A stretch of DNA of 64,000 nucleotides from Curtobacterium flaccumfaciens pv. betae (GTDB lineage: Bacteria; Actinomycetota; Actinomycetes; Actinomycetales; Microbacteriaceae). The first letter of the stretch is position 1, and the number at the start of each line of letters is the position of its first letter. Under the pieces are notes generated by a model. That model had not been told where the DNA came from. It saw nothing but the letters and a program-made list of their open reading frames with translations, and did not search any database. Positions 1 through 64,000 of the stretch are shown here, one piece after another. Made by a program: the position numbers and the translations under genes. The stretch spans positions 1,054,001-1,118,000 of the forward strand of contig NZ_JAPJDC010000001.1 in assembly GCF_026241855.1 (NCBI RefSeq). Reading direction: 5' to 3'.

Positions 1-860
1 ACGCCGGAGCCGTCGGTCATGGCGGCGGTCCGGGTGCCGAGCGACCCGTCGGTGACCACCTTGAACGGCCCCATCGTGAGCAGGCCCCGCGTGCCGTCGA
101 CCACGTCGCCGGTGCGCAGCCCCCGGGCGACGGCCTCGTCGAGCTCGGCCGGGTACACCCCGGACGCGACCCGGATCGCGTCGGTGCCGGCGTGGATCCG
201 GCGGCGCCAGCGGTCGAGCCCGAAGCGCATCTCGAGGTCGACCACGCCCGTCACCCCGCGGGCCGCCGCGGCCTCGGCAGCGTCCGCCACGTAGGCGTCG
301 AGCAGGTCGTCCGGCACCTGCGACAGCGCACCGGTCACGTCGAACGCGTCCTGCTCGCGCAGGACCCCGTCCTCGCCCGCCTCGAGCGGGCGGCCGACAG
401 CAGCCGAGAAGTGCGCGAGCGCGAGGGCGTTGCACCACACCGCGTGCAGGTCCGCGCTGATCACGACGACCGGGAGGCCCGGTGCGGCACGGTCGAGCAG
501 CTCGCGTCGTGCCGGGCGCGGCCACATCCCGTCGCGGTAGCCGTGTCCGACCAGGACGCGGTCCGCCACGCCCGCCCGCGCGACGGCGGCGAGCAGGTCG
601 GCGGTCGCCTCGGCGGAGTCGCAGCCGGTGACGTCGACACGGCGGCGGACGAGAGCCCACTGGTCGAAGTGCGTGTGGTGGTCGCGGAGCCCCGGGCCGA
701 GCCAGGCGCCGGCGGCCTCGACCACGTCGGTGTCGACGCTCGTGGGGTCGAGCGTGCCGGTCGGCGCGATCTCGGTGACCAGCCCGTCGACGACGCGGAC
801 GTCGGCAGGGGCCCCGGAGGTGCCCACCCGCCGGACGGTGCGGAGCAGGATGTCCGTCAC
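1..860 (-). CDS. Amidohydrolase family protein (YtcJ-like), 3' end beyond the window
   Basis: The frame runs leftwards from a GTG at 860 and is still open at base 1 (286 codons visible). Residues 60-66 read DHHTHFD, giving the HxH metal pair (H62, H64) of amidohydrolases. Further on are DLHAVWCN and, near residue 270, FKVVTDGSLGTRTAAM, the Lys and Asp-Gly-Ser-Leu-Gly region typical of the YtcJ / COG1574 branch. The family hydrolyses amide or related bonds at a metal centre in a TIM barrel; the substrate cannot be read from sequence. The GTG start overlaps the TGA of the upstream PaiB-like gene by four bases, so the two are probably translationally coupled. Confidence 0.75.
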   Translation of the reverse strand, partial: MTDILLRTVRRVGTSGAPADVRVVDGLVTEIAPTGTLDPTSVDTDVVEAAGAWLGPGLRDHHTHFDQWALVRRRVDVTGCDSAEATADLLAAVARAGVADRVLVGHGYRDGMWPRPARRELLDRAAPGLPVVVISADLHAVWCNALALAHFSAAVGRPLEAGEDGVLREQDAFDVTGALSQVPDDLLDAYVADAAEAAAARGVTGVVDLEMRFGLDRWRRRIHAGTDAIRVASGVYPAELDEAVARGLRTGDVVDGTRGLLTMGPFKVVTDGSLGTRTAAMTDGSG

Positions 861-1516
861 CGTCCCTCCAGGCCGCTCATCGGGGACGGGACCGGCCGGA
901 CCCGCTCGACCTCGTCGGCGAGCGCCGGCGACGCGTAGGGGCCGTCGCCCCGCAGCCCGGCGACGATGCGGTCGATCACCTCGGGAGCCTTGTTCTGCGA
1001 CAGCTTGGCGCGGGCGTCGAACCGGGTGACGCGGATCCGGATGCCGACGGTGCCCTTGGCCATCCGGCGGGCGGTCTCCTCGTCGATCTGCAACGACACG
1101 GGCGACGGCATGACCCGCTCGAAGTGGTCGACGAGTTCGCCGAGCACCCGGAAGTTCTCGTCGTCGGACAGGATCTCGGGGGTGCCCCAGACGTGGGCGG
1201 TGACGTGGTTCCAGGTGGGCACGAACTGCTCCGGCGGGTACCAGGCGGGGGAGACGTAGCCGTGCGGGCCCTGGAACACGACGAGGACCTCGTGCCGTCC
1301 GAGTTCGTGCGCGACCTCGTCGGGACGGCCGACGTGGGACACCAGGACGAGGGCGTCCGGGTCGTCGTCGGGGCCGGGGGCCTCGAGCAGCACCGGGTAG
1401 TGCGAGGCGACCAGCCCGGCCTCGGTGTGGGACACGATCGTCGCCCACGGGTTCCCGGTGATGAGGCGTCGGACCTCGTCGACGTCGGTCATCAGGAAGT
1501 GCGGTGTGTGGCGCAT
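857..1516 (-). CDS. FMN-binding negative transcriptional regulator (PaiB family)
   Basis: The 219-residue protein starts MRHTPHFLMTDVDEVRRLI and continues GNPWATIVSHTEAGLVASHYPVLL, the split-barrel flavin-binding fold of Bacillus PaiB-type proteins. I took the ATG at 1516 rather than one six codons upstream because family members begin at this M-x-x-x-P-x-F segment. It has WNHVTAHVWG in the middle and an RMAKGTVGIRI stretch late, both usual for the family. Family members are described as repressors or FMN-binding proteins. Here it is the first gene of a two-gene unit with the amidohydrolase. Whether it regulates anything is unknown. Confidence 0.8.
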   Translation of the reverse strand: MRHTPHFLMTDVDEVRRLITGNPWATIVSHTEAGLVASHYPVLLEAPGPDDDPDALVLVSHVGRPDEVAHELGRHEVLVVFQGPHGYVSPAWYPPEQFVPTWNHVTAHVWGTPEILSDDENFRVLGELVDHFERVMPSPVSLQIDEETARRMAKGTVGIRIRVTRFDARAKLSQNKAPEVIDRIVAGLRGDGPYASPALADEVERVRPVPSPMSGLEGR

Positions 1517-1695
1517 GTTCCGAGCGTGGCACAACGGGCCCGGTCGCGCGACGGGTGTCGTTTCGTCAGTGTTTCTGCGCGGTAAAACTCTCAGAGCGCA
1601 TTGAAAGAAGTCTTGTGATCGGGATTCGAACCGTCATAGCTTTCCCACCACGACGACCGGGCAGGGATCCGGCCGCACCCGATCGAGGAGAGATC

Positions 1696-3282
1696 ATGCG
1701 ACGCAGGACGATCGCCGCGCTGGCCGCGGCGGCAACCTTGGCACTGGTGGCGACCGGCTGTTCGGCGGGCGGCGCGGCCGACGACGACGCTCCCTCGAGC
1801 CTGGTCTACGCGACCGGCGAGCCCGACCACCTGACCCCGGGCCGGCAGACCGTGGCCTTCGATCAGGTGATGAGCGTCTTCGCGCCGCTGACCCAGACCG
1901 ACGCCGACGGTGACCTGCACGACGTCGCGGCGAAGAGCGTCGAGAGCGACGACGCCACCACCTGGACGATCACGCTGCGGGACGGCTGGACGTTCCAGAA
2001 CGGCGAGGCCGTCACGCCGGAGAGCTACGTGAAGGCGTGGAACCACGTCGCCTACGGCCCGAACGCGTGGGAGAACAGCGGTCAGCTCGCCGGGATCGTC
2101 GGGTACACCGACCTCAACCCGGCGAAGGGCACCCCGAAGACCAAGGAGATGTCGGGACTCAAGGTCACCGGCAAGGACACCTTCACGGTCACGCTCACCC
2201 ACGCGGACAGCCAGTTCCCCCTGCAGCTCAGCCAGGCCCAGACGGCGTTCTACCCGATGCCCGAGGCCGCGTACGACGACCTGAAGGCGTACGACAAGAA
2301 GCCGATCGGCAACGGCCCGTACGAGATGACGAAGGCGTGGAAGGCGGACCAGGAGTTCACCGTCACGGCCTGGAAGGACTACGAGGGCACGAAGCCCGCC
2401 ACCGACGAGGTGACCTTCCGCAGCTACTCCGACATGAACACCGCGTACACCGACGTCCTGGCCGGCAACGCCGACGTGCTGTTCCTGCCGACCGACAAGA
2501 TGACGAGCGCGAAGGCCGACTTCGGCGACCGCCTGCACTCCTTCGACGCCCCCGGCATCGACTACCTCGGGTTCCCGCTGTGGGACGACCGGTACTCCGA
2601 CCCCGACGTGCGCCGCGCGATCTCGATGTCGATCGACCGTGACGAGGTCAACGACGCGATCTACGGCGGCCTGTACGACCCCGCCACCGCGCTGACCCCA
2701 CCGTCGATGTCCGGCACCGAGGAGGGCATCTGCGGCGACGCCTGCGAGTTCGACCCGGCAGCGGCGAAGAAGCTCCTCGCCAGCGCCGGCGGGTTCGACG
2801 GCACCATGACGCTCGTCTACCCGGGCGGCACCGGCCTCGACTCCCTGTACGAGGCGTACGCCAACCAGATCCGGCAGAACCTGGGCGTCGACGCCGAGGC
2901 GAAGGCCACCACCGACTGGGCGTCCTACTACTCGGAGCTCACGGACAAGACCGTCGCCGGCCCGCACTTCGGCCACTGGGGCGCGCTGTACATCAGCCAG
3001 CAGAACACGCTCCGCGCGCTGTTCACCACGGCCGGCGGCTGCTCCCCGTGCACCGGCTACTACCAGTCCGACGACGTCGACTCGCTGCTCGCGAAGGCCG
3101 ACTCCGCCGGGTCCCAGGACGAGGCGAACGGGTACTACACGAAGACGCAGGAGGCGGTCCTGCAGGACTTCCCGATCGTCCCGACCTTCTTCGACAAGTA
3201 CTCGTACGTCACGAGCGACAAGATCGCGAAGCTGCCGGCGGTGGCGGGCAGCCCCGTGATCGCCCAGATCGCCGTGAAGTAG
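1696..3282 (+). CDS. Peptide-type ABC transporter substrate-binding lipoprotein (SBP family 5)
   Basis: The 528-residue protein captures a substrate outside the membrane for the importer encoded downstream. The N-terminus MRRRTIAALAAAATLALVATGC is a lipoprotein signal with lipobox VATGC, so the mature protein should be lipid-anchored at its Cys. The body has the family 5 pattern (LTQTDADGDLHDVAAKSVE..., GNGPYEMTKAWKADQEFTV, DPDVRRAISMSIDRDEVNDAIYGG) found in Dpp/Opp binding proteins. I chose the ATG at 1696 because GAGGAG lies just upstream and the signal peptide begins there. It is the first gene of a seven-gene operon, so peptides or peptide-like compounds are the likely cargo. Confidence 0.9.
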   Translation: MRRRTIAALAAAATLALVATGCSAGGAADDDAPSSLVYATGEPDHLTPGRQTVAFDQVMSVFAPLTQTDADGDLHDVAAKSVESDDATTWTITLRDGWTFQNGEAVTPESYVKAWNHVAYGPNAWENSGQLAGIVGYTDLNPAKGTPKTKEMSGLKVTGKDTFTVTLTHADSQFPLQLSQAQTAFYPMPEAAYDDLKAYDKKPIGNGPYEMTKAWKADQEFTVTAWKDYEGTKPATDEVTFRSYSDMNTAYTDVLAGNADVLFLPTDKMTSAKADFGDRLHSFDAPGIDYLGFPLWDDRYSDPDVRRAISMSIDRDEVNDAIYGGLYDPATALTPPSMSGTEEGICGDACEFDPAAAKKLLASAGGFDGTMTLVYPGGTGLDSLYEAYANQIRQNLGVDAEAKATTDWASYYSELTDKTVAGPHFGHWGALYISQQNTLRALFTTAGGCSPCTGYYQSDDVDSLLAKADSAGSQDEANGYYTKTQEAVLQDFPIVPTFFDKYSYVTSDKIAKLPAVAGSPVIAQIAVK

Positions 3283-3290
3283 GGCGGGGC

Positions 3291-4685
3291 ATGGAGCAGC
3301 ACACCGTCCTCGACCTGGTCCGCGACGTCCCCGACCGCGACGGCTTCCCGCTCGTCGACGACCTGCACACCCGGTTCGCCGCGCTCGCCGCGGCGCACCC
3401 GGACCGGGTCACGGTCACCCGGATCGGCACGAGCCGCCTCGGCGAACCCCTGCACAGCTACCGCATCGGCACCGGGTCGCACGCGGCCGTCGTGGTCGGC
3501 GGGGTGCACCCGAACGAGCCGATCGGTTCGTGGACGGCGCTGCACCTCGCCGAGACGGCCCTCGGTGACGAGCGGGTGGCCGGGCTCGACGTCACCTGGC
3601 ACATCGTCCCGACGATCGACCCGGACGGCATGCGGCTCAACGAGGCGTGGTTCCACGACCCGCACGACCGGGTCTTCTACTCGCGGCACTTCTACCGGCC
3701 CGCTCCGGACAGCCAGGTCGAGTGGACGTTCCCGAACAGCTACAAGTCGGTGTACTTCGACCAGGTGCTGCCCGAGACGCTCGCGTTCATGCGGCTCATC
3801 GACGACACCGAGCCGGACCTGCTCGTGAGCCTGCACAACGGCGAGATGGGCGGCGTCTACTACTACCTGTCCGAGGACCTGCCCGACGTCGTCGACACCC
3901 TGCACGCGGTGCCGGCCGCACTCGGGCTGCCGCTCGACACCGGGGAGCCGGAGTCCCCGTACCTGCGGGAGCTCGCCCCTGCGGTGTTCGCGATGGACGG
4001 CATCGAGACGGCGTACGCCTACCTCGAGGAGCTCGGCGTCGACCCCGGCGAGCACATCCACGGCGGGTCGAGCGCGGCGTGGGCGATGCGCCACGGCGCC
4101 CTCTGCATGGTGGCCGAGCTGCCGTACTGGAGCCACCCCGACGCCGACGACCCGACCCCGACCGACGAGTCGTACGCCGACCTGCTCCGCCGGTGCGCGG
4201 ACGAGCTCGGTGCCTCGGGTGCGGAACTGCAGGCGTTCCTCGACGAGGCGTCCCCGATGCTCTCGATCCCGTCCCCGTTCGTCGAGGCCTCCCGGGCGTT
4301 CGTCCCGATGCTCGTCGGCATGGCGGACACCGACCGCCGCCGGGCCGAGCGGGAACCGGCCGACCGCACGGCCACCGTCGCGGAGCGCTTCGGCTGCGAG
4401 GACCTCGTCCGCTGCTTCCGCCTGCGCTACGGCGGCATGCTCCTGCGTGCCGTCGAGGCGGAGACGGCCGCCGGCACGGCGTCCGCGCCGCTCCGGCGGC
4501 TCCGCGACCGCCTGGCCGAGCGGTACGCGCACTGGCAGGCGGACGCGTCGACGGGTGCGCAGCCGATCCCGGTGGGGAAGCTCGTGGGCGTGCAGTACGG
4601 GGCGATCCTCGCCTGCGCGGCGCACGTGGCGGACCCGACCCGCGCCTCCCGTCCGGTGTCGGCGGCCGTGTCGGGAGACGCGTGA
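3291..4685 (+). CDS. M14-family zinc carboxypeptidase
   Basis: The 464-residue protein has no signal peptide and should act in the cytoplasm on imported peptides. GGVHPNEPIGS gives the zinc ligands H73 and E76, and SLHNGEMGG gives a third ligand, H182. AELPYW contains E276, a plausible catalytic Glu. It starts eight bases after the binding-protein gene, and its TGA shares one base with the next ATG. Close to its C-terminus (DNA 4636-4655) is a copy of the dispersed GGAGGC motif, read as RASRP. M14 enzymes remove C-terminal residues or cleave amide caps; specificity is not readable. Confidence 0.82.
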   Translation: MEQHTVLDLVRDVPDRDGFPLVDDLHTRFAALAAAHPDRVTVTRIGTSRLGEPLHSYRIGTGSHAAVVVGGVHPNEPIGSWTALHLAETALGDERVAGLDVTWHIVPTIDPDGMRLNEAWFHDPHDRVFYSRHFYRPAPDSQVEWTFPNSYKSVYFDQVLPETLAFMRLIDDTEPDLLVSLHNGEMGGVYYYLSEDLPDVVDTLHAVPAALGLPLDTGEPESPYLRELAPAVFAMDGIETAYAYLEELGVDPGEHIHGGSSAAWAMRHGALCMVAELPYWSHPDADDPTPTDESYADLLRRCADELGASGAELQAFLDEASPMLSIPSPFVEASRAFVPMLVGMADTDRRRAEREPADRTATVAERFGCEDLVRCFRLRYGGMLLRAVEAETAAGTASAPLRRLRDRLAERYAHWQADASTGAQPIPVGKLVGVQYGAILACAAHVADPTRASRPVSAAVSGDA

Positions 4686-5626
4686 TGCGTCCGACGCTCG
4701 CCGTCGGTCGCCGACTCGGCGGCCTGGTCATCGTGTTCCTCGGGGTGACCTTCCTGATCTACGCGATGACGTTCGCGCTGCCCGGCGACCCGATCAAGGC
4801 GCTCGGCGGCGAGCGCCCCCTCACCGACTCGGTCGTGCGGGCACTGCGGGCCGAGTACCACCTGGACCAGCCGCTGTGGCTGCAGTACGTGCAGTACCTC
4901 GGCGGCCTGTTCCGGGGTGACTTCGGCACCGACTTCAACGGGCAGTCCGTGGGCGAGCAGATGGCCTCGCGGTGGCCCGTGACGATCACGCTGGCGCTGA
5001 GCGCCTGGGCGCTCGAGATCGTCCTCGGCATCGGGCTCGGCGTCGTCTCGGCGCTCAGGCGCGGCACCGTGCTGGACAAGACGGTGCTCGTCGGCACCAT
5101 CGTCGTCGGCGCGGTCCCCGTGTTCGTGCTCGGTGTGGCCCTGCAGCTGGTGTTCTCGGTGCGGCTGCACTGGTTCCCGGTCGCGGGCGTCACCGCCGGG
5201 TGGCCGACCGCGTACGTCCTGCCGGCGTTCGTGATCGCCCTGTTCGGCCTGGCCGCGGTGTCCCGGCTCACCCGGACGTCGATGATCGAGACGCTCGACG
5301 CCGACTACGTGCGGACGGCCCGCGCCAAGGGGCTCGCCCCGGGCCGGATCGTGGGTGTGCACGTGCTGCGGAACTCGCTCATCCCCACCGCCACCTACCT
5401 GGCGACCGACCTCGGGTACCTGATGGGCGGCACCGTCATCATCGAGGGCATCTTCAACCTGCCGGGCGTCGGGAACCTGCTGTTCCAGGGCATCCGCTCG
5501 CACGAGGGTGCCGTCGTCGTCGGCATCTCGACCGCCCTCATCCTGGTGTTCCTCGTCACGAGCGTGCTCGTCGACCTGCTGCACGCCGCCCTCGACCCGC
5601 GCGTCCGGACAGGAGCCTCCCGATGA
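4685..5626 (+). CDS. Peptide ABC transporter permease, DppB/OppB type
   Basis: The 313-residue inner-membrane protein has about six hydrophobic segments. The N-terminal helix is followed by the conserved FALPGDPIKALGGE loop and by YHLDQPLWLQYVQYLGGLFRGDFG. The ATPase-contacting EAA loop is ADYVRTARAKGLAPGRIVGVHVLRNSLIPT. This pattern is characteristic of DppB/OppB. It forms the membrane channel with the next gene, whose ATG overlaps its TGA by four bases. Confidence 0.93.
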   Translation: MRPTLAVGRRLGGLVIVFLGVTFLIYAMTFALPGDPIKALGGERPLTDSVVRALRAEYHLDQPLWLQYVQYLGGLFRGDFGTDFNGQSVGEQMASRWPVTITLALSAWALEIVLGIGLGVVSALRRGTVLDKTVLVGTIVVGAVPVFVLGVALQLVFSVRLHWFPVAGVTAGWPTAYVLPAFVIALFGLAAVSRLTRTSMIETLDADYVRTARAKGLAPGRIVGVHVLRNSLIPTATYLATDLGYLMGGTVIIEGIFNLPGVGNLLFQGIRSHEGAVVVGISTALILVFLVTSVLVDLLHAALDPRVRTGASR

Positions 5627-6507
5627 CCACCGAAGCCCTCGGCGCCACCGTCGAACCCGTCGTCGGGGTCCGGCGCCGGCCACTGCTCGCCGCCGCACGG
5701 ACGCCGGGGTTCTGGGTGCCCGCGTCGGTGCTCGTGGTGGTCCTGCTCATCGCGGCGTTCCCGCAGCTGTTCGCCGGCCTGTTCGGCCACGGCGACCCGC
5801 GGGTGTGCGACCTCGGCCGGAGCGGGGCGTCACCGACCGCCGGGCACCCGTTCGGCTTCGACCTGCAGGGCTGCGACGTGTACGCGAACGTCGTCTGGGG
5901 CACCCGGTCGTCGATCGCCGTCGCGGTGCTCACGACCCTGCTCGCCGGCATGGTCGCGGTCGTCGTCGGGACCGTCGCGGGCATGGTCGGCGGGTGGGTG
6001 GACGCCGTCCTCGCCCGGCTCACCGACGTGTTCCTCGGGTTCCTGCTCGGCGCCGTCGTCGTGCTGAACAGCGTGGGGGAGCGGTCGGTGCTCACCGTGT
6101 CGCTCGTGCTCGCCCTGTTCGGGTGGCCGACGATGGCCCGGCTCGTGCGGTCGAGCGTCCGCAGCGTCCGGGGCGCCGAGTTCGTGCTCGCCGCCCGGAC
6201 GATGGGGTTGTCGACGTGGCGGATCACCACCCGGTACGTGCTGCCGTCGTCGATCTCGCCGCTGCTCGTGCTCGCCACCATCACCGTCGGCGGGGTCATC
6301 GTGTCCGAGTCGTCGCTGACCTACCTCGGCATCGGGCTGGAGCGTCCGGCGATCTCGTGGGGGCTGCAGCTGTCCGCGGCGACGTCGCAGTTCCTCCGGG
6401 CCCCGCACATGCTCATCGCCCCGGCGGCGTTCCTCGCCGTGACCGTGCTCGCCGTCATCGCGCTCGGCGACACGCTGCGCGCCGCACTCGACCCGCGTCG
6501 GCGCTGA
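5623..6507 (+). CDS. Peptide ABC transporter permease, DppC/OppC type
   Basis: The 294-residue partner permease has an N-terminal membrane segment, the HPFGFDLQGCDVYANVVWGTRSSIAV region equivalent to the DppC HPLGTDxxGRD box, and an EAA loop GAEFVLAARTMGLSTWRITTRYVLPSSISP. The extra DLQGCDVYA variant replaces the usual GRD. It overlaps the upstream permease by four bases. An 81-base gap then separates it from the serine hydrolase gene. Confidence 0.92.
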   Translation: MTTEALGATVEPVVGVRRRPLLAAARTPGFWVPASVLVVVLLIAAFPQLFAGLFGHGDPRVCDLGRSGASPTAGHPFGFDLQGCDVYANVVWGTRSSIAVAVLTTLLAGMVAVVVGTVAGMVGGWVDAVLARLTDVFLGFLLGAVVVLNSVGERSVLTVSLVLALFGWPTMARLVRSSVRSVRGAEFVLAARTMGLSTWRITTRYVLPSSISPLLVLATITVGGVIVSESSLTYLGIGLERPAISWGLQLSAATSQFLRAPHMLIAPAAFLAVTVLAVIALGDTLRAALDPRRR

Positions 6508-6588
6508 CGGCCGTCGACCGCGTCGCGGCGGACATCGCCGCGACCGACACGCCAGACTCGCTGCAGAACCGTTCTCGAAAGGACCACC

Positions 6589-7998
6589 GTGACCGACACC
6601 CTCTCCGCGTACCGGAAGACCCTGCCCTACATCCGTGAGTGGGTGTCGTACAAGGTGTGGCAGCTGCGGGTGCCCGGCGTACAGGTCGCCGTCGGGTACG
6701 GCGGCGAGGTCCTGTTCGACGAGGCCTGGGGCTACGCCGACGTCGAGGCCGGGCGCCGCCTGACCACCACCGACCTGTTCCGCATCGCCTCGCACTCGAA
6801 GACCTTCACCGCGACGGCCCTGCTGCAGCTCGCCGAGCGCGGGTCGCTCCGGCTCGACGACACCGTCGGCACGTACGTCCCGGCACTGGTCGACGGCGGC
6901 TCCCCACTCGCCGACGCCACCCTGCGCGAGCTCATGGAGATGGGTGCCGGCGTCATCCGCGACGGGCACGACGGCGACTACTGGTCCCTGCTCCGCCCGT
7001 TCCCCGACGAGCAGGAACTCCTGGCGCTCGTGCTCGACCGGGGCCAGAAGGTGCCGACCGGCTCGTCGTTCAACTACTCGAACCTCGGCTACTCCCTGCT
7101 CGGCCTGGTCATCGCCGCGGTGTCCGGGCAGTCGTACAACGACTTCGTGCGGGAGTCGATCACCGGACCCCTGGGCTTGCGGAACACCGGCCCCGACTGG
7201 GACCCCGCACGCGCCGACGACTTCGTGGTCGGGTACACCGGCTTCCACACCGCCAGGCACCGGCAGCGCATCGACCACGTCGACACCCGCGCGATGGCCG
7301 CCGCCACCGGGTTCCACGGCACCGCGTCCGACCTGGTCCGCTACTTCTCGCAGCACGTGATCGGGCAGGGCACCCTGCTCGACGACCACTCCAAGCGCCT
7401 CGCGCAGCGGAAGGCCTGGAGCGCCACCGACGACCCCGCCGCCCGCGGCTACGGCGCCGGGTTCATCGTCGACCGGATCGGCGGACGGGAGATCCGCGGC
7501 CACTCGGGCGGGTTCCCCGGCCACATCACCCAGTCGATGTTCGACCCGGCGTCCGGGCTCGTCGTGTCCGTGCTCACGAGTGCCGCCGCCGGACCCGCCA
7601 CGCTCATCGCCACCGCGGTCATCGCCATGCTCGACGCAGCGGCCGACGCCGACGCCCCGGGGACCCCGGTGCCCGACAACGTCGACACCGCCACGTTCAC
7701 CGGCCGCTTCGCCAACCCGTGGGGCGTCACCGACGTCGCCCGGATCGGTGACCGGCTCGTCGAGGTCGACCCGTCCGGCCCCGAACCGATGGACACCCCC
7801 ACGCGGCTCGAGGTCGTCGACGCCCACACCCTGCGGATGACCCACGGCAACCGCTTCGGCTCGGTCGACGAGGACATCACCTACATGCGCGACGAGGACG
7901 GCACCGCGCGAGCGATCCGCGGCGGTGGCGGCATGTCGCAGGAGCCGTGGTCGATCCCGGACGAGCGACCCGAGGTGGCCGCCGGGCTGGCCTCGTGA
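6589..7998 (+). CDS. Serine hydrolase of the beta-lactamase / penicillin-binding fold
   Basis: The 469-residue protein has the class C motifs in order: SHSK (SxxK with the catalytic Ser) in FRIASHSKTFTATA, YSN in FNYSNLGYSLLG, and GHSGGFPGH near the position of the third box. No signal peptide is evident, so it probably acts inside the cell. Relatives include D-aminopeptidases, esterases and dipeptidases. Placed between peptide permeases and an ATPase with an M14 peptidase, it most likely processes the imported compound. The GTG start at 6589 is preceded by AAAGGA. Confidence 0.85.
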   Translation: MTDTLSAYRKTLPYIREWVSYKVWQLRVPGVQVAVGYGGEVLFDEAWGYADVEAGRRLTTTDLFRIASHSKTFTATALLQLAERGSLRLDDTVGTYVPALVDGGSPLADATLRELMEMGAGVIRDGHDGDYWSLLRPFPDEQELLALVLDRGQKVPTGSSFNYSNLGYSLLGLVIAAVSGQSYNDFVRESITGPLGLRNTGPDWDPARADDFVVGYTGFHTARHRQRIDHVDTRAMAAATGFHGTASDLVRYFSQHVIGQGTLLDDHSKRLAQRKAWSATDDPAARGYGAGFIVDRIGGREIRGHSGGFPGHITQSMFDPASGLVVSVLTSAAAGPATLIATAVIAMLDAAADADAPGTPVPDNVDTATFTGRFANPWGVTDVARIGDRLVEVDPSGPEPMDTPTRLEVVDAHTLRMTHGNRFGSVDEDITYMRDEDGTARAIRGGGGMSQEPWSIPDERPEVAAGLAS

Positions 7999-8528
7999 CC
8001 GACGACCGGCTGCTCGGACCGGAGCGCCAGGCGTTCGTCGAGGAGTTCGCCCTGATGCTCAACGACGGCGCGGGCATGCCCCTCACCGACGCCCGGGTGC
8101 TCGGCTACCTGATGATGACCCGCGCACCACACTCGTCGTCGTCCGACCTGCAGGCAGCGCTCGGTGCCAGCTCGGGGTCGGTGTCGATGGCCACCCGGCG
8201 GCTCGTCGACTCCGGGTTCGTGAAGCGCCACATCGTCCCCGGCGAGCGCAGTCACTACTTCCGTGCCGAGGCCGACGTCTGGGGCTCCTGGCTCGCCAGT
8301 GAACGGAAGTACCTCGACCGGCAGCGCGACATCATCGGCCGCGGGCTCGCCGTCGTCGAGGGTGCCGGCCGCACCGGCACGGGCGACGTGGACGCCGAGG
8401 TCCGCGAGCGCCTGCTCAACGGCCGCGACTACATGCAGTGGCTGCAGGGCTACCACCGCAAGATGCTCGAGGAGTGGGAAGCCTTCAAGGCCGCCCGCGA
8501 CGACACCGACCCCCCGGAGACCCCATGA
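7995..8528 (+). CDS. MarR/GbsR-type transcriptional regulator
   Basis: The 177-residue protein carries a winged helix: LTDARVLGYLMMTRAPHSSSSDLQAALGASSGSVSMATRRLVDSGFVKR, followed by the wing HIVPGERSHYFRAE. The C-terminal part is helical and probably dimerises. The GTG start overlaps the upstream TGA, and its own TGA overlaps the ATG of the ATPase gene. It is therefore embedded in the transporter operon and most likely controls it, although no operator was identified. Confidence 0.85.
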   Translation: MTDDRLLGPERQAFVEEFALMLNDGAGMPLTDARVLGYLMMTRAPHSSSSDLQAALGASSGSVSMATRRLVDSGFVKRHIVPGERSHYFRAEADVWGSWLASERKYLDRQRDIIGRGLAVVEGAGRTGTGDVDAEVRERLLNGRDYMQWLQGYHRKMLEEWEAFKAARDDTDPPETP

Positions 8529-10186
8529 GCGGCACCACCGACGTCCTGACCGTCGAGCACCTCACCGTCACCTTCGACGTCGACGGCGAGGTCGTCCGCG
8601 CCGTCGACGACGCCTCGTTCACCGTCGCCCGGGGCGAGGTCGTCGCGGTCGTGGGGGAGTCCGGCTCCGGCAAGAGCATGACCGCGATGACCGCGATGGG
8701 CATCGCCCCCGACGGTGCGCGCGCCTCGGGGAGCATCCGGCTCGGCGACCTCGAGGTCATCGGCACCGACGAGCGCACCCTCCGGTCGGTCCGGGGCCGC
8801 AGCGTGTCGATGATCTTCCAGGACCCGTCCGCGGCGCTGAACCCGGTGTTCACCATCGGGTTCCAGCTCGCCGAGGCCGTCCGACGCACCGACGGCCCGC
8901 ACGACCGCGCCGCCGTCCGGGAGCGCTCGCTCGAGCTGCTCCGCGCCGTGGAGGTCCCCGAACCCGAACGCCGCCTGGGCCAGTACCCGCACGAACTCTC
9001 CGGCGGACAGGCCCAGCGCGTGATGATCGCGATGGCGCTCGCCGCCGACCCGGACCTGCTCATCGCGGACGAGCCGACGACCGCCCTCGACGTCACCGTG
9101 CAGGCCGAGGTGCTCGACGTCCTCCGCGCGCTGCGCGAGCGCACCGGCACCGCGATCCTGCTCATCACCCACGACATGGGCGTCGTCGCGGACCTCGCCG
9201 ACCGCGTGGTCGTGATGCGCCGCGGACGCGTCGTCGAGACCGGCACCGCAGCGGCGGTCTTCGCCGCACCGTCCGCCGACTACACGCGGGAACTCCTCGC
9301 TGCGGTCCCGCGGATGGGCACCGGGTCCGGCCAGGAGGCCCGGCTCGGCTCCGCCACGGAGCCCCCGGCCGCCGTGCTGGACGTCCGGCACCTCGTGGTC
9401 GAGTACGGCGGCGCCCTGCGCGGGCGCTTCCGTGCCGTCGACGACGTGTCGTTCACCGTCGGCCGTGGCGAGATCGTCGGCCTGGTGGGAGAGTCCGGCA
9501 GCGGCAAGACCACCATCGGCCGGGCCGCGGTCGGCCTCGCGCCGATCACCTCGGGCTCGGTGGTCGTCGACGGCACCGACGTCGCCGGCGCACGACGAGC
9601 CGCGCGCCGGCAGATGCGCCAGCACGTCGGCGTGGTGTTCCAGAACCCGCTCCGGTCGCTCAACCCCCGGTACACGGTCGGGCAGACCGTCGCCGAGCCG
9701 CTCCGCCAGATCCTCCGGCTGCCGGCGGTGCAGGTCGAGGAGCGGGTCGAGCGGCTCCTCGCCGACGTCGGTCTCGACGGCGGCTACGCCGAGCGCTACC
9801 CGCACGAACTCTCCGGTGGCCAACGGCAACGCGTCGCGATCGCCCGAGCGGTGGCCCTCGACCCCGCGCTCCTGATCGCCGACGAGCCGACGAGTGCGCT
9901 CGACGTGTCGGTGCAGGCCCGCGTGCTCGACGTGTTCCGCGAGCTGCAGGAGCGCCTCGGGTTCGCGTGCCTGTTCGTCACGCACGACCTCGCCGTGGTC
10001 GACACCCTGTGCGACCGGGTCGTCGTGCTGCACGGCGGCCGGGTCGCCGAACACGGGACGTGCGATGCCATCCTGCGCTCGCCCCAGGACCCGTACACAC
10101 GACGGCTCATCCAGGCCGCCCCGGTGCCGGACCCCGGGGAGCAGGCACGCCGACGCTCCGAGCGCCTGGCGGCCCGCGCAGGCTGA
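8525..10186 (+). CDS. Fused double ATPase of the peptide ABC transporter (DppD-DppF type)
   Basis: Two complete ABC domains lie in one 553-residue chain. Domain 1 has GESGSGKS, LSGGQAQR and LLIADEPTTALD; domain 2 has GESGSGKT, LSGGQRQR and LLIADEPTSALD. It energises the two permeases at 4685-6507. The linker between the domains contains SGQEARLGS, encoded by a copy of the dispersed GGAGGC motif at 9327-9348. It is the last gene of the operon and stops 18 bases before a convergent gene. Confidence 0.93.
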   Translation: MSGTTDVLTVEHLTVTFDVDGEVVRAVDDASFTVARGEVVAVVGESGSGKSMTAMTAMGIAPDGARASGSIRLGDLEVIGTDERTLRSVRGRSVSMIFQDPSAALNPVFTIGFQLAEAVRRTDGPHDRAAVRERSLELLRAVEVPEPERRLGQYPHELSGGQAQRVMIAMALAADPDLLIADEPTTALDVTVQAEVLDVLRALRERTGTAILLITHDMGVVADLADRVVVMRRGRVVETGTAAAVFAAPSADYTRELLAAVPRMGTGSGQEARLGSATEPPAAVLDVRHLVVEYGGALRGRFRAVDDVSFTVGRGEIVGLVGESGSGKTTIGRAAVGLAPITSGSVVVDGTDVAGARRAARRQMRQHVGVVFQNPLRSLNPRYTVGQTVAEPLRQILRLPAVQVEERVERLLADVGLDGGYAERYPHELSGGQRQRVAIARAVALDPALLIADEPTSALDVSVQARVLDVFRELQERLGFACLFVTHDLAVVDTLCDRVVVLHGGRVAEHGTCDAILRSPQDPYTRRLIQAAPVPDPGEQARRRSERLAARAG

Positions 10187-10204
10187 GGCGGGCGGGAGTC
10201 CGGT

Positions 10205-10786
10205 TCAGCGCACCTCGGCCGAGGCCCACAGCACGCCGACACCGCGGCCCACCGGGTGCAGCAGCGGCACCGCGACGAGCACCGCCGCGGCCAGGTAGGC
10301 GACGGTCTGCAGCAGCCCCGGGACCGCGATGGCCACGCCGAGCGACGCCTGCGGGAGCGCCGTGAGGAGCACGGTCTCCGACAGCAGTGCGGTGACGAAC
10401 CACGCCGCGGCCGCCACCGTGACGATCCAGCCGAAGGCCCGCTGCACACCCGGTTCACTCCGGACGGTGACGACACCGAAGGCCACGAGCGCCGCCTGCG
10501 CGACGACGAGGAACACGTCGATCAACAGTCCGGGAACCAGCGACACGAGCGCGAACGCGAGCACGGACACCGCGAACGTGAGCGCTCGGCGGTCCCGGGC
10601 GCGCACCGCGGCGACGAGCACGACGACTGCGGCGATGCCGGCGACGACCGTGGCGCCGAGGAGCAACCCGCGGGGCAGGTCCCACGGCGCCAGCCAGACC
10701 GTCCCGACCAGTCCGGCCGCCCCGAACACCAGCGCCGCCACCACCGCGGCCGCCGACACCACCCGTACCCCCGTGCTGCTCTGCAT
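10205..10786 (-). CDS. Multi-pass membrane protein of unknown function
   Basis: The 193-residue protein is mostly hydrophobic, with about six predicted membrane segments such as AAAVVAALVFGAAGLVGTVW and the GLLLGATVVAGIAAVVVLVAAV region. No catalytic motif or named family was recognised. It is monocistronic, convergent with the ABC operon and divergent from the LexA-box gene. Confidence 0.65.
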   Translation of the reverse strand: MQSSTGVRVVSAAAVVAALVFGAAGLVGTVWLAPWDLPRGLLLGATVVAGIAAVVVLVAAVRARDRRALTFAVSVLAFALVSLVPGLLIDVFLVVAQAALVAFGVVTVRSEPGVQRAFGWIVTVAAAAWFVTALLSETVLLTALPQASLGVAIAVPGLLQTVAYLAAAVLVAVPLLHPVGRGVGVLWASAEVR

Positions 10787-10908
10787 GCCCGCACCCTATG
10801 CCCCGGGACCCCGCCAGCGGAACACGCTCCCCGCCGTTCGGTGCCCCGACGACACGCCCGTGCGGCCCCGGGTGCTCGTCCACACGACGCGGTCGACTTG
10901 ACTGTCGT

Positions 10909-10924
10909 TCGAACACACGTTCGA
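10909..10924 (+). promoter_or_regulatory. LexA (SOS) box inside a promoter
   Basis: TCGAACACACGTTCGA is a perfect match to the actinobacterial/mycobacterial LexA consensus TCGAAC-N4-GTTCGA. It overlaps the spacer and -10 region of a plausible promoter with TTGACT at 10898-10903 and TCGAAT at 10921-10926. The expected transcription start is close to 10933. Confidence 0.8.
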
Positions 10925-10932
10925 ATACCGTC

Positions 10933-11262
10933 GTGGGACGGCGTCGCGAGAACCGGTGGCAGCCCCCGGAACACCCGGAGGTCGAGCGTCCGCGCGCGTA
11001 CTCCCTGTCCGAGGATGCCCGCGGCGGTGACGTCTGCCACGCCGTCACCCCGAAGCCGGTCTGGGCGTGGATCCAGTTCCCGACCTTCCACGTCCGGGTG
11101 AAGGCCTTCGCGAAGAGCTGGACCCGCGACGCCGTGCTGGTGGAGTGGGCGCAGTTCGGGCAGCAGGCCGAGGCGTGGGTGTGGCGCTCCGCGGTGAAGC
11201 ACCGCACGCTCCGTGCCGACCGGGACAGCGCGAACCGGAGTCCGCAGAACGCACTGCGTTGA
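10933..11262 (+). CDS. Small SOS-regulated protein of unknown function
   Basis: The 109-residue protein begins GRRRENRWQPPEHPEV after a GTG. It has an aromatic C-terminal half: PKPVWAWIQFPTFHVRV, then AKSWTRDAVLVEWAQFG, then AEAWVWRSAVKHR. From memory, similar small aromatic-rich proteins occur near SOS mutagenesis genes (dnaE2/imuB) in actinobacteria, but I cannot verify homology here. The GTG at 10933 lies nine bases after the LexA box, at the predicted transcription start, so the message may be leaderless. An in-frame ATG at 10798 would put the operator inside the gene and is rejected. Confidence 0.6.
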   Translation: MGRRRENRWQPPEHPEVERPRAYSLSEDARGGDVCHAVTPKPVWAWIQFPTFHVRVKAFAKSWTRDAVLVEWAQFGQQAEAWVWRSAVKHRTLRADRDSANRSPQNALR

Positions 11263-11363
11263 CTTCCGCCCGCACCCCGAGGATGGTTTAGCGAACACGG
11301 GGTCAGCAAGTAACTCACTGATCGAGGCATTCGGTCCGGACCCCTGTCCCAGAAGGAGGCACC

Positions 11364-11516
11364 ATGAAGAACGCAGCGGTGCCGTCCTGGGTCGCCCACG
11401 TGCTCACCCCGCCCGAGGTCATCAGCGCCTACGTCGAGCGTCGGATCAACGATCCGTCCCTCCTGTCGGGCGAGCAGTCGGAACCCACGTACGCAGACTT
11501 CCTGCGCGACGAGTAG
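11364..11516 (+). CDS. Small 50-residue protein of unknown function
   Basis: An ATG at 11364 follows a strong ribosome binding site (AAGGAGG, 11353-11359). It encodes 50 residues containing PSWVAHVLTPPEVISAYVE and ending EPTYADFLRDE. It is acidic, with no membrane segment. An inverted-repeat terminator follows immediately. The strong site, tidy stop and own terminator support a real gene; the function is unknown. Confidence 0.6.
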   Translation: MKNAAVPSWVAHVLTPPEVISAYVERRINDPSLLSGEQSEPTYADFLRDE

Positions 11517-11528
11517 ACGGTCTTCTCC

Positions 11529-11578
11529 AGGAGGACCGGATCACGCACCGCCGTCGGCGGACGTGATCCGGGCCTCCT
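11529..11578. terminator. Bidirectional terminator hairpin
   Basis: Arms 11529-11545 and 11562-11578 pair over 17 bases with one mismatch, between the convergent 50-residue gene and the EamA gene. The right arm, read on the minus strand, contains AGGAGGCCCGG, a copy of the dispersed motif. A short T-rich run (TCTTCGTT) follows. Confidence 0.75.
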
Positions 11579-11584
11579 CTTCGT

Positions 11585-12442
11585 TCACCCCACCGGTCCG
11601 CCGCGTCGGCGACGCGCCGACAGCGTCACGCCGACGCTCGCGGCGGTGACGCACGCCAGGGCGACCGTCTCGAGCACCGACAGCCCCTCGGCCAGCACCA
11701 CCAGGCCGGCCAGGGCGGCGATCGCCGGGCCGAGGCTCTGCAGCACGCCGAACACCCGCGTCGGCATCCGGCGGAGCGCGAGCATCTCGAGGGCGTACGG
11801 CAGCACGCTGGACAGCACGGCGACGGCACCGAAGACGATCAGGAGCGTCGGTTCGCGCAGGACGCCGTCGACCGCGGACCGGAGTCCGAACGGCAACGAC
11901 ACGAGCATCGCGACCACCATCGACACGACGAGCCCGTCGACGCCGGGGATCGCGGCGCCGACGTGCCGGTTCATCACGATGTAGCCCGCCCAGCACCCGG
12001 CGGCCAGGACCGCCCAGACGACCCCACCCACCTCGGTCACCGCGGTCGGGCCGACGCCGAGCAGCACGACCCCGGCGAGCGCCAGCACCGCCCAGAGTGC
12101 ATCGCGCCAGCGCCGGGTGTGCACGAGCGACAGGGCGAGCGGCCCGAGGAACTCGATCGTCACGGCGACCCCGATCGGGATGCTCGCGAACGACAGGTAG
12201 ATGAAGACGTTCATGCCGCCGAGCGCCAGGCCGAGCCCGACCGCACCGAGCCACTGCGCCCGCGTCCAGTGCCGGGCGCGGGGACGGACCACCAGGGCGA
12301 GCACGACGGCGCCGATGACGAGCCGCAGCGTGGCGGCCCCGACCGCGCCGACGTCGTCGAAGTGGGTCTTCGCGATCGCGGCGCCGAGCTGGACGGACAC
12401 CATCGCGGTGAGGGCCAGCAGGGGCGCGGGGATCCGGCTCAT
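11585..12442 (-). CDS. EamA/DMT-superfamily exporter (RhtA-like)
   Basis: The 285-residue protein has about ten membrane helices in two EamA repeats. The second repeat starts near VVWAVLAAGCWAGYIVMNRHVG, and VLPYALEMLALRRMPTRVFGVLQSLGPAIAAL is the region conserved in RhtA-type amino-acid or metabolite exporters. It is the last gene of a kinase-regulator-exporter operon. The start at 12442 is the third of three ATGs created by a tandem 17-bp duplication; the first two open only six-codon frames. Confidence 0.88.
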   Translation of the reverse strand: MSRIPAPLLALTAMVSVQLGAAIAKTHFDDVGAVGAATLRLVIGAVVLALVVRPRARHWTRAQWLGAVGLGLALGGMNVFIYLSFASIPIGVAVTIEFLGPLALSLVHTRRWRDALWAVLALAGVVLLGVGPTAVTEVGGVVWAVLAAGCWAGYIVMNRHVGAAIPGVDGLVVSMVVAMLVSLPFGLRSAVDGVLREPTLLIVFGAVAVLSSVLPYALEMLALRRMPTRVFGVLQSLGPAIAALAGLVVLAEGLSVLETVALACVTAASVGVTLSARRRRGGPVG

Positions 12443-12476
12443 CCTCGGGCTCGGCTCATCCTCGGGCTCGGCTCAT
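12440..12476 (-). repeat. Tandem 17-bp duplication forming two six-codon minicistrons
   Basis: Read on the minus strand, a 17-bp unit ATGAGCCGAGCCCGAGG occurs twice and is followed by the ATGAGC of the EamA gene. The response-regulator TGA overlaps the first ATG. Each repeat then encodes MSRARG and ends in a TGA that overlaps the next ATG in the same ATGA arrangement. The ribosome would have to terminate and restart three times to reach the exporter frame. Confidence 0.85.
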
Positions 12477-13135
12477 CCGAGGTAGGCGAGGACGGCGAGG
12501 ACACGGCGGTGGTCCTCTCCGGTGTCCTCGAGTGCGAGCTTGCCGAAGATGCTCGACACGTGCTTCTCGACGGCACCGGTGCCGATCACCAGGGCACGGG
12601 CGATCGCGGCGTTCGTGCGGCCCTCGGCCATCAGCCCGAGCACGTCACGCTCGCGCGGGGTCAGGGCTGCGAGCGGGTCGCGGCGGCGGCTCATCAGCTG
12701 CGTGACGACCTCGGGGTCGAGCACGGTGCCCCCGGCGGCGATGCGGCGGACGGCGTCGTCGATCTCCTCGAGCCGGGTGACGCGGTCCTTGAGCAGGTAG
12801 CCGATGCCGGTCGCGCCGGCGGCGAGGACGTCCTCGGCGTAGGTGGCCTCGACGTACTGGGAGAGCAGGAGCACGCCCGTCCGTGGGGCGATCCGGCGGG
12901 TCTCGACGGCGGCGCGGACGCCCTCGTCGGTGAAGGTCGGCGGCATCCGCACGTCCATCACCACGACGTCGGGTGCGCCCTCGGGCAGGGTCGCCAGGAA
13001 GGCCCGGGCGTCGGAGTACTGCCCGATGACGTCGATGCCGGCCTCGTCGAGCACGCGGGCCAGGCCCTCGCGCAGCAGGACGGCGTCGTCGACGACGACG
13101 GCCCGGATGCGTGCTGCATCCGGGCCGTCTGTCAT
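12473..13135 (-). CDS. NarL/LuxR-type response regulator
   Basis: The 220-residue protein has a receiver domain (VVVDDAVLLREGL acidic pocket, phospho-acceptor Asp in VVVMDVRMPP, conserved Lys in YLLKDRV). It also has a C-terminal LuxR helix-turn-helix (LTPRERDVLGLMAEGRTNAAIARALVIGTGAVEKHVSSIFGKL). It is the partner of the kinase at 13175-14743. The first codons after the start are encoded by a 13-bp perfect hairpin (13108-13128 region). Confidence 0.93.
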   Translation of the reverse strand: MTDGPDAARIRAVVVDDAVLLREGLARVLDEAGIDVIGQYSDARAFLATLPEGAPDVVVMDVRMPPTFTDEGVRAAVETRRIAPRTGVLLLSQYVEATYAEDVLAAGATGIGYLLKDRVTRLEEIDDAVRRIAAGGTVLDPEVVTQLMSRRRDPLAALTPRERDVLGLMAEGRTNAAIARALVIGTGAVEKHVSSIFGKLALEDTGEDHRRVLAVLAYLG

Positions 13136-13149
13136 GCCGACCAGCCTAG

Positions 13150-13169
13150 TGGGAGCGCGGACGCTCCCG
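13150..13169 (-). promoter_or_regulatory. Hairpin between kinase and regulator genes
   Basis: GGGAGCG and CGCTCCC pair around a four-base loop in the 39-base gap between the kinase stop and the regulator start. It lacks a T-run. It could be an RNA processing or stability element, or a weak attenuator. Confidence 0.35.
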
Positions 13170-13174
13170 TGGGG

Positions 13175-14743
13175 TCACGACCGCTGGTTCGCCGCCGTCG
13201 GGACGCCGTTCAGGGCACCGAGGGGGATCCGGGCGGTGGCCTCGGTCGGGCCGCCCTCGGGGCTCGAGACGACCAGGTCGCCGTCGAGGGCCCGCATGCG
13301 GCCGATCAGGCCCTCGATCCCGTGGCCCTGCTGCGGTCGGGCACCACCCCGACCGTCGTCGGTGACGCTGACGGTCAGGTACCAGAGGCCCGAGGCGTCG
13401 ACGACCAGGCCGAGGTACACCCCGGCGGTGGTGGCGCCGGCGTGCTTCATGGTGTTCGTCAGGAGCTCGCTCACCGTGAAGTACACGTTGCGCTGGATCT
13501 CCGTGGCGAGCTCCAAGCCCTCGGGCAGCCGGACGTCCAGGCCCACCGGGATCGGGGTCCGGGCGACCAGTGCCTCGAGCGCCGCGACGAGTCCGCGGTC
13601 GAGCAGGATCGGCGGAGCGAAGCCGCGTGACAGTGCGCGCAGTTCGTCGAGGGCGTCCTGGGCGTGCTCGGATGCCTCACCGATGAGCTGCTTGGCCTTC
13701 TCGGGGTCCTTCTCGAAGGCGCGCTCGGCGGCGGACAGGTCCATGCGGAGTCGCACCAGCCGCTGTTGCGGGCCGTCGTGCAGGTCGCGCTCGATCTGGC
13801 GGAGTGCCTGCCCCTCGGCGGTGACGGCACCGGCGCGGGAGGCCTGCAGACCGGCGACCCGCTGCTCGAGTTGCTCGGCCCGGAAGCCGCCCAGCAGGCC
13901 GAAGTCGACCCAGTAGTGCGCCAGGACGGACCCGCGGGCCCAGAGCGGGAAGAGCACGACCGAGGCGGCCATCGACAGCAGCCCGAGGGCGCCGACGCCG
14001 GTCACGAACCCGACGCTGTCCGGGAAGTAGCCGACCCGGACGTTGTTCGCGAAGTACAGTCCGCCCACGACGATCGGCCAGGCGAGGCCGACGAGCAGCA
14101 GTGCACCGGTCCCGACGGTCACGACCGCGACGAGCGGGTACACGACCGCGGCGTGCAGCAGGTAGAGCCAGTAGTGCGGGTTGGCGACGGCCGACCCCGT
14201 GCGGGTCCACCAGTTCTGCTGCCAGCGGGGCGTCCAGTCCACCGGGCGGATCGGCCTCGGGTCGGCCCAGCTCATGCGGAGCTTCTCGAACTGTCCGAGC
14301 CACCGCGCCACGAACAGCGCGATGAAGAACATGAGCAGGACGAAGGGGTTGAACAGGTCTCGGAACCCGCCACCGAAGATCGCCGTCGGGAACGCGAAGT
14401 ACAGCGTGCAGAGCAGCACGGCGGTGAGCGCCATGTAGCCGAAGTCACGCGGCAGGCGCTTCCACGCGTCGCGGTAGAACTGCCCGGCGGTCATACCGGA
14501 CCCGCGACCGGAACCACCGACCGGGCCGGACCCGACCCGCGGGGTGGCGCTCCACGACGCCGGCGGGGACTGCGGGGCGTCCTGGGGGTCCTGGTGGTGC
14601 TGGCGCGGGTACTGGGGCATCGGCTTGGTGGCTCCAGGGGGCACGGAGTCGCCCAGCGGGACGGTCTGGGCCTGGTCGGGCGAAGGCGTGACGTCGTCCA
14701 GCGGGACGGTTCGCGCCTGGTCGAGGCGGTCGGTGTCGGTCAT
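13175..14743 (-). CDS. Two-component sensor histidine kinase (HisKA_3 type)
   Basis: The 522-residue protein has a proline/glutamine-rich cytoplasmic N-terminus of about 95 residues with an internal near-repeat (ARTVPLDD / AQTVPLGD). Several membrane helices follow and may form a Putative_sensor-type module. The dimerisation motif RQIERDLHDGPQQRLVRL carries the phospho-His, and the ATPase domain has NTMKHAG and DDGRGG. I used the ATG at 14743. It phosphorylates the regulator at 12473-13135, and the exporter downstream suggests an envelope or efflux response. Confidence 0.9.
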   Translation of the reverse strand: MTDTDRLDQARTVPLDDVTPSPDQAQTVPLGDSVPPGATKPMPQYPRQHHQDPQDAPQSPPASWSATPRVGSGPVGGSGRGSGMTAGQFYRDAWKRLPRDFGYMALTAVLLCTLYFAFPTAIFGGGFRDLFNPFVLLMFFIALFVARWLGQFEKLRMSWADPRPIRPVDWTPRWQQNWWTRTGSAVANPHYWLYLLHAAVVYPLVAVVTVGTGALLLVGLAWPIVVGGLYFANNVRVGYFPDSVGFVTGVGALGLLSMAASVVLFPLWARGSVLAHYWVDFGLLGGFRAEQLEQRVAGLQASRAGAVTAEGQALRQIERDLHDGPQQRLVRLRMDLSAAERAFEKDPEKAKQLIGEASEHAQDALDELRALSRGFAPPILLDRGLVAALEALVARTPIPVGLDVRLPEGLELATEIQRNVYFTVSELLTNTMKHAGATTAGVYLGLVVDASGLWYLTVSVTDDGRGGARPQQGHGIEGLIGRMRALDGDLVVSSPEGGPTEATARIPLGALNGVPTAANQRS

Positions 14744-14790
14744 GCATCCAGCCTCGCGATCGCGGAGCCGTTCCCCCATCCTGCCCTCTC

Positions 14791-14805
14791 CCCACCCCGG
14801 GTGGG
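14791..14805. promoter_or_regulatory. Palindrome upstream of the kinase operon
   Basis: CCCACC-CCG-GGTGGG lies in the 132-base divergent gap between the kinase operon and the AraC-type gene. It is a candidate operator, perhaps for the response regulator or the AraC-type protein. The assignment rests on position and symmetry only. Confidence 0.35.
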
Positions 14806-14875
14806 GTTATCCCCCCTCTTCCACAGGTCGCCCGATCCACGCCCGCTCATCGTGCCCGTGGATCACGCTCGTCGG

Positions 14876-15706
14876 ATGGGTGACGCGCTCCGAGCACTGA
14901 TCGACGCCGTCGGGCTCCAGGTGGGGCCGGGCACCGAGGTCCGGTCCGACGACCAGGCGTGGACGCTCGACGTCGAACCGACGGGCACCCACGCCTGGGT
15001 GGCGACGCGGTCCCGCTCCGTGTGGATCCGGCGCGGAGACGACATCGCGATCGTCGACGCCGGCACCGCCGCCCTCGTCGAAGGGCACACGACGATCACG
15101 ATCAGCACGGCCCCGGAGCGCTCCGGCCCACCCCAGGCCGCGGAGACGTACGCGTTCCCGCACGAGGCACTCTTCGCGCTCACCGGTGTCCTCGTGGGCA
15201 CCGCAACGCTCGGCCCCCTCGCTGACGAGGTCCTCGCACTCCCACCCCTCGCGAGCACCGGCCCACCCGGTGCGCCCTCGCCCGACGTCGGCCTCGCGCT
15301 GCGCCACGTCGGGCACCTCGACGGCGGGAGGTGGCACGGCGCGCAGCAGCAGGCCCTCGCCCGACTCGTCGTCACGACGGTGCTCCGCGACAACCCGCCC
15401 CCGATGCTCGGAGACAACAGTCTCGCGCGGGTCCTCGACCGCCTGTTCGATCCCGCCGGTCGACCATCCGTGCGGGAGCTCCTCGTCGGCATCGACATGT
15501 CGGAGCGCACCCTCGAGCGCCGGTGCGTCGCAGCGACGGGATGCTCGCCCGCGCAGCTCGGCCGCTGGTACCGCAGTCTCGCCGTCCGGAGCGCGCTCAG
15601 CCGTGGAGGCCGCCCGTCCGACGTCGCGACCCGCTTCGGCTTCAGCACGACGTCGTCCATGCGCCGAACCCTCGAGCGGGTCCGACCCCCGACGAACCGC
15701 CGGTGA
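14876..15706 (+). CDS. AraC-type helix-turn-helix regulator
   Basis: The 276-residue protein has a cupin-like beta-rich N-terminal half. A C-terminal AraC module follows (DMSERTLERRCVAATGCSPAQLGRWYRSLAVRSALSRGG, then SDVATRFGFSTTSSMRRTLERV). It is transcribed divergently from the kinase operon across a palindrome. The ATG at 14876 was chosen; a GTG at 14852 is possible. The inducer and target are unknown. Confidence 0.8.
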   Translation: MGDALRALIDAVGLQVGPGTEVRSDDQAWTLDVEPTGTHAWVATRSRSVWIRRGDDIAIVDAGTAALVEGHTTITISTAPERSGPPQAAETYAFPHEALFALTGVLVGTATLGPLADEVLALPPLASTGPPGAPSPDVGLALRHVGHLDGGRWHGAQQQALARLVVTTVLRDNPPPMLGDNSLARVLDRLFDPAGRPSVRELLVGIDMSERTLERRCVAATGCSPAQLGRWYRSLAVRSALSRGGRPSDVATRFGFSTTSSMRRTLERVRPPTNRR

Positions 15707-15745
15707 CCGTCGAGGGCGGGGGAAGGAGGTTCCGCTCCGCGTCGA

Positions 15746-15793
15746 TGACGGTTCTGGTTCACGATCCTCGGGTTTCGTGAACCAGAACCGTCA
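15746..15793. terminator. Long perfect hairpin between convergent genes
   Basis: Arms 15746-15764 and 15775-15793 are perfectly complementary over 19 bases around a 10-base loop. It sits in the 240-base convergent gap between the AraC-type and LacI genes, which holds no gene. There is no T-run. It probably acts as a bidirectional terminator or a transcript-end stabiliser. Confidence 0.65.
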
Positions 15794-15946
15794 CGGCGCG
15801 GAGAAGACCACGTCGTCCCGTCGCCGACCGGTGTGTGCGCGCCAGATGCAGGCAGCCGCGCCGCGCTTCGGAAGCGGCAGCGGGAGCGGCGTCGGGAGCG
15901 ACGGCGAGAGCGGGAGCGAGTCGTCGGGGCCGACCTCCGGAGCGGG

Positions 15947-16978
15947 TCAGGCGGGGGCGCGGCCGGTGGACTCGCGGACGCTCAGGGTGAGCGAGGGGCC
16001 CGGGCGGGACGGGAGCGGGGCGCTGGCGTCGATCTGCGCGCGCAACAGGGTCGCCGCACGCTGTCCGAGCTCGACCGTGTCGCGGGTGAGCGAGGTGATC
16101 GCCGGCCGGACGAGCCGGATCATCGCCGAGTCGTCGAAGGACACGATCGAGACGTCGCCGGGCACCGCGACGCCCATCTCGCTCGCCACGCCCAGCCCGG
16201 CGACGGCGAGCACGTCGTTGTCGTAGACGATCGCGGTCGGCCGGACGCTCCGGGACAGCAGGGTGCGGGTGGCGCTCGCGCCGGCCTCGGCCGAGTAGTC
16301 CGTCGGTACCGAGACCGCGTCGTCGAGTCCCTCGTCGGCAGCGAACGCCCGGAGCCGGTCCATGCGCATGGCGGTGTGCTCGAACTCGGGCCGCCCGGCG
16401 ACGTGCGCGATGCGTCGGTGCCCGAGGGCGTGCAGGTACCGCAGAACGGTGTCGGTGGCGTCCGAGTCGTCGATCCAGACCGTGGGGGCGGCGCCTTCGG
16501 GGGAGGGGTGCGAGCCGACGACGACGGTCGGCATGCCGAGGTCGGCGAGCAGGGCGAGCCGGGCGTCGTCGCGACGGGGGTCGATCACGATCACGCCGTC
16601 GACACGGTGTCCGCGCCACCAGTCCCGGTAGGTCTCGAGTTCTTCCTCGGCATCACGCGCGACGAGCAGGTTCATGCCGACGTGGGTGCCGGCGAGCCCG
16701 AGCTGGATGCCGGAGATCAGGTCGCCGAAGAACGACTCCGTGCCCAGGGTCCGGGCCGGGCGGTTCAGCACGAACCCGATGGAACCGGCCTTCGCGCCGC
16801 CGAGTGCCCGGGCCGCGGTGTGCGGCTGCCAGTCGAGCTCGCGGGCGATCTCGCGCACGCGGCGACGGGTCTCATCGGAGACACCGGGGCGGTCGTTCAA
16901 CGCGAAGGACACCGCGCTGATGGACACACCGGCCCGCGCGGCGATGTCGGCGATCGTCGTTCGACGCTTGGTGGCCAC
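15947..16978 (-). CDS. LacI-family repressor of the glycan locus
   Basis: The 343-residue protein begins with a LacI helix-turn-helix (TIADIAARAGVSISAVSFAL) and hinge helix. A periplasmic-binding-protein-like sensor domain follows (GFVLNRP, DGVIVIDPR, AIVYDNDVLAVAG, DVSIVSFDDSAMIRLVRPAITS). It is divergent from the sugar ABC operon, with two palindromic operators between them. It most likely represses that operon until a glycan-derived sugar binds. Confidence 0.92.
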   Translation of the reverse strand: MATKRRTTIADIAARAGVSISAVSFALNDRPGVSDETRRRVREIARELDWQPHTAARALGGAKAGSIGFVLNRPARTLGTESFFGDLISGIQLGLAGTHVGMNLLVARDAEEELETYRDWWRGHRVDGVIVIDPRRDDARLALLADLGMPTVVVGSHPSPEGAAPTVWIDDSDATDTVLRYLHALGHRRIAHVAGRPEFEHTAMRMDRLRAFAADEGLDDAVSVPTDYSAEAGASATRTLLSRSVRPTAIVYDNDVLAVAGLGVASEMGVAVPGDVSIVSFDDSAMIRLVRPAITSLTRDTVELGQRAATLLRAQIDASAPLPSRPGPSLTLSVRESTGRAPA

Positions 16979-16984
16979 GGGGTT

Positions 16985-17002
16985 GACTATAGCGCTTTAG
17001 TC
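16985..17002. promoter_or_regulatory. LacI-type operator 1
   Basis: GACTATAGCGCTTTAGTC is an 18-base near-perfect palindrome with a central CG, the form bound by LacI-family proteins. It lies seven bases upstream of the repressor start codon and could mediate autoregulation. Confidence 0.6.
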
Positions 17003-17040
17003 ATCCACAGTGGCTGCCACACACGGGTTCGGTGACTGCT

Positions 17041-17056
17041 GCTGAACCGGTTCAGC
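17041..17056. promoter_or_regulatory. LacI-type operator 2
   Basis: GCTGAACCGGTTCAGC is a perfect 16-base palindrome with a central CG. It ends 22 bases before the start of the sugar-binding protein gene, so a repressor bound here would block the transporter operon. Confidence 0.65.
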
Positions 17057-17078
17057 TATGACGAGGGAGTCAGACGCC

Positions 17079-18371
17079 ATGAGGACCACCACACGCATGA
17101 CGAGGGGCCGCGCCACCGCGCTGCTCGCGACGGCCGCCGCCACGGCGCTCGTCCTGACCGGCTGCTCGAGCGGCGGGAACGCGGCCGACAACGGCGGCGG
17201 CGAGATCAGCGGCACCATCACCTTGCAGACCTGGGCGCTCACGCCGACCTACACGGGGTACCTCAACGGGGTCATCAAGGACTTCGAGCAGGCCCACCCG
17301 GACGCGAAGGTCAAGCTGCAGGACCAGCCCGGGGACGGGTACGCCGACAAGGTGCTCAGCCAGGCCTCGTCGAACAGCCTGCCCGACGTGATCAACCTGC
17401 CGCCGGACATCGCCCTGCCGCTCGCGAAGCGCGGGTTCCTGCAGGACGTCGCGAAGGACGACTCGAAGCTCGCCAGCACGTACGTCGCCGGCGCGTTGGA
17501 CTCGTACAAGTACAAGGGAGTGGACGGCACGTTCGGGTACCCCTGGTACCTCAACACGGACGTGAACTACTGGAACTCGACGATGTTCGCCAAGTGCGGC
17601 CTCGACGCGAAGAACCCGCCGAAGACCACCGACGAGCTGTTCACGCAGGCGAAGACCATGCACGACAACTGCCCGACCGACTACCTGATGAGCCGGAAGC
17701 CCGGCCTCGGTGACTTCACGCTCGCCGGCGTCAAGGTGCTCAACGCCGACGGCACGAAGTTCACCTTCGCCGACTCGTCGAGGGCCGCCGACCTGATCGA
17801 CCGCTACAAGGACGCGTACCAGGACGGCTACATGCCCTCCAACGTGCTGAACAGCGACTACCTCGGCAACTCCACCCTGTTCACGCAGGCCAAGGTCGCC
17901 TGGACCACCGGTGGGGCCACCTCGCTCGCCGACTTCGAGAAGAACAACCCGTCGCTCAAGGGCAAGGTCACCGTCAGCCCCGCACTCGACACCCCGCCGC
18001 TCTACGTGCAGGGCCTGTCGGTCTCGAGCAAGTCGAAGCACCTCGCCACCGCCGAGGCCTTCGCGGAGTTCATGACGAACGCGAAGAACCAGGAGGCGTT
18101 CGCCCACGAGGTCAACATCTTCCCGTCCACCACGTCGTCGCAGTCCGACCCGTACTTCTCGAAGGACGACGGCACGGTGAACGGCGAGGCCCGGGTCCTG
18201 GCGAACGAAGCCCTGAAGACGGCGAAGGTCATCAACCCGGTCGAGGCGAACTCCGCGATGACGGACTTCCTCGACCAGCAGATCGCCCTCGCGATGAAGG
18301 GCCAGGTGGCGCCCGAGAAGGCGCTGCAGACCGCCCAGACCAAGATGAACAGCCTGCTGGCCAACGGCTGA
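17079..18371 (+). CDS. Sugar ABC transporter substrate-binding lipoprotein (SBP family 1)
   Basis: The 430-residue protein has a signal ending in the lipobox LVLTGC, followed by a Ser/Gly linker. The SBP_bac_1 body includes WALTPTYTGYLNGVIKDFEQAHPDAKVKL and VAWTTGGATSLADFEK. The ATG at 17079 is preceded by GAGGGAG at good spacing; one seven codons upstream is less well placed. Given the neighbouring glycosidases, the probable cargo is a mannose-rich oligosaccharide released from N-glycans. Confidence 0.9.
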   Translation: MRTTTRMTRGRATALLATAAATALVLTGCSSGGNAADNGGGEISGTITLQTWALTPTYTGYLNGVIKDFEQAHPDAKVKLQDQPGDGYADKVLSQASSNSLPDVINLPPDIALPLAKRGFLQDVAKDDSKLASTYVAGALDSYKYKGVDGTFGYPWYLNTDVNYWNSTMFAKCGLDAKNPPKTTDELFTQAKTMHDNCPTDYLMSRKPGLGDFTLAGVKVLNADGTKFTFADSSRAADLIDRYKDAYQDGYMPSNVLNSDYLGNSTLFTQAKVAWTTGGATSLADFEKNNPSLKGKVTVSPALDTPPLYVQGLSVSSKSKHLATAEAFAEFMTNAKNQEAFAHEVNIFPSTTSSQSDPYFSKDDGTVNGEARVLANEALKTAKVINPVEANSAMTDFLDQQIALAMKGQVAPEKALQTAQTKMNSLLANG

Positions 18372-18404
18372 TCCGGCCCCGGAGAAGGAAGAGGGAGGAT
18401 CGTC

Positions 18405-19283
18405 ATGCGTGCGAACCGCTGGTACACGCCCTGGTTGCTCGTCCTGCCGGCACTGATCTGGCTCGTCGCGTTCAGCCTGTGGCCCTCGATCAACACGGTC
18501 CGGTTGTCGTTCACGAACGCCAGCCCGCTCGGCGGCGTCAGCCAGTGGGTCGGGGTCAAGAACTTCGAGACCCTGCTCGCTGACCCGCAGGTGTGGGAGG
18601 CGCTGCTCAACAGCGTCATCTACATGGCGGTGTGCCTGCCGCTGCTGACGGTCCTCCCGCTCCTCATCGCGGTGCTCGTGCAGCAGAAGCTGCCCGGGAT
18701 CGCGTTCTTCCGCACCGCGTTCTACACGCCGGTCATCGCGTCCGCGGTGGTCGTCGGGCTCATCTGGACGTGGATCCTCGATGACCGCGGCGTCATCAAC
18801 GAGATGGCGCAGGCCCTCGGCGTCGTGCAGGGCAGCGTCCCGTTCCTGACCGACCGCTGGCTGCTGCTCCTCAGCGCCATCAGCCTGACGGTGTGGAAGG
18901 GGCTCGGCTACTACATGATCATCTTCCTGGCCGCCCTCGGGAACGTCGGCAAGGACCTGCACGAGGCCGCCGCGCTCGACGGCGCCGGCGCGGTCCGTCG
19001 CTTCTGGTCGGTCACGATGCCCGGGGTCCGCGGCACCATGACGCTCGTCGGGATCCTGGTGTGCGTCTCCGCGCTCCGGGTGTTCAGCGAGCTCTACATC
19101 CTCACCAACGGCACCGGCGGGCCCGGCGGGCAGGACAACTCCCTCGTCATGCTCATCCAGCAGTACGCCCGCGGCTTCACCGGCAACCTCGGTTACGCGT
19201 CCGCCCTGAGCCTCCTGCTCTTCGTCGTGACGCTCGTGCCGATGCTCGCCCTCGCCCGGATGAACAGCAAGGCGGACAAGTGA
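18405..19283 (+). CDS. Sugar ABC transporter permease, MalF/UgpA type
   Basis: The 292-residue protein has about six membrane helices. LPALIWLVAFSLWPSINTVRLSFTN forms the typical first helix, and HEAAALDGAGAVRRFWSVTMPGVRGT is the EAA loop. An AGGGAGG-like site precedes the ATG. Its TGA overlaps the GTG of the next permease. No ATPase gene follows, as in many actinobacterial sugar importers that share one MsiK-like ATPase. Confidence 0.92.
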   Translation: MRANRWYTPWLLVLPALIWLVAFSLWPSINTVRLSFTNASPLGGVSQWVGVKNFETLLADPQVWEALLNSVIYMAVCLPLLTVLPLLIAVLVQQKLPGIAFFRTAFYTPVIASAVVVGLIWTWILDDRGVINEMAQALGVVQGSVPFLTDRWLLLLSAISLTVWKGLGYYMIIFLAALGNVGKDLHEAAALDGAGAVRRFWSVTMPGVRGTMTLVGILVCVSALRVFSELYILTNGTGGPGGQDNSLVMLIQQYARGFTGNLGYASALSLLLFVVTLVPMLALARMNSKADK

Positions 19284-20257
19284 CGAACACGACCAGCACG
19301 ACCGAACCCGTCATCGGCGGCGCGCAGGGGGCAGCCAGCCCGACACCGGACGTGACCGGCGCGACGGGCGCGGGACGGGCCTCCAGGCAGAACGGACGCG
19401 ACGGACGCAAGCGGCGCCGCGCGGTCTGGGGCGTCATGTCCACCCGCGAGAAGGTCGTCCGCTACGTCCTGCTCCTCGTGGTGCTCTTCATCACGATCGG
19501 CCCGTTCCTGTGGCAGCTGTCCACGTCGCTCAAGGGCGCCGGTGAGGACATCTACACGGCGAACCCGTCGTTCATCCCGTCCGAACCGACCATCGAGAAC
19601 TACCTGAAGGTCGCCGCCGCGATCCCGGTGTGGCGGTACATCGGCAACTCACTGCTCGTCGCCGCGATCGACGTGCTCGGCAACATCGTGTTCGCGACCC
19701 TGGCCGGGTTCGCCCTCGCCCGTCTGCAGTGGCGGCACCGGAAGCTCGTGCTCGGCCTGTTCCTCGGCACCCTCGTGCTGCCCGGCGAGGCGACGATCAT
19801 CTCGCAGTTCGTCACCGTGAAGGACCTCGGCCTCGCCGACAACCTGGTCGGCGTCGCCCTGCCCGGCATGATCGCGGCGCTCAACGTCCTGCTGATGTTC
19901 AACGCGTTCCGGCAGATCCCCGAGGAGATCGACCAGGCAGCGGTGATGGACGGTGCGAACGCGCTGCAACGCCTGCGCTACATCTCGCTGCCCGCCGTGC
20001 AGGGGACCATCGCGGTCATCGCGATCTTCTCGTTCATCGGTGCGTGGGACGACTTCCTCTGGCCGCTCATCGTGCTGCAGTCGCCCGAGAACCTCACCCT
20101 GACCGTCGGGTTGCAGTACCTGCAGGGCACGTTCGCCACCGACCAGCGGATGATCGCGGCCGGCACCATGATCGCCTTCATCCCGATCGCCGTGATCTTC
20201 GCCGTCCTGCAGCGCTTCTTCTTCAAGGGCGTCGAAGAGGGCGGTGTGAAGGGCTGA
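19280..20257 (+). CDS. Sugar ABC transporter permease, MalG/UgpE type
   Basis: The 325-residue protein has a long low-complexity cytoplasmic N-terminus of about 55 residues that includes GRASRQ, encoded by a dispersed-motif copy at 19372-19390. About six helices follow, with the EAA loop IDQAAVMDGANALQRLRYISLPAVQGT. The GTG start overlaps the upstream TGA, and the last base of its TGA is the first base of the glycosidase ATG. Confidence 0.92.
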   Translation: MTNTTSTTEPVIGGAQGAASPTPDVTGATGAGRASRQNGRDGRKRRRAVWGVMSTREKVVRYVLLLVVLFITIGPFLWQLSTSLKGAGEDIYTANPSFIPSEPTIENYLKVAAAIPVWRYIGNSLLVAAIDVLGNIVFATLAGFALARLQWRHRKLVLGLFLGTLVLPGEATIISQFVTVKDLGLADNLVGVALPGMIAALNVLLMFNAFRQIPEEIDQAAVMDGANALQRLRYISLPAVQGTIAVIAIFSFIGAWDDFLWPLIVLQSPENLTLTVGLQYLQGTFATDQRMIAAGTMIAFIPIAVIFAVLQRFFFKGVEEGGVKG

Positions 20258-21654
20258 TGCGCTTCGGGGTCAACTACACGCCCTCGGTCGGCTGGTTCCA
20301 CTCGTGGCTCGACTTCTCGCGGTCGGACACCGCCAGGGACCTCGAGGCCATCGCGTCGATCGGCGCCGACCACGTGCGGATCTTCCCGCTCTGGCCGGTC
20401 GTCCAGCCGAACCGGACGCTCATCCGGCAGCAGGCCCTCGACGACGTCGCGACGGTCGTCGACCTCGCCGGCTCGTTCGGACTCGACGTCAACGTGGACG
20501 CCCTGCAGGGGCACCTGTCGAGCTTCGACTTCGTGCCGTCCTGGCTGGACAGCTGGCACCGCCGCAACATGTTCACCGACCCGGACGTGGTCGCGTCGAC
20601 CGCCGCGTACGTCCGGGCGCTCGCCGGAGCGGTCGCCGACAAGCCCAACCTGCTCGGCATCACCATCGGCAACGAGGTCAACCAGTTCGCACACGCGCCG
20701 CACCCCGCACCGCACGCGATCACGGCGGAGCAGGGCCACGCGTGGGCGGCGGCGATGGTCGCGGCGGCGCGGGCGGGGCTGTCGGACGGGTCGTCGGCGT
20801 CGGCCGCGTCGTCCGTGTCGGTCGGCCGGGAGGCGCGGCTCGACCCCGCCTCGTCGGTCCCGCCCGCCACCGGGTCGCGCCCCGGGCCACTGGTCACCGT
20901 CGCGCAGTACGACGCGGCCTGGTACGACGACGCCCAGCCCTTCGGCCCCGAGCACGCGGCGGACCACGGTGACGCCACGGTCACGCACTCGTGGGTGTTC
21001 AACGGCTCGGCGGCCCTGCACGGCGCCCTCGGAGCCGGGTCGGTGCGGCACGGGGAGTACCTGCTCCAGCTCGCCGCGGCCTGGAACCGCGACCCCGCCC
21101 GGCCGAACTGGCTGCAGGAGGTCGGCGCACCCACCAACGTCGTCGACCCCGCCGACGCCGCCGCCTTCACCGAGCAGACCATCCGGCACGTCCTCGACGC
21201 GCAGCAGGTGCTCGGGGTGACGTGGTGGTGCTCGCACGACGTCGCCCGGTCGCTCGCGGACTTCCCGGAGCTCGAGTACGACCTCGGGCTGTTCACGAAC
21301 GACGGACGACTGAAGCCCGCCGGCGAGGCGTTCGCCGCCCTCGCCCGCGCCGAGCACACCCGCGACGCCCGCGCCGCACCGTCGGCCACCGCGCTGGTCC
21401 TCGACGACGTGCTGTCCGACGGCACCGACCGGCACGGCACCCGCGCCGACTGCGCCCCCGGCGGTCGGTTCGCCGCCGCCTGGCTCGCCCTGGCCGAGGC
21501 CGCACCGGACGGCCGCGGCCCGCAGGTCGTCCTGCGCTCCCGGCTGTCGGACACCGCGCTGCTGGCCGCCCGCGGCATCGACCGCTGCGTCGACGTGCCC
21601 TCCGACCTCGACACCACCACCGTCCGCGTCGCCCACCCGGCGACCACGCCCTGA
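20257..21654 (+). CDS. GH5-like glycoside hydrolase (possible Man-beta-1,4-GlcNAc mannosidase)
   Basis: The 465-residue protein has no signal peptide. The N-terminus GVNYTPSVGWFHSWLDF and HVRIFPLWPVVQPN fit a TIM-barrel family 5-like enzyme. GNEVNQF supplies the acid/base E140, and WLQEVGAP supplies the nucleophile E288. Residues about 175-210 form a Ser/Ala-rich insert containing GREARLD, which overlaps a copy of the dispersed motif. In bifidobacteria, GH5_18 enzymes next to GH38 and GH18 genes cleave Man-beta-1,4-GlcNAc. Assigning this gene to that subfamily is inference from context. Confidence 0.72.
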   Translation: MRFGVNYTPSVGWFHSWLDFSRSDTARDLEAIASIGADHVRIFPLWPVVQPNRTLIRQQALDDVATVVDLAGSFGLDVNVDALQGHLSSFDFVPSWLDSWHRRNMFTDPDVVASTAAYVRALAGAVADKPNLLGITIGNEVNQFAHAPHPAPHAITAEQGHAWAAAMVAAARAGLSDGSSASAASSVSVGREARLDPASSVPPATGSRPGPLVTVAQYDAAWYDDAQPFGPEHAADHGDATVTHSWVFNGSAALHGALGAGSVRHGEYLLQLAAAWNRDPARPNWLQEVGAPTNVVDPADAAAFTEQTIRHVLDAQQVLGVTWWCSHDVARSLADFPELEYDLGLFTNDGRLKPAGEAFAALARAEHTRDARAAPSATALVLDDVLSDGTDRHGTRADCAPGGRFAAAWLALAEAAPDGRGPQVVLRSRLSDTALLAARGIDRCVDVPSDLDTTTVRVAHPATTP

Positions 21655-21668
21655 CCCCGGAAGGCCCC

Positions 21669-24600
21669 ATGCACGACGACATCCCCCTCACCACCGGACG
21701 CGCCCGACGGGTGCTCGACGAGCGGATCACCCCCGCGGTGCACGCGACCACGACGGCCCTCCAGGCCGCCTGGCACGAGCTGCCGGGGGAGCCGGTCCCG
21801 CCGACCGAGGGGCTCGCGCTCACGTTCGAGCCCTACGAGGTCGGCACGCCGTGGGGTGCGGCCTGGGGCACGACGTGGTTCCGGTTGACCGGGACCGTGC
21901 CGACCGAGTGGACCGGACGCCGGGTGGAGGCCGTGATCGACCTCGGCTTCGACAAGAACATGCCCGGGTTCCAGTGCGAGGGACTCGTCTACCTGGCCGA
22001 CGGCACCCCCGTGAAGTCGATCAACCCGCGCAACCAGTGGGTCCTGGTCACCGAACGGGCCGAAGGCGGCGAGACCGTCGAACTGTTCGTCGAGGCCGCG
22101 TCGAACCCCGTCCTGCTCGACTACCACCCCTTCCTGCCGACGCAGGAGGGCGACGTGCAGACCTCGTCCTCGAAGCGCCTCTACGCCACCCGCCGGATGG
22201 AGCTCGCCGTCTTCGAGTCCGAGGTGCACGAACTCGCCCTCGACATCGACGTCCTGCTCGAACTGCAGGCCGAACTGCCCGCCGGACCCCGGCGCATGCG
22301 GATCCTGCAGGCCCTCGACGACGCCCTCGACGCACTCGACCTGCAGCACATTCCGGAGACCGCCGGAGACGCCCGTGCGGCGCTCGCGGAGGTGCTGGCC
22401 GCTCCTGCCGAGGCCTCGGCGCACACGATCTCGGCCGTCGGGCACGCCCACATCGACTCCGCCTGGCTCTGGCCCGTGCGCGAGACCATCCGCAAGGTCG
22501 CCCGCACCACATCGACCATGACCGAGCTCATCGACCAGACCGACGACTTCCTGTACGGCATGTCGAGCGCGCAGCAGTACGCGTGGATCAAGGAGCACCG
22601 CCCCGAGGTCTACGCCCGGGTCAAGGCCGCCGTCGAGGCCGGCCGGTTCCTGCCGATCGGCGGCATGTGGGTCGAGTCCGACACCGTGATGCCGACCGGC
22701 GAGAGCATCGTCCGGCAGTTCTCGCAGGGCCAGCGGTTCTTCGAGCGCGAGTTCGGCATCCGACCCAAGGGCGTCTGGCTGCCGGACAGCTTCGGGTACT
22801 CGCCGGCGCTGCCGCAGCTCATGCGCCGTGCGGGCTTCGAGTGGTTCTTCACGCAGAAGATCTCGTGGAACCAGGTCAACAAGTTCCCGCACCACACGTT
22901 CCTGTGGGAGGGCATCGACGGCTCGCGGGTGTTCTCGCACTTCCCGTCGATGGACACCTACAACTCGAGGTTGTCCGGCAGCGAGGTCGCGAAGGCCTCC
23001 CGCCAGTTCCGCGAGAACCGACTCGCGACCGGCTCGATCGCCCCGGTCGGCTGGGGCGACGGCGGCGGTGGCACCACCCGCGAGATGACCGGCACCGCCG
23101 CACGGTTGGCGGACCTCGAGGGCAGCGCGAAGGTCCGCTGGGAGCACCCGGACACGTTCTTCGACCGGGCGAAGTCCGAACTGACCGATCCGCCCGTGTG
23201 GGTGGGGGAGCTGTACCTCGAGCTGCACCGGGCCACACTCACGTCGCAGCACGGCACGAAGCAGGGCAACCGCCGGTGCGAGCAGCTGCTCATCGAAGCC
23301 GAGCTCTGGGCCGCGACCGCCGCCGCCCGCACCGACTTCGCCTACCCGTACGACGAGCTCGACGCCCTGTGGCAGCAGGTCCTGCTCCAGCAGTTCCACG
23401 ACATCCTGCCGGGCACCTCGATCGCGTGGGTGCACCGCGAAGCGGTCGAGCGGTACGCCGAGACGGCCGCAGCGCTGACCACGATCATCGACCAGGCGCT
23501 CTCGGCGCTCGCCGGCACCGGGGACGCGGCCGTCGTCGTGAACCCGGCCCCGTTCCTCCAGGCCGGTGCACCCGCGCAGGGCGCCGTCGTGGCGACCGAC
23601 GTGGCGGCGGTGACCGACGTGTCCCTGACCGAGCGGGACGGCGGGTACGTGCTGGCGAACGACCTGGTGCGGGTCGTCGTCGACGCGCAGGGGCTCGTGA
23701 CGAGCGCCGTCGACCTGGCGAGCGGACGCGAGGCGATCGCGGCCGGCCAGGCGGCGAACCTGCTGCAGCTGCACCAGGACTTCCCGAACATGTGGGACGC
23801 GTGGGACGTCGACCGGTACTACCGCAACCGCGTCGAGGACCTCGTGTCGACCACCGGGCTGACCGCGTCGGTCGACGAGTCCGGGGTCGCACGGGTCGTC
23901 GTGTCCCGGGCGTTCGGTGACTCGACGGTGACGCAGGAGATCGTCCTGGCGCCGGGATCCCGCACCCTGGAGTTCGACCAGGTGACCGACTGGCACGAGA
24001 CCGAGAAGTTCCTCAAGGTGGCGTTCCCGCTCGACGTCCGCGCCGAGCACACCGTCGCCGAGACGCAGTTCGGCGCGCAGAAGCGGGTGACGCACACGAA
24101 CACCTCGTGGGAGGCCGCGAAGTTCGAGACCTCGATGCACCGCTACGTGCTGGTGGCCGAGCCCGGCTTCGGTGTCGCGCTCGTGAACGACTCGATCCAC
24201 GGCTTCGACACCACGCGCGACGCCGTCGACGGGCACGTCACCACCACCGTGCGGCTGTCGCTGCTGCGGGCACCGCGGTTCCCGGACCCCGAGACCGACC
24301 AGGGCGTGCAGACGCACCGGTACGGCATCGTCATCGGCACCGACCAGCTCGGAGCCACGTCGGCCGGCGTGCGGATGAACGCGAGCGCGCGGACCATCAC
24401 GGGCGCGCACGGCTTCGAGCCGCTGGTGCGGGTGTCGGGCGACGTCGTGCTGTCGAGTGTCAAGCTCGCCGACGACCGGTCGGGCGACCTGGTCGTGCGC
24501 GTCTACGAGCCGTCCGGGCAGCGGGGGAGCGGAGGCATCGCGGTCTCGGCCGACGAGGCGACCTTCGGCGCTGCCGTCGAGGTGACCCTGCTCGAGGAAC

Positions 24601-24695
24601 CGCTCGGTGACGCCGGGGCGTCGTCCGAAGCGGCCGCGTCCTCGTTCGCCGTCGACGCCTACGAGGTCCGCACCTTCCGGTTCCCGCGCAACTGA
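21669..24695 (+). CDS. GH38 alpha-mannosidase
   Basis: The 1008-residue protein is cytoplasmic, with no signal. GHAHIDSAWLWPVRET gives zinc ligands H261 and D263. LPDSFGYSPALPQ gives the probable nucleophile D373, and QQFHDILPGTS is the late GH38 signature. Length and domain order (N-terminal beta domain, catalytic barrel, C-terminal beta domains) match bacterial class II mannosidases. It would trim alpha-mannose from imported oligosaccharides before the GH5-like enzyme acts. Confidence 0.93.
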   Translation: MHDDIPLTTGRARRVLDERITPAVHATTTALQAAWHELPGEPVPPTEGLALTFEPYEVGTPWGAAWGTTWFRLTGTVPTEWTGRRVEAVIDLGFDKNMPGFQCEGLVYLADGTPVKSINPRNQWVLVTERAEGGETVELFVEAASNPVLLDYHPFLPTQEGDVQTSSSKRLYATRRMELAVFESEVHELALDIDVLLELQAELPAGPRRMRILQALDDALDALDLQHIPETAGDARAALAEVLAAPAEASAHTISAVGHAHIDSAWLWPVRETIRKVARTTSTMTELIDQTDDFLYGMSSAQQYAWIKEHRPEVYARVKAAVEAGRFLPIGGMWVESDTVMPTGESIVRQFSQGQRFFEREFGIRPKGVWLPDSFGYSPALPQLMRRAGFEWFFTQKISWNQVNKFPHHTFLWEGIDGSRVFSHFPSMDTYNSRLSGSEVAKASRQFRENRLATGSIAPVGWGDGGGGTTREMTGTAARLADLEGSAKVRWEHPDTFFDRAKSELTDPPVWVGELYLELHRATLTSQHGTKQGNRRCEQLLIEAELWAATAAARTDFAYPYDELDALWQQVLLQQFHDILPGTSIAWVHREAVERYAETAAALTTIIDQALSALAGTGDAAVVVNPAPFLQAGAPAQGAVVATDVAAVTDVSLTERDGGYVLANDLVRVVVDAQGLVTSAVDLASGREAIAAGQAANLLQLHQDFPNMWDAWDVDRYYRNRVEDLVSTTGLTASVDESGVARVVVSRAFGDSTVTQEIVLAPGSRTLEFDQVTDWHETEKFLKVAFPLDVRAEHTVAETQFGAQKRVTHTNTSWEAAKFETSMHRYVLVAEPGFGVALVNDSIHGFDTTRDAVDGHVTTTVRLSLLRAPRFPDPETDQGVQTHRYGIVIGTDQLGATSAGVRMNASARTITGAHGFEPLVRVSGDVVLSSVKLADDRSGDLVVRVYEPSGQRGSGGIAVSADEATFGAAVEVTLLEEPLGDAGASSEAAASSFAVDAYEVRTFRFPRN

Positions 24696-24735
24696 CCGAC
24701 CGACTGACCGACCGTCCCACCCAAGGAGGAACCAC

Positions 24736-25701
24736 ATGAAGCAGTCCACGAAGTTCAGCATCGCGACCGCACTGGTCGCCATGCTCGCGGCACCACTGGT
24801 GCCCGCCGCAGCATCCGCGGCGCCCTCCTCGTCCGGGTCCAGCCACGGGCACGGGCACGGTGCGTCCCACGGCGGTGGGCACGGTCACGGTCACCACGCT
24901 GTGCCCACCAAGTCGGGGCCGACGAGCATCGCCTACGTCGAGGTGAACAACGACGAGCTCGCCAACGTCGGTCGGTACACGCTGGCGAACGGCGCGAACG
25001 CGTTCGACGTGGCGATCATCTTCGCCGCGAACATCAACTACGAGGACGGCAAGGCGGTCCTGTACAACAACGAGAACGTGCAGCGGACCCTCGACCAGGC
25101 CGCCACGCAGATCCGCCCGTTGCAGGCCAAGGGCATCAAGGTCACGCTCTCGGTGCTCGGCAACCACCAGGGCGCCGGCCTCGCGAACTTCCCGACGAAG
25201 GCCGCGGCGCGGGACTTCGCGGCGCAGGTCTCGGCGACGGTCAAGAAGTACGGACTCGACGGCGTCGACCTGGACGACGAGTACTCCGACTACGGCGTGA
25301 ACGGCACCCCGCAGCCGAACCAGCAGTCCATCGGCTGGCTCATCAGTGCCCTGCGGGCGGACATGCCGGGCAAGATCATCTCGTTCTACGACATCGGCCC
25401 GTCGTCCGACGCCCTGAAGACCGCGAGCCCGTCGATCGGCGGCAAGCTCGACTACGCCTGGAACCCGTACTACGGCACCTACGCGGCGCCGATGATCCCG
25501 GGCCTGCCGAAGTCGAAGCTGTCCGCCGCCGCGGTCGACATCCAGAACACCCCGCAGGCCACCGCGGTGTCGCTCGCACAGCGCACGAAGGCCGACGGGT
25601 ACGGCGTCTTCATGACGTACAACCTGCCCGGAGGCGACGAGTCCGCCTACGTCTCCTCCTTCACGAAGGTGCTGTACGGACTGGCCGCGTCGTACCGCTG
25701 A
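24736..25701 (+). CDS. Secreted GH18 endo-beta-N-acetylglucosaminidase (Endo H-like)
   Basis: The 321-residue protein has a Sec signal peptide ending near AAASAAP. A His/Gly-rich linker follows at about residues 35-54, with SHGHGHGASHGGGHGHGHH. The catalytic domain holds DGVDLDDE with D175, D178, D180 and the acid E182, matching DxxDxDxE of GH18. The sequence style (SIAYVEVNNDELANVGRYTLANG) is that of the Endo H/Endo F group, which cleaves between the two core GlcNAc residues of high-mannose N-glycans. AAGGAGGA precedes the ATG. It is the only exported enzyme of the locus. Confidence 0.88.
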   Translation: MKQSTKFSIATALVAMLAAPLVPAAASAAPSSSGSSHGHGHGASHGGGHGHGHHAVPTKSGPTSIAYVEVNNDELANVGRYTLANGANAFDVAIIFAANINYEDGKAVLYNNENVQRTLDQAATQIRPLQAKGIKVTLSVLGNHQGAGLANFPTKAAARDFAAQVSATVKKYGLDGVDLDDEYSDYGVNGTPQPNQQSIGWLISALRADMPGKIISFYDIGPSSDALKTASPSIGGKLDYAWNPYYGTYAAPMIPGLPKSKLSAAAVDIQNTPQATAVSLAQRTKADGYGVFMTYNLPGGDESAYVSSFTKVLYGLAASYR

Positions 25702-25762
25702 CGCGTCGGTCCTCCGGGTCCCGCGGCGTGGTGCGAGCGCGGGGCCCCGGGTTCGCCTGGTA

Positions 25763-25858
25763 CGAGGTTGCGCACTCGGTGCGAGCCCGCGCCCGTCGCA
25801 CCGAGTGCGGAACCTCGCACGGAGTTCGGCGCCCCTCGCACCGTGCGAGGTCCGCGGC
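25763..25858. repeat. CCTCGCAC/GTGCGAGG palindromic element, copy A
   Basis: Within the 171-base gap after the GH18 gene, GCACTCGGTGCGA pairs with TCGCACCGAGTGC around a short loop. The stem is flanked by GAGGTT and AACCTC and followed by CCTCGCACCGTGCGAGG. The same modules recur at 44098-44196 and 62876-62977. The element may also end the glycan operon transcript. Confidence 0.75.
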
Positions 25859-25872
25859 CGTACGATCGCCGC

Positions 25873-26163
25873 ATGGAACTCGAGTTCCGCGGCAAGGTGA
25901 TCGAGTGGCGCGGCCCGTCACCGTTCTTCTTCGCCGTCGTGCCGCCGGACGCCGCCGAGGTCATCGCTGACCTCGCGCCGGTGCTCACCTACGGGTGGGG
26001 TGTGATCCCGGCGCGCGTGACGATCGGCTCGGTGACGTGGACGACGTCGCTGTTCCCGAAGGACGGCGGGTACCTCGTGCCGTTGCGTGCGGCGGAGCGG
26101 AAGCGTGCCCGGGTGGATCTCGGCGACTCCCCGGAGATCACCCTGGAGTTCGCCGACCCCTGA
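25873..26163 (+). CDS. DUF1905 family protein
   Basis: The 96-residue protein ([60 protein letters not shown]) matches the compact beta-barrel DUF1905 family, whose role is unknown. A shortened and frameshifted second copy of its 3' half occurs at 27706-27816, so this stretch was duplicated. Confidence 0.8.
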   Translation: MELEFRGKVIEWRGPSPFFFAVVPPDAAEVIADLAPVLTYGWGVIPARVTIGSVTWTTSLFPKDGGYLVPLRAAERKRARVDLGDSPEITLEFADP

Positions 26164-26291
26164 CGCGCGTGCCACCGACCATCACTCCTCCACAGGTCCG
26201 TCGATCGCGATACCTCCCCACAGTCATCGACGGCGGGCCCCGGTGTCGCGGTCCTGCTCCCTACCGTCGAAGGTGTGGAGGGGAGGTGGCG

Positions 26292-26513
26292 ATGGTCGAA
26301 CGACCACGACATCCCAAGAAGGACATCGAACTGGTCATGCGCGGGGCAGAGGCGCGGGGATGGCGCTTCGCGAAGGGGAGGAAGTACTACAAGGCGTACT
26401 GCCCGTGCGGCGAACACCTGCACACGGTCCACTTGACGCCGTCGAACCCCTGGTACGTTGTGCATCTGAAGTATCGGCTCGCGCGAACGGGCTGTGAGGA
26501 CAGGAGAACGTGA
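26292..26513 (+). CDS. Small HicA-like protein, possible toxin
   Basis: The 73-residue protein contains KKDIELVMRGAEARGWRFAK, a helix then a strand like HicA mRNA interferases. It also has YCPCGEHLHTVHLTPSNPW with a Cys-x-Cys and several His. The HicA catalytic His motif is not clean, so the identification is weak. The gene overlaps the next by one base, as toxin-antitoxin pairs often do. GGGGAGG precedes the start. Confidence 0.5.
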   Translation: MVERPRHPKKDIELVMRGAEARGWRFAKGRKYYKAYCPCGEHLHTVHLTPSNPWYVVHLKYRLARTGCEDRRT

Positions 26514-26845
26514 TGACGAACTACCTCGTGCGGCTCGATTGCGTGGCGCAACTCGGGGCAGCGGACGATCCGCGCGCAGCCCTCGCAGCGGACTTCGACA
26601 CCATCGCGGACGCACTCTTCGACCTCGACGACGTCCACGACCAGGACCTGACCGCTGACCTGTCGAGCGGCACGCTCACCTTCTCGATCGGTGTCGACGC
26701 GGACGACGAGTCCGGTGCACTCGACCGTGCGCTCGGAGCCGTCCGGACCGCGCTGCACGTCGCTGGACGCGGCACTCCTGGTTGGGAGCAGCAGTACCGG
26801 ATGCTGCGGCAGGAAGTCGGAGAAGCGCCGCTCGGAGCGCTCTAA
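26513..26845 (+). CDS. Small acidic partner protein of the HicA-like gene
   Basis: The 110-residue acidic protein begins MTNYLVRLDCVAQ and has a helical middle (FDTIADALFDLDDVHDQDL). The ATG at 26513 shares a base with the upstream TGA and has AGGAG seven bases before it. A GTG at 26510 is too near that site. It was not recognised as a family; context suggests an antidote or accessory to the upstream gene. Confidence 0.5.
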   Translation: MTNYLVRLDCVAQLGAADDPRAALAADFDTIADALFDLDDVHDQDLTADLSSGTLTFSIGVDADDESGALDRALGAVRTALHVAGRGTPGWEQQYRMLRQEVGEAPLGAL

Positions 26846-26906
26846 GGCGATCGACTGGTGGGCATCCGTCGCCGGAGTCACACCGTGCAGACGGATCGGT
26901 CCCGTG

Positions 26907-27635
26907 CTACTTGCAGAGCTTCAGGCCCGCGTCGAGCACGGGCGAGATGTCGATCCTCAACCCGTCGACCTCAGGATTCGGTGCCCAGATGGGGTCGATT
27001 TCCGGGTACGACGTGTGGTCCTGTGCGGTGCCGTTGACCGCGTAGCGGGTGCCGTCGGGAGCCTTGAGTGTCACGACGTTCAGATCCATGCCGCCCGCGG
27101 TGATGTTCTTGCAGCGCACGACCGCGTAGGGCACCGTCAGCGGCCACTCGTCTCCGAACTTGGTGCTGACCAGCAGGCCCTTCTTCTTCTCGAGCTTCTT
27201 CGGAACGTGGACCTTGGCCGCCGGAGCAGGGGGCGCGTAGTCGGCGCAGAACCCGTCTTGCGGGTCGCCGAGCTTCACCTTGCCGCTCTTCTTCTTGGGG
27301 AACTTGACGACGACGTACCCGGCGTTGCCGCCCTTGTCGTCCGGTCCTCCGCCCGGAGCCCACGTGCGGTCTACGCAGATCACACGCTTGCTGACCTTGA
27401 CCCCGTTGACCGTCAGGCCCTCCCAGATCGGCGCATCGGGCAGTTCAGCGAGGACCCACTTCTCGGCCTTCTTGATTCGCTTCGACTTCTTCGCGGTCGC
27501 CGTGGGCGTCGGTTCGCCGGTCGCGGTGGTCCGGGTAGGGGCAGCGGACGCCGCGCCCGCCGGCAGTGCTGCCGTGCTCGCGACGATGCTGACTGCCGCG
27601 AGCGCCATGACGGCGAAGGAGAGGTGCTTGTTCAC
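26907..27635 (-). CDS. Secreted protein of unknown function
   Basis: The 242-residue protein starts at a GTG with a Sec signal ([29 protein letters not shown]). A Thr/Pro-rich and then Lys-rich linker ([16 protein letters not shown]) precedes a mature domain with four Cys ([20 protein letters not shown] and the C-terminal LKLCK). Two disulfides are possible. It lies inside the accessory segment between the two DUF1905 copies and is convergent with the HicA-like pair. Confidence 0.65.
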
Positions 27636-27705
27636 GCGAACGAGAGTATGGCTCAGAGTCGGCCCTCGATAGCCCTCGTCCGCGGGTCTCGGCGCCGATA
27701 GCGCC

Positions 27706-27816
27706 GGGGTGTGATCACGGCACGAGTGCCGATCGGCTCGGTGACGTGGGCGACGTCGCTGTTCCCGAAGGACGGCGGGTACCTCGCAGATCACCCAGGA
27801 ATTCGCCGACCCCTGA
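27706..27816 (+). pseudogene. Truncated, frameshifted DUF1905 copy
   Basis: 27706-27786 closely matches the coding stretch around 25995-26076 of the intact gene (shared GATCGGCTCGGTGACGTGG and CGCTGTTCCCGAAGGACGG). It then jumps to a match of the last codons (26133-26165), losing about 56 bases and the reading frame. It has no start region and ends 11 bases before the tRNA-Gly CCA. Confidence 0.85.
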
Positions 27817-27827
27817 CGGAAAGGTTG

Positions 27828-27901
27828 TGGAGGGGATGACGGGAATCGAACCCGCGTAGCCAGTTTGGAAGACTGGGGCTCTACCATTGAGCTACATCCC
27901 C
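27828..27901 (-). tRNA. tRNA-Gly (anticodon TCC)
   Basis: On the minus strand the acceptor GGGGATG pairs with CATCCCC. The D-arm is GCTC...GAGC, and the anticodon loop CTTCCAA gives TCC. The T-arm contains GGTTCGATTCC, and the 3' CCA is encoded (27828-27830). Confidence 0.95.
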
Positions 27902-27955
27902 GCGCCTGCGCACCAGGCGCAGCCCGACCATCGTAGCGGACGAACGAGCACCGAC

Positions 27956-28231
27956 ATGCCGACGCGCGTCATCCCGAAGCCGGACGCCGGTGCGGAGCGC
28001 ACCATCCGCTGGTCGCGGGTGGTCTCGTACGCGCTGGTGGTCCTCGCCGCCGCGGTCCTGTCCCTGCGCCCCGACCTGTTCGGCGACCCGCAGTCGCAGC
28101 CCGCGCACGCACTGCTGCACGTCTGGCGGATCGTCGTCGGACTGTTGCTCGCGGTGGCCGCCCTCGGGGTCCAGGTGGCCGTCGGGATCCGGTGGCGGCG
28201 GGGTCTGCGACGCGCCGCGGAGGACGACTGA
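27956..28231 (+). CDS. Small membrane protein, two helices
   Basis: The 91-residue protein has two hydrophobic segments ([16 protein letters not shown] and [22 protein letters not shown]) and basic flanks, including a C-terminal [13 protein letters not shown]. The family was not recognised. It lies alone between two tRNA genes. Confidence 0.55.
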
Positions 28232-28325
28232 GCAACCCCCGGGAACAGCGCGCCGTCGGACCGCTAGACTCACCGGGGTCGCATGCGCCCCTCAGCGTGC
28301 GCGGCTGATCCCTGGCACGAAGCAA

Positions 28326-28402
28326 CGGGGCGTAGCTCAGCTTGGTAGAGCGCCCGCTTTGGGAGCGGGAGGTCGCAGGTTCAAATCCTGTCGCCCCGAC
28401 CA
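28326..28402 (+). tRNA. tRNA-Pro (anticodon TGG)
   Basis: Acceptor CGGGGCG pairs with CGCCCCG. The anticodon loop TTTGGGA gives TGG, the T-arm has GGTTCAAATCC, and the CCA end is encoded. Confidence 0.95.
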
Positions 28403-28455
28403 GGTCCTCCGAGCACCACCGACCACACGAACGTCAACCAACAGGAGAACATCCC

Positions 28456-29763
28456 TTGGCCACCAGCACCGTCGACAAGGTGAGCGACACCCGCGTCAAG
28501 CTCACCGTGAACGTGACGCCGGACGATCTCAAGCCGAGCATCGACCACGCCTACAAGCACATCGCCGAGCAGATCAACATCCCCGGCTTCCGCAAGGGCA
28601 AGGTCCCGCCGGCGATCGTCGACCAGCGCGTCGGCCGCGGCGAGGTCCTGAACCACGCCGTCGGTGACGCCATCGACAACTTCTACCGCCAGGCGGTCGA
28701 AGAGCAGGAGCTGCGCATCCTCGGCCGTGCCGAGGCCGACGTCGCCGAACTGCCGAACGTCGCGGACTTCACCGGCGACCTCGTCCTCACCTTCGAGGTC
28801 GACGTCCGCCCCGAGTTCGACCTGCCGGACTACTCCTCGTACGAGCTCACCGTCGACGCCGTCGAGGTGTCCGACGACGAGATCGAAGAGGAACTGCAGA
28901 ACCTCCGCACCCGCTTCGGCACGCTCGTGACGGTCGACCGTCCGGCGAAGACCGGCGACTTCGCGCAGATCGACCTCACCGCCAGCATCGGCGACGACGA
29001 GGTCGACTCGGCCACCGGCGTCTCCTACGAGATCGGCTCCGGCGACCTGCTCGAGGGCATCGACGAGGCGCTCGAGTCCCTGACCGCAGGTGAGTCGACG
29101 ACCTTCGAGTCGAAGCTCGTCGGTGGCGACCGCGAGGGCGAGACCGCTCAGATCGCCGTCACCGTCACCGCCGTCAAGGAGCGCGAGCTCCCCGAGGCCG
29201 ACGACGAGTTCGCCCAGATCGCCAGCCAGTTCGACACCATCGACGAGCTCAAGGCTGACCTCAAGGAGCAGATCGCGAAGTCCAAGACCTTCGGTCAGGG
29301 CGCCGCGGCTCGCGACAAGCTCGTCGAGAAGCTCACCGAGGACGTCAACATCCCGATCTCGGAGCAGCTCATCGCCGACGAGGTGCACCGTCACCTCGAG
29401 CAGGAGAACCGCCTCGAGGACGAGGAGCACCGCAAGGAGGTCTCCGAGTCCAGCGAGACCGCCTTCCGCTCGCAGATCCTCCTCGACGCGATCGCCGAGA
29501 AGGAAGAGATCCAGGTCTCGCAGGAGGAACTGACCCAGTACCTCATCCAGGCCGCCGCGCAGTACGGCATGGAGCCGGCCGAGTTCATCAAGGTCATCGA
29601 CCAGAACGGCCAGATCCCCGGCATGGTCGGCGAGGTCGCCCGTTCGAAGGCGGTCGCGACCGTCCTGTCCAAGGTGACCGTCAAGGACACCAACGGCGAC
29701 GCAGTCGACCTGTCCGCCTTCACGGCGGGCGTCGCGCAGGAGCCGGCAGGGGACGCCGAGTAA
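28456..29763 (+). CDS. tig: Trigger factor, ribosome-associated chaperone and prolyl isomerase
   Basis: The 435-residue protein has the ribosome-binding N-domain with the signature [15 protein letters not shown]. An FKBP-like domain ([19 protein letters not shown] ... [16 protein letters not shown]) and a helical C-terminal chaperone arm follow. It catches nascent chains at the ribosome exit. The start is a TTG at 28456 behind CAGGAGAAC; no better ATG lies near. It heads the quality-control cluster with the two clpP genes. Confidence 0.96.
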
Positions 29764-29787
29764 CGATCTCGACGCCACCAGCATGCA

Positions 29788-29829
29788 AGACGGGAGGCAC
29801 GGTGCCAGCTGGCACCGTGCCTCCCGTCT
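29788..29829. terminator. Perfect 42-base palindromic terminator after tig
   Basis: The sequence is its own reverse complement over 42 bases, with each half carrying CGGGAGGCACGGTGCC. Each arm is thus a copy of the dispersed GGAGGC motif. A short T-containing stretch (CGTGTTTTCC) follows. Confidence 0.85.
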
Positions 29830-29932
29830 CGTGTTTTCCGCACCACCGCATTGCTGTCGGCGAACAGACGAGAACTGGTGCGTTGCACCCGATAAGTTCG
29901 ACAACAAGCGACAACTGAACGGGAGCTTTTCC

Positions 29933-30562
29933 ATGGCCGAAGCAACACTGAACCCCAGTGTTTTTGACCGCCTTCTGAGAGACCGGATCGTGTGGCTCGG
30001 CTCCGAGGTCCGCGACGACAACTCGAACGAGATCGCAGCCAAGCTGCTGCTGCTCGCCGCCGAGGACCCTGAGAAGGACATCTACCTCTACATCAACTCG
30101 CCCGGTGGTTCGATCACCGCCGGCATGGCGATCTACGACACGATGCAGTTCGTCCCGAACGACATCGTCACCGTGGGCATCGGCCTCGCCGCGTCGATGG
30201 GACAGTTCCTGCTGTCCTCCGGCACGCCCGGCAAGCGCTACATCACGCCGAACGCGCGCGTGCTGCTCCACCAGCCGTCCGGTGGCTTCGGCGGCACCGC
30301 TGCCGACATCCAGACGCAGGCCAAGGTCATCCTCGACATGAAGCAGCGCATGGCGGAGCTCACGGCCGAGCAGACCGGCAAGTCGGTCGAGCAGATCCTC
30401 AAGGACAACGACCGCGACAACTGGTTCACGGCGCAGGAAGCGCTCGAGTACGGCTTCGTCGACCACCTCCGCGCCTCGAGTGCCGAGGTCATCGGCGGTG
30501 GTGGCACCGTCGGCGACGGCGAGACGCCCACCAGCGCAGCCGAGCCCGACGCCCAGTCCTGA
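29933..30562 (+). CDS. clpP: ATP-dependent Clp protease proteolytic subunit, first copy
   Basis: The 209-residue peptidase has catalytic S88 in GLAASMGQF and H113 in VLLHQPSGG, plus YINSPGGS at the oxyanion region. The C-terminus has a Gly/Ser/Ala-rich tail of about 25 residues. Actinobacteria usually encode two ClpP proteins that form one mixed barrel with ClpX or ClpC. The next gene is the second subunit, 26 bases away, so both are probably co-transcribed. Confidence 0.96.
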
Positions 30563-30588
30563 TCACCACCGAAGAAAAGGAAACGAGA

Positions 30589-31248
30589 ATGCATCTCCCC
30601 ATGCTCGGTGGCGCGCAGAACGTCCCGGCTCCGTCCAATCGGTACATCCTGCCGAGCTTCGAAGAGCGCACGGCCTACGGCTACAAGCGCCAGGACCCGT
30701 ACGCCAAGCTGTTCGAGGACCGCATCGTGTTCCTCGGCGTGCAGGTCGACGACGCGTCGGCTGACGACGTCATGGCCCAGCTGCTCGTGCTCGAGTCGAT
30801 GGACCCCGACCGCGACATCGTGATGTACATCAACTCGCCCGGTGGCTCGTTCACCGCGATGACGGCGATCTACGACACGATGCAGTACATCCGTCCGCAG
30901 ATCCAGACGGTCTGCCTCGGTCAGGCTGCCTCGGCCGCGTCGGTGCTGCTCGCCGGTGGCACCCCCGGCAAGCGCCTCGCGCTGCCGAACGCCCGTGTGC
31001 TGATCCACCAGCCCGCGACCCAGCAGGGTGGCGGTCAGGCGTCGGACATCGAGATCCAGGCGGCGGAGATCCTCCGCATGCGTACCTGGCTCGAGGAGAC
31101 GCTGTCGAAGCACTCCAACAAGACGCCGGAGGAGATCAACCACGACATCGAGCGCGACAAGATCATGTCCGCGCAGGAAGCCGTGGAGTACGGCCTGATC
31201 GACCAGGTCCTCACCAGCCGCAAGAACCTGCCGGCGCTCGTCAAGTAG
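30589..31248 (+). CDS. clpP: ATP-dependent Clp protease proteolytic subunit, second copy
   Basis: The 219-residue protein has the catalytic Ser in [14 protein letters not shown], His in [12 protein letters not shown] and SPGGSFTAM near the oxyanion hole. It has a longer N-terminus than copy one ([20 protein letters not shown]). AAAAGGAAA lies upstream of the ATG. It should assemble with copy one into a heteromeric 14-mer, as known for mycobacterial ClpP1P2. Confidence 0.96.
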
Positions 31249-31260
31249 CACCAGCAGGAA

Positions 31261-31300
31261 CGACGAAGGCCCCGCACCGATCGGTGCGGGGCCTTCGTCG
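31261..31300. terminator. Terminator after the clpP operon
   Basis: A perfect 40-base palindrome with the core CCCCGCACC/GGTGCGGGG and AAGGCC/GGCCTT arms lies 12 bases after the second clpP. It is convergent with the CopC gene and may work in both directions. Confidence 0.9.
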
Positions 31301-31311
31301 TTGCGCGGTGG

Positions 31312-31974
31312 TCAGTCCTCGGTGTCGTCGGATGCCGGCACCGGCTTGCGGCGCAGGAGCAGCAGCACCGCGACGACCACGCCGACCAGCACGACGCCAC
31401 CGGCACCGATCCAGATCGCGTCGGACGCCGCCGAGTCGCTCGATCCCGAGGCGGTGCCGGTGGTGGTGTCCGAGCCGGCGTCGTCGTCACCAGCGGTGGC
31501 GCAGGTAGGGGGCTTCGCAGCACCCGAGGCCGGGGTGAAGCCCGACGGCGCCTTCCAGGTGAAGGGGTACTCGTCGGAGACGGTGTGCCCGTCGGCGGAG
31601 ACGATCTGCCACTCGACGGTGTACTTGCCCGAGTCGCCGAGTGCGGCGGTCGTGGTCATCGACGGCCCCTCGACGTCGACGCAGCCGTCCTCGTAGTACC
31701 TGCCGTCGGGGCCGACGATGCGGAACGCGAAGCCCGACCCCGAGTCGCCGATGTCGAGCAGCTTGTCGTTCGTCGTGATGTCGAACGTCTTCGGCAGCTC
31801 GGTCAGGGTGCCGCCGACCTCCGGGTCGGACGAGATCAGGTAGTTGTGCGCGCTGGCCGGACCGGCGAGCCCGAGGACCGCGCCACCGGCGATCGCGACG
31901 GCCGCAGCGGTCCCGGCCACGAGCCTCCAGGCAGAGGACCGAGGCCGGGGCCGACGCGAGCCGCGCTGTGTCAC
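31312..31974 (-). CDS. CopC-domain copper-binding protein with C-terminal anchor
   Basis: The 220-residue protein has a twin-Arg-like basic start, a signal peptide ending PASAH (the mature N-terminal His is a CopC Cu(II) ligand) and a CopC beta-barrel. The second His lies in SADGHTVSDEYPFTW. A Ser/Thr/Asp-rich linker and a C-terminal membrane helix (IGAGGVVLVGVVVAVLLLL) follow, then RRK. A dispersed-motif variant lies in the signal region. Its GTG overlaps the YcnI-like stop, giving a two-gene copper-handling operon. Confidence 0.85.
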   Translation of the reverse strand: MTQRGSRRPRPRSSAWRLVAGTAAAVAIAGGAVLGLAGPASAHNYLISSDPEVGGTLTELPKTFDITTNDKLLDIGDSGSGFAFRIVGPDGRYYEDGCVDVEGPSMTTTAALGDSGKYTVEWQIVSADGHTVSDEYPFTWKAPSGFTPASGAAKPPTCATAGDDDAGSDTTTGTASGSSDSAASDAIWIGAGGVVLVGVVVAVLLLLRRKPVPASDDTED

Positions 31975-32699
31975 TTGGCGGAGCTCCGACGACGCGTGCC
32001 GGCGACGGCGACGACCAGGGCGACGGCGCCGAGCACCAGGCCGCCGAGGCCGAGGAAGCGGCCGACCAGGTCGGGGTCGCTCGACGCGGTCGTGCCGGCG
32101 GCCTCGGCCGACGGGGTCGCGGCGATGGGGTCACCGTCGTCGTCCGTCGCCTCGGCGGCGGTCAGCGTGATCGAGGGGGCCGGGTGCTCGGGCTCGGCTT
32201 CGCCGGCCTTCTGCTCCTGGTTCCACTCGACGCTGCCCTTCTCGCAGGTCTGGATCGCGGGGAACTCGACCAGGTCACCGGCCTTGCCGTCCGGCAGCGA
32301 GAACGAGAGCGCGAAGGTGTCGCGCTCGTCGGCGGGCAGGGGGGTCTTCGCGGTGTACGTGACGCTGGTGACGCGCTCGGCGGCCGTCTCGGCGTGGTCC
32401 TCGGCCGATGCCGAGGCCGACGGGTCGGTGTAGGGCTCGGTCGCCTTCGTGATCGTCCAGTTCGGGTTCACGGTGGGCGTGACCTCGATGACGGACTCCG
32501 GCACCTGGAACTGGATCTTCGTCGTGGGCGAGCCGTCGCAGCCGTGCGGGACCGAGAAGGTCGCCGTGGTGTACGAGTTCGCTGCGGTCGACGTGGCCGT
32601 GGCGGACACGTGTGCGCTGGCCGCCGTGGCGCTGCCGAGGACGATGACGGCTGCGACACCGAGGGTGACGGCGCCGCCGGCGGCGAGACGCTTCTGCAT
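31971..32699 (-). CDS. YcnI-like (DUF1775) copper-associated exported protein
   Basis: The 242-residue protein has a signal peptide ending TAASAH, and the mature N-terminal His is the copper ligand known in YcnI. The DUF1775 domain (FSVPHGCDGSPTTKIQFQVPE, VTYTAKTPLPADERDTFALSFSLPDG) is followed by a Pro/Ala-rich linker and a C-terminal helix with TRRRSSAK. With CopC it probably delivers or buffers copper outside the membrane. An operator-like palindrome lies upstream. Confidence 0.85.
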   Translation of the reverse strand: MQKRLAAGGAVTLGVAAVIVLGSATAASAHVSATATSTAANSYTTATFSVPHGCDGSPTTKIQFQVPESVIEVTPTVNPNWTITKATEPYTDPSASASAEDHAETAAERVTSVTYTAKTPLPADERDTFALSFSLPDGKAGDLVEFPAIQTCEKGSVEWNQEQKAGEAEPEHPAPSITLTAAEATDDDGDPIAATPSAEAAGTTASSDPDLVGRFLGLGGLVLGAVALVVAVAGTRRRSSAK

Positions 32700-32733
32700 G
32701 GGGTTCCTTCCGGGGTGGTTCTGCACCTGCTGT

Positions 32734-32748
32734 TCTACAAGATGTAGA
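32734..32748. promoter_or_regulatory. BlaI/CopY-like operator upstream of the copper pair
   Basis: TCTACA-AGA-TGTAGA is a perfect 6-3-6 inverted repeat 35 bases upstream of the YcnI-like start. TACA...TGTA half-sites are typical of BlaI/CopY-family repressors. The regulator is not in the window. Confidence 0.5.
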
Positions 32749-32935
32749 GAAGTCCGGATCACCGTAGCAGGCTCGCACGCCCTGGGCGAACGCGCGGGCG
32801 GATTCCGGAGGGGCATCGCGGTCGGTGTCACCGGTTGCGGTTAGGCTCGTGTCCACGACGAGGTGCCCACCAGCAGCGGTGCACCAGCGGTGGTGCGACA
32901 GCGCGGCCGGCATGTCCAATCAGGGAGGCACGGGA

Positions 32936-34216
<1,281 letters not shown>

Positions 34217-34236
34217 TCCGCTTCGTCGTCTTCAGC

Positions 34237-34272
34237 ACGAAGGCCCGCACCGTGATCGGTGCGGGCCTTCGT
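34237..34272. terminator. Terminator after clpX
   Basis: A 15-bp perfect stem (ACGAAGGCCCGCACC with its complement) with a six-base loop lies 20 bases after the clpX stop. It resembles the terminator after the clpP operon. Confidence 0.85.
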
Positions 34273-34326
34273 CGTTCGTGCGGTGCCGTGCCGTGCCGTG
34301 CCGTGCCGTCCGGCGCGGGAGCGCTG

Positions 34327-34388
34327 CGCACAACCAAAGTCACCCCGAACAACGCGGTTGCGCGGTTCGGGGTGACTTTGGTTGTGCG
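34327..34388. terminator. 24-bp perfect hairpin between convergent genes
   Basis: Arms 34327-34350 and 34365-34388 match perfectly over 24 bases around a 14-base loop. It lies between the clpX terminator and the M3 peptidase stop. It has no T-run and its A-rich centre (AACCAAAGTCA) is unlike its GC-rich surroundings, so it may be a mobile hairpin as well as a terminator. Confidence 0.7.
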
Positions 34389-34410
34389 TACGGTGCCCGC
34401 GCCGCCGCGC

Positions 34411-36435
34411 CTACTCCAGCCCGCGGCGCCGCAGCAGCGGGCCGACCTCGGCGTCGCGGCCGCGGAAGTCCCGGTACGCCTCGAGCGGGTCCTTCGCCCC
34501 GCCGACCCCGAGCAGGCGTTCCGCGAAGCGTCGACCAGCCGCACGGTCCAGCCCGCCGTTGTCGCGGAACCACTCCACGGTGTCGGCGTCGAGCACCTCG
34601 GACCAGATGTACCCGTAGTACCCGGCGTCGTACCCGCCCGAGAACGTGTGCGCGAAGTACGTCGACGAGTAGCGCGGCGGCACGGCCTCGACGGCGATGC
34701 CGGCGGACTCCAACGCCGAACGCTCGAAGTCCTCGACGGACGTCACCGCTGCGGCGTCGGCTGCCGAGAGCCGGTGCCACGCCTGGTCGAGCAGTGCGGC
34801 GGCGAGGTACTCGGTGGTGCCGAAGCCCTCGTTGAACCCCTCGGACTCGCTGAGCCCCAGGACGAGCTCGGGCGGCAGGGGTGCTCCGGTCTCGTGGTGC
34901 TTCGCGTAGTTCGCCAGCACGGACGGCCACGACAGCCACATCTCGTTCACCTGGCTCGGGAACTCGACGAAGTCCCGCTCGACGTTCGTGCCGGAGAACC
35001 GCGGGTAGGTGGTGCGGGCGATGAGACCGTGCAGGGCGTGGCCGAACTCGTGGAAGAGCGTCTCGACCTCGTCCTGGATGAGCAGGGTGGGGGAGCCGGC
35101 GGACGGCTTCGCGACGTTGAGGTTGTTGACCACGACGGGCAGGGTGCCGAGCAGCTCGGACTGCTCGACGACCGGGTTCATCCACGCACCGCCACGCTTG
35201 CCGTCACGCGTGTAGAGGTCGAGCAGGTACAGCCCCACCGGCTCGCCGTCGTCGCCGGTGACCTCGAAGACCCGGACCTCGTCGTTGTAGCCGTGCAGGT
35301 CCGGGCGCTCGGTGAAGGTCAGACCGTACAGGGCGCCGGCGGCGTGGAAGACCCCGTCGTGCAGGACCCGGTCGGCCTCGAAGTACGGGCGGAGTGCGGT
35401 GCTGTCCGCGGCGAACTGCTCGCCTCGCAGGATCTCGGTGGCGTACGCCCAGTCCCACGACTCGATGTCGAACCCGACCGTGCGCGACCGGACCGCGCGC
35501 TCGTCGTCGGCGTTCCGTGCCGCGGCGCCGACGAGCGAGGACAGCAGCCCGTCGACGGCCTCGGGGGTCTTCGCCGTCTCGTCGGCGGTGACCACGGCGG
35601 CGTGGTTCGGGAACCCGAGCAGCTCGGCGCGCTCGGCGCGGAGCCGGACGATGCGGAGCAGCACGTCGCGGTTGTCGTACTCGTTGCCGCGACGACCGCG
35701 GGCGAGCGAGGCGCGCATGATCCGCTCGCGCAGGTCACGGTTCGCCAGTGACGACAGCCACGGGTGTCCGGTGTAGAGCGGCAGCGTGATGAGCCAGCCG
35801 TCCAGGCCCCGGTCGGCAGCAGCGGCGGCCGCGGCGGACTTCGCCCCGTCGTCGAGCCCCTCGAGCTCGTCCTCGTTCGTCACGTGGACGGCGGAGTCGT
35901 TGGTGTCCTCGAGCAGGTTCCGCTCGAAGGTCGTCGTGAGGGTCGAGAGCTCCTGGTTGATCGCGGTCAGGCGCTCCTTTCCCGCGTCGTCGAGGCCGGC
36001 GCCCGCCAAGGTCATCTCGGCGTGGGTCCGCTCGACCAGTCGCAGCGCCTCACCGGTCAGCCCGGCGGCCTCGGCACCGCCCCGCACCTCCTGCACGCGG
36101 GCGTACAGGCGAGAGTCGAGCGTGATCGCGTCGCGGTGGGCGGCGAGGAGCGGGGAGACCTCGGCCTCGAGGTCGTGCAGCTCCGGGGTCGAGTCTGCCG
36201 ACGACAGCGTGAAGAACACGTGGCTGACGCGGGTCAGCAGCTGCCCGGATCGCTCGAGTGCGACCAGGGTGTTCTCGACCGTCGGGGCGTGCGGGTCGGT
36301 GGCGATGGCCTCGACCTCGGCGCGCTGCTCGGCCATGCCGGCCTCGAACGCCGGTCGGTAGTGCTCGAGTCGCACGTCGCCGAAGGGCGGCAGGGCGTAG
36401 GGGAGGGTGCTCGGGACGTCGAACGGGGTTGCCAT
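34411..36435 (-). CDS. dcp: M3-family zinc metallopeptidase (peptidyl-dipeptidase Dcp-like)
   Basis: The 674-residue cytoplasmic protein has the zinc motif HEFGHALHG, with a downstream Glu in the FNEGFGTTEYLAAALL region as in thimet-type enzymes. The YSSTYFAHTFSGGYDAGYYGY substrate segment typical of Dcp is present. Length and order match peptidyl-dipeptidases that degrade short peptides. It is monocistronic, and its upstream region is filled by repeats. Confidence 0.9.
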   Translation of the reverse strand: MATPFDVPSTLPYALPPFGDVRLEHYRPAFEAGMAEQRAEVEAIATDPHAPTVENTLVALERSGQLLTRVSHVFFTLSSADSTPELHDLEAEVSPLLAAHRDAITLDSRLYARVQEVRGGAEAAGLTGEALRLVERTHAEMTLAGAGLDDAGKERLTAINQELSTLTTTFERNLLEDTNDSAVHVTNEDELEGLDDGAKSAAAAAAADRGLDGWLITLPLYTGHPWLSSLANRDLRERIMRASLARGRRGNEYDNRDVLLRIVRLRAERAELLGFPNHAAVVTADETAKTPEAVDGLLSSLVGAAARNADDERAVRSRTVGFDIESWDWAYATEILRGEQFAADSTALRPYFEADRVLHDGVFHAAGALYGLTFTERPDLHGYNDEVRVFEVTGDDGEPVGLYLLDLYTRDGKRGGAWMNPVVEQSELLGTLPVVVNNLNVAKPSAGSPTLLIQDEVETLFHEFGHALHGLIARTTYPRFSGTNVERDFVEFPSQVNEMWLSWPSVLANYAKHHETGAPLPPELVLGLSESEGFNEGFGTTEYLAAALLDQAWHRLSAADAAAVTSVEDFERSALESAGIAVEAVPPRYSSTYFAHTFSGGYDAGYYGYIWSEVLDADTVEWFRDNGGLDRAAGRRFAERLLGVGGAKDPLEAYRDFRGRDAEVGPLLRRRGLE

Positions 36436-36505
36436 CTGCCCACCCTATGCACGGGTGCTGGAGTCCGTTCCTTCCCATGACACCCGGACTGGGAAGCGGA
36501 ATCGG

Positions 36506-36645
36506 GCGTACCTGGTCGAAAGAACCGACCCGGTACGCCCGGAACGACCAGGTACGCCCGGAACGGCCCGGCGAGCGCACCCGCGCCCGGAACGACCAGG
36601 TACGCCCGGAACGGCCCGGCGAGCGCACCCGCGCCCGGCGCGACC
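36506..36645. repeat. 48-bp tandem repeat with an inverted arm
   Basis: A 48-bp unit beginning GAACGACCAGGTACGCCCGG starts at 36542 and at 36590. A shorter partial copy precedes it near 36531. GGGCGTACCTGGTCG at 36506-36520 is the inverse complement of CGACCAGGTACGCCC in each unit, so strong alternative hairpins can form. It fills the 274-base gap upstream of the M3 peptidase and contains no gene. Confidence 0.8.
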
Positions 36646-36655
36646 AGCGGACGGA

Positions 36656-36691
36656 CGGGAGGCCCGTGGCGGCGCCGCCACGGGCCTCCCG
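36656..36691. terminator. Perfect 36-base palindromic terminator after the TetR gene
   Basis: Both arms carry CGGGAGGCCCGTGGCGGC, a dispersed-motif copy, in perfect inversion. It lies 19 bases downstream of the TetR gene stop on the minus strand. Confidence 0.8.
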
Positions 36692-36709
36692 ACCGCCCCG
36701 CGTCGCGTG

Positions 36710-37291
36710 TCAGCGCATCGCGGCGTCGATCAGGGTCACCGCGGCACGGCGCGCGTGCGCGGCGGGAGCCGTGGTGCCCGCGATGGCCGCGGTGGTCTGC
36801 GCGCCCTCGGCGAGCAGTGCGAGCTGTGCAGCGAGTTCCTCGGCGTTATCGGGGTCGGCGACGACCTCGGCGGTGAGTCGCTGCACGAACTGCTGGAACG
36901 AGTCCTTGTGCTCGCGCGCGATCTCGGCGACCGCGGGCGAGGTCGCGCCGAGCTCGCCGAACGCGTTGATGAACCCACAGCCGCGGAACGTGTCGTCGCC
37001 GAACCACGACTCGAGGAAGTCGTAGACCGCCAGGAGCTTGTCGCGCGGGCTGGCCGCAGCCTCGACCGCGCCGTGCACACCCTGCTCCCACATGTCGTGG
37101 CGGCCGGCGAGCACCGCGGCGATGAGCTGCTCCTTGCCGGGGAACGCCGCGTACAGCTTCTTGAGGGAGACCCCTGCGCCCGTGCGGATCTCGTCCATCC
37201 CCACGGACTGGATCCCTCGCGTGTAGAACAGCTGGTCCGCGACCTCGACGATGTGTGCTCGGACGTCCGGCTCGACGGTGCTGGTGGCCAT
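36710..37291 (-). CDS. TetR-family repressor
   Basis: The 193-residue protein has an N-terminal TetR helix-turn-helix (IVEVADQLFYTRGIQSVGMDEIRTGAGVSLKKLYAAFPGKEQL) and an all-helical ligand domain with FRGCGFINAFGEL. It is divergent from the hydrolase at 37414. Inverted GAACG/CGTTC repeats lie between the two, so it most likely represses both. Confidence 0.9.
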   Translation of the reverse strand: MATSTVEPDVRAHIVEVADQLFYTRGIQSVGMDEIRTGAGVSLKKLYAAFPGKEQLIAAVLAGRHDMWEQGVHGAVEAAASPRDKLLAVYDFLESWFGDDTFRGCGFINAFGELGATSPAVAEIAREHKDSFQQFVQRLTAEVVADPDNAEELAAQLALLAEGAQTTAAIAGTTAPAAHARRAAVTLIDAAMR

Positions 37292-37311
37292 GTGTGTACC
37301 CCGTTCCCTGA

Positions 37312-38253
<942 letters not shown>

Positions 38254-38268
38254 TCCCTCGGCGATCAC

Positions 38269-38341
38269 GCGGGCGCTCCCCGGCGGGGGCGCCCGCATCG
38301 TGAGTAGGAATGGTCGGGTCCCCACCGGGGACCCGACCATT
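38269..38341. terminator. Two hairpins between convergent genes
   Basis: GCGGGCGC/GCGCCCGC (38269-38296) and a 15-bp perfect stem at 38309-38341 (AATGGTCGGGTCCCC and its complement, three-base loop) follow the hydrolase. TTTCT comes after the second, so that one looks like an intrinsic terminator. Confidence 0.8.
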
Positions 38342-38391
38342 TCTGCACTCCAAGCGAACCGCGCAGCGCGCGCCGCGCGCCACGCCGCGCG

Positions 38392-38643
38392 CTAGTCCTC
38401 TTCGCCCGCGTCGTCGGGGTTCGTCACCTGGGCGTGCCCGAGCGCGTCGAGGTGGATCGAGGTGCCGTCGTCGAGCTCGACGATCGGCTTGCCCTCCAGG
38501 AAGGTCAGGGTCCAGCCCCACGTCGCCGTGTCGACGGACTCCGCCGCGAGCTCGTCCTCGACCCCGCGCACGGCGACGACCATCGTCTCGGGCAGTCGCG
38601 CAGGCGGCTCCCCACCCACGTTCCAGCGTGTGCCCAACTGCAT
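38392..38643 (-). CDS. Small conserved-looking protein downstream of valS
   Basis: The 83-residue soluble protein starts MQLGTRWNVGGEPPARLPE and contains DTATWGWTLTFLEGKPIVELDDGT, ending in an acidic tail DDAGEED. The pattern suggests a small beta-rich fold. It lies 65 bases after the valS stop on the same strand and may be co-transcribed. The function is unknown. Confidence 0.6.
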   Translation of the reverse strand: MQLGTRWNVGGEPPARLPETMVVAVRGVEDELAAESVDTATWGWTLTFLEGKPIVELDDGTSIHLDALGHAQVTNPDDAGEED

Positions 38644-38708
38644 CCGTGCCTCCGATCCGGTGGTTGACGGGCCGAATCGCCGACGCGACCCGGCCCGGAG
38701 AGCCGACG

Positions 38709-41303
38709 TTACGCCTGCTGCTCCGCGAGCTCGATCTCGGTGACGGCGAGCTCGTCGCCGTCGACGAACGACAGGTTCTCGATGCGGCCGACGGCCGCCA
38801 GGTCGACCGCCGCGCGCTCGATGAGCACCCGCGTCTCGGCGGGCGCCGCGACGACGGCACGCGTCACGGGCGTCTTCTGCGAGGCCTTCGCCGCCGTCTT
38901 CGCCCCGCGGATCCCGATGAGCGCCTGCCCGACGGCCGCGAGCAGCCCGGTGGGGGCCGCGTCGGTCGGCAGGTCGGCCGCGGTCGGCCAGGAGGCCCGG
39001 TGCACGCTGGTGTCGTGGGTCCAGGCCCACACTTCTTCCGTCGCGTACGGGAGGAACGGTGCCAGCAGTCGGAGCAGCACGTCGATCGCGCCGCGCAGCG
39101 CCAGGACCGCGCTCGCCTGCGTCTCGTGCGTCGCGTCGGACGCGGTGCCGTACGCACGCTCCTTCACGAGCTCGAGGTAGTCGTCGCAGAACGTCCAGAA
39201 GAAGCGCTCGGTGATCTCGAGGGCACGGGCGTGGTCGAACCCGTCGAACGCCGCGGTGGCCTGCTCGACGACGGCACCGAGTTCGGCGAGCATGTCGACG
39301 TCGAGGGCCTCGGTGACGCTCGTGGCGCCCTCGGGCAGCGGGAAGCCGTAGACGAACTTCGCCGCGTTGAGCACCTTGATCGCCAGACGACGGCCGACCT
39401 TGATCTGCTTCGGGTTCTGCGGGTCGAACGCCGCGTCGGTGCCGAGCTTGGACGAGGCCGCCCAGTAGCGGACCGCGTCGGCGCCGTGCTGCTCGAGGAT
39501 CGACAGCGGCGTGACGACGTTGCCCTTCGACTTCGACATCTTCTTGCGGTCGGGGTCGACGATGAAGCCGGAGATGGAGGCGTGCTTCCACGGCACCATG
39601 TCGGCTTCGAGCTGGCTGCGGAGCACGGTCGTGAACAGCCAGGTGCGGATGATGTCCTGCGCCTGCGGGCGGACGTCGTACGGGTACACCAGGTCGTAGA
39701 GCGCCGGGTCGGTCTCCCACTTGCCCGCGAGCTGCGGGGTCAGCGACGAGGTGGCCCAGGTGTCCATGACGTCGAGTTCGCCCTGGAACCCGCCGGGCAC
39801 GCCGCGCTGGTCCTCGGTGAAGCCGGGGGCGGGCTCGGAGGCCGGGTCGACGGGCAGCTGCGCCTCGGTCGGCACGATCGGCTGGTCGAACACCGGGTTG
39901 CCGTCGGTGTCGAGCGGGTACCAGACGGGCAGCGGCACGCCGAAGAAGCGCTGGCGCGAGATGAGCCAGTCGCCGGACAGGCCACCGACCCAGTTGTCGT
40001 AGCGGACGCGCATGAAGTCCGGGTGGAACGCGATCTCCTCGCCGCGCTGGCGGAGCGTGCTCTTCAGCTGCTCGTCGCGCGCACCGTTGACGATGTACCA
40101 CTGGCGGGTCGACACGATCTCGAGGGGCTTGTCGCCCTTCTCGAAGAACTTCACCGGGTGCTGGATGGTCTTGACGTCGCCGATCAGCTCGCCGGACTCG
40201 GTCAGGGCGTCGACGACGACCTTCTTCGCCGAGAACACGGTCTTGCCGGCCATCTCGGCGTAGAGCTCCCGGCCCGTCGCCGACTCGATCCAGGCGGGCT
40301 CGTCGGAACGCACGCGGCCGTCGAAGCCGATGATCGCGCGGTTCGGCAGCTGCAGCTCGCGCCACCACACGACGTCGGTGGTGTCACCGAAGGTGCAGAC
40401 CATCGCGATGCCGGCGCCCTTGTCCTTCTGCGCCAGGTGGTGTGCGAGCACCGGGACCTCGACGTCGAACAGGGGGGAGCGGACCGTGGTGCCGAAGAGG
40501 TCCTGGAACCGCTCGTCGTCCGGGTGGGCCACCAGGGCGACGCATGCGGGCAGGAGCTCGGGGCGGGTGGTCTGGATGACGACGTCGTCGCCGCCGTCGG
40601 TGCGGTGGAAGGCGATGCCGTGGTACGCGCCGGGCATCTCCTTGTCCTCGAGCTCGGCCTGCGCGACCGCGGTGCGGAACGTGACGTCCCACAGGGTCGG
40701 GGCGTCGGCCTGGTAGGCCTCGCCGCGCTCGAGGTTGCGCAGGAACGCGCGCTGGGCGCTGGCCCGCGAGGTGTCGTCGATGGTGCGGTACGACTGGGTC
40801 CAGTCGACCGACAGGCCGAGCGTGCGGAAGAGCTCCTCGAACTGCTGCTCGTCCTGCACCGTCAGGCGCTCGCACAGCTCGATGAAGTTGCGGCGCGACA
40901 CCGGCAGCTGGTCGGCGGCCTTCGAGGACTTGCCGTCCCCGCCCTCGAACGGCGGCGTGAACTCGGGGTCGTACGGCAGGGTCGGGTCGCAGCGGACGCC
41001 GTAGTAGTTCTGCACACGGCGCTCGGTGGGCAGACCGTTGTCGTCCCAGCCCATCGGGTAGAAGACGTGCTTGCCGCGCATGCGCTCGAACCGGGCCTTG
41101 AGGTCGGTGTGCGTGTACGAGAACACGTGCCCGATGTGCAGCGAGCCGGAGGCGGTGGGCGGCGGGGTGTCGATCGACCAGACGGCGTCGCGGTGACCGG
41201 CGGCGTCGCGGTCGAAGCGGTAGGTGCCGTCCTGTTCCCAGACGGGCCCCCAGACCTGCTCCAGTCCGTCGACGCTCGGCTTCTCGGGCATGGGCTTGGT
41301 CAT
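38709..41303 (-). CDS. valS: Valyl-tRNA synthetase
   Basis: The 864-residue class I enzyme has the HIGH-type motif TASGSLHIGHVFSYTH, the editing domain, the WDDNGLPTERR segment and the KMSKS motif DRKKMSKSKGN. The DALG-type anticodon region follows. It belongs to the actinobacterial/archaeal-like branch, judging by TERRVQNYYGVRCDP. The ATG at 41303 is taken; one ten codons upstream is less likely. A dispersed-motif copy in the C-terminal half reads HRASWPT. Confidence 0.96.
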   Translation of the reverse strand: MTKPMPEKPSVDGLEQVWGPVWEQDGTYRFDRDAAGHRDAVWSIDTPPPTASGSLHIGHVFSYTHTDLKARFERMRGKHVFYPMGWDDNGLPTERRVQNYYGVRCDPTLPYDPEFTPPFEGGDGKSSKAADQLPVSRRNFIELCERLTVQDEQQFEELFRTLGLSVDWTQSYRTIDDTSRASAQRAFLRNLERGEAYQADAPTLWDVTFRTAVAQAELEDKEMPGAYHGIAFHRTDGGDDVVIQTTRPELLPACVALVAHPDDERFQDLFGTTVRSPLFDVEVPVLAHHLAQKDKGAGIAMVCTFGDTTDVVWWRELQLPNRAIIGFDGRVRSDEPAWIESATGRELYAEMAGKTVFSAKKVVVDALTESGELIGDVKTIQHPVKFFEKGDKPLEIVSTRQWYIVNGARDEQLKSTLRQRGEEIAFHPDFMRVRYDNWVGGLSGDWLISRQRFFGVPLPVWYPLDTDGNPVFDQPIVPTEAQLPVDPASEPAPGFTEDQRGVPGGFQGELDVMDTWATSSLTPQLAGKWETDPALYDLVYPYDVRPQAQDIIRTWLFTTVLRSQLEADMVPWKHASISGFIVDPDRKKMSKSKGNVVTPLSILEQHGADAVRYWAASSKLGTDAAFDPQNPKQIKVGRRLAIKVLNAAKFVYGFPLPEGATSVTEALDVDMLAELGAVVEQATAAFDGFDHARALEITERFFWTFCDDYLELVKERAYGTASDATHETQASAVLALRGAIDVLLRLLAPFLPYATEEVWAWTHDTSVHRASWPTAADLPTDAAPTGLLAAVGQALIGIRGAKTAAKASQKTPVTRAVVAAPAETRVLIERAAVDLAAVGRIENLSFVDGDELAVTEIELAEQQA

Positions 41304-41590
41304 GGGTGTGCCTTCCGTACGTGTGTGCGGCACCGAGTCCGTGATGAGGTGCCTGAGTGTTCCGCGCCTGACGCGCGGTGCCCCAATCGTAGCGGCCGCG
41401 CACGCGCGTGCAGCCGGACGACCGGTCGGACGCGGCCATCACCGATCAGCGTTTAGCACACCGAACTGTCAGACACGCCCGGAGCCTGCTAGTCTTCCTG
41501 GGTTTGTCCGGCGAGCGCAGGGTTCGCAGGAGCTGCAACGTCGCCGTCCGCCGGACGCCCGAAGGAAGCACCGCACCCCGGAGGAACGAC

Positions 41591-43156
41591 TTGGCACCGA
41601 ACAACGCACCCCACCCGCACGGCGATCGGCCGTTGCGCACGAAGGGCGCCGCGAAGCGCGCTCGTCGCGATCTGACGAAGGACGACGTCACCGTCGTCGA
41701 GGAGTCGCTGCTCAAGCGTGCCGTCGCGGCTGCCGCGCTCGGCAACGCCATGGAGTGGTTCGACTTCGGCATCTTCGCGTACCTGACGGTCACCATCTCG
41801 CAGGTGTTCCTGCCGCAGGGCGACCCGGCCGCGAACATCGTCGCCACGTTCGGCTTCTTCGCCGCCGCGTTCATCGTGCGCCCGATCGGCGGTGCCGTGT
41901 TCGGCCCGATCGGCGACAAGATCGGCCGCCAGAAGGTCCTCGCGCTGACGATGATCCTGATGGCCGCCGGCACGCTCATGATCGGCCTGATCCCGTCGTA
42001 CGACACGATCGGCTTCTGGGCCCCGGTCCTGCTGCTCGTCGCCCGCTTCGTGCAGGGCTTCTCGACTGGTGGTGAGTACGGCGGCGCCGCGACCTTCATC
42101 GCCGAGTACTCGCCCGACAAGCGTCGTGGCTTCATGGGCTCGTGGCTCGAGTTCGGCACCCTCGCCGGCTACGTGCTCGGTGCCTCGATCGTCACCGGCC
42201 TGCAGTTCGGCCTGTCCGAGGACGCCCTGCTCAGCTGGGGCTGGCGCATCCCGTTCATCGTCGCGGGCCCCCTCGGCCTGATCGGCCTCTACCTGCGCCT
42301 CAAGCTCGAGGAGACCCCGGCGTTCCAGAAGCAGCAGGAGCAGGCCGCCGAGCGCGAGGGCCAGAAGACCCCGTTCCTCAAGCTCTTCGCCGAGAACTGG
42401 CGCTCGCTCATCATCTGCATCGGCCTGGTCCTGGTCTTCAACGTGACCGACTACATGCTGCTGTCGTACATGCCGACCTACCTCGAGCAGAACCTCGGCC
42501 AGAACGCGACGTTCGGCCTCATCCTCATCGTCATCGTGATGCTGCTCATGATGGTCGTCATCACCTTCGGCGGCCGACTGTCCGACAGGTTCGGGCGCCG
42601 TCCGGTGCTCGCCGCCGGCTGCATCGGCTTCATCCTGCTGTCCTGGCCGGCCCTCAAGCTGGTCCAGACCGGCACCGGTGTCGGCGTCTTCGCCGGCCTG
42701 CTGATCCTCGGCGTCGTGCTGGTCACGTTCACCTCGACCATGCCGTCGACGCTGCCCGCGCTGTTCCCGACGATCATCCGCTACGGCGCCCTGGCGATCG
42801 CGTTCAACGTGTCGGTGTCGCTCTTCGGCGGGACCACCCCGCTCGCGACCGCCGCGCTCATCAACGCCGCGAAGGACGCCGGGTACGGCTGGGCCGAGGA
42901 CATCCCCGCGTTCTACCTGATGCTCGCCGCCGTGATCGGCCTCGTCGCGGTGTACTTCACCAAGGAGACCGCCGCGAGCCCGCTCATGGGCTCCGGCCCG
43001 ACGGTCGGCTCCGAGGACGAGATCGCCGGCGTCATCGAGGACTACAACGACCCGACGTCGGAGCTCGCGCAGTCCGACTGGGCGAAGGACTTCTCGACGA
43101 GCGAGATCCCGATCATCTCGGCCGACGCAGCGCAGAAGGAACCCTCCGGTTCCTGA
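41591..43156 (+). CDS. MFS metabolite:H+ symporter (ProP/ShiA-like)
   Basis: The 521-residue protein has twelve predicted helices. LGNAMEWFDFGIFAYLTVTIS is the metabolite:H+ symporter signature, DKIGRQKVL follows helix 2, and RFVQGFSTGGEYGGAATFIAEYSP lies in helix 4. The C-terminal tail is long, acidic and cytoplasmic, as in osmosensing ProP. The TTG start at 41591 follows GGAGGAAC, the best site in the region. A compatible solute or carboxylate is a likely cargo. The 287-base gap to the divergent valS holds no other gene that I can see. Confidence 0.87.
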   Translation: MAPNNAPHPHGDRPLRTKGAAKRARRDLTKDDVTVVEESLLKRAVAAAALGNAMEWFDFGIFAYLTVTISQVFLPQGDPAANIVATFGFFAAAFIVRPIGGAVFGPIGDKIGRQKVLALTMILMAAGTLMIGLIPSYDTIGFWAPVLLLVARFVQGFSTGGEYGGAATFIAEYSPDKRRGFMGSWLEFGTLAGYVLGASIVTGLQFGLSEDALLSWGWRIPFIVAGPLGLIGLYLRLKLEETPAFQKQQEQAAEREGQKTPFLKLFAENWRSLIICIGLVLVFNVTDYMLLSYMPTYLEQNLGQNATFGLILIVIVMLLMMVVITFGGRLSDRFGRRPVLAAGCIGFILLSWPALKLVQTGTGVGVFAGLLILGVVLVTFTSTMPSTLPALFPTIIRYGALAIAFNVSVSLFGGTTPLATAALINAAKDAGYGWAEDIPAFYLMLAAVIGLVAVYFTKETAASPLMGSGPTVGSEDEIAGVIEDYNDPTSELAQSDWAKDFSTSEIPIISADAAQKEPSGS

Positions 43157-43179
43157 CCACGGGGCCGCCCCGCGGCAAC

Positions 43180-43238
43180 ACGGCCAGGAGGCCCGGTGCA
43201 CGTTCCGCCTCGGAACGCGCCCCGGGCCTCCTGGCCGT
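43180..43238. terminator. Terminator after the MFS gene built from two motif copies
   Basis: Arms starting ACGGCCAGGAGGCCCGG pair with their inverse over about 28 bases with two mismatches around a GCCT loop. Both arms carry the dispersed motif. Confidence 0.85.
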
Positions 43239-43267
43239 TCCAGGGCCGTCGGTGACGTCACGCGCAC

Positions 43268-43307
43268 AGCGACAGTCCACGGGTGCGAGCGCGCGTGGAG
43301 TGTCGCT
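43268..43307. terminator. Hairpin at the 3' end of the ABC operon
   Basis: AGCGACAGTCCACG pairs with CGTGGAGTGTCGCT with one mismatch, touching the stop codon of the ATPase gene on the minus strand. It probably terminates the convergent ABC operon. Confidence 0.6.
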
Positions 43308-44992
43308 CAGCCCGTGAGGCCGGCTGCGGTCCCCGCGGCGGGGCCCGCTGCCAGCCGCTCCGCGGCGTGCAGCAGCCGCGCGGTCACGGGGTGCGCCGGG
43401 CGGGCGAAGACCTCGGCGACGGGGCCGTGCTCGACGACCGCGCCGCGGTGCACCACGAGCACGTCGTCCGCCATCCGCCGGACCGCCCGCAGGTCGTGCG
43501 ACACGAACACCATCGCCACCCCGGTCTCGTCGCGGAGCCGTTCGAGCAGCCGCAGCACGGCGTCCTGCACCGTGGCGTCGAGGGCGGTCACCGGTTCGTC
43601 GAGCACGATCACCTCGGGGTCGGTCGCCAGCGCACGGGCGATCGCGAGCCGCTGTCGTTGCCCGCCGGACAGGGTGCGGGGGGAGCGGGACCGCAGCACG
43701 GGGTCGAGGTCGACCTGCCGCAGTGCCGCGTCGACCCGTTCGCCGAGCACACCGCGTGCCCGCCGTTCGTCACCGCGCGAGAACGCGTCGGCGAGGACGC
43801 GCTCGACGTTCCACCGTTCGTCGAACGTCGCGCCGGGGTCCTGCACGACGGCCGCGACCCGGTGCCGTCGGGGGCGTCGCTCGCGCTCGGGCAGCGGGAC
43901 CCAGGGGTCGTCGTCGAGCGTGACCGTGCCGGCGTCGGGCGTCTCGAGCCCGAGGATCATCCGCGCGAGCGTCGTCTTGCCCGAGCCCGAGGCGCCGATC
44001 ACCCCGAGCACCCGGCCGCGCACGAGCCCGAACGACACGTCGTCCACCGCGAGCACCCCGTCGTACTCCCGCGAGAGCCCCTGCGCCGCGAGCACCCCCC
44101 TCGCACCGTGCGAGGTCGGCTCCGAACCGTGCGAGGATCCGGCTCCCGTGCGAGCCTCGACGCCTCGCACGGCATCCGGAACCTCGCACCGAACGGCAGC
44201 GGGCGACGCAGCAGCGGGCGATGCGGCAGCACCGGCCGCGCGCACCAGCGCCCGGGTCGCGGGGTGCGTCGGGGCCGCGAAGACCTCGGCGACCGCGCCG
44301 TGCTCGACGATCCGGCCCTCGTGCACGACGGCGACCCGGTCGGCCCACCCCGCGACGAGCCCCAGGTCGTGCGTGATGACGAGCAGTCCGGCACCCCGGG
44401 TCTGCGCCGCCCGCAGCTGTTCCATCACGGTGACGGCGACCCCGGCGTCGAGCGCCGTCGTCGGTTCGTCGGCGACCAGCAGCGCGGGGGACCCGACGGT
44501 CGCCGCGGCGATGAGGGCCCGCTGTCGCATCCCACCCGACAGTGTTCCGGCGAGCCGGCCGCCGGTCGCGATGTCCGGGTCGAGGCCCACCGCGGCCAGG
44601 GCGTCGCGCACGGCGTCCACGCGCTCGGCCGCACGCATCTCGGTGTGCAGGCGGAGGCTGTCGGCGACCTCGCGCCCGACGGGGCGCAGCGGGTCCAACG
44701 CGCCCAGGGCCTCCTGTCCGACGTAGCCGACCCGTGATCCCCGCAGCCGGCGCCACCGCCGGTCCGTGTACCCGCCGACGTCGACGCCGTCGACCGCGAA
44801 CACGTCGGCGTGCACGGCGGCGCCGGGCGCGGACAGGCCGAGCACGGCTCGGGCGGTGACGGTCTTGCCGGAACCGGACGCCCCGACCAGGGCGACGCAC
44901 TCGCCGGCGTCGACGCGCAGGTCGACACCGTGCACGATCGGGGTTCCGCCGATGGCGACGGTGAGCCCGCGGACGTCGAGGACGGCGCTCAC
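43307..44992 (-). CDS. Fused double ATPase of the second peptide ABC transporter
   Basis: The 561-residue protein has two ABC domains (GASGSGKT, LSGGMRQR, LLVADEPTTALD; then GASGSGKT, LSGGQRQR, VIVLDEPVTALD). Between them is an unusual linker including VRCEVPDAVRGVEARTG and GSSHGSEPTSHGARG, encoded by the CCTCGCAC element at 44098-44196. The frame is kept through it. The GTG start overlaps the upstream permease stop. It powers the system at 44989-48505. Confidence 0.92.
   Translation of the reverse strand: MSAVLDVRGLTVAIGGTPIVHGVDLRVDAGECVALVGASGSGKTVTARAVLGLSAPGAAVHADVFAVDGVDVGGYTDRRWRRLRGSRVGYVGQEALGALDPLRPVGREVADSLRLHTEMRAAERVDAVRDALAAVGLDPDIATGGRLAGTLSGGMRQRALIAAATVGSPALLVADEPTTALDAGVAVTVMEQLRAAQTRGAGLLVITHDLGLVAGWADRVAVVHEGRIVEHGAVAEVFAAPTHPATRALVRAAGAAASPAAASPAAVRCEVPDAVRGVEARTGAGSSHGSEPTSHGARGVLAAQGLSREYDGVLAVDDVSFGLVRGRVLGVIGASGSGKTTLARMILGLETPDAGTVTLDDDPWVPLPERERRPRRHRVAAVVQDPGATFDERWNVERVLADAFSRGDERRARGVLGERVDAALRQVDLDPVLRSRSPRTLSGGQRQRLAIARALATDPEVIVLDEPVTALDATVQDAVLRLLERLRDETGVAMVFVSHDLRAVRRMADDVLVVHRGAVVEHGPVAEVFARPAHPVTARLLHAAERLAAGPAAGTAAGLTG
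44098..44196. repeat. CCTCGCAC/GTGCGAGG palindromic element, copy B, inside the ATPase gene
   Basis: It contains CCTCGCACCGTGCGAGG, then further GTGCGAG and CCTCGCAC modules, and ends GGAACCTCGCACCG, the same edge as the other copies. It encodes the interdomain linker without breaking the reading frame. Confidence 0.75.
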
Positions 44993-45888
44993 CGCGCGGC
45001 CCCGGTCCGTCGGATCGCGCGGCCGAGCACGGTGACGGCGGTCGCGAGCACCACGATCGCGAGTCCGGGGAAGGTGCTCATCCACGGCGCGGTCTGCAGG
45101 TACGTGCGACCGTCGGCGAGCATCGCGCCCCACTCCGGCGCGGGCGGGGGCGTGCCGACCCCGAGGTAGCTCAGCGCCGAGGCCCACACGACCGCCTGCC
45201 CGACCCCGAGCGTGGCGACGGCGACGACGGGCCAGAGCGCCGTCGGCAGCACGTGCCGGACCACGGTGCGGGCGGGGGAGCGGCCGAGCAGCACCGCCGT
45301 CTCGACCACCTGCGAACTCCGGGCGGCCCGGACCAGGCCGCGCACGATCCGGGCGTAGCCGGGAGCGGTCGCGAACCCGACCGCGAGCACCGCCGGCACC
45401 GGACCCGGACCGGTCACGGCGATGACGACCAGGGCGACGAGCAGCAGCGGCAGGGCGAACGCGACCTCGGTGACGCGGCCGATGACGGCGTCGAGCAGGC
45501 GTCCGGGTCGTCCGGCCCCGGCACCGAGTCCGGCGACGACGCCGAGCAGGACGCCCACGCCGCCGCCGATCAGGGTCGCGGCGACGCCGACGACGAGCGA
45601 TGCCCGGGTCCCCGCGACCACCCGTGCCAGGACGTCGCGTCCGGACTCGTCAGTGCCGAACGGGTGCGCGCCGCTGGGCGCAGCCAGGGCGTCTGCGGGG
45701 TGCACCGCGAGCGGATCCCCGCCGCCGAGCAGGGCGGGCCACGCCGCTGCCACGACGGCGACCAGGACGATCACCCCCGCGGCGATGCCGCCGGCGCCGA
45801 GCGTCCCCCCACGGACGCGCTCGGTGCCGGCGGCGGTCTGGTGGCCGGGCACTCCGGTCTGGAGGCCCGGGTCGGCGATCCCGCTCAC
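44989..45888 (-). CDS. Peptide ABC transporter permease, DppC type (second system)
   Basis: The 299-residue protein has the HPFGTDESGRDVLARVVAGTR box, an EAA-like loop with SQVVETAVLLGRSPARTVVRHVLP, and the C-terminal region SALSYLGVGTPPPAPEWGAML typical of DppC. The GTG start overlaps the upstream permease stop. A dispersed-motif copy at 45859-45881 encodes part of the N-terminal tail (DPGLQTG). Confidence 0.9.
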   Translation of the reverse strand: MSGIADPGLQTGVPGHQTAAGTERVRGGTLGAGGIAAGVIVLVAVVAAAWPALLGGGDPLAVHPADALAAPSGAHPFGTDESGRDVLARVVAGTRASLVVGVAATLIGGGVGVLLGVVAGLGAGAGRPGRLLDAVIGRVTEVAFALPLLLVALVVIAVTGPGPVPAVLAVGFATAPGYARIVRGLVRAARSSQVVETAVLLGRSPARTVVRHVLPTALWPVVAVATLGVGQAVVWASALSYLGVGTPPPAPEWGAMLADGRTYLQTAPWMSTFPGLAIVVLATAVTVLGRAIRRTGAAR

Positions 45889-46880
45889 CGCGCGCCCGCC
45901 GGACGGCCGGGTCCACGGCGTCGCGCGCCACCGGGGCGCAGGGCCGCGTTCCGTGCGGTGCTGCGCGGGTCGACGGCACGCTCGACCAGGTCGGCCACGG
46001 CCAGCACGACGACGTACGCGGCCGCCGACACCATCGCGATGCCGGCGACGAGCGGCATGTCCCGCTGGGTGACGGCGGTGACCAGGGCTCGGCCGATGCC
46101 GGGCAGGGCGAACACGGACTCGACGACCACGGCTCCGGAGACGAGCGACCCGAAGGCCCACGCGGACAGCGCGATCCCGGGCAGGGCGGCGTGCCGGAGC
46201 AGGTGCCGCCCGAACAGTCCGAGGCGGGTCTCGCCCCGGCCCCGGGCGGCGAGTGCGAAGGCCGAACGCTGCGCGTCGACCACGCCGTCCCGCACGGTCT
46301 CGGCCAGGTACCCGGCGACCGGCACGGCCACGGTCAGCACCGGGAGCACCCACCCGCGCGCGGTGCCGTCACTGACCGCCGGCACCCATCCCAGGGAGGT
46401 GGCGAACACCACGATGAGCACGCTGCCGAGCCAGAAGTGCGGCATCACGCTCGCGGTGACGCTCAGGGCGCTGGTGAGCCCGGCGGCGATCCGGCCGCGC
46501 TGCGTCGAGGCCCAGGCGGCGACGATCGCCAGCACCCAGGCGACGACGAGACCGGCGACCGCGAGCGTCAGCGTGACGGGCAGCTGCTGGGCGAGGAGCG
46601 TCGCGACCGGGGTGCGGAAGGCGTACGAGTCCCCGAGCTGCCCGGTCGCCAGGCGTCCGAGGAACACCGCGTACTGCACCAGGACCGGCTGGTCGAGGCC
46701 GTACTCGTGGCGGACCTGGGCGACGGCCTCGGCCGAGGCCTGCGAGCCCGGTCCGCCGAGGATCGCGAGCGCCGGGTCACCGGGGATGAGCCGGATCGCG
46801 ACGAAGACGATCGTCGCGACGGCCCAGAGCACGCCGATGCCCCCGGCGAGCCGCCGAACGGCCCACCAGACCCATCGCAT
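45885..46880 (-). CDS. Peptide ABC transporter permease, DppB type (second system)
   Basis: The 331-residue protein has the N-terminal helix and RLIPGDPALAILGG loop, YGLDQPVLVQYAVFLGRLATGQLGDSY, and later an EAA region in RSAFALAARGRGETRLGLFGRHLLRHA. The C-terminus is Arg/Gly-rich. It starts five bases after the binding-protein stop and overlaps the next permease. Confidence 0.9.
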   Translation of the reverse strand: MRWVWWAVRRLAGGIGVLWAVATIVFVAIRLIPGDPALAILGGPGSQASAEAVAQVRHEYGLDQPVLVQYAVFLGRLATGQLGDSYAFRTPVATLLAQQLPVTLTLAVAGLVVAWVLAIVAAWASTQRGRIAAGLTSALSVTASVMPHFWLGSVLIVVFATSLGWVPAVSDGTARGWVLPVLTVAVPVAGYLAETVRDGVVDAQRSAFALAARGRGETRLGLFGRHLLRHAALPGIALSAWAFGSLVSGAVVVESVFALPGIGRALVTAVTQRDMPLVAGIAMVSAAAYVVVLAVADLVERAVDPRSTARNAALRPGGARRRGPGRPAGAR

Positions 46881-46885
46881 CCGCG

Positions 46886-48505
46886 TCAGCGGTCGATCCA
46901 GGCGGTGCTGAACCAGGGCGTCGAGACCGGGGTGGTCCGGATGCCGTGCACGGCCGAGCGCACCAGGAAGTGGTTCTGCTGGTCGTACAGGGGGAGCACG
47001 GTGTCGCTCGCCAGGATCGCCTTCTGGGCCTGCTCGTACAGGTCGGCGCGCTCGTCGGCGTCCGAGGTGCGGGCGGCCTGCTCGAGCAGCCGGTCGAGCG
47101 CGGGGTCGTCGAGCTGGGCGAGGTTCGCGAAGTAGCCGGACGGTGCCGGTTCGATGCTCGCGCTGTCGTACAGGATGCGCAGGACGTCGGGGCCGACCTT
47201 CGTGTACGGGGCGCTGACGACGTCGTACTCGTTCGCGGCGAGGGCGGCGTACCAGCTGGACAGGTCGAGTTCGTCGAGCACGACCTTGAACCCGACGGCC
47301 TTCTCGGACGCCTGGATCTGCTGGAACAAGCTGCGCTCGGCCGGCACCGACTGGTTCGTCGAGACGGGGAACGTCACGGTGAGCTGCTGGCCGTCCTTCT
47401 CGCGGATACCGTCCGACCCGACCTTCCACCCGGCGTCGTCGAGGAGCTGCTTCGCCTTGGTGGGGGAGTAGTCGAACCGGCTCTTCTCCGAGTACGCGAG
47501 CGGCTCGGCGCTCGAGAGCACCGAGTACGAGCGCTTCGCCGTGCCGAGGAACAGCGACTGCAGGCCGGGGTCGATCTCGGCGCCCGCGATGAAGGCCTGG
47601 CGCACCGCCTCGTCGCGGAACACCCCGTGCCCGGAGTTCAGCTCGAGCCGGTTCGAGGCACCAGGGCGCGGGGCGTCGAGGTCGCGGACCGCGCCCTTCG
47701 CCGACGCGGCCTTGAGCTGGTCGGGCTGGGCGTTGTCGATCACGTCGACCTGGCCGGACTGCAGCGCGGCGTAGCGCGAGGTCGAGTCCGGCAGGAACCG
47801 CCACGTGATGCCGGACAGGCGCGGCTTCGTCGCGCCCCAGTAGTCGGTGTTCTTCGTCAGGGTGACGCGGTCGCCGTGCTTCCAGCCGGTGACCCGGAAC
47901 GGGCCGGTGCCGACGGGGGACTCGCAGTTCGTCGCCTGCTCGCGCTCGAGTGCCCTCGGGGACTCCATGCCCACCCAGGGCTGCGAGAAGGACTCGAGCA
48001 GCGCGCTGTCCGGCCGGCTCAGCGTCAGCGTGACGGTGTGCTCGTCGGTGGCGGTCGCCTTCGTGATGGACTGCAGCGCCAGGTAGCCGGTGCTCGAGGC
48101 GGTGGCCGGGTCCTGCACGTGCTCGATGTTCGCCACGACCGCGGCGGCGTCGAACGGGGTGCCGTCGGTGAAGGAGACGTCGTCGCGCAGGGTGAACGCC
48201 AGGGTCTTCCCGTCATCGCTCGTGGTCCACTTCGTCGCGAGTTCCGGCGTGGGCTTGCCGTCCTCGAGCCCGACGAGCTCCTCGATGTACTGCGTCGCCA
48301 GGAGCGCCTGCGGGTAGTTGCCGCCGACGTGCGGGTCGAGGCAGGTCGGTTCGGCGTCGCCGGAGGCGTAGGTGAGCGTGCCGCCCGCGACCGGGGTGCT
48401 GCTCCCGGTGCTCGTGCCCGGTCCGCTGCAGGCAGCCAGGACGAGCAGGACCGCCGAGGCGCCCGCGACGGCGGTGAGGGTTTTCTGTACTGAGTCCAAG
48501 ATCAT
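46886..48505 (-). CDS. Peptide-type substrate-binding lipoprotein (second system)
   Basis: The 539-residue SBP family 5 protein has a lipobox LVLAAC. DPHVGGNYPQALLATQYIEELVGLEDG and GTGPFRVTGWKHGDRVTLTKNTDYWG are typical family blocks. It heads a four-gene importer operon (binding protein, DppB, DppC, double ATPase) and is divergent from a TetR-type gene 32 bases away. No peptidase accompanies it, so the cargo is open. Confidence 0.9.
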   Translation of the reverse strand: MILDSVQKTLTAVAGASAVLLVLAACSGPGTSTGSSTPVAGGTLTYASGDAEPTCLDPHVGGNYPQALLATQYIEELVGLEDGKPTPELATKWTTSDDGKTLAFTLRDDVSFTDGTPFDAAAVVANIEHVQDPATASSTGYLALQSITKATATDEHTVTLTLSRPDSALLESFSQPWVGMESPRALEREQATNCESPVGTGPFRVTGWKHGDRVTLTKNTDYWGATKPRLSGITWRFLPDSTSRYAALQSGQVDVIDNAQPDQLKAASAKGAVRDLDAPRPGASNRLELNSGHGVFRDEAVRQAFIAGAEIDPGLQSLFLGTAKRSYSVLSSAEPLAYSEKSRFDYSPTKAKQLLDDAGWKVGSDGIREKDGQQLTVTFPVSTNQSVPAERSLFQQIQASEKAVGFKVVLDELDLSSWYAALAANEYDVVSAPYTKVGPDVLRILYDSASIEPAPSGYFANLAQLDDPALDRLLEQAARTSDADERADLYEQAQKAILASDTVLPLYDQQNHFLVRSAVHGIRTTPVSTPWFSTAWIDR

Positions 48506-48537
48506 GGCTGACCGAGTCTAGCGGTTTACTGGGGCCC

Positions 48538-49137
48538 ATGGACGAACCGATCCGCCGCGGTGGCCGCCCCCGACGCTCGAGCGCCGAGGTGCTCGCGGAC
48601 GCCGCCGCCGAGCTCTTCCTCGAGCAGGGGTACGGACGCACCACGGTCGACCAGATCGCCGCCCGCGCCGGGGTCAGCCGCGCGACGTTCTTCAACTACT
48701 TCCCGGCGAAGGCCGACGTGATGTGGCTCGAACTCGACGCCGCCGTCGCCGGGCTGCCCGGGTACCTCGCCGCGTCGACCGAGCCGAGCGTCGTCCGGGC
48801 CGTCGAGCAAGCGCTCCTCGCCGCAGCCCGGGCCCACGACCCCGAGCGGGTGCCGTGGGCCGTCGCGCAGGCCGAGGTGATGGGCATCGGGCCCGAGCTG
48901 GTGGCGGGCGTCGCGGTCCGGGTGACGGCGCAGCACGAGGCCGTCGCCGCCTTCGTCGCGGGCCGCACGGGGGAGCAGCCGCGCTCGCTCTGGCCGCAGA
49001 CGGTGTCCGGCGCGATGCTCGGTGCCGCCGCCGCGGCGTTCGGGGTGTGGGTCACCGACGGGGTCGGCCGCCGTGCGCTCGTCGAGTACGTCGCGGCGGC
49101 GCTCACCCCGGTGGTCGCGGGCCTCGACGCCCGCTGA
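48538..49137 (+). CDS. TetR-family regulator divergent from the second ABC operon
   Basis: The 199-residue protein has a helix-turn-helix (VLADAAAELFLEQGYGRTTVDQIAARAGVSRATFFNYFPAKADV) and a helical ligand domain. The 32-base gap to the binding-protein gene must hold both promoters and suggests control of that operon, although no clean palindrome is visible. Confidence 0.88.
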   Translation: MDEPIRRGGRPRRSSAEVLADAAAELFLEQGYGRTTVDQIAARAGVSRATFFNYFPAKADVMWLELDAAVAGLPGYLAASTEPSVVRAVEQALLAAARAHDPERVPWAVAQAEVMGIGPELVAGVAVRVTAQHEAVAAFVAGRTGEQPRSLWPQTVSGAMLGAAAAAFGVWVTDGVGRRALVEYVAAALTPVVAGLDAR

Positions 49138-49176
49138 CGCCGCCGTCCTGCGGTCGTGCCCGGGGCGGTGGTCGTG

Positions 49177-49238
49177 ACCGACCGTCGGTCTGGAGGCTCG
49201 TGGCGGTCTGGCACCGCGCCTCCCGTCCGCCGGTCGGT
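49177..49238. terminator. Imperfect hairpin with two motif copies after the TetR gene
   Basis: ACCGACCG and CGGTCGGT close an imperfect stem. Its arms contain TCTGGAGGCTCGTGGCGG and the inverse CCGCGCCTCCCG, both versions of the dispersed motif. Confidence 0.65.
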
Positions 49239-49247
49239 CGCTCACAG

Positions 49248-49351
49248 AACACGCCGGCGTCTTCGCGGGACGCCGCCTCGACGGCGAGACGCCGCCGGAT
49301 TCGGCGGCGTCTCGAGCTCGTGGCGGCGTCGGACGGACACGCCGGCGTCCT
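49248..49351. repeat. Nested palindromes between convergent genes
   Basis: A perfect 12-bp stem CGAGACGCCGCC/GGCGGCGTCTCG (49288-49317) is flanked on both sides by ACACGCCGGCGTC (near 49248 and 49338). It occupies the rest of the 262-base gap before the CDF gene stop. No gene is seen there. Confidence 0.6.
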
Positions 49352-49399
49352 GCGACACCAGCCCGACACCCGCCCGCACGCCCGCACACCCGCTGACGC

Positions 49400-50422
49400 T
49401 CACTCCGTGCGCAGGGTCCCCGCCCCACCGGACGCGACGTCCGGAGCCGTGCCGTCCCGGACCACCTCGGGCACGTCGCCGTCGGTCGGCACCAGCGACT
49501 CGTCGCCCGGGTAGCTCAGGGTGAGGACGGCCTCCTCGATGTACGGGCTGTCCTCGAGCGACTTCTCCACGTCGCGCAACCGCACCGCCACGTGCTCCTC
49601 GGTCTCGTTGCCCGTCAGGTCGACGGCCGCGACGAGGTACACCCGCGACGGCCCCACGAACTCCAGGTGCAGGTAGGTGACCCGCTCGACCTGCGACCGG
49701 CCCAGCAGCTCGACGAGCACCGCGTTCTCGAGTTCGGGGGACGTGCTCTGACCGAGCAGGAACCGGCGGTTGCGGTCGATCAGGACGATCGCGACGATCC
49801 CGAGCAGCACACCGATCGCGATGGAGCCGAGCGCGTCGAACACCGCCAGCCCGGTGACCTGGTGCAGGAACACCCCGAGGAACGCGACGACCAGGCCGAT
49901 CAGCGCCGCCGCGTCCTCGGCGAACACCGCACGGAGCGTCGGGTTCGACGACTGCAGCACGTGCCGCAGCACCGGGACCTTGCGCTTGGTCGCCGCACCG
50001 TGCGCCTGCCGGTACGCCTGCAGGAAGCTCGTGCCCTCGAGCAGGAACGCGACCCCGAGCACGACGTAGTTGAGCACCACGTCCTCGGCCGGCCCGGTGT
50101 CCCCGAACTCCGAGATGCCGTGGTAGATCGACACGATCGCACCGGCCGTGAACAGGCCGAACGCGGCGAACATCGACCAGATGTACGTCTCGCGTCCGTA
50201 CCCGAGCGGGTGCGCGGTGTCCCGCTTCTTGCCGCCCCGTCGTTCCGCGACGAGCAGGAACACCTCGTTGCCGGTGTCCGCCCAGGAGTGCGCCGCCTCG
50301 GCCACCATCGAGGCCGAACCCGAGACGAGCGAGGCGATCGTCTTCGCGATCGCGACGAGCAGGTTCGCCCCGAACGCGATCAGGACGGTGACGAGCGACT
50401 CGGGACGTTCTTCTGCGGGCAT
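49400..50422 (-). CDS. Cation diffusion facilitator (CDF) family transporter
   Basis: The 340-residue protein has about six helices. Helix 2 has HSWADTGNE with metal-site His/Asp, and helix 5 has the AEDAAALIG segment with Asp. The C-terminal cytoplasmic domain follows (VERVTYLHLEFVGPSRVYLVAAVDL). CDF proteins export zinc or other divalent metals by proton antiport. The second of two adjacent ATGs was used. It is divergent from the ileS leader. Confidence 0.88.
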   Translation of the reverse strand: MPAEERPESLVTVLIAFGANLLVAIAKTIASLVSGSASMVAEAAHSWADTGNEVFLLVAERRGGKKRDTAHPLGYGRETYIWSMFAAFGLFTAGAIVSIYHGISEFGDTGPAEDVVLNYVVLGVAFLLEGTSFLQAYRQAHGAATKRKVPVLRHVLQSSNPTLRAVFAEDAAALIGLVVAFLGVFLHQVTGLAVFDALGSIAIGVLLGIVAIVLIDRNRRFLLGQSTSPELENAVLVELLGRSQVERVTYLHLEFVGPSRVYLVAAVDLTGNETEEHVAVRLRDVEKSLEDSPYIEEAVLTLSYPGDESLVPTDGDVPEVVRDGTAPDVASGGAGTLRTE

Positions 50423-50446
50423 CACTCAAGCATGCTCCCGTCCGGT

Positions 50447-50660
50447 AAAGTCGTGTTCCAAGAGCGTCGATCCGGCCATCACCGGGGAGCTTCCGGAAGA
50501 ACGCGGAGCGCACCAGCGCCTTCGTCAGTAGAACCGGGCGGGTTCGGGACCGTCACCACCCCCGACACAGAGTGGTCGCACAGCGCACGTTGGGCGGCAA
50601 ACGAGGTGGTACCGCGGAACCTGCTTTCGTCCTCGTGGAGATCGAGCGAACCCACAAGGA
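50447..50660 (+). promoter_or_regulatory. T-box leader of ileS (translational type)
   Basis: CGGCCATCACCGGGGAGCTT (from about 50475) is the short actinobacterial stem I with an ATC isoleucine specifier. AGGTGGTACCGCGG (50605-50618) is the conserved T-box bulge that pairs with the uncharged tRNA end. The ileS binding site AAGGA lies shortly after it, so uncharged tRNA-Ile should free the site, as known for actinobacterial ileS. Confidence 0.9.
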
Positions 50661-50666
50661 GTCCCG

Positions 50667-53600
50667 GTGCCGTACCCGTTGAACGCCGATGCCGATGGCG
50701 TCGTCCCCTCGCCGAGCTTCCCCGCCGTCGAGCGGGGCATCCTCGCCTTCTGGAAGCGCGACGACACGTTCCAGGCGTCCATCGACGCGCGACAGGGCTG
50801 CCCGGAGTGGACCTTCTACGACGGCCCGCCGTTCGCAAACGGCCTGCCGCACTACGGGCACCTGCTGACCGGGTACGCCAAGGACGTCTTCCCGCGCTAC
50901 CAGACCATGCGCGGCAAGCAGGTGCACCGCCGCTTCGGCTGGGACACCCACGGCCTGCCCGCGGAGCTCGAGGCGATGCGCCAGCTCGGCATCACCGAGA
51001 AGCACGAGATCGACGCCATGGGCATCGACGTCTTCAACGCCGCCGCCAAGAAGTCCGTGCTGCAGTACACCGACGAGTGGCAGGAGTACGTCACCCGCCA
51101 GGCGCGCTGGGTCGACTTCGAGGACGACTACAAGACCCTCGACGTCACCTTCATGGAGAGCGTGCTCTGGGCGTGGAAGCAGCTCTGGGACAAGGGTCTG
51201 GCGTACGAGGGCTTCCGGGTCCTGCCGTACTGCTGGAACGACCAGACACCGCTGTCCAACCACGAGCTGCGCATGGACGACGACGTCTACAAGATGCGCC
51301 AGGACCAGTCCGTCACCGTCTCGTTCCCGCTGCACGGCTCGCGCGCGGACGCGCTCGAGGTCACCGGCGTGCGGGCACTCGCCTGGACGACGACCCCCTG
51401 GACCCTCCCGACGAACGCCGCCCTGGCCGTCGGTCCGGAGATCGCGTACGCGGTCGTGCCGGCAGGGCCTGGAGGCGCGGCTGACGGTGCCGACGCCGGT
51501 TCCGTCTCCTACCTGCTGGCTTCGGACACCGTGGCCGCGCACGCGAAGGAGCTCGGCTACGCCTCGGGTGACGAGGCGCGCGCCGCCGTCGCGCGCACGC
51601 TGACGGGCGCCGAGCTCGACGGCGTCGAGTACGAGCGTCTGTTCGACCACCTGGCCGACCAGGAAGGGTACGAGAACGCTTGGCGAGTACTGGTCGCCGA
51701 GTACGTCGAGACCGGTGAGGGCACCGGCATCGTGCACCAGGCCCCGGCGTACGGTGCCGACGACCAAGAGGTCTGCGCCGCCGCCGGCATCCCCGTGGTG
51801 CTGTCCCTCGACGAGGGCGGCGTCTTCACGTCGCAGTTCGGCGAGGTCGCCGGCATGCTCTGGTCGGACGCGAACAAGCCGCTGACGAAGGCCGTCCGCG
51901 ACGCCGGGCGACTGCTCCGCCAGGCGTCCTACGAGCACAGCTACCCGCACTGCTGGCGCTGCCGGAAGCCCCTCATCTACAAGGCCGTCTCGTCGTGGTT
52001 CGTCCGCGTCACCGAGCTCCGCGACCGCATGGGTCAGCTCAACCAGGACATCAACTGGGTGCCGGACAACGTCAAGGACGGCCAGTTCGGCAAGTGGGTG
52101 GGCAACGCCATCGACTGGTCGGTCTCGCGCAACCGCTACTTCGGCACGCCGATCCCGGTGTGGCAGTCCGACGACCCCGAGTACCCGCGCACCGACGTGT
52201 ACGGCTCGCTCGCCGACATCGAGCGCGACTTCGGTCGCCTGCCGGTGAACGCCGAGGGTGAAGTGGACCTGCACCGGCCGTTCATCGACGACCTGACGCG
52301 GCCGAACCCCGACGACCCCACGGGTAACTCGACGATGCGCCGGATCACCGACGTGTTCGACGTGTGGTTCGATTCCGGGTCGATGCCGTACGCCCAGGTG
52401 CACTACCCGTTCGAGAACCGCGAATGGTTCGAGTCGCACAGCCCGGCCGACTTCATCGTCGAGTACATCGGGCAGACGCGCGGCTGGTTCTACGTCATGC
52501 ACGTGCTCTCCACCGCGCTGTTCGACCGGCCGGCGTTCCAGAACGTCATCAGCCACGGCATCGTCCTCGGCTCGGACGGCCAGAAGATGTCGAAGTCGCT
52601 CCGGAACTACCCGGACGTCTCCGAGGTCTTCGACCGCGACGGCGCCGACGCCATGCGCTGGTTCCTGATGTCCTCGTCGGTGATCCGCGGCGGCAACCTC
52701 GTCGTCACCGAAGAAGGCATCCGCCAGGGCGTCCGCGAGTTCATGCTGCCGCTGTGGTCGACGTACTACTTCTTCACCCTGTACGCGAACGCCTCGGGTC
52801 CCGACGGCTACCGGGCCCAGCGCCGGACCGACTCGACCGACGTGCTCGACCGGTACCTGCTCGCGAAGACCCGGGTCCTCGTCACCGACGTCCGGACGCA
52901 CCTCGACGCCCTCGACACCCCGCTCGCGGCCCAGGCCGTCCGCGACTTCGCCGACGTGCTGACGAACTGGTACGTCCGCCGCTCGCGCGACAAGTTCTGG
53001 ACCGGGGCCGACGCGGACGCCGGAGCCGAGACCCGTGCGGCGTTCGACACGCTGTACACCGTGCTCGAGACCCTGACCCGGGTCGCCGCCCCGCTCGCGC
53101 CGCTCGTCACCGAGGAGATCTGGAAGGGCCTGACCGGCGGGCGCAGCGTCCACCTGACGGACTTCCCCGACCCCGAGGAGTTCCCCGCCGACGACGCCCT
53201 CGTCGACGCGATGGACCGTGTGCGCGACGTCGCCTCGAAGGGCCTGGCGCTCCGCAAGGCCACCGGCAAGCGCGTCCGCCTGCCCCTGGCCACCCTGACC
53301 CTGGTGGTACCGGACCCGGCCGCGGTCGAACCGTTCGCCGACATCCTGCGCGACGAGCTCAACGTCAAGCGCGTGGTGCTCGAAGCCCAGGCCGAGGAGT
53401 CGCTGGCGCAGTACGGCATCGAGCGGAAGCTCACCGTGAACGCCCGCGTCGCCGGCCCCCGCATCGGCAAGCAGGTGCAGCAGGTGATCCCGGCCGCCAA
53501 GAAGGGCGACTGGACCGCGACCGACTCCGGCGTGACCGTCGGCGGCGTCGACCTGATCGAGGGCGAGTACTCGCTCGACCTCACCGTGGCTGACGCCTCG

Positions 53601-53924
53601 GTGGCCGTGGCGTTCCTCGACGAGGGCGGCTTCGTCGTGCTCGACACCGTGACCACGCCCGAGCTCGAGGCCGAAGGGCTGGCCCGCGACGTCGTCCGCG
53701 CCGTCCAGCAGGCCCGCCGCGACGCCGACCTCGACGTCAGCGATCGCATCACCCTGACCCTCCGGGTGGACGACACGGCCGACGGCGCGGTCCGTACGCA
53801 CCAGGAGCTCATCGCGGGGGAGACCCTGGCGACGAGCGTCGAGATCGAGCCCCTCGGGGCGGACGACACCACCACCGACGTCGGTGACGGTGCGAAGGTA
53901 TCCGTGGAGGTAGCACGCGCATGA
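50667..53924 (+). CDS. ileS: Isoleucyl-tRNA synthetase
   Basis: The 1085-residue class I synthetase has the HIGH motif [11 protein letters not shown], the WDTHGLPAE segment, the editing domain ([13 protein letters not shown]) and the KMSKS motif [11 protein letters not shown]. The GTG start at 50667 follows AAGGA. A dispersed-motif copy at 51461-51483 encodes GPGGAADG within the editing region. The gene overlaps folC by four bases and is under T-box control. Confidence 0.97.
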
Positions 53925-55414
53925 GTGACGACGACCAGTACGACGGACACGAGGCGAACGAGGAGTTCGTCGGACACGACGAGTTCGACGGTCGCGACGA
54001 GGACGGCATCCGGATCCCGGTCGGCCCCTCCGGAGACGCTCCAGCCGACGCCGTGCCCTACGGCGGCGACGACGACGAGGTCCGCCGCGTCGAGGCCGCC
54101 CTGTACGCCCGCATCGGCGAACAGGCCCCCGAGCGCCGGCTGACGGCCACCCGCCGCGCCGTCGAGCTGCTCGGCGACCCGCACCTGGCGTACCCGGTGA
54201 TCCACGTGACGGGCACGAACGGCAAGACGTCGACCGCGCGCACCATCGAGAGCATCGTCCGGGCACACGGTCTGCGCACCGGTCTGATGACGAGCCCGCA
54301 CCTGGTGTCGATCCGGGAACGCATCGTGGTCGACGGCCAGCCGATCGCGGCGGACCGGTTCGTCGAGAACTGGGACGACATCGCCCCGGTGCTCGAGATC
54401 ACCGACCGCGAGCTCGCCGACAAGGGTGAACTCCCGCTGACCTTCTTCGAGGCGCTCACCGTGCTCGCCCTGGCGTGCTTCGCCGAGGCACCGGTGGACG
54501 TCGCCGTGATCGAGGTCGGGATGGGCGGCGAGTGGGACTCCACCAACGTCGTGCAGAGCCAGGTGTCGGTGTTCACGCCGATCGCCATCGACCACGCGAA
54601 GCAGCTCGGTGCCACCGTGGCCGAGATCGCCCGCACCAAGTCGGGCATCGTCAAGCCGTCGTCCGCCGTGGTGTCGAGCCGACAGGTCCCCGAGGCCCTC
54701 GCCGAACTCGAGCGCGCCGCCGAGCTCACCGAGTCCACCCTGGCCGTCGAGGGCACCGGGTTCAGCGTCGTCGACGTCACCCCGGCCGTGGGCGGACAGC
54801 TCATCACCGTGCAGGGCATCGCCGGCCGCTACGACGACCTGTTCCTGCCGCTGTTCGGCCGGCACCAGGCCGAGAACGCCGCCGTGGCGATCGCGGCGGT
54901 CGAGTCGTTCCTCGGCCGCGGGGCCCAGGCCCTCGACGAGGACGTCCTGTCCGAGGGCATCGCCGGCACGACCAGCCCCGGTCGCCTGCAGCCCATCGTG
55001 ACCGACCCGACCGTCGTCGTCGACGCCGCGCACAACCCGCACGGTGCGAAGGCCCTGGCCGAGGCGCTGCCGGTGGCGTTCCCGTCCGAGCACGTCGTCG
55101 GCGTCGTCGGGATCCTCGGCGACAAGGACGCCCGCGGGTTCGTCCGCGCGCTCAAGGACACCGTCGCGACGTTCGTCGTGACGCAGCCGCCGGGGGAGCG
55201 GGCGCTCGACGCGGACGAGTTCGCCCGTGTCGTCGTCGACGAGGTCGGCGAGGACCGCGTCGTCGTCGAGCCGTCCCTGGCCTCCGCACTGCAGGAAGCG
55301 CGCAGCCTGGCCGACGAGGCGGATGCCGAGGACGCCCTCGTGCTCGTCGCGGGCTCCATCGTGATGGTGGGCGCGGTCATGGACCTCGTGCACCGCGAGG
55401 GCGAGGCGAAGTGA
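53921..55414 (+). CDS. folC: Folylpolyglutamate / dihydrofolate synthase
   Basis: The 497-residue protein has an acidic, poorly conserved N-terminal extension of about 50 residues. The Mur-ligase-type P-loop [10 protein letters not shown], the [11 protein letters not shown] folate loop, [12 protein letters not shown] and [12 protein letters not shown] follow. It adds glutamate to folates. The ATG overlaps the ileS stop, and its TGA overlaps the next GTG. Confidence 0.95.
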
Positions 55415-55827
55415 CGGACGCACCACGGGCCTCCCGGCCGGGCCGCGCACCGCGCACCCGGAAGCCGCGCCGCGAGCGCGGGGCGCAGGAGAGCCTGCTC
55501 TCGATCACGCTGGTGCTCGAGGCGATCATGTTCTTCTTCCCCATGCTCGTCGTCTTCGGCAAGGGCACGCTGCCGCCCGCCGCGGCCTTCGGTGGCGGCA
55601 TCGGCGCGATCATCGTCCTCGCAGCTGCCTCACGTCTGACGGGCAACCGGGCCGGTGTATGGTTCGGGTGGCTGCTGCAGGCGGCCATCCTCGCCACCGG
55701 GTTCATCGAACCGTTCATGTTCGCGGTCGCCGTGGTGTTCCTGGCGCTGTGGGTCTTCTGCTTCGTCAAGGGCGGTCAACTGGACCGTCAGAACGCCGCG
55801 CGCCGAGCGGCCATGGGCGAGGACTGA
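55411..55827 (+). CDS. DUF4233 small membrane protein
   Basis: The 138-residue protein has an Arg-rich N-terminus (including RASRPGRAPR from a dispersed-motif copy) and about four helices starting LVLEAIMFFFPMLVVFGKG. It ends FVKGGQLDRQNAARRAAMGED. The position between folC and ndk is conserved in actinobacteria. The function is unknown. Confidence 0.85.
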   Translation: MTDAPRASRPGRAPRTRKPRRERGAQESLLSITLVLEAIMFFFPMLVVFGKGTLPPAAAFGGGIGAIIVLAAASRLTGNRAGVWFGWLLQAAILATGFIEPFMFAVAVVFLALWVFCFVKGGQLDRQNAARRAAMGED

Positions 55828-55862
55828 CCACCACATTCGACCCCGAACACAGGGAGTACTGC

Positions 55863-56282
55863 GTGTCCGACTTCGAAGAGACCCTCGTCCTCGTCAAGCC
55901 CGACGGCGTCGCCCGCCAGCTGACCGGTGAGATCCTCCGCCGGATCGAGGCGAAGGGCTACGAGCTCGTCGACCTGAAGATGCTCACCGCACCGCGCGAC
56001 CTGCTCGACGCGCACTACGAGGAGCACCAGGGCAAGCCGTTCTTCGAGCCGCTCGTCGAGTTCATGCAGTCCGGTCCCGTCGTCGCCGTGCGCGTCGCCG
56101 GCAACGGTGCGATCGCGGGCTTCCGCTCGCTCGCCGGCACCACCGACCCGACCTCCGCCGCGCCCGGCACCATCCGTGGTGACCTCGGCCGCGACTGGGG
56201 CCTCAAGGTGCAGCAGAACCTGGTCCACGGTTCGGACAGCCCCGAGTCGGCCGCGCGCGAGCTCGCGCTCTGGTTCGCCTGA
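55863..56282 (+). CDS. ndk: Nucleoside diphosphate kinase
   Basis: The 139-residue protein has TLVLVKPDGVARQL at the start, and the active-site His in NLVHGSDSPESAARELALWF. It balances nucleoside triphosphates via phospho-His. The GTG start at 55863 follows AGGGAG. Confidence 0.96.
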   Translation: MSDFEETLVLVKPDGVARQLTGEILRRIEAKGYELVDLKMLTAPRDLLDAHYEEHQGKPFFEPLVEFMQSGPVVAVRVAGNGAIAGFRSLAGTTDPTSAAPGTIRGDLGRDWGLKVQQNLVHGSDSPESAARELALWFA

Positions 56283-56296
56283 GCGACGGGGACGAC

Positions 56297-57145
56297 GTGA
56301 CGAACAACGACCGACCCACCAAGAACGAGCGGCGTCAGCACGCCCGCGAGGTCGCACGCCAGCGCGCCGACGCCGAGAAGCGCCGCAAGCGCCGCAACAA
56401 GTGGTTCCTGCAGGGCGGCATCGGCCTGGGCATCGTGGCGATCGCCGCGATCATCGCGATCGTCGTGGTGAACGTGAACAACGCCCCCGTGGTGTCCGCA
56501 GCGGGGCCGAAGAACATGGCCACCGGCGCGATCCAGTTCACCGGCCAGGACGGCAAGGTCACCCCGGTGACCACGCCGGCCGTCTCCGCGACGGGTTCGG
56601 CCTCGCCGGCCCCGACGGCGAACAGCGACGGCGCCGTGACGGTCACCGAGTACGTCGACTGGGCCTGCCCGGTCTGCAAGCAGTTCGAGGCGGCCTACTC
56701 CGACCAGATCCTCGACAAGGTGAAGTCGGGCGACGCGACCCTGGCGATCCAGCCGGTGTCGATCCTCGACCGCAGCTACGCGGGCTCCCGCTACGCCAGC
56801 CGTGCCGCGAACGCCGCCATGTGCGTGGCGAACTACGCGCCGGACAAGTTCCTCGACGTGCAGACGCAGTTCTTCGAGAACCAGCCGGCCGAGGGCACCA
56901 AGGGCCTGACGAACTCCGAGATCGCGAAGCTCGTCAAGGCGGGCGGCGCGACCGGTTCGGACCTGTCCGAGTGCCTGTCGTCCGAGCAGTTCAAGGGCTG
57001 GGTGACGAAGTCCACGCAGGCCGTCACCACGAACGAGGCGCTCGCGGGCACGCAGGGCTTCGGCACGCCGACGATCGTCGTCGACGGCAAGCGCCTGGAC
57101 GACCTGAGCACCGTCATCACCGCGATCGACGCCGCGGCGAAGTAG
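56297..57145 (+). CDS. Membrane-anchored DsbA-like thioredoxin-fold protein
   Basis: The 282-residue protein has a basic cytoplasmic N-terminus, one membrane helix (GGIGLGIVAIAAIIAIVVV) and an external Thioredoxin_4 domain. The active site is DWACPVCKQFEA, with the cis-Pro loop GFGTPTIVVDG. It probably oxidises exported proteins. It starts 14 bases after ndk. Confidence 0.88.
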   Translation: MTNNDRPTKNERRQHAREVARQRADAEKRRKRRNKWFLQGGIGLGIVAIAAIIAIVVVNVNNAPVVSAAGPKNMATGAIQFTGQDGKVTPVTTPAVSATGSASPAPTANSDGAVTVTEYVDWACPVCKQFEAAYSDQILDKVKSGDATLAIQPVSILDRSYAGSRYASRAANAAMCVANYAPDKFLDVQTQFFENQPAEGTKGLTNSEIAKLVKAGGATGSDLSECLSSEQFKGWVTKSTQAVTTNEALAGTQGFGTPTIVVDGKRLDDLSTVITAIDAAAK

Positions 57146-57162
57146 CACTCCCCGAACGACCG

Positions 57163-57196
57163 ACGGCCCTCGCTCCCATCCGGGAGCGGGGGCCGT
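57163..57196. terminator. Bidirectional terminator between the two DsbA-like genes
   Basis: A stem of 14 paired bases with one mismatch (ACGGCCC-T-CGCTCCC and its inverse) has an ATCC loop and lies between convergent genes. Confidence 0.8.
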
Positions 57197-57215
57197 TCGT
57201 CGTGAGCGGGGAAGG

Positions 57216-58079
57216 CTAGGACGCCCTGCCGTGCTTCCGGACGAAGGCCGCGAACGCGTCGACGTCGGCGAGGGACGCCGCGCCGTCCGCGTTGTACTGC
57301 TCGCCGTCGACGATGATCGTCGGCGTGCTCGTGATCCCGTCGAGCGACGAGTTCGGCACCGGGTCGCTCATCGCCCGGTTCGTGGCGTCGGCGACCCACC
57401 CGGCGAAGTCCTGCCGGGTGATGCACGGCGCCACGGCCGGATCCGCCGCCCCGGCCTGGCGCGCGAGGGACGCCAGCTCGTCGTTCGTGAGTCCGCGCGT
57501 GCTCTCCGAGGGCTGGTGTTCGTAGAGCGAGCTGTTGAACGCCAGGAACGCGTCCGGGTCGTGGTCCGCCACACAAGCGGCAGCCGCAGCCGACCGGGTG
57601 GAGTACCGCGACCCGAGCGACACGCGGTCGAGCAGCCCGAGTGGATGCAGCTCGAGGGTCGCGGTGCCGTCCTCGACCCACTGTCGGATCCGGGGCATCT
57701 GGGCCGTCTCGAACTGGTTGCAGTACGGGCACATGTAGTCCGCGTAGATCGTGATCGCGGTCCTGGAGCCGTCCTGCTCGGTCGGCGTCGGGGTCCCGCC
57801 GTCGGGCACCGCCCGCGTCTCGACGGGCAGGATCCTGCCGGCCACCCCGGTGAGCAGGACGCCGTCGCTCGCCGCGTTCCGCGGACCCGGCCCGGCGGGC
57901 TGCACGGAGTTCGCGATCACCAGGACGACGACCGCGACCACCGCGAGGCTCCCGACGACGATCCCGCTGATGCCGAGTGTGCGGAGGCGCCGGCGTCGAG
58001 ACTGCTCCGCCGCCCGTGTCGCTCGCGCGCGTTCCCGTGCGACGTCCCGGCGCGCCCTGCTGCTCTCGTGCTCGCTCAT
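57216..58079 (-). CDS. Second membrane-anchored DsbA-like protein
   Basis: The 287-residue protein has an Arg-rich N-terminus, one helix (GISGIVVGSLAVVAVVVLVI) and a Thioredoxin_4 domain with DYMCPYCNQFETA and cis-Pro in TSTPTIIVDG. It is a paralogue of the 56297 gene. It lies 31 bases downstream of the VKOR gene on the same strand, its likely re-oxidase. Confidence 0.88.
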   Translation of the reverse strand: MSEHESSRARRDVARERARATRAAEQSRRRRLRTLGISGIVVGSLAVVAVVVLVIANSVQPAGPGPRNAASDGVLLTGVAGRILPVETRAVPDGGTPTPTEQDGSRTAITIYADYMCPYCNQFETAQMPRIRQWVEDGTATLELHPLGLLDRVSLGSRYSTRSAAAAACVADHDPDAFLAFNSSLYEHQPSESTRGLTNDELASLARQAGAADPAVAPCITRQDFAGWVADATNRAMSDPVPNSSLDGITSTPTIIVDGEQYNADGAASLADVDAFAAFVRKHGRAS

Positions 58080-58110
58080 CGATCCCGAGCGTAGGGGCAG
58101 CGGGGACGGC

Positions 58111-58713
58111 TCAGAAGCTGGTGAGCACCGCGGGGAACTTGATGATGATCGTGACGATGATGACCAGGTAGTTCGCCAGCGCAAACGCCCAGCTGAAGGG
58201 CAGGAGCGACCGCCCGACGCGCTGCGCCCCGGCGCCGAAGCGACCCTGCGCCGTGTTCCAGATGGTGAACACCCAGAACATCGGGATGGTCATCGACCAG
58301 ACGAGCATGCACCACGGGCACAGGGCACCGATGACGAAGACGGTCTGCGTGAACAGCCAGGTCACGAAGACCCATGCCAGGAAGACACCGGCGTTGAAGA
58401 CGATCCAGAACCAGCGCGAACCGTTCCGGAACCCGGCGAGCAGCAGCACCGCGACGGCGATCGGGGCGACGAACCCCATGACGCCGAGCAACGGGTTCGG
58501 GAACCCGAACAGGTGCCCCTGCCAGCTGGCCATCACGTCGGAGCAGTTGATGAACGGGTTCACGTCACAGCTCAGGACGGCCTTCGGGTTCTGGTACTTC
58601 GTGAACTCGTCGAGGACGAGCCGGAACGAGCCGAACAGGCCGACGATCCCGGTGACGAGCAAGAAGACCGCCATCGCGATCGGACGACGGGGGGCAGGGG
58701 CAGACGCGGTCAC
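58111..58713 (-). CDS. Vitamin K epoxide reductase (VKOR) family protein
   Basis: The 200-residue protein has about five helices. The loop Cys pair lies in CDVNPFINCSDVM, with Ser/Trp nearby, and the quinone-side CxxC is LCPWCMLVW. Actinobacterial VKOR takes the place of DsbB and re-oxidises DsbA-like proteins with menaquinone. The start is a GTG at 58713. Confidence 0.9.
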   Translation of the reverse strand: MTASAPAPRRPIAMAVFLLVTGIVGLFGSFRLVLDEFTKYQNPKAVLSCDVNPFINCSDVMASWQGHLFGFPNPLLGVMGFVAPIAVAVLLLAGFRNGSRWFWIVFNAGVFLAWVFVTWLFTQTVFVIGALCPWCMLVWSMTIPMFWVFTIWNTAQGRFGAGAQRVGRSLLPFSWAFALANYLVIIVTIIIKFPAVLTSF

Positions 58714-59060
58714 GCGGTCATCATCGCATGCGGGTTCCGGTGCTTTCCGGGTGCGGCATGCGATAATGCCTGGAGGTCGTGCGGCCAACCGCACACCGAA
58801 GAGAGCTTTCCGAGTGACGCCCCACCGGGCCGAACCCGGACGATCAGGTGCGGTGAGAGCGCACTGTGGTCGGGCAGCGTCACTCCGACGCCGAGCCGGA
58901 CCGGGCCGGGTGCCCGGACCGGAACGGGCGCGGACGCAACGAGAAGTTGACGCGGACCGATCACGAGACAGCGAGCGCGGGGGCGTCGACGCCGCCCGCC
59001 ACGACACAGAATTCCCGCCACCCGAAAGGGTGCGAGTGGGGCCGAGGAGTGCACCAGTCC
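58714..59060 (+). promoter_or_regulatory. Long leader upstream of rne
   Basis: This 347-base gap contains GATAAT at 58762-58767, a good -10, and a small hairpin GTGCGG-CCAA-CCGCAC at 58779-58794. The message would have about 290 untranslated bases. E. coli rne is autoregulated through its long 5' UTR, and the same may happen here. No gene is evident. Confidence 0.45.
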
Positions 59061-62039
59061 ATGGTGGAGCAGAACAACGACAACACGACCAACGACGAGA
59101 ACGCGCCGAAGCGCCGGAGCCGCCTGTTCGGCGGTCGCCGCGCCCGGTCGTCCGGCCAGGAGGCCCGTGGGAGCGCCGAGCAGGCACCCCACGCCGACGA
59201 GACCCTCGCGCTGACGGGCGGCGCTGACGCCCGTCCCGCGGCCAGCGTCGCGTCGGCCGGTTCGCCGGACTCTCCCGATTCGCCGGACTCGCCCGACTCC
59301 CCGGCCTCGCCGGCGTCGCCCGTCGAGCCGACCGACACCGGGGCGGTCTCCGTCGCGGTCGAGGCCGTCGCCGACAGCGGTGCCGAGCCGCACGACGTGA
59401 GCACGCTGACCGGTGACCTGCCGGTCGTGACGGGCGACCAGTCGGCGACCGCGACCGACGGGGCGGACGCGGACCGCGCCTCCCGTCCGGCCGATGCCGC
59501 ACCGAAGGCCGAGGCGAGCGACGACGCAGCACCCGCCGACGAGCCGTTCGTGCCGAAGGCCACGAGCACGCTCAGCCTGATCTTCCACGCGCCGGTGCTG
59601 CCGGAGCTGCCGCAGCGCGCGCCCCGGTTCGAGCGCGACCGCGATCGTGACCGTGACCGTGACGAGGACGACCGCTACGACCGCGAGGACCGGTTCGACC
59701 GCGATCGCGACCGTGACGACCGCGACGACCAGGGCGGCTCGCGCCGTCGCTCGCGTCGCCGTGGTTCGAGCGCCGACCGCGAGGCCCGCGAGCCGCGCGA
59801 CCACCAGGAGCCGCGCCGCCGCGAGCCGGAGCTCATCACCGAGCCGCAGCGCATCAAGGGCTCGACCCGGCTCGAGGCGAAGAAGCAGCGCCGTCGTGAC
59901 GGCCGCGATGCCGGACGCCGCCGTCAGGTGGTCAGCGAAGACGAGTTCCTCGCCCGCCGCGAGAGCGTCGACCGCCAGATGATCGTCCGCTCCAGCTCGT
60001 CGACGATCGAGATCGGCGTGCTCGAGGACGGCATCCTCGCCGAGCACTACATCACCAAGTCCGAGAACGTGTCGCTCATCGGCAACGTCTACCTCGGCAA
60101 GGTGCAGAACGTCCTGCCCTCGATGGAGGCGGCGTTCGTCGACATCGGTCGTGGCCGGAACGCCGTGCTCTACGCCGGTGAGGTCGACTGGAACTCCGTC
60201 GAGACCGGCAACCACGGTCGCCGCATCGAAGCAGCGCTCAAGCCGGGCGACAAGGTCCTCGTGCAGGTCACGAAGGACCCGGTCGGCCACAAGGGTGCCC
60301 GCCTCACCAGCCAGATCTCGCTGCCGGGTCGCTACCTGGTCTACGTGCCGAACGGCTCGATGAACGGGATCTCGCGCAAGCTGCCGGACACCGAGCGTGC
60401 CCGACTGAAGAAGATCCTGAAGGAGGTCCTGCCGGAGCACGCGGGCGTCATCGTGCGCACCGCTGCCGAGGGTGCGACCGAGGAGCAGCTCACCCGCGAC
60501 GTGCAGCGCCTGACCAGCCAGTGGGAGGCCATCCAGAAGAAGGTCGCCGGTGGCCACGCCCCGGTGATGCTGCACTCCGAGCCCGACCTGCTCATCAAGA
60601 TCGTCCGCGACGTCTTCAACGAGGACTTCACGAAGCTGATCATCGACGGCGAGGCCGCCGGCGGCACCATCGACGAGTACCTGTCGGCCGTCGCCCCGGA
60701 CCTCAAGGACCGCGTCGTCCGGTACGAGGGCCCCGACTCCTTCGAGGAGTTCCGCCTCAACGAGCAGATCGACAAGGCGCTCGACCGCAAGGTCTGGCTG
60801 CCCTCCGGTGGTTCGCTCGTCATCGACCGCACCGAGGCCATGACGGTCGTCGACGTCAACACGGGCAAGTTCGTCGGGTCCGGCGGCAACCTCGAGGAGA
60901 CGGTCACGAAGAACAACCTCGAGGCCGCCGAGGAGATCGTCCGGCAGCTCCGCCTGCGGGACATCGGTGGCATCATCGTCGTCGACTTCATCGACATGGT
61001 GCTCGAGGAGAACCGCGACCTCGTGCTCCGCCGCCTGGTGGAGTGCCTGAGCCGCGACCGGACGAAGCACCAGGTCGCCGAGATCACCTCGCTCGGCCTC
61101 GTGCAGATGACCCGCAAGAAGATCGGTGTCGGTCTGCGCGAGTCCCTCGACGAGGTCAACGCCAAGATCAACGACAACAACGCCGACCCGGGCCCGAGCA
61201 AGGGTCGCCGCAAGGGCCGTGGCGGGAACGGCAACGAGAACGGCCGGTCCGGCAACGGCGGGAACGGCGGCAACGGCAACGGGAACTCCGGTTCGTCGGG
61301 GTCGTCGGGGCCGTCGCACGGCGCGTCCAGCCAGGCGCACCAGATCACGGACGACGTGAAGAACGCGCTGTCGCGGATCGCCGCCTCGACCCTGTCGCAC
61401 GACGAGCAAGAGGCAGCGGCGGCTGCCGTGACCGCGACGGAGACCACGGCACCGTCGTCGGCCGACGCGTCGATCGGCACGGACAGCACGGGTGGCGAAC
61501 AGCCGACCGGCTCGAAGCGTCGTCGTCGTGGCCGTGGAAGCCGCGGGGGAGACCAGCAGAACAGCGACCAGCAGACCGGCGACCAGCAGGCTGCCGCGCA
61601 GGCCGAGGTCGCCGAGCAGTCGGACGCACCTGAGTCCTCGGCCACCGCCGAGCCCGCCGTGGTCGTCGAGTCCGAGGCGCGCGCGCCGAAGGCCGCTGCT
61701 CCGGCCGTCACGGAGCCCGCTGCCGCACCGAAGGCGAAGGCCCCGGCCCGTCGTCGCGTGAGCTCGAGCGCCACCGTGACCCCGACCGACAACACCGTCG
61801 CGATCCTGGACATCCCGATCGCCGCGGCGCCCAAGCGCGAGCCGCGCGCGGTCGCCCCGGACGCCGAGTCCCTGCTCGACTCGGTGCTCCAGGCGCTCCC
61901 GGAGCCGAAGCAGCCCGGACAGGGGCGCTCGCGTTCCCGCCGCGTCTCGTCGCCGAGCATCAGCGCTCCAGCCACGCCGACGGAGGAGCCGACCGACGAC
62001 GCCGACGGCTCCGACGGCACAGTGATCCTGGGGAACTGA
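59061..62039 (+). CDS. rne: Ribonuclease E/G family endoribonuclease
   Basis: The protein is 992 residues. A disordered N-terminal region of about 300 residues includes SPDSPDSPDSPDSPASPASP and a run of Arg-Asp repeats. The S1 domain (GNVYLGKVQNVLPSMEAAFVDIG), 5'-sensor and catalytic region with DFIDM and VDVNTGKF follow. A Gly/Asn- and Ala/Pro-rich tail closes it. Two dispersed-motif copies (QEARG, DRASRP) lie in the N-terminal arm. It processes and degrades RNA. The ATG at 59061 is chosen; a GTG at 59049 is possible. Confidence 0.93.
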   Translation: MVEQNNDNTTNDENAPKRRSRLFGGRRARSSGQEARGSAEQAPHADETLALTGGADARPAASVASAGSPDSPDSPDSPDSPASPASPVEPTDTGAVSVAVEAVADSGAEPHDVSTLTGDLPVVTGDQSATATDGADADRASRPADAAPKAEASDDAAPADEPFVPKATSTLSLIFHAPVLPELPQRAPRFERDRDRDRDRDEDDRYDREDRFDRDRDRDDRDDQGGSRRRSRRRGSSADREAREPRDHQEPRRREPELITEPQRIKGSTRLEAKKQRRRDGRDAGRRRQVVSEDEFLARRESVDRQMIVRSSSSTIEIGVLEDGILAEHYITKSENVSLIGNVYLGKVQNVLPSMEAAFVDIGRGRNAVLYAGEVDWNSVETGNHGRRIEAALKPGDKVLVQVTKDPVGHKGARLTSQISLPGRYLVYVPNGSMNGISRKLPDTERARLKKILKEVLPEHAGVIVRTAAEGATEEQLTRDVQRLTSQWEAIQKKVAGGHAPVMLHSEPDLLIKIVRDVFNEDFTKLIIDGEAAGGTIDEYLSAVAPDLKDRVVRYEGPDSFEEFRLNEQIDKALDRKVWLPSGGSLVIDRTEAMTVVDVNTGKFVGSGGNLEETVTKNNLEAAEEIVRQLRLRDIGGIIVVDFIDMVLEENRDLVLRRLVECLSRDRTKHQVAEITSLGLVQMTRKKIGVGLRESLDEVNAKINDNNADPGPSKGRRKGRGGNGNENGRSGNGGNGGNGNGNSGSSGSSGPSHGASSQAHQITDDVKNALSRIAASTLSHDEQEAAAAAVTATETTAPSSADASIGTDSTGGEQPTGSKRRRRGRGSRGGDQQNSDQQTGDQQAAAQAEVAEQSDAPESSATAEPAVVVESEARAPKAAAPAVTEPAAAPKAKAPARRRVSSSATVTPTDNTVAILDIPIAAAPKREPRAVAPDAESLLDSVLQALPEPKQPGQGRSRSRRVSSPSISAPATPTEEPTDDADGSDGTVILGN

Positions 62040-62040
62040 C

Positions 62041-62862
62041 GTGACGAGCCCGGGCGACCCGCAGCAGCAGCGTGGGTACTACGGTGCGGGCTGGTCCCAG
62101 CCCGCACCGCCCGGCCCGGGTGCCCAGCAGCCCGGTGGCCCCGTGCCGCCGCAGCAGGGCGGTGTGCCGCAGTACGGGCGTCAGCCCGGTGCCGGTGCGC
62201 CGTACGCCCCGCCGCGGCCGCCCCGTGCCCCGGCAGACCCGCGTCGGGCCTTCGCGCCCGGGGCCTCGGTGACGAACACGGCCGGCGCGCTCATCGCCGT
62301 GGTGGCGCTGGTGCTCGTCGAGTTCGTGTCCGGGCTCTTCGGGCTGCTCGGCACCTCGCTCGTGGTCAGTCCGTTCCGGCACTACGGCGCCGGCACGAGC
62401 CTGCTCGGCAGCTTCACGACCGGGGTCTTCGTGGCGCCGTTCCCGTACTACGTCGGCGCGTTCCTGGCCCTGGCGTTCCTGACGCCGATCGACCGTCGCA
62501 GTCCGCTGCCGAGGCTCCTGCTCCGCGTGGTCCTCGCCGGCGCCGCTGGCACGGTGGCCCTGATGCTCGTGGGGGTCTTCACCGGGTCGCTCGGAGCGAC
62601 CACCGCCGGCGCTTCCCAGCTCGTCATCGACGTGGTCACGCGGCCGCTGCAGAACGGTCTGCCGTTCACGGTGATGCTCCTGGCGACCGCCACGGCGGCC
62701 TGGCTCTGGCTCGGTCGACCGCGCCGCGGACGAGGCCCGTCGACGACCCCGGGCATGCCGGGCACCGTCCGACCCGCCGACGCGGTGCCGCCGTCGACGA
62801 TCCAGCAGCCCCCGCAGCAGCAGCCCCCGGCGAACCCCTGGGGCGGTCCAGCGCCCCGCTGA
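62041..62862 (+). CDS. Membrane protein with Pro/Gln-rich ends, unknown function
   Basis: The 273-residue protein has about 75 Pro/Gly/Gln-rich residues at the N-terminus and four helices ([20 protein letters not shown] onwards). A Pro/Gln-rich C-terminus ([16 protein letters not shown]) follows. The GTG starts one base after the rne stop, so they are likely co-transcribed. The family was not recognised. Confidence 0.7.
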
Positions 62863-62875
62863 GCCCGCCCGCGGC

Positions 62876-62977
62876 CCCTCGCACGGTGCGAGGCCCCCGC
62901 CGACCCGTGCGAGGTTCCGTACTCGGTGCGCCCGTCTCCGCGTCGCACGGAGTACGGAACCTCGCACCGTTCGCGCG
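62876..62977. repeat. CCTCGCAC/GTGCGAGG palindromic element, copy C
   Basis: CCTCGCACGGTGCGAGG is followed by GTGCGAGGTTCCGTACTCGG pairing with CGGAGTACGGAACCTCGCAC. The edges match copies A and B. It lies between convergent genes in a 205-base gap that also holds one dispersed-motif copy near 63040-63051. Confidence 0.75.
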
Positions 62978-63067
62978 GCCCTGCGGCCCTGCGAGCCGGC
63001 GACGCGCCGTGGGAGGTGCCGCGCGGGGCGGACCCGAACCGGGCCTCCCGGCCGCCCTGACGCGCTG

Positions 63068-63340
63068 TCAGCGGCTGCGCTTGTCCCGCTGCGCCACGCG
63101 CAGCCCACTGCGGATCAACCGCAGCACGAGCTCGCGACCGGTCACCGCCGAGGCGCCCGCGGCCACCAGTTCGTCGTACCGCGCGAGCGGGACGTCGTAG
63201 TGGTCGTGGTCGAACGCACGGCGCGGCACACCGGCCCGCGCAGCGAACGCGTGGAGTTCCGCGTAGGATTCATCACTGACGAGGTGCGACCACAGTGTGT
63301 CGTGGGCGGGCCACGTCGGTGGGTCGATCAACACGGTCAC
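63068..63340 (-). CDS. DUF4031 domain protein
   Basis: The 90-residue protein begins [22 protein letters not shown] after a GTG and contains [22 protein letters not shown], the DUF4031 pattern. It is commonly a small, uncharacterised neighbour of other genes in actinobacteria. It is divergent from rplU. Confidence 0.8.
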
Positions 63341-63365
63341 CGTGCAATCGTACGGGTGTCGCCGT

Positions 63366-63395
63366 TTGACCGGACCCAGGGTGATCGAGTATTCT
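63366..63395 (+). promoter_or_regulatory. Promoter of rplU-rpmA
   Basis: TTGACC (63366-63371) and TATTCT (63390-63395) are 18 bases apart, close to the sigma-A consensus. The leader to the rplU start is about 120 bases. Confidence 0.7.
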
Positions 63396-63520
63396 CGGTC
63401 CCTGGTGTCAGCGGGCCGTTCTGCCTGCGTCGCCGATCGGGCCCGGCCTTCCCGGGAGCCGCTCGTGCAGAAGTGGGCACCCGAGACTTCCCTCAAGCAG
63501 AGTTACGTAAGGATTTCCAC

Positions 63521-63829
63521 GTGGTTTACGCAGTAGTGCGCGCCGGCGGCCGTCAGGAGAAGGTCGAGGTCGGCACCATCCTGACCATCGACCGTGCCAA
63601 GGCGGACGACAAGGGCAACATCGACCTCGCCCCCGTGCTCCTCGTGGACGGTGACAAGATCACGTCGGCGGCTTCCGAGCTCGCGAACGTGACCGTCACC
63701 GCCGAGGTGCTCGACGACCTCCGTGGTCCCAAGGTCATCATCCAGAAGTTCAAGAACAAGACCGGGTACAAGAAGCGCCAGGGTTTCCGCGCTGAGCTGA
63801 CCCGCGTCAAGATCACCAAGATCGCGTAA
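63521..63829 (+). CDS. rplU: 50S ribosomal protein L21
   Basis: The 102-residue protein has [20 protein letters not shown] at the start and the RNA-binding [23 protein letters not shown] segment. The GTG at 63521 follows GTAAGGA. rpmA follows after 12 bases, the universal L21-L27 pair. Confidence 0.97.
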
Positions 63830-63841
63830 GGGAGTCATCTC

Positions 63842-64000
63842 ATGGCACACAAGAAGGGTGCGAGTTCCACTCGCAACGGTCGTGACTCGAACGCACAGCG
63901 CCTCGGCGTGAAGCGCTTCGGTGGCGAGGTCGTCAACGCCGGCGAGATCATCGTCCGCCAGCGCGGTACCCACTTCCACCCGGGCGCCAACGTCGGCCGC
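63842..64000 (+). CDS. rpmA: 50S ribosomal protein L27, 3' end beyond the window
   Basis: The first 53 codons read [28 protein letters not shown], the L27 N-terminus that reaches the peptidyl-transferase centre. GGAG precedes the ATG, and the gene runs off the right edge. Confidence 0.97.

What the first reader, a model, noticed from the sequence alone, without database searches (positions are those of the whole stretch)
469..63051. Dispersed 15-20 bp motif, alone inside genes and as inverted pairs in terminators
About 18 sites share CGGnC-[AGT]GGAGGC-[CGA]CG. Single sites lie near 469-491, 4636-4655, 9327-9348, 19372-19390, 20822-20841, 31918-31940, 38985-39005, 45859-45881, 51461-51483, 55424-55441, 59151-59171, 59472-59492 and 63036-63051. 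Paired or near-paired sites form the hairpins at 11529-11578, 29788-29829, 36656-36691, 43180-43238 and 49177-49238. In genes it is read in several frames and both orientations (RASRP, GREAR, QEAR, PGLQ), mostly in tails, linkers or inserts. Single in-gene copies plus inverted pairs at transcript ends is the pattern of DNA uptake sequences in Neisseria and Pasteurellaceae. I know of no such sequence in this group. Alternatives are a mobile mini-repeat or a chromosome-organising signal.
Basis: partly seen in the sequence, partly recalled or inferred. Interest (0 to 1): 0.8.

Follow-up and report, generated by a model that had tools for sequence, protein, structure and literature searches.

The report
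Uptake-sequence-like motif dispersed in Curtobacterium
A 15-letter DNA word is repeated about 700 times in the genome of this plant-associated bacterium, alone inside genes and as mirror-image pairs at gene ends, much as Neisseria and Haemophilus mark their own DNA for uptake; its function is untested.

Summary
CGGNCDGGAGGCVCG occurs 676 times in this 3.78 Mb Curtobacterium genome, 338 per strand, against 1 for the reversed pattern. The 35 other Curtobacterium genomes have 208-765 copies; 157 genomes of other genera in the family have 0-20. In an 824 kb sample, 103 of 170 exact sites belong to 44-bp hairpins with arms exactly 29 nt apart, mostly at transcript ends; 33 lie in genes, in every frame and orientation, against 0.6 expected. 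Sites persist between species with diverged flanks. No Y1/RAYT transposase was found. The genome has a type IVa pilus cluster, ComEA and ComEC. Six Curtobacterium genomes shift base 13 to T. Other Microbacteriaceae carry different dispersed motifs. Best reading: a DNA-uptake-sequence-like self-marker with dialects, co-opted as hairpins at transcript ends. Uptake is untested, no receptor is identified, and pilus genes do not predict the CGGATGCYGC motif across the family.

The parts
467..481 (+). single site, one mismatch, in gene 3-860 (-)
4641..4655 (-). single exact site near the 3' end of gene 3291-4685 (+); also present in G009
9328..9342 (+). exact site inside gene 8525-10186 (+); weak second arm (3 mismatches) at 29 nt
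11529..11583 (.). related hairpin, arms imperfect (one arm two mismatches, the other poorer)
19376..19390 (-). single site, one mismatch, in gene 19280-20257 (+)
20823..20837 (+). exact site inside gene 20257-21654 (+); weak second arm (4 mismatches) at 29 nt; present in G009
29787..29830 (.). 44-bp palindrome, both arms two mismatches off the motif, loop GTGCCAGCTGGCAC
31920..31934 (-). single site, one mismatch (T at base 13), between called genes
36652..36695 (.). 44-bp hairpin of two exact sites 29 nt apart, intergenic between two genes on the minus strand
38985..38999 (+). exact site inside gene 38709-41303 (-), in a conserved stretch
43181..43237 (.). hairpin of two exact sites 42 nt apart between convergent genes
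45855..45869 (+). exact site near the start of gene 44989-45888 (-)
49186..49229 (.). 44-bp hairpin between convergent genes; left arm has T at base 13, right arm exact
51465..51479 (+). single site, one mismatch, in gene 50667-53924 (+)
55426..55440 (-). exact site near the start of gene 55411-55827 (+); present in G009
59153..59167 (+). exact site near the start of gene 59049-62039 (+); two differences in G009
59475..59489 (-). exact site inside gene 59049-62039 (+); absent in G009
63040..63054 (-). single exact site, intergenic by my gene calls; absent in G009

Best explanation
CGG-H-C-D-GGAGGC-N-CG is a DNA-uptake-sequence-like self-marker. A sequence-specific surface protein on the pilus / ComEA / ComEC route would bind it on free DNA, so that DNA of the same lineage is preferred. 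Repeated uptake and recombination would then keep and multiply copies wherever the sequence tolerates them: singly in genes, and as inverted pairs at transcript ends, where the 44-bp hairpin has been co-opted as a transcript-end structure. Shown: abundance, positions, genus restriction, persistence of the sequence, covariation of hairpin arms, presence of pilus and com genes, the base-13 dialect. Inferred: a receptor, biased uptake, and termination by the hairpin.
For: 676 copies against 1 for the reversed pattern, strands 338/338. 33 exact sites in genes against a mean of 0.59 (maximum 7) for 300 permuted motifs, one-mismatch sites 55 against 17.5, two-mismatch sites 183 against 228, that is, a peak at the perfect word; all six orientation and frame classes used. 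Inverted pairs at transcript ends, as in Neisseria and Pasteurellaceae terminators (PMC1852404 passages; PMC3630211 passages). The 12 fixed bases intact in 49% of 460 in-gene and 40% of 1281 intergenic comparisons with diverged flanks, against 7.8% and 7.6% in neighbouring windows. Base-13 dialect in 6 of 40 Curtobacterium genomes and other compact motifs in other genera, compare the eight DUS dialects. Type IVa pilus genes, ComEA, ComEC. No exact site in 40 kb of the 85-kb second contig.
Against: No uptake or transformation data, and no receptor. 698 copies counting both forms is below the usual 1,000 or more. 137 of 170 sites are intergenic, and arms of hairpins covary, so hairpin function alone could hold most copies. 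CGGATGCYGC enrichment in the family does not follow the pilus gene PilM (p = 0.10; 17 of 50 PilM-negative genomes have a ratio of 5 or more), and ComEC is in 158 of 160 genomes, so neither predicts motifs. The second-contig result is weak: 4 of 38 chromosome stretches of 20 kb have no site either. Comparisons are not independent and the in-gene ones come from few places. DprA was not looked for.
Confidence: 0.5

Rival explanations
1. Binding site of an intracellular protein that organises or anchors the chromosome, with inverted pairs as strong sites at transcript ends.
For: Spread over the chromosome in coding and non-coding DNA with 12 fixed bases as for a protein site; none in 40 kb of the second contig.
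Against: No clear orientation bias of 54 unpaired sites between chromosome halves, 12/20 and 10/12, although the origin was not mapped and GC skew is flat. Sites are uneven, variance 8.3 at mean 4.1 per 20 kb. The base-13 shift keeps many hundreds of sites together, which a binder could also cause.
Confidence: 0.2
2. A family of transcript-end hairpins (termination or RNA protection) whose sequence is conserved for a bound protein or by gene conversion; single copies are by-products.
For: 103 of 170 exact sites have a second arm at 29 nt; 36 of 62 hairpins between convergent and 1 between divergent genes, median 22 nt from the stop codon; arms covary beyond 2000 shuffles; four tested hairpins fold at -34 to -57 kcal/mol.
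Against: 31 of 33 exact in-gene sites have no proper second arm, 28 of them not even a weak one, yet in-gene sites exceed expectation about 56-fold. No T-run: 2.1 T in 12 nt against 1.7 expected.
Confidence: 0.18
3. A mobile palindromic mini-repeat of REP or MITE kind.
For: Palindromic 44-bp unit; short tandem arrays with periods of about 150-210 bp in four sampled stretches.
Against: No Y1 transposase in the genome; conservation stops at the palindrome apart from weak letters; single arms in genes.
Confidence: 0.05
4. A recombination or segregation signal of Chi or KOPS kind.
For: Genome-wide spread in coding and non-coding DNA.
Against: No clear orientation bias (origin not mapped); long motif, mostly in inverted pairs.
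Confidence: 0.03

Closest known systems
DNA uptake sequence (DUS) of Neisseriaceae, with its dialects
   Same: Short word on both strands, in genes and as inverted pairs at transcript ends; lineage dialects; type IVa pilus present (passages of PMC3630211 and PMC6370729; here).
   Different: Longer (15 nt with three loose positions), fewer copies, mostly intergenic with one preferred arm spacing of 29 nt, single-membrane actinobacterium, no known receptor (ComP in Neisseria), uptake untested.
Uptake signal sequence (USS) of Pasteurellaceae
   Same: Genome-wide self-word, partly in terminators (17-29% of terminators, PMC1852404 passages).
   Different: Different sequence and phylum; uptake untested here.
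REP elements with RAYT transposases
   Same: Many palindromic intergenic units.
   Different: No Y1 transposase; single arms inside genes.
Rho-independent terminators
   Same: Hairpin a median of 22 nt after stop codons, often between convergent genes.
   Different: Fixed sequence, no T-run, single copies in genes.

Membership tests
DUS/USS | Short word far above chance across the genome, both strands | tested here: met
   676 against 1 reversed; 338/338
DUS/USS | Copies in genes in several frames and orientations | tested here: met
   33 against 0.59 permuted; all six classes
DUS/USS | Inverted pairs at transcript ends | tested here: met
   62 hairpins: 36 convergent, 24 tandem, 1 divergent, 1 in a gene
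DUS/USS | Lineage dialects with stable copy number | tested here: met
   T at base 13 in 6 of 40 Curtobacterium genomes; totals of five of them 525-671, within 355-822 of the other 30 relatives
DUS/USS | Pilus and com genes in the genome | tested here: met
   PilB, PilT-like, PilC, PilM, PilO, prepilin peptidase, pilins, ComEA, ComEC; DprA not tested
DUS/USS | Scarce on foreign DNA | tested here: inconclusive
   0 exact in 40 kb of the second contig, about 8 expected, but 4 of 38 chromosome stretches are empty too
DUS/USS | Copies arise by substitution, not insertion | tested here: inconclusive
   Sites are intact or lost, and most losses fall in alignment gaps, but gaps are as common in control windows
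DUS/USS | Word raises DNA uptake or transformation through a specific receptor | not testable with these tools
   needs an experiment
REP/RAYT | Y1-type transposase in the genome | tested here: not met
   PF01797: no hit, control rang in 5 of 14 genomes
Rho-independent terminator | Hairpin followed by a T-run | tested here: not met
   2.1 T in 12 nt against 1.7 expected on average
Chi/KOPS | Orientation bias along the replichore | tested here: inconclusive
   unpaired sites 12/20 and 10/12 in the two halves, no clear bias, but the origin was not mapped

The most novel reading that the evidence does not exclude
Microbacteriaceae have a family-wide DNA self-recognition system with genus dialects that share a GGA-K-S-C-like heart (Curtobacterium CGGHCDGGAGGCNCG, Frigoribacterium-like AGGAGGCGCGG, genus g26 GCGCAGGAKCCG, genus g68 GCAGGATCCTGC, Microbacterium and other genera CGGATGCYGC): a third, independently evolved system of the DUS/USS kind and the first in Actinomycetota and in single-membrane bacteria.
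Probability: 0.33. Interest if true: 0.92.

Novelty: new variant of a known kind. Interest (0 to 1): 0.8.

Why it matters
[quoted passage not shown] A third case, in another phylum and in cells with one membrane, would separate what is general in such systems from what belongs to two-membrane Proteobacteria, give a new place to look for a receptor, and make the old question of why such sequences evolve testable by comparing dialects across a large family. If it is not uptake, a genus-wide 15-nt word in genes and at gene ends with no known binder is still an unexplained chromosome-wide signal.

Tried and rejected
Chance or composition: rejected. Long mobile unit: conservation ends at the 44-bp palindrome apart from weak outer letters. 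RAYT: no hit. Decayed hairpins as the source of in-gene singles: 3 of 31 have a weak second arm at 29 nt (4 mismatches or fewer; 0.9% at random positions), all three in this window, so a few may be. One search had counted such loose partners as pairs; I use the counts. Separate palindrome TGCCAGCTGGCA: it is the loop of many hairpins. Top 10-mers of G113 and G142 in 100-kb samples looked codon-periodic, but CGGATGCYGC, to which that of G142 belongs, is strongly enriched genome-wide in G142 (670 against 55). The g56 motif also looked codon-periodic with one seed, then mixed in frame with another, and whole-genome counts confirm its excess. PilM as determinant of CGGATGCYGC: not supported. ComEC: uninformative. 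PilM-negative genomes G072, G082, G092 at 40 kb each gave no motif like the others, but two PilM-positive ones did not either, so this says little.
Full report
What was checked. The motif of the finding, CGGNCDGGAGGCVCG, has 14 exact and 8 one-mismatch sites in the window against 2.9 expected. The window lies at 1,054,001-1,118,000 of a 3.70 Mb contig in a two-contig genome. Its M3 peptidase is 98% identical to that of Curtobacterium flaccumfaciens LMG 3645 and 94-97% to three other Curtobacterium records, so the organism is a Curtobacterium near C. flaccumfaciens. The genome has 338 forward and 338 reverse exact sites; the reversed pattern has 1.

Range. The 35 other Curtobacterium genomes have 208-765 sites (controls 0-8); its 23 genomes of other families have 0-12. 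Of 160 family genomes, the three Curtobacterium have 635-676 and the other 157 have 0-20. Several low-count Curtobacterium genomes use T at base 13: G012 339, G013 421, G020 231, G023 259, G029 463 and G221 303, against 9-89 in the other 34 of 40. Added, the totals of the first five are 525-671, within the 355-822 of the other 30 relatives, and this genome has 698. The base changes while the number stays in range. G008 is low in both forms (355) and is not explained by the dialect.

Anatomy. In 824 kb of the main contig (window plus 38 stretches of 20 kb) there are 170 exact sites, and an unbiased 10-mer count puts pieces of the motif at the top. 137 sites are intergenic and 33 in genes by my own codon-based gene calls, coding fraction 0.86. 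103 of 170 have a second arm at exactly 29 nt with at most two mismatches; together they make a 44-bp palindrome whose middle tends to pair as well. Conservation is weak outside it. Of 62 such hairpins (arms with at most one mismatch), 36 lie between convergent genes, 24 between tandem genes, 1 between divergent genes and 1 in a gene; the 437 intergenic spaces over 44 nt divide into 94 convergent, 230 tandem and 113 divergent. The median distance to the nearest stop codon is 22 nt, 40 of 60 within 60 nt, with no T-run on average. Bases 4, 6 and 13 agree between the arms in 45, 43 and 46 of 62, more than in any of 2000 shuffles. So the hairpins are under pairing constraint, or their arms are homogenised.

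Single sites. 33 exact sites in genes compare with a mean of 0.59 for 300 permuted motifs; one-mismatch sites 55 against 17.5; two-mismatch sites 183 against 228. All orientation and frame classes occur: 12 with the gene, 21 against it. Two of the 33 are the arms of one hairpin inside a gene; 3 of the other 31 have a weak second arm at 29 nt. A terminator or a mobile palindrome does not easily explain these sites.

Persistence. Against G009, a Curtobacterium in which the 60-nt flanks are mostly 50-80% identical, 13 of 27 sites of this genome in four sequences are shared, 10 absent and 4 not aligned; in reverse 15 of 30 are shared, 11 absent and 4 not aligned. Over 25 homologous Curtobacterium sequences, with comparisons of more than 85% flank identity dropped, the 12 fixed bases are intact in 49% of 460 in-gene and 40% of 1281 intergenic comparisons, against 7.8% and 7.6% in neighbouring windows. 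The comparisons are not independent, and the in-gene ones come from few places, one of which (38985) is a conserved stretch of protein. Most losses fall in alignment gaps (32% and 39%), but gaps are as common in control windows (43% and 45%), so origin by substitution is not settled.

Machinery. The genome has a type IVa pilus cluster at 3,497,009-3,509,574: PilO, a PilN-like protein (below the Pfam cut-off), PilM, a prepilin peptidase, a 631-residue protein without a Pfam family, two proteins with a prepilin motif (234 and 490 residues; the first just below the cut-off), a major-pilin-like protein of 140 residues, PilC, a PilT-like ATPase and PilB. ComEA (SLBB and helix-hairpin-helix domains) lies next to ComEC. 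A small Tad-like set lies near 2,504,000. There is no Y1 transposase.

Other genera. 10-mer counting in samples of 80-300 kb gave other motifs, on both strands of 20-kb stretches. Whole-genome counts: GCGCAGGAKCCG in genus g26, 117, 398 and 126 against controls 2, 12 and 15; AGGAGGCGCGG in genus g56, 487 and 634 against 22 and 16, with 4-6 copies per 22 kb in three named Frigoribacterium loci and none in 27 other named loci (30 of the 59 loci L052-L110 were counted), so g56 is probably Frigoribacterium; CGGATGCYGC in many genera, up to 2532 against 137, with 8-13 copies per 22 kb in three named Microbacterium loci and background in Curtobacterium. GCAGGATCCTGC in g68 rests on 100 kb only. Not every genome examined showed such a motif (for example G074 and G106). 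In G121, 30 of 32 in-gene copies of CGGATGCCGC fall in two frame classes, so codon use may contribute. CGGATGCYGC enrichment does not follow PilM: 33 of 75 PilM-positive and 17 of 50 PilM-negative genomes of 2.4 Mb or more have a ratio of 5 or more (p = 0.35). These other motifs are leads that need the positional tests made here for Curtobacterium.

Literature. Listings only: no paper in the held library has Curtobacterium with DNA uptake sequence or Microbacteriaceae with uptake sequence; four have Curtobacterium with natural transformation, none with a title on Curtobacterium competence. Passages read: uptake sequences in terminators (PMC1852404), Neisseriaceae dialects (PMC3630211), pili in uptake, including the Flp pili of the actinobacterium Micrococcus luteus (PMC6370729), and the statement that only two families are known (PMC12616744). 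Subscription journals and preprints were not searched.

Judgement. An uptake-sequence-like self-marker with co-opted hairpins accounts for most facts; an intracellular binder is the main rival; termination alone leaves the single in-gene sites unexplained. REP, RAYT, Chi, KOPS and ComP features are recalled from general knowledge except where a call is cited.

Noticed in passing
L186:3009-15574 (own contig 1, 3,497,009-3,509,574): Complete-looking type IVa pilus cluster in a single-membrane actinobacterium.
   Followed up: partly
L121:4070-4629; L138:12065-12688; L140:13680-14178; L130:13661-13901: Short tandem arrays of the 44-bp hairpin with periods of about 150-210 bp between genes.
   Followed up: no
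other Microbacteriaceae genomes, e.g. G200, G160, G059, G121: CGGATGCYGC enriched up to about 18-fold or more over its reversed control in many genera, independent of PilM.
   Followed up: partly
own contig 1, intergenic regions of the 824 kb sample: GGGCGTACC / AGGTACGCC repeated in intergenic DNA (44 and 30 counted over both strands against 2.3 and 1.0 expected), outside the motif.
   Followed up: no
G079 and G121 samples (L219-L223, L239-L243): GAGCCTGTCG repeated mostly between genes (9 and 7 copies, 8 and 6 intergenic), perhaps a shared hairpin arm.
   Followed up: no
G009 sample (L165, L166, L169-L181): AAAGCGACAG, 9 copies against 0.01 expected in three stretches.
   Followed up: no
L168:10237-13515 and L168:12644-13663: The open frame that holds ComEC overlaps the called holA-like gene by about 0.87 kb on the same strand; not explained.
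   Followed up: no
window 27828-27901 (-) and 28326-28402 (+): tRNA-Gly and tRNA-Pro genes.
   Followed up: no
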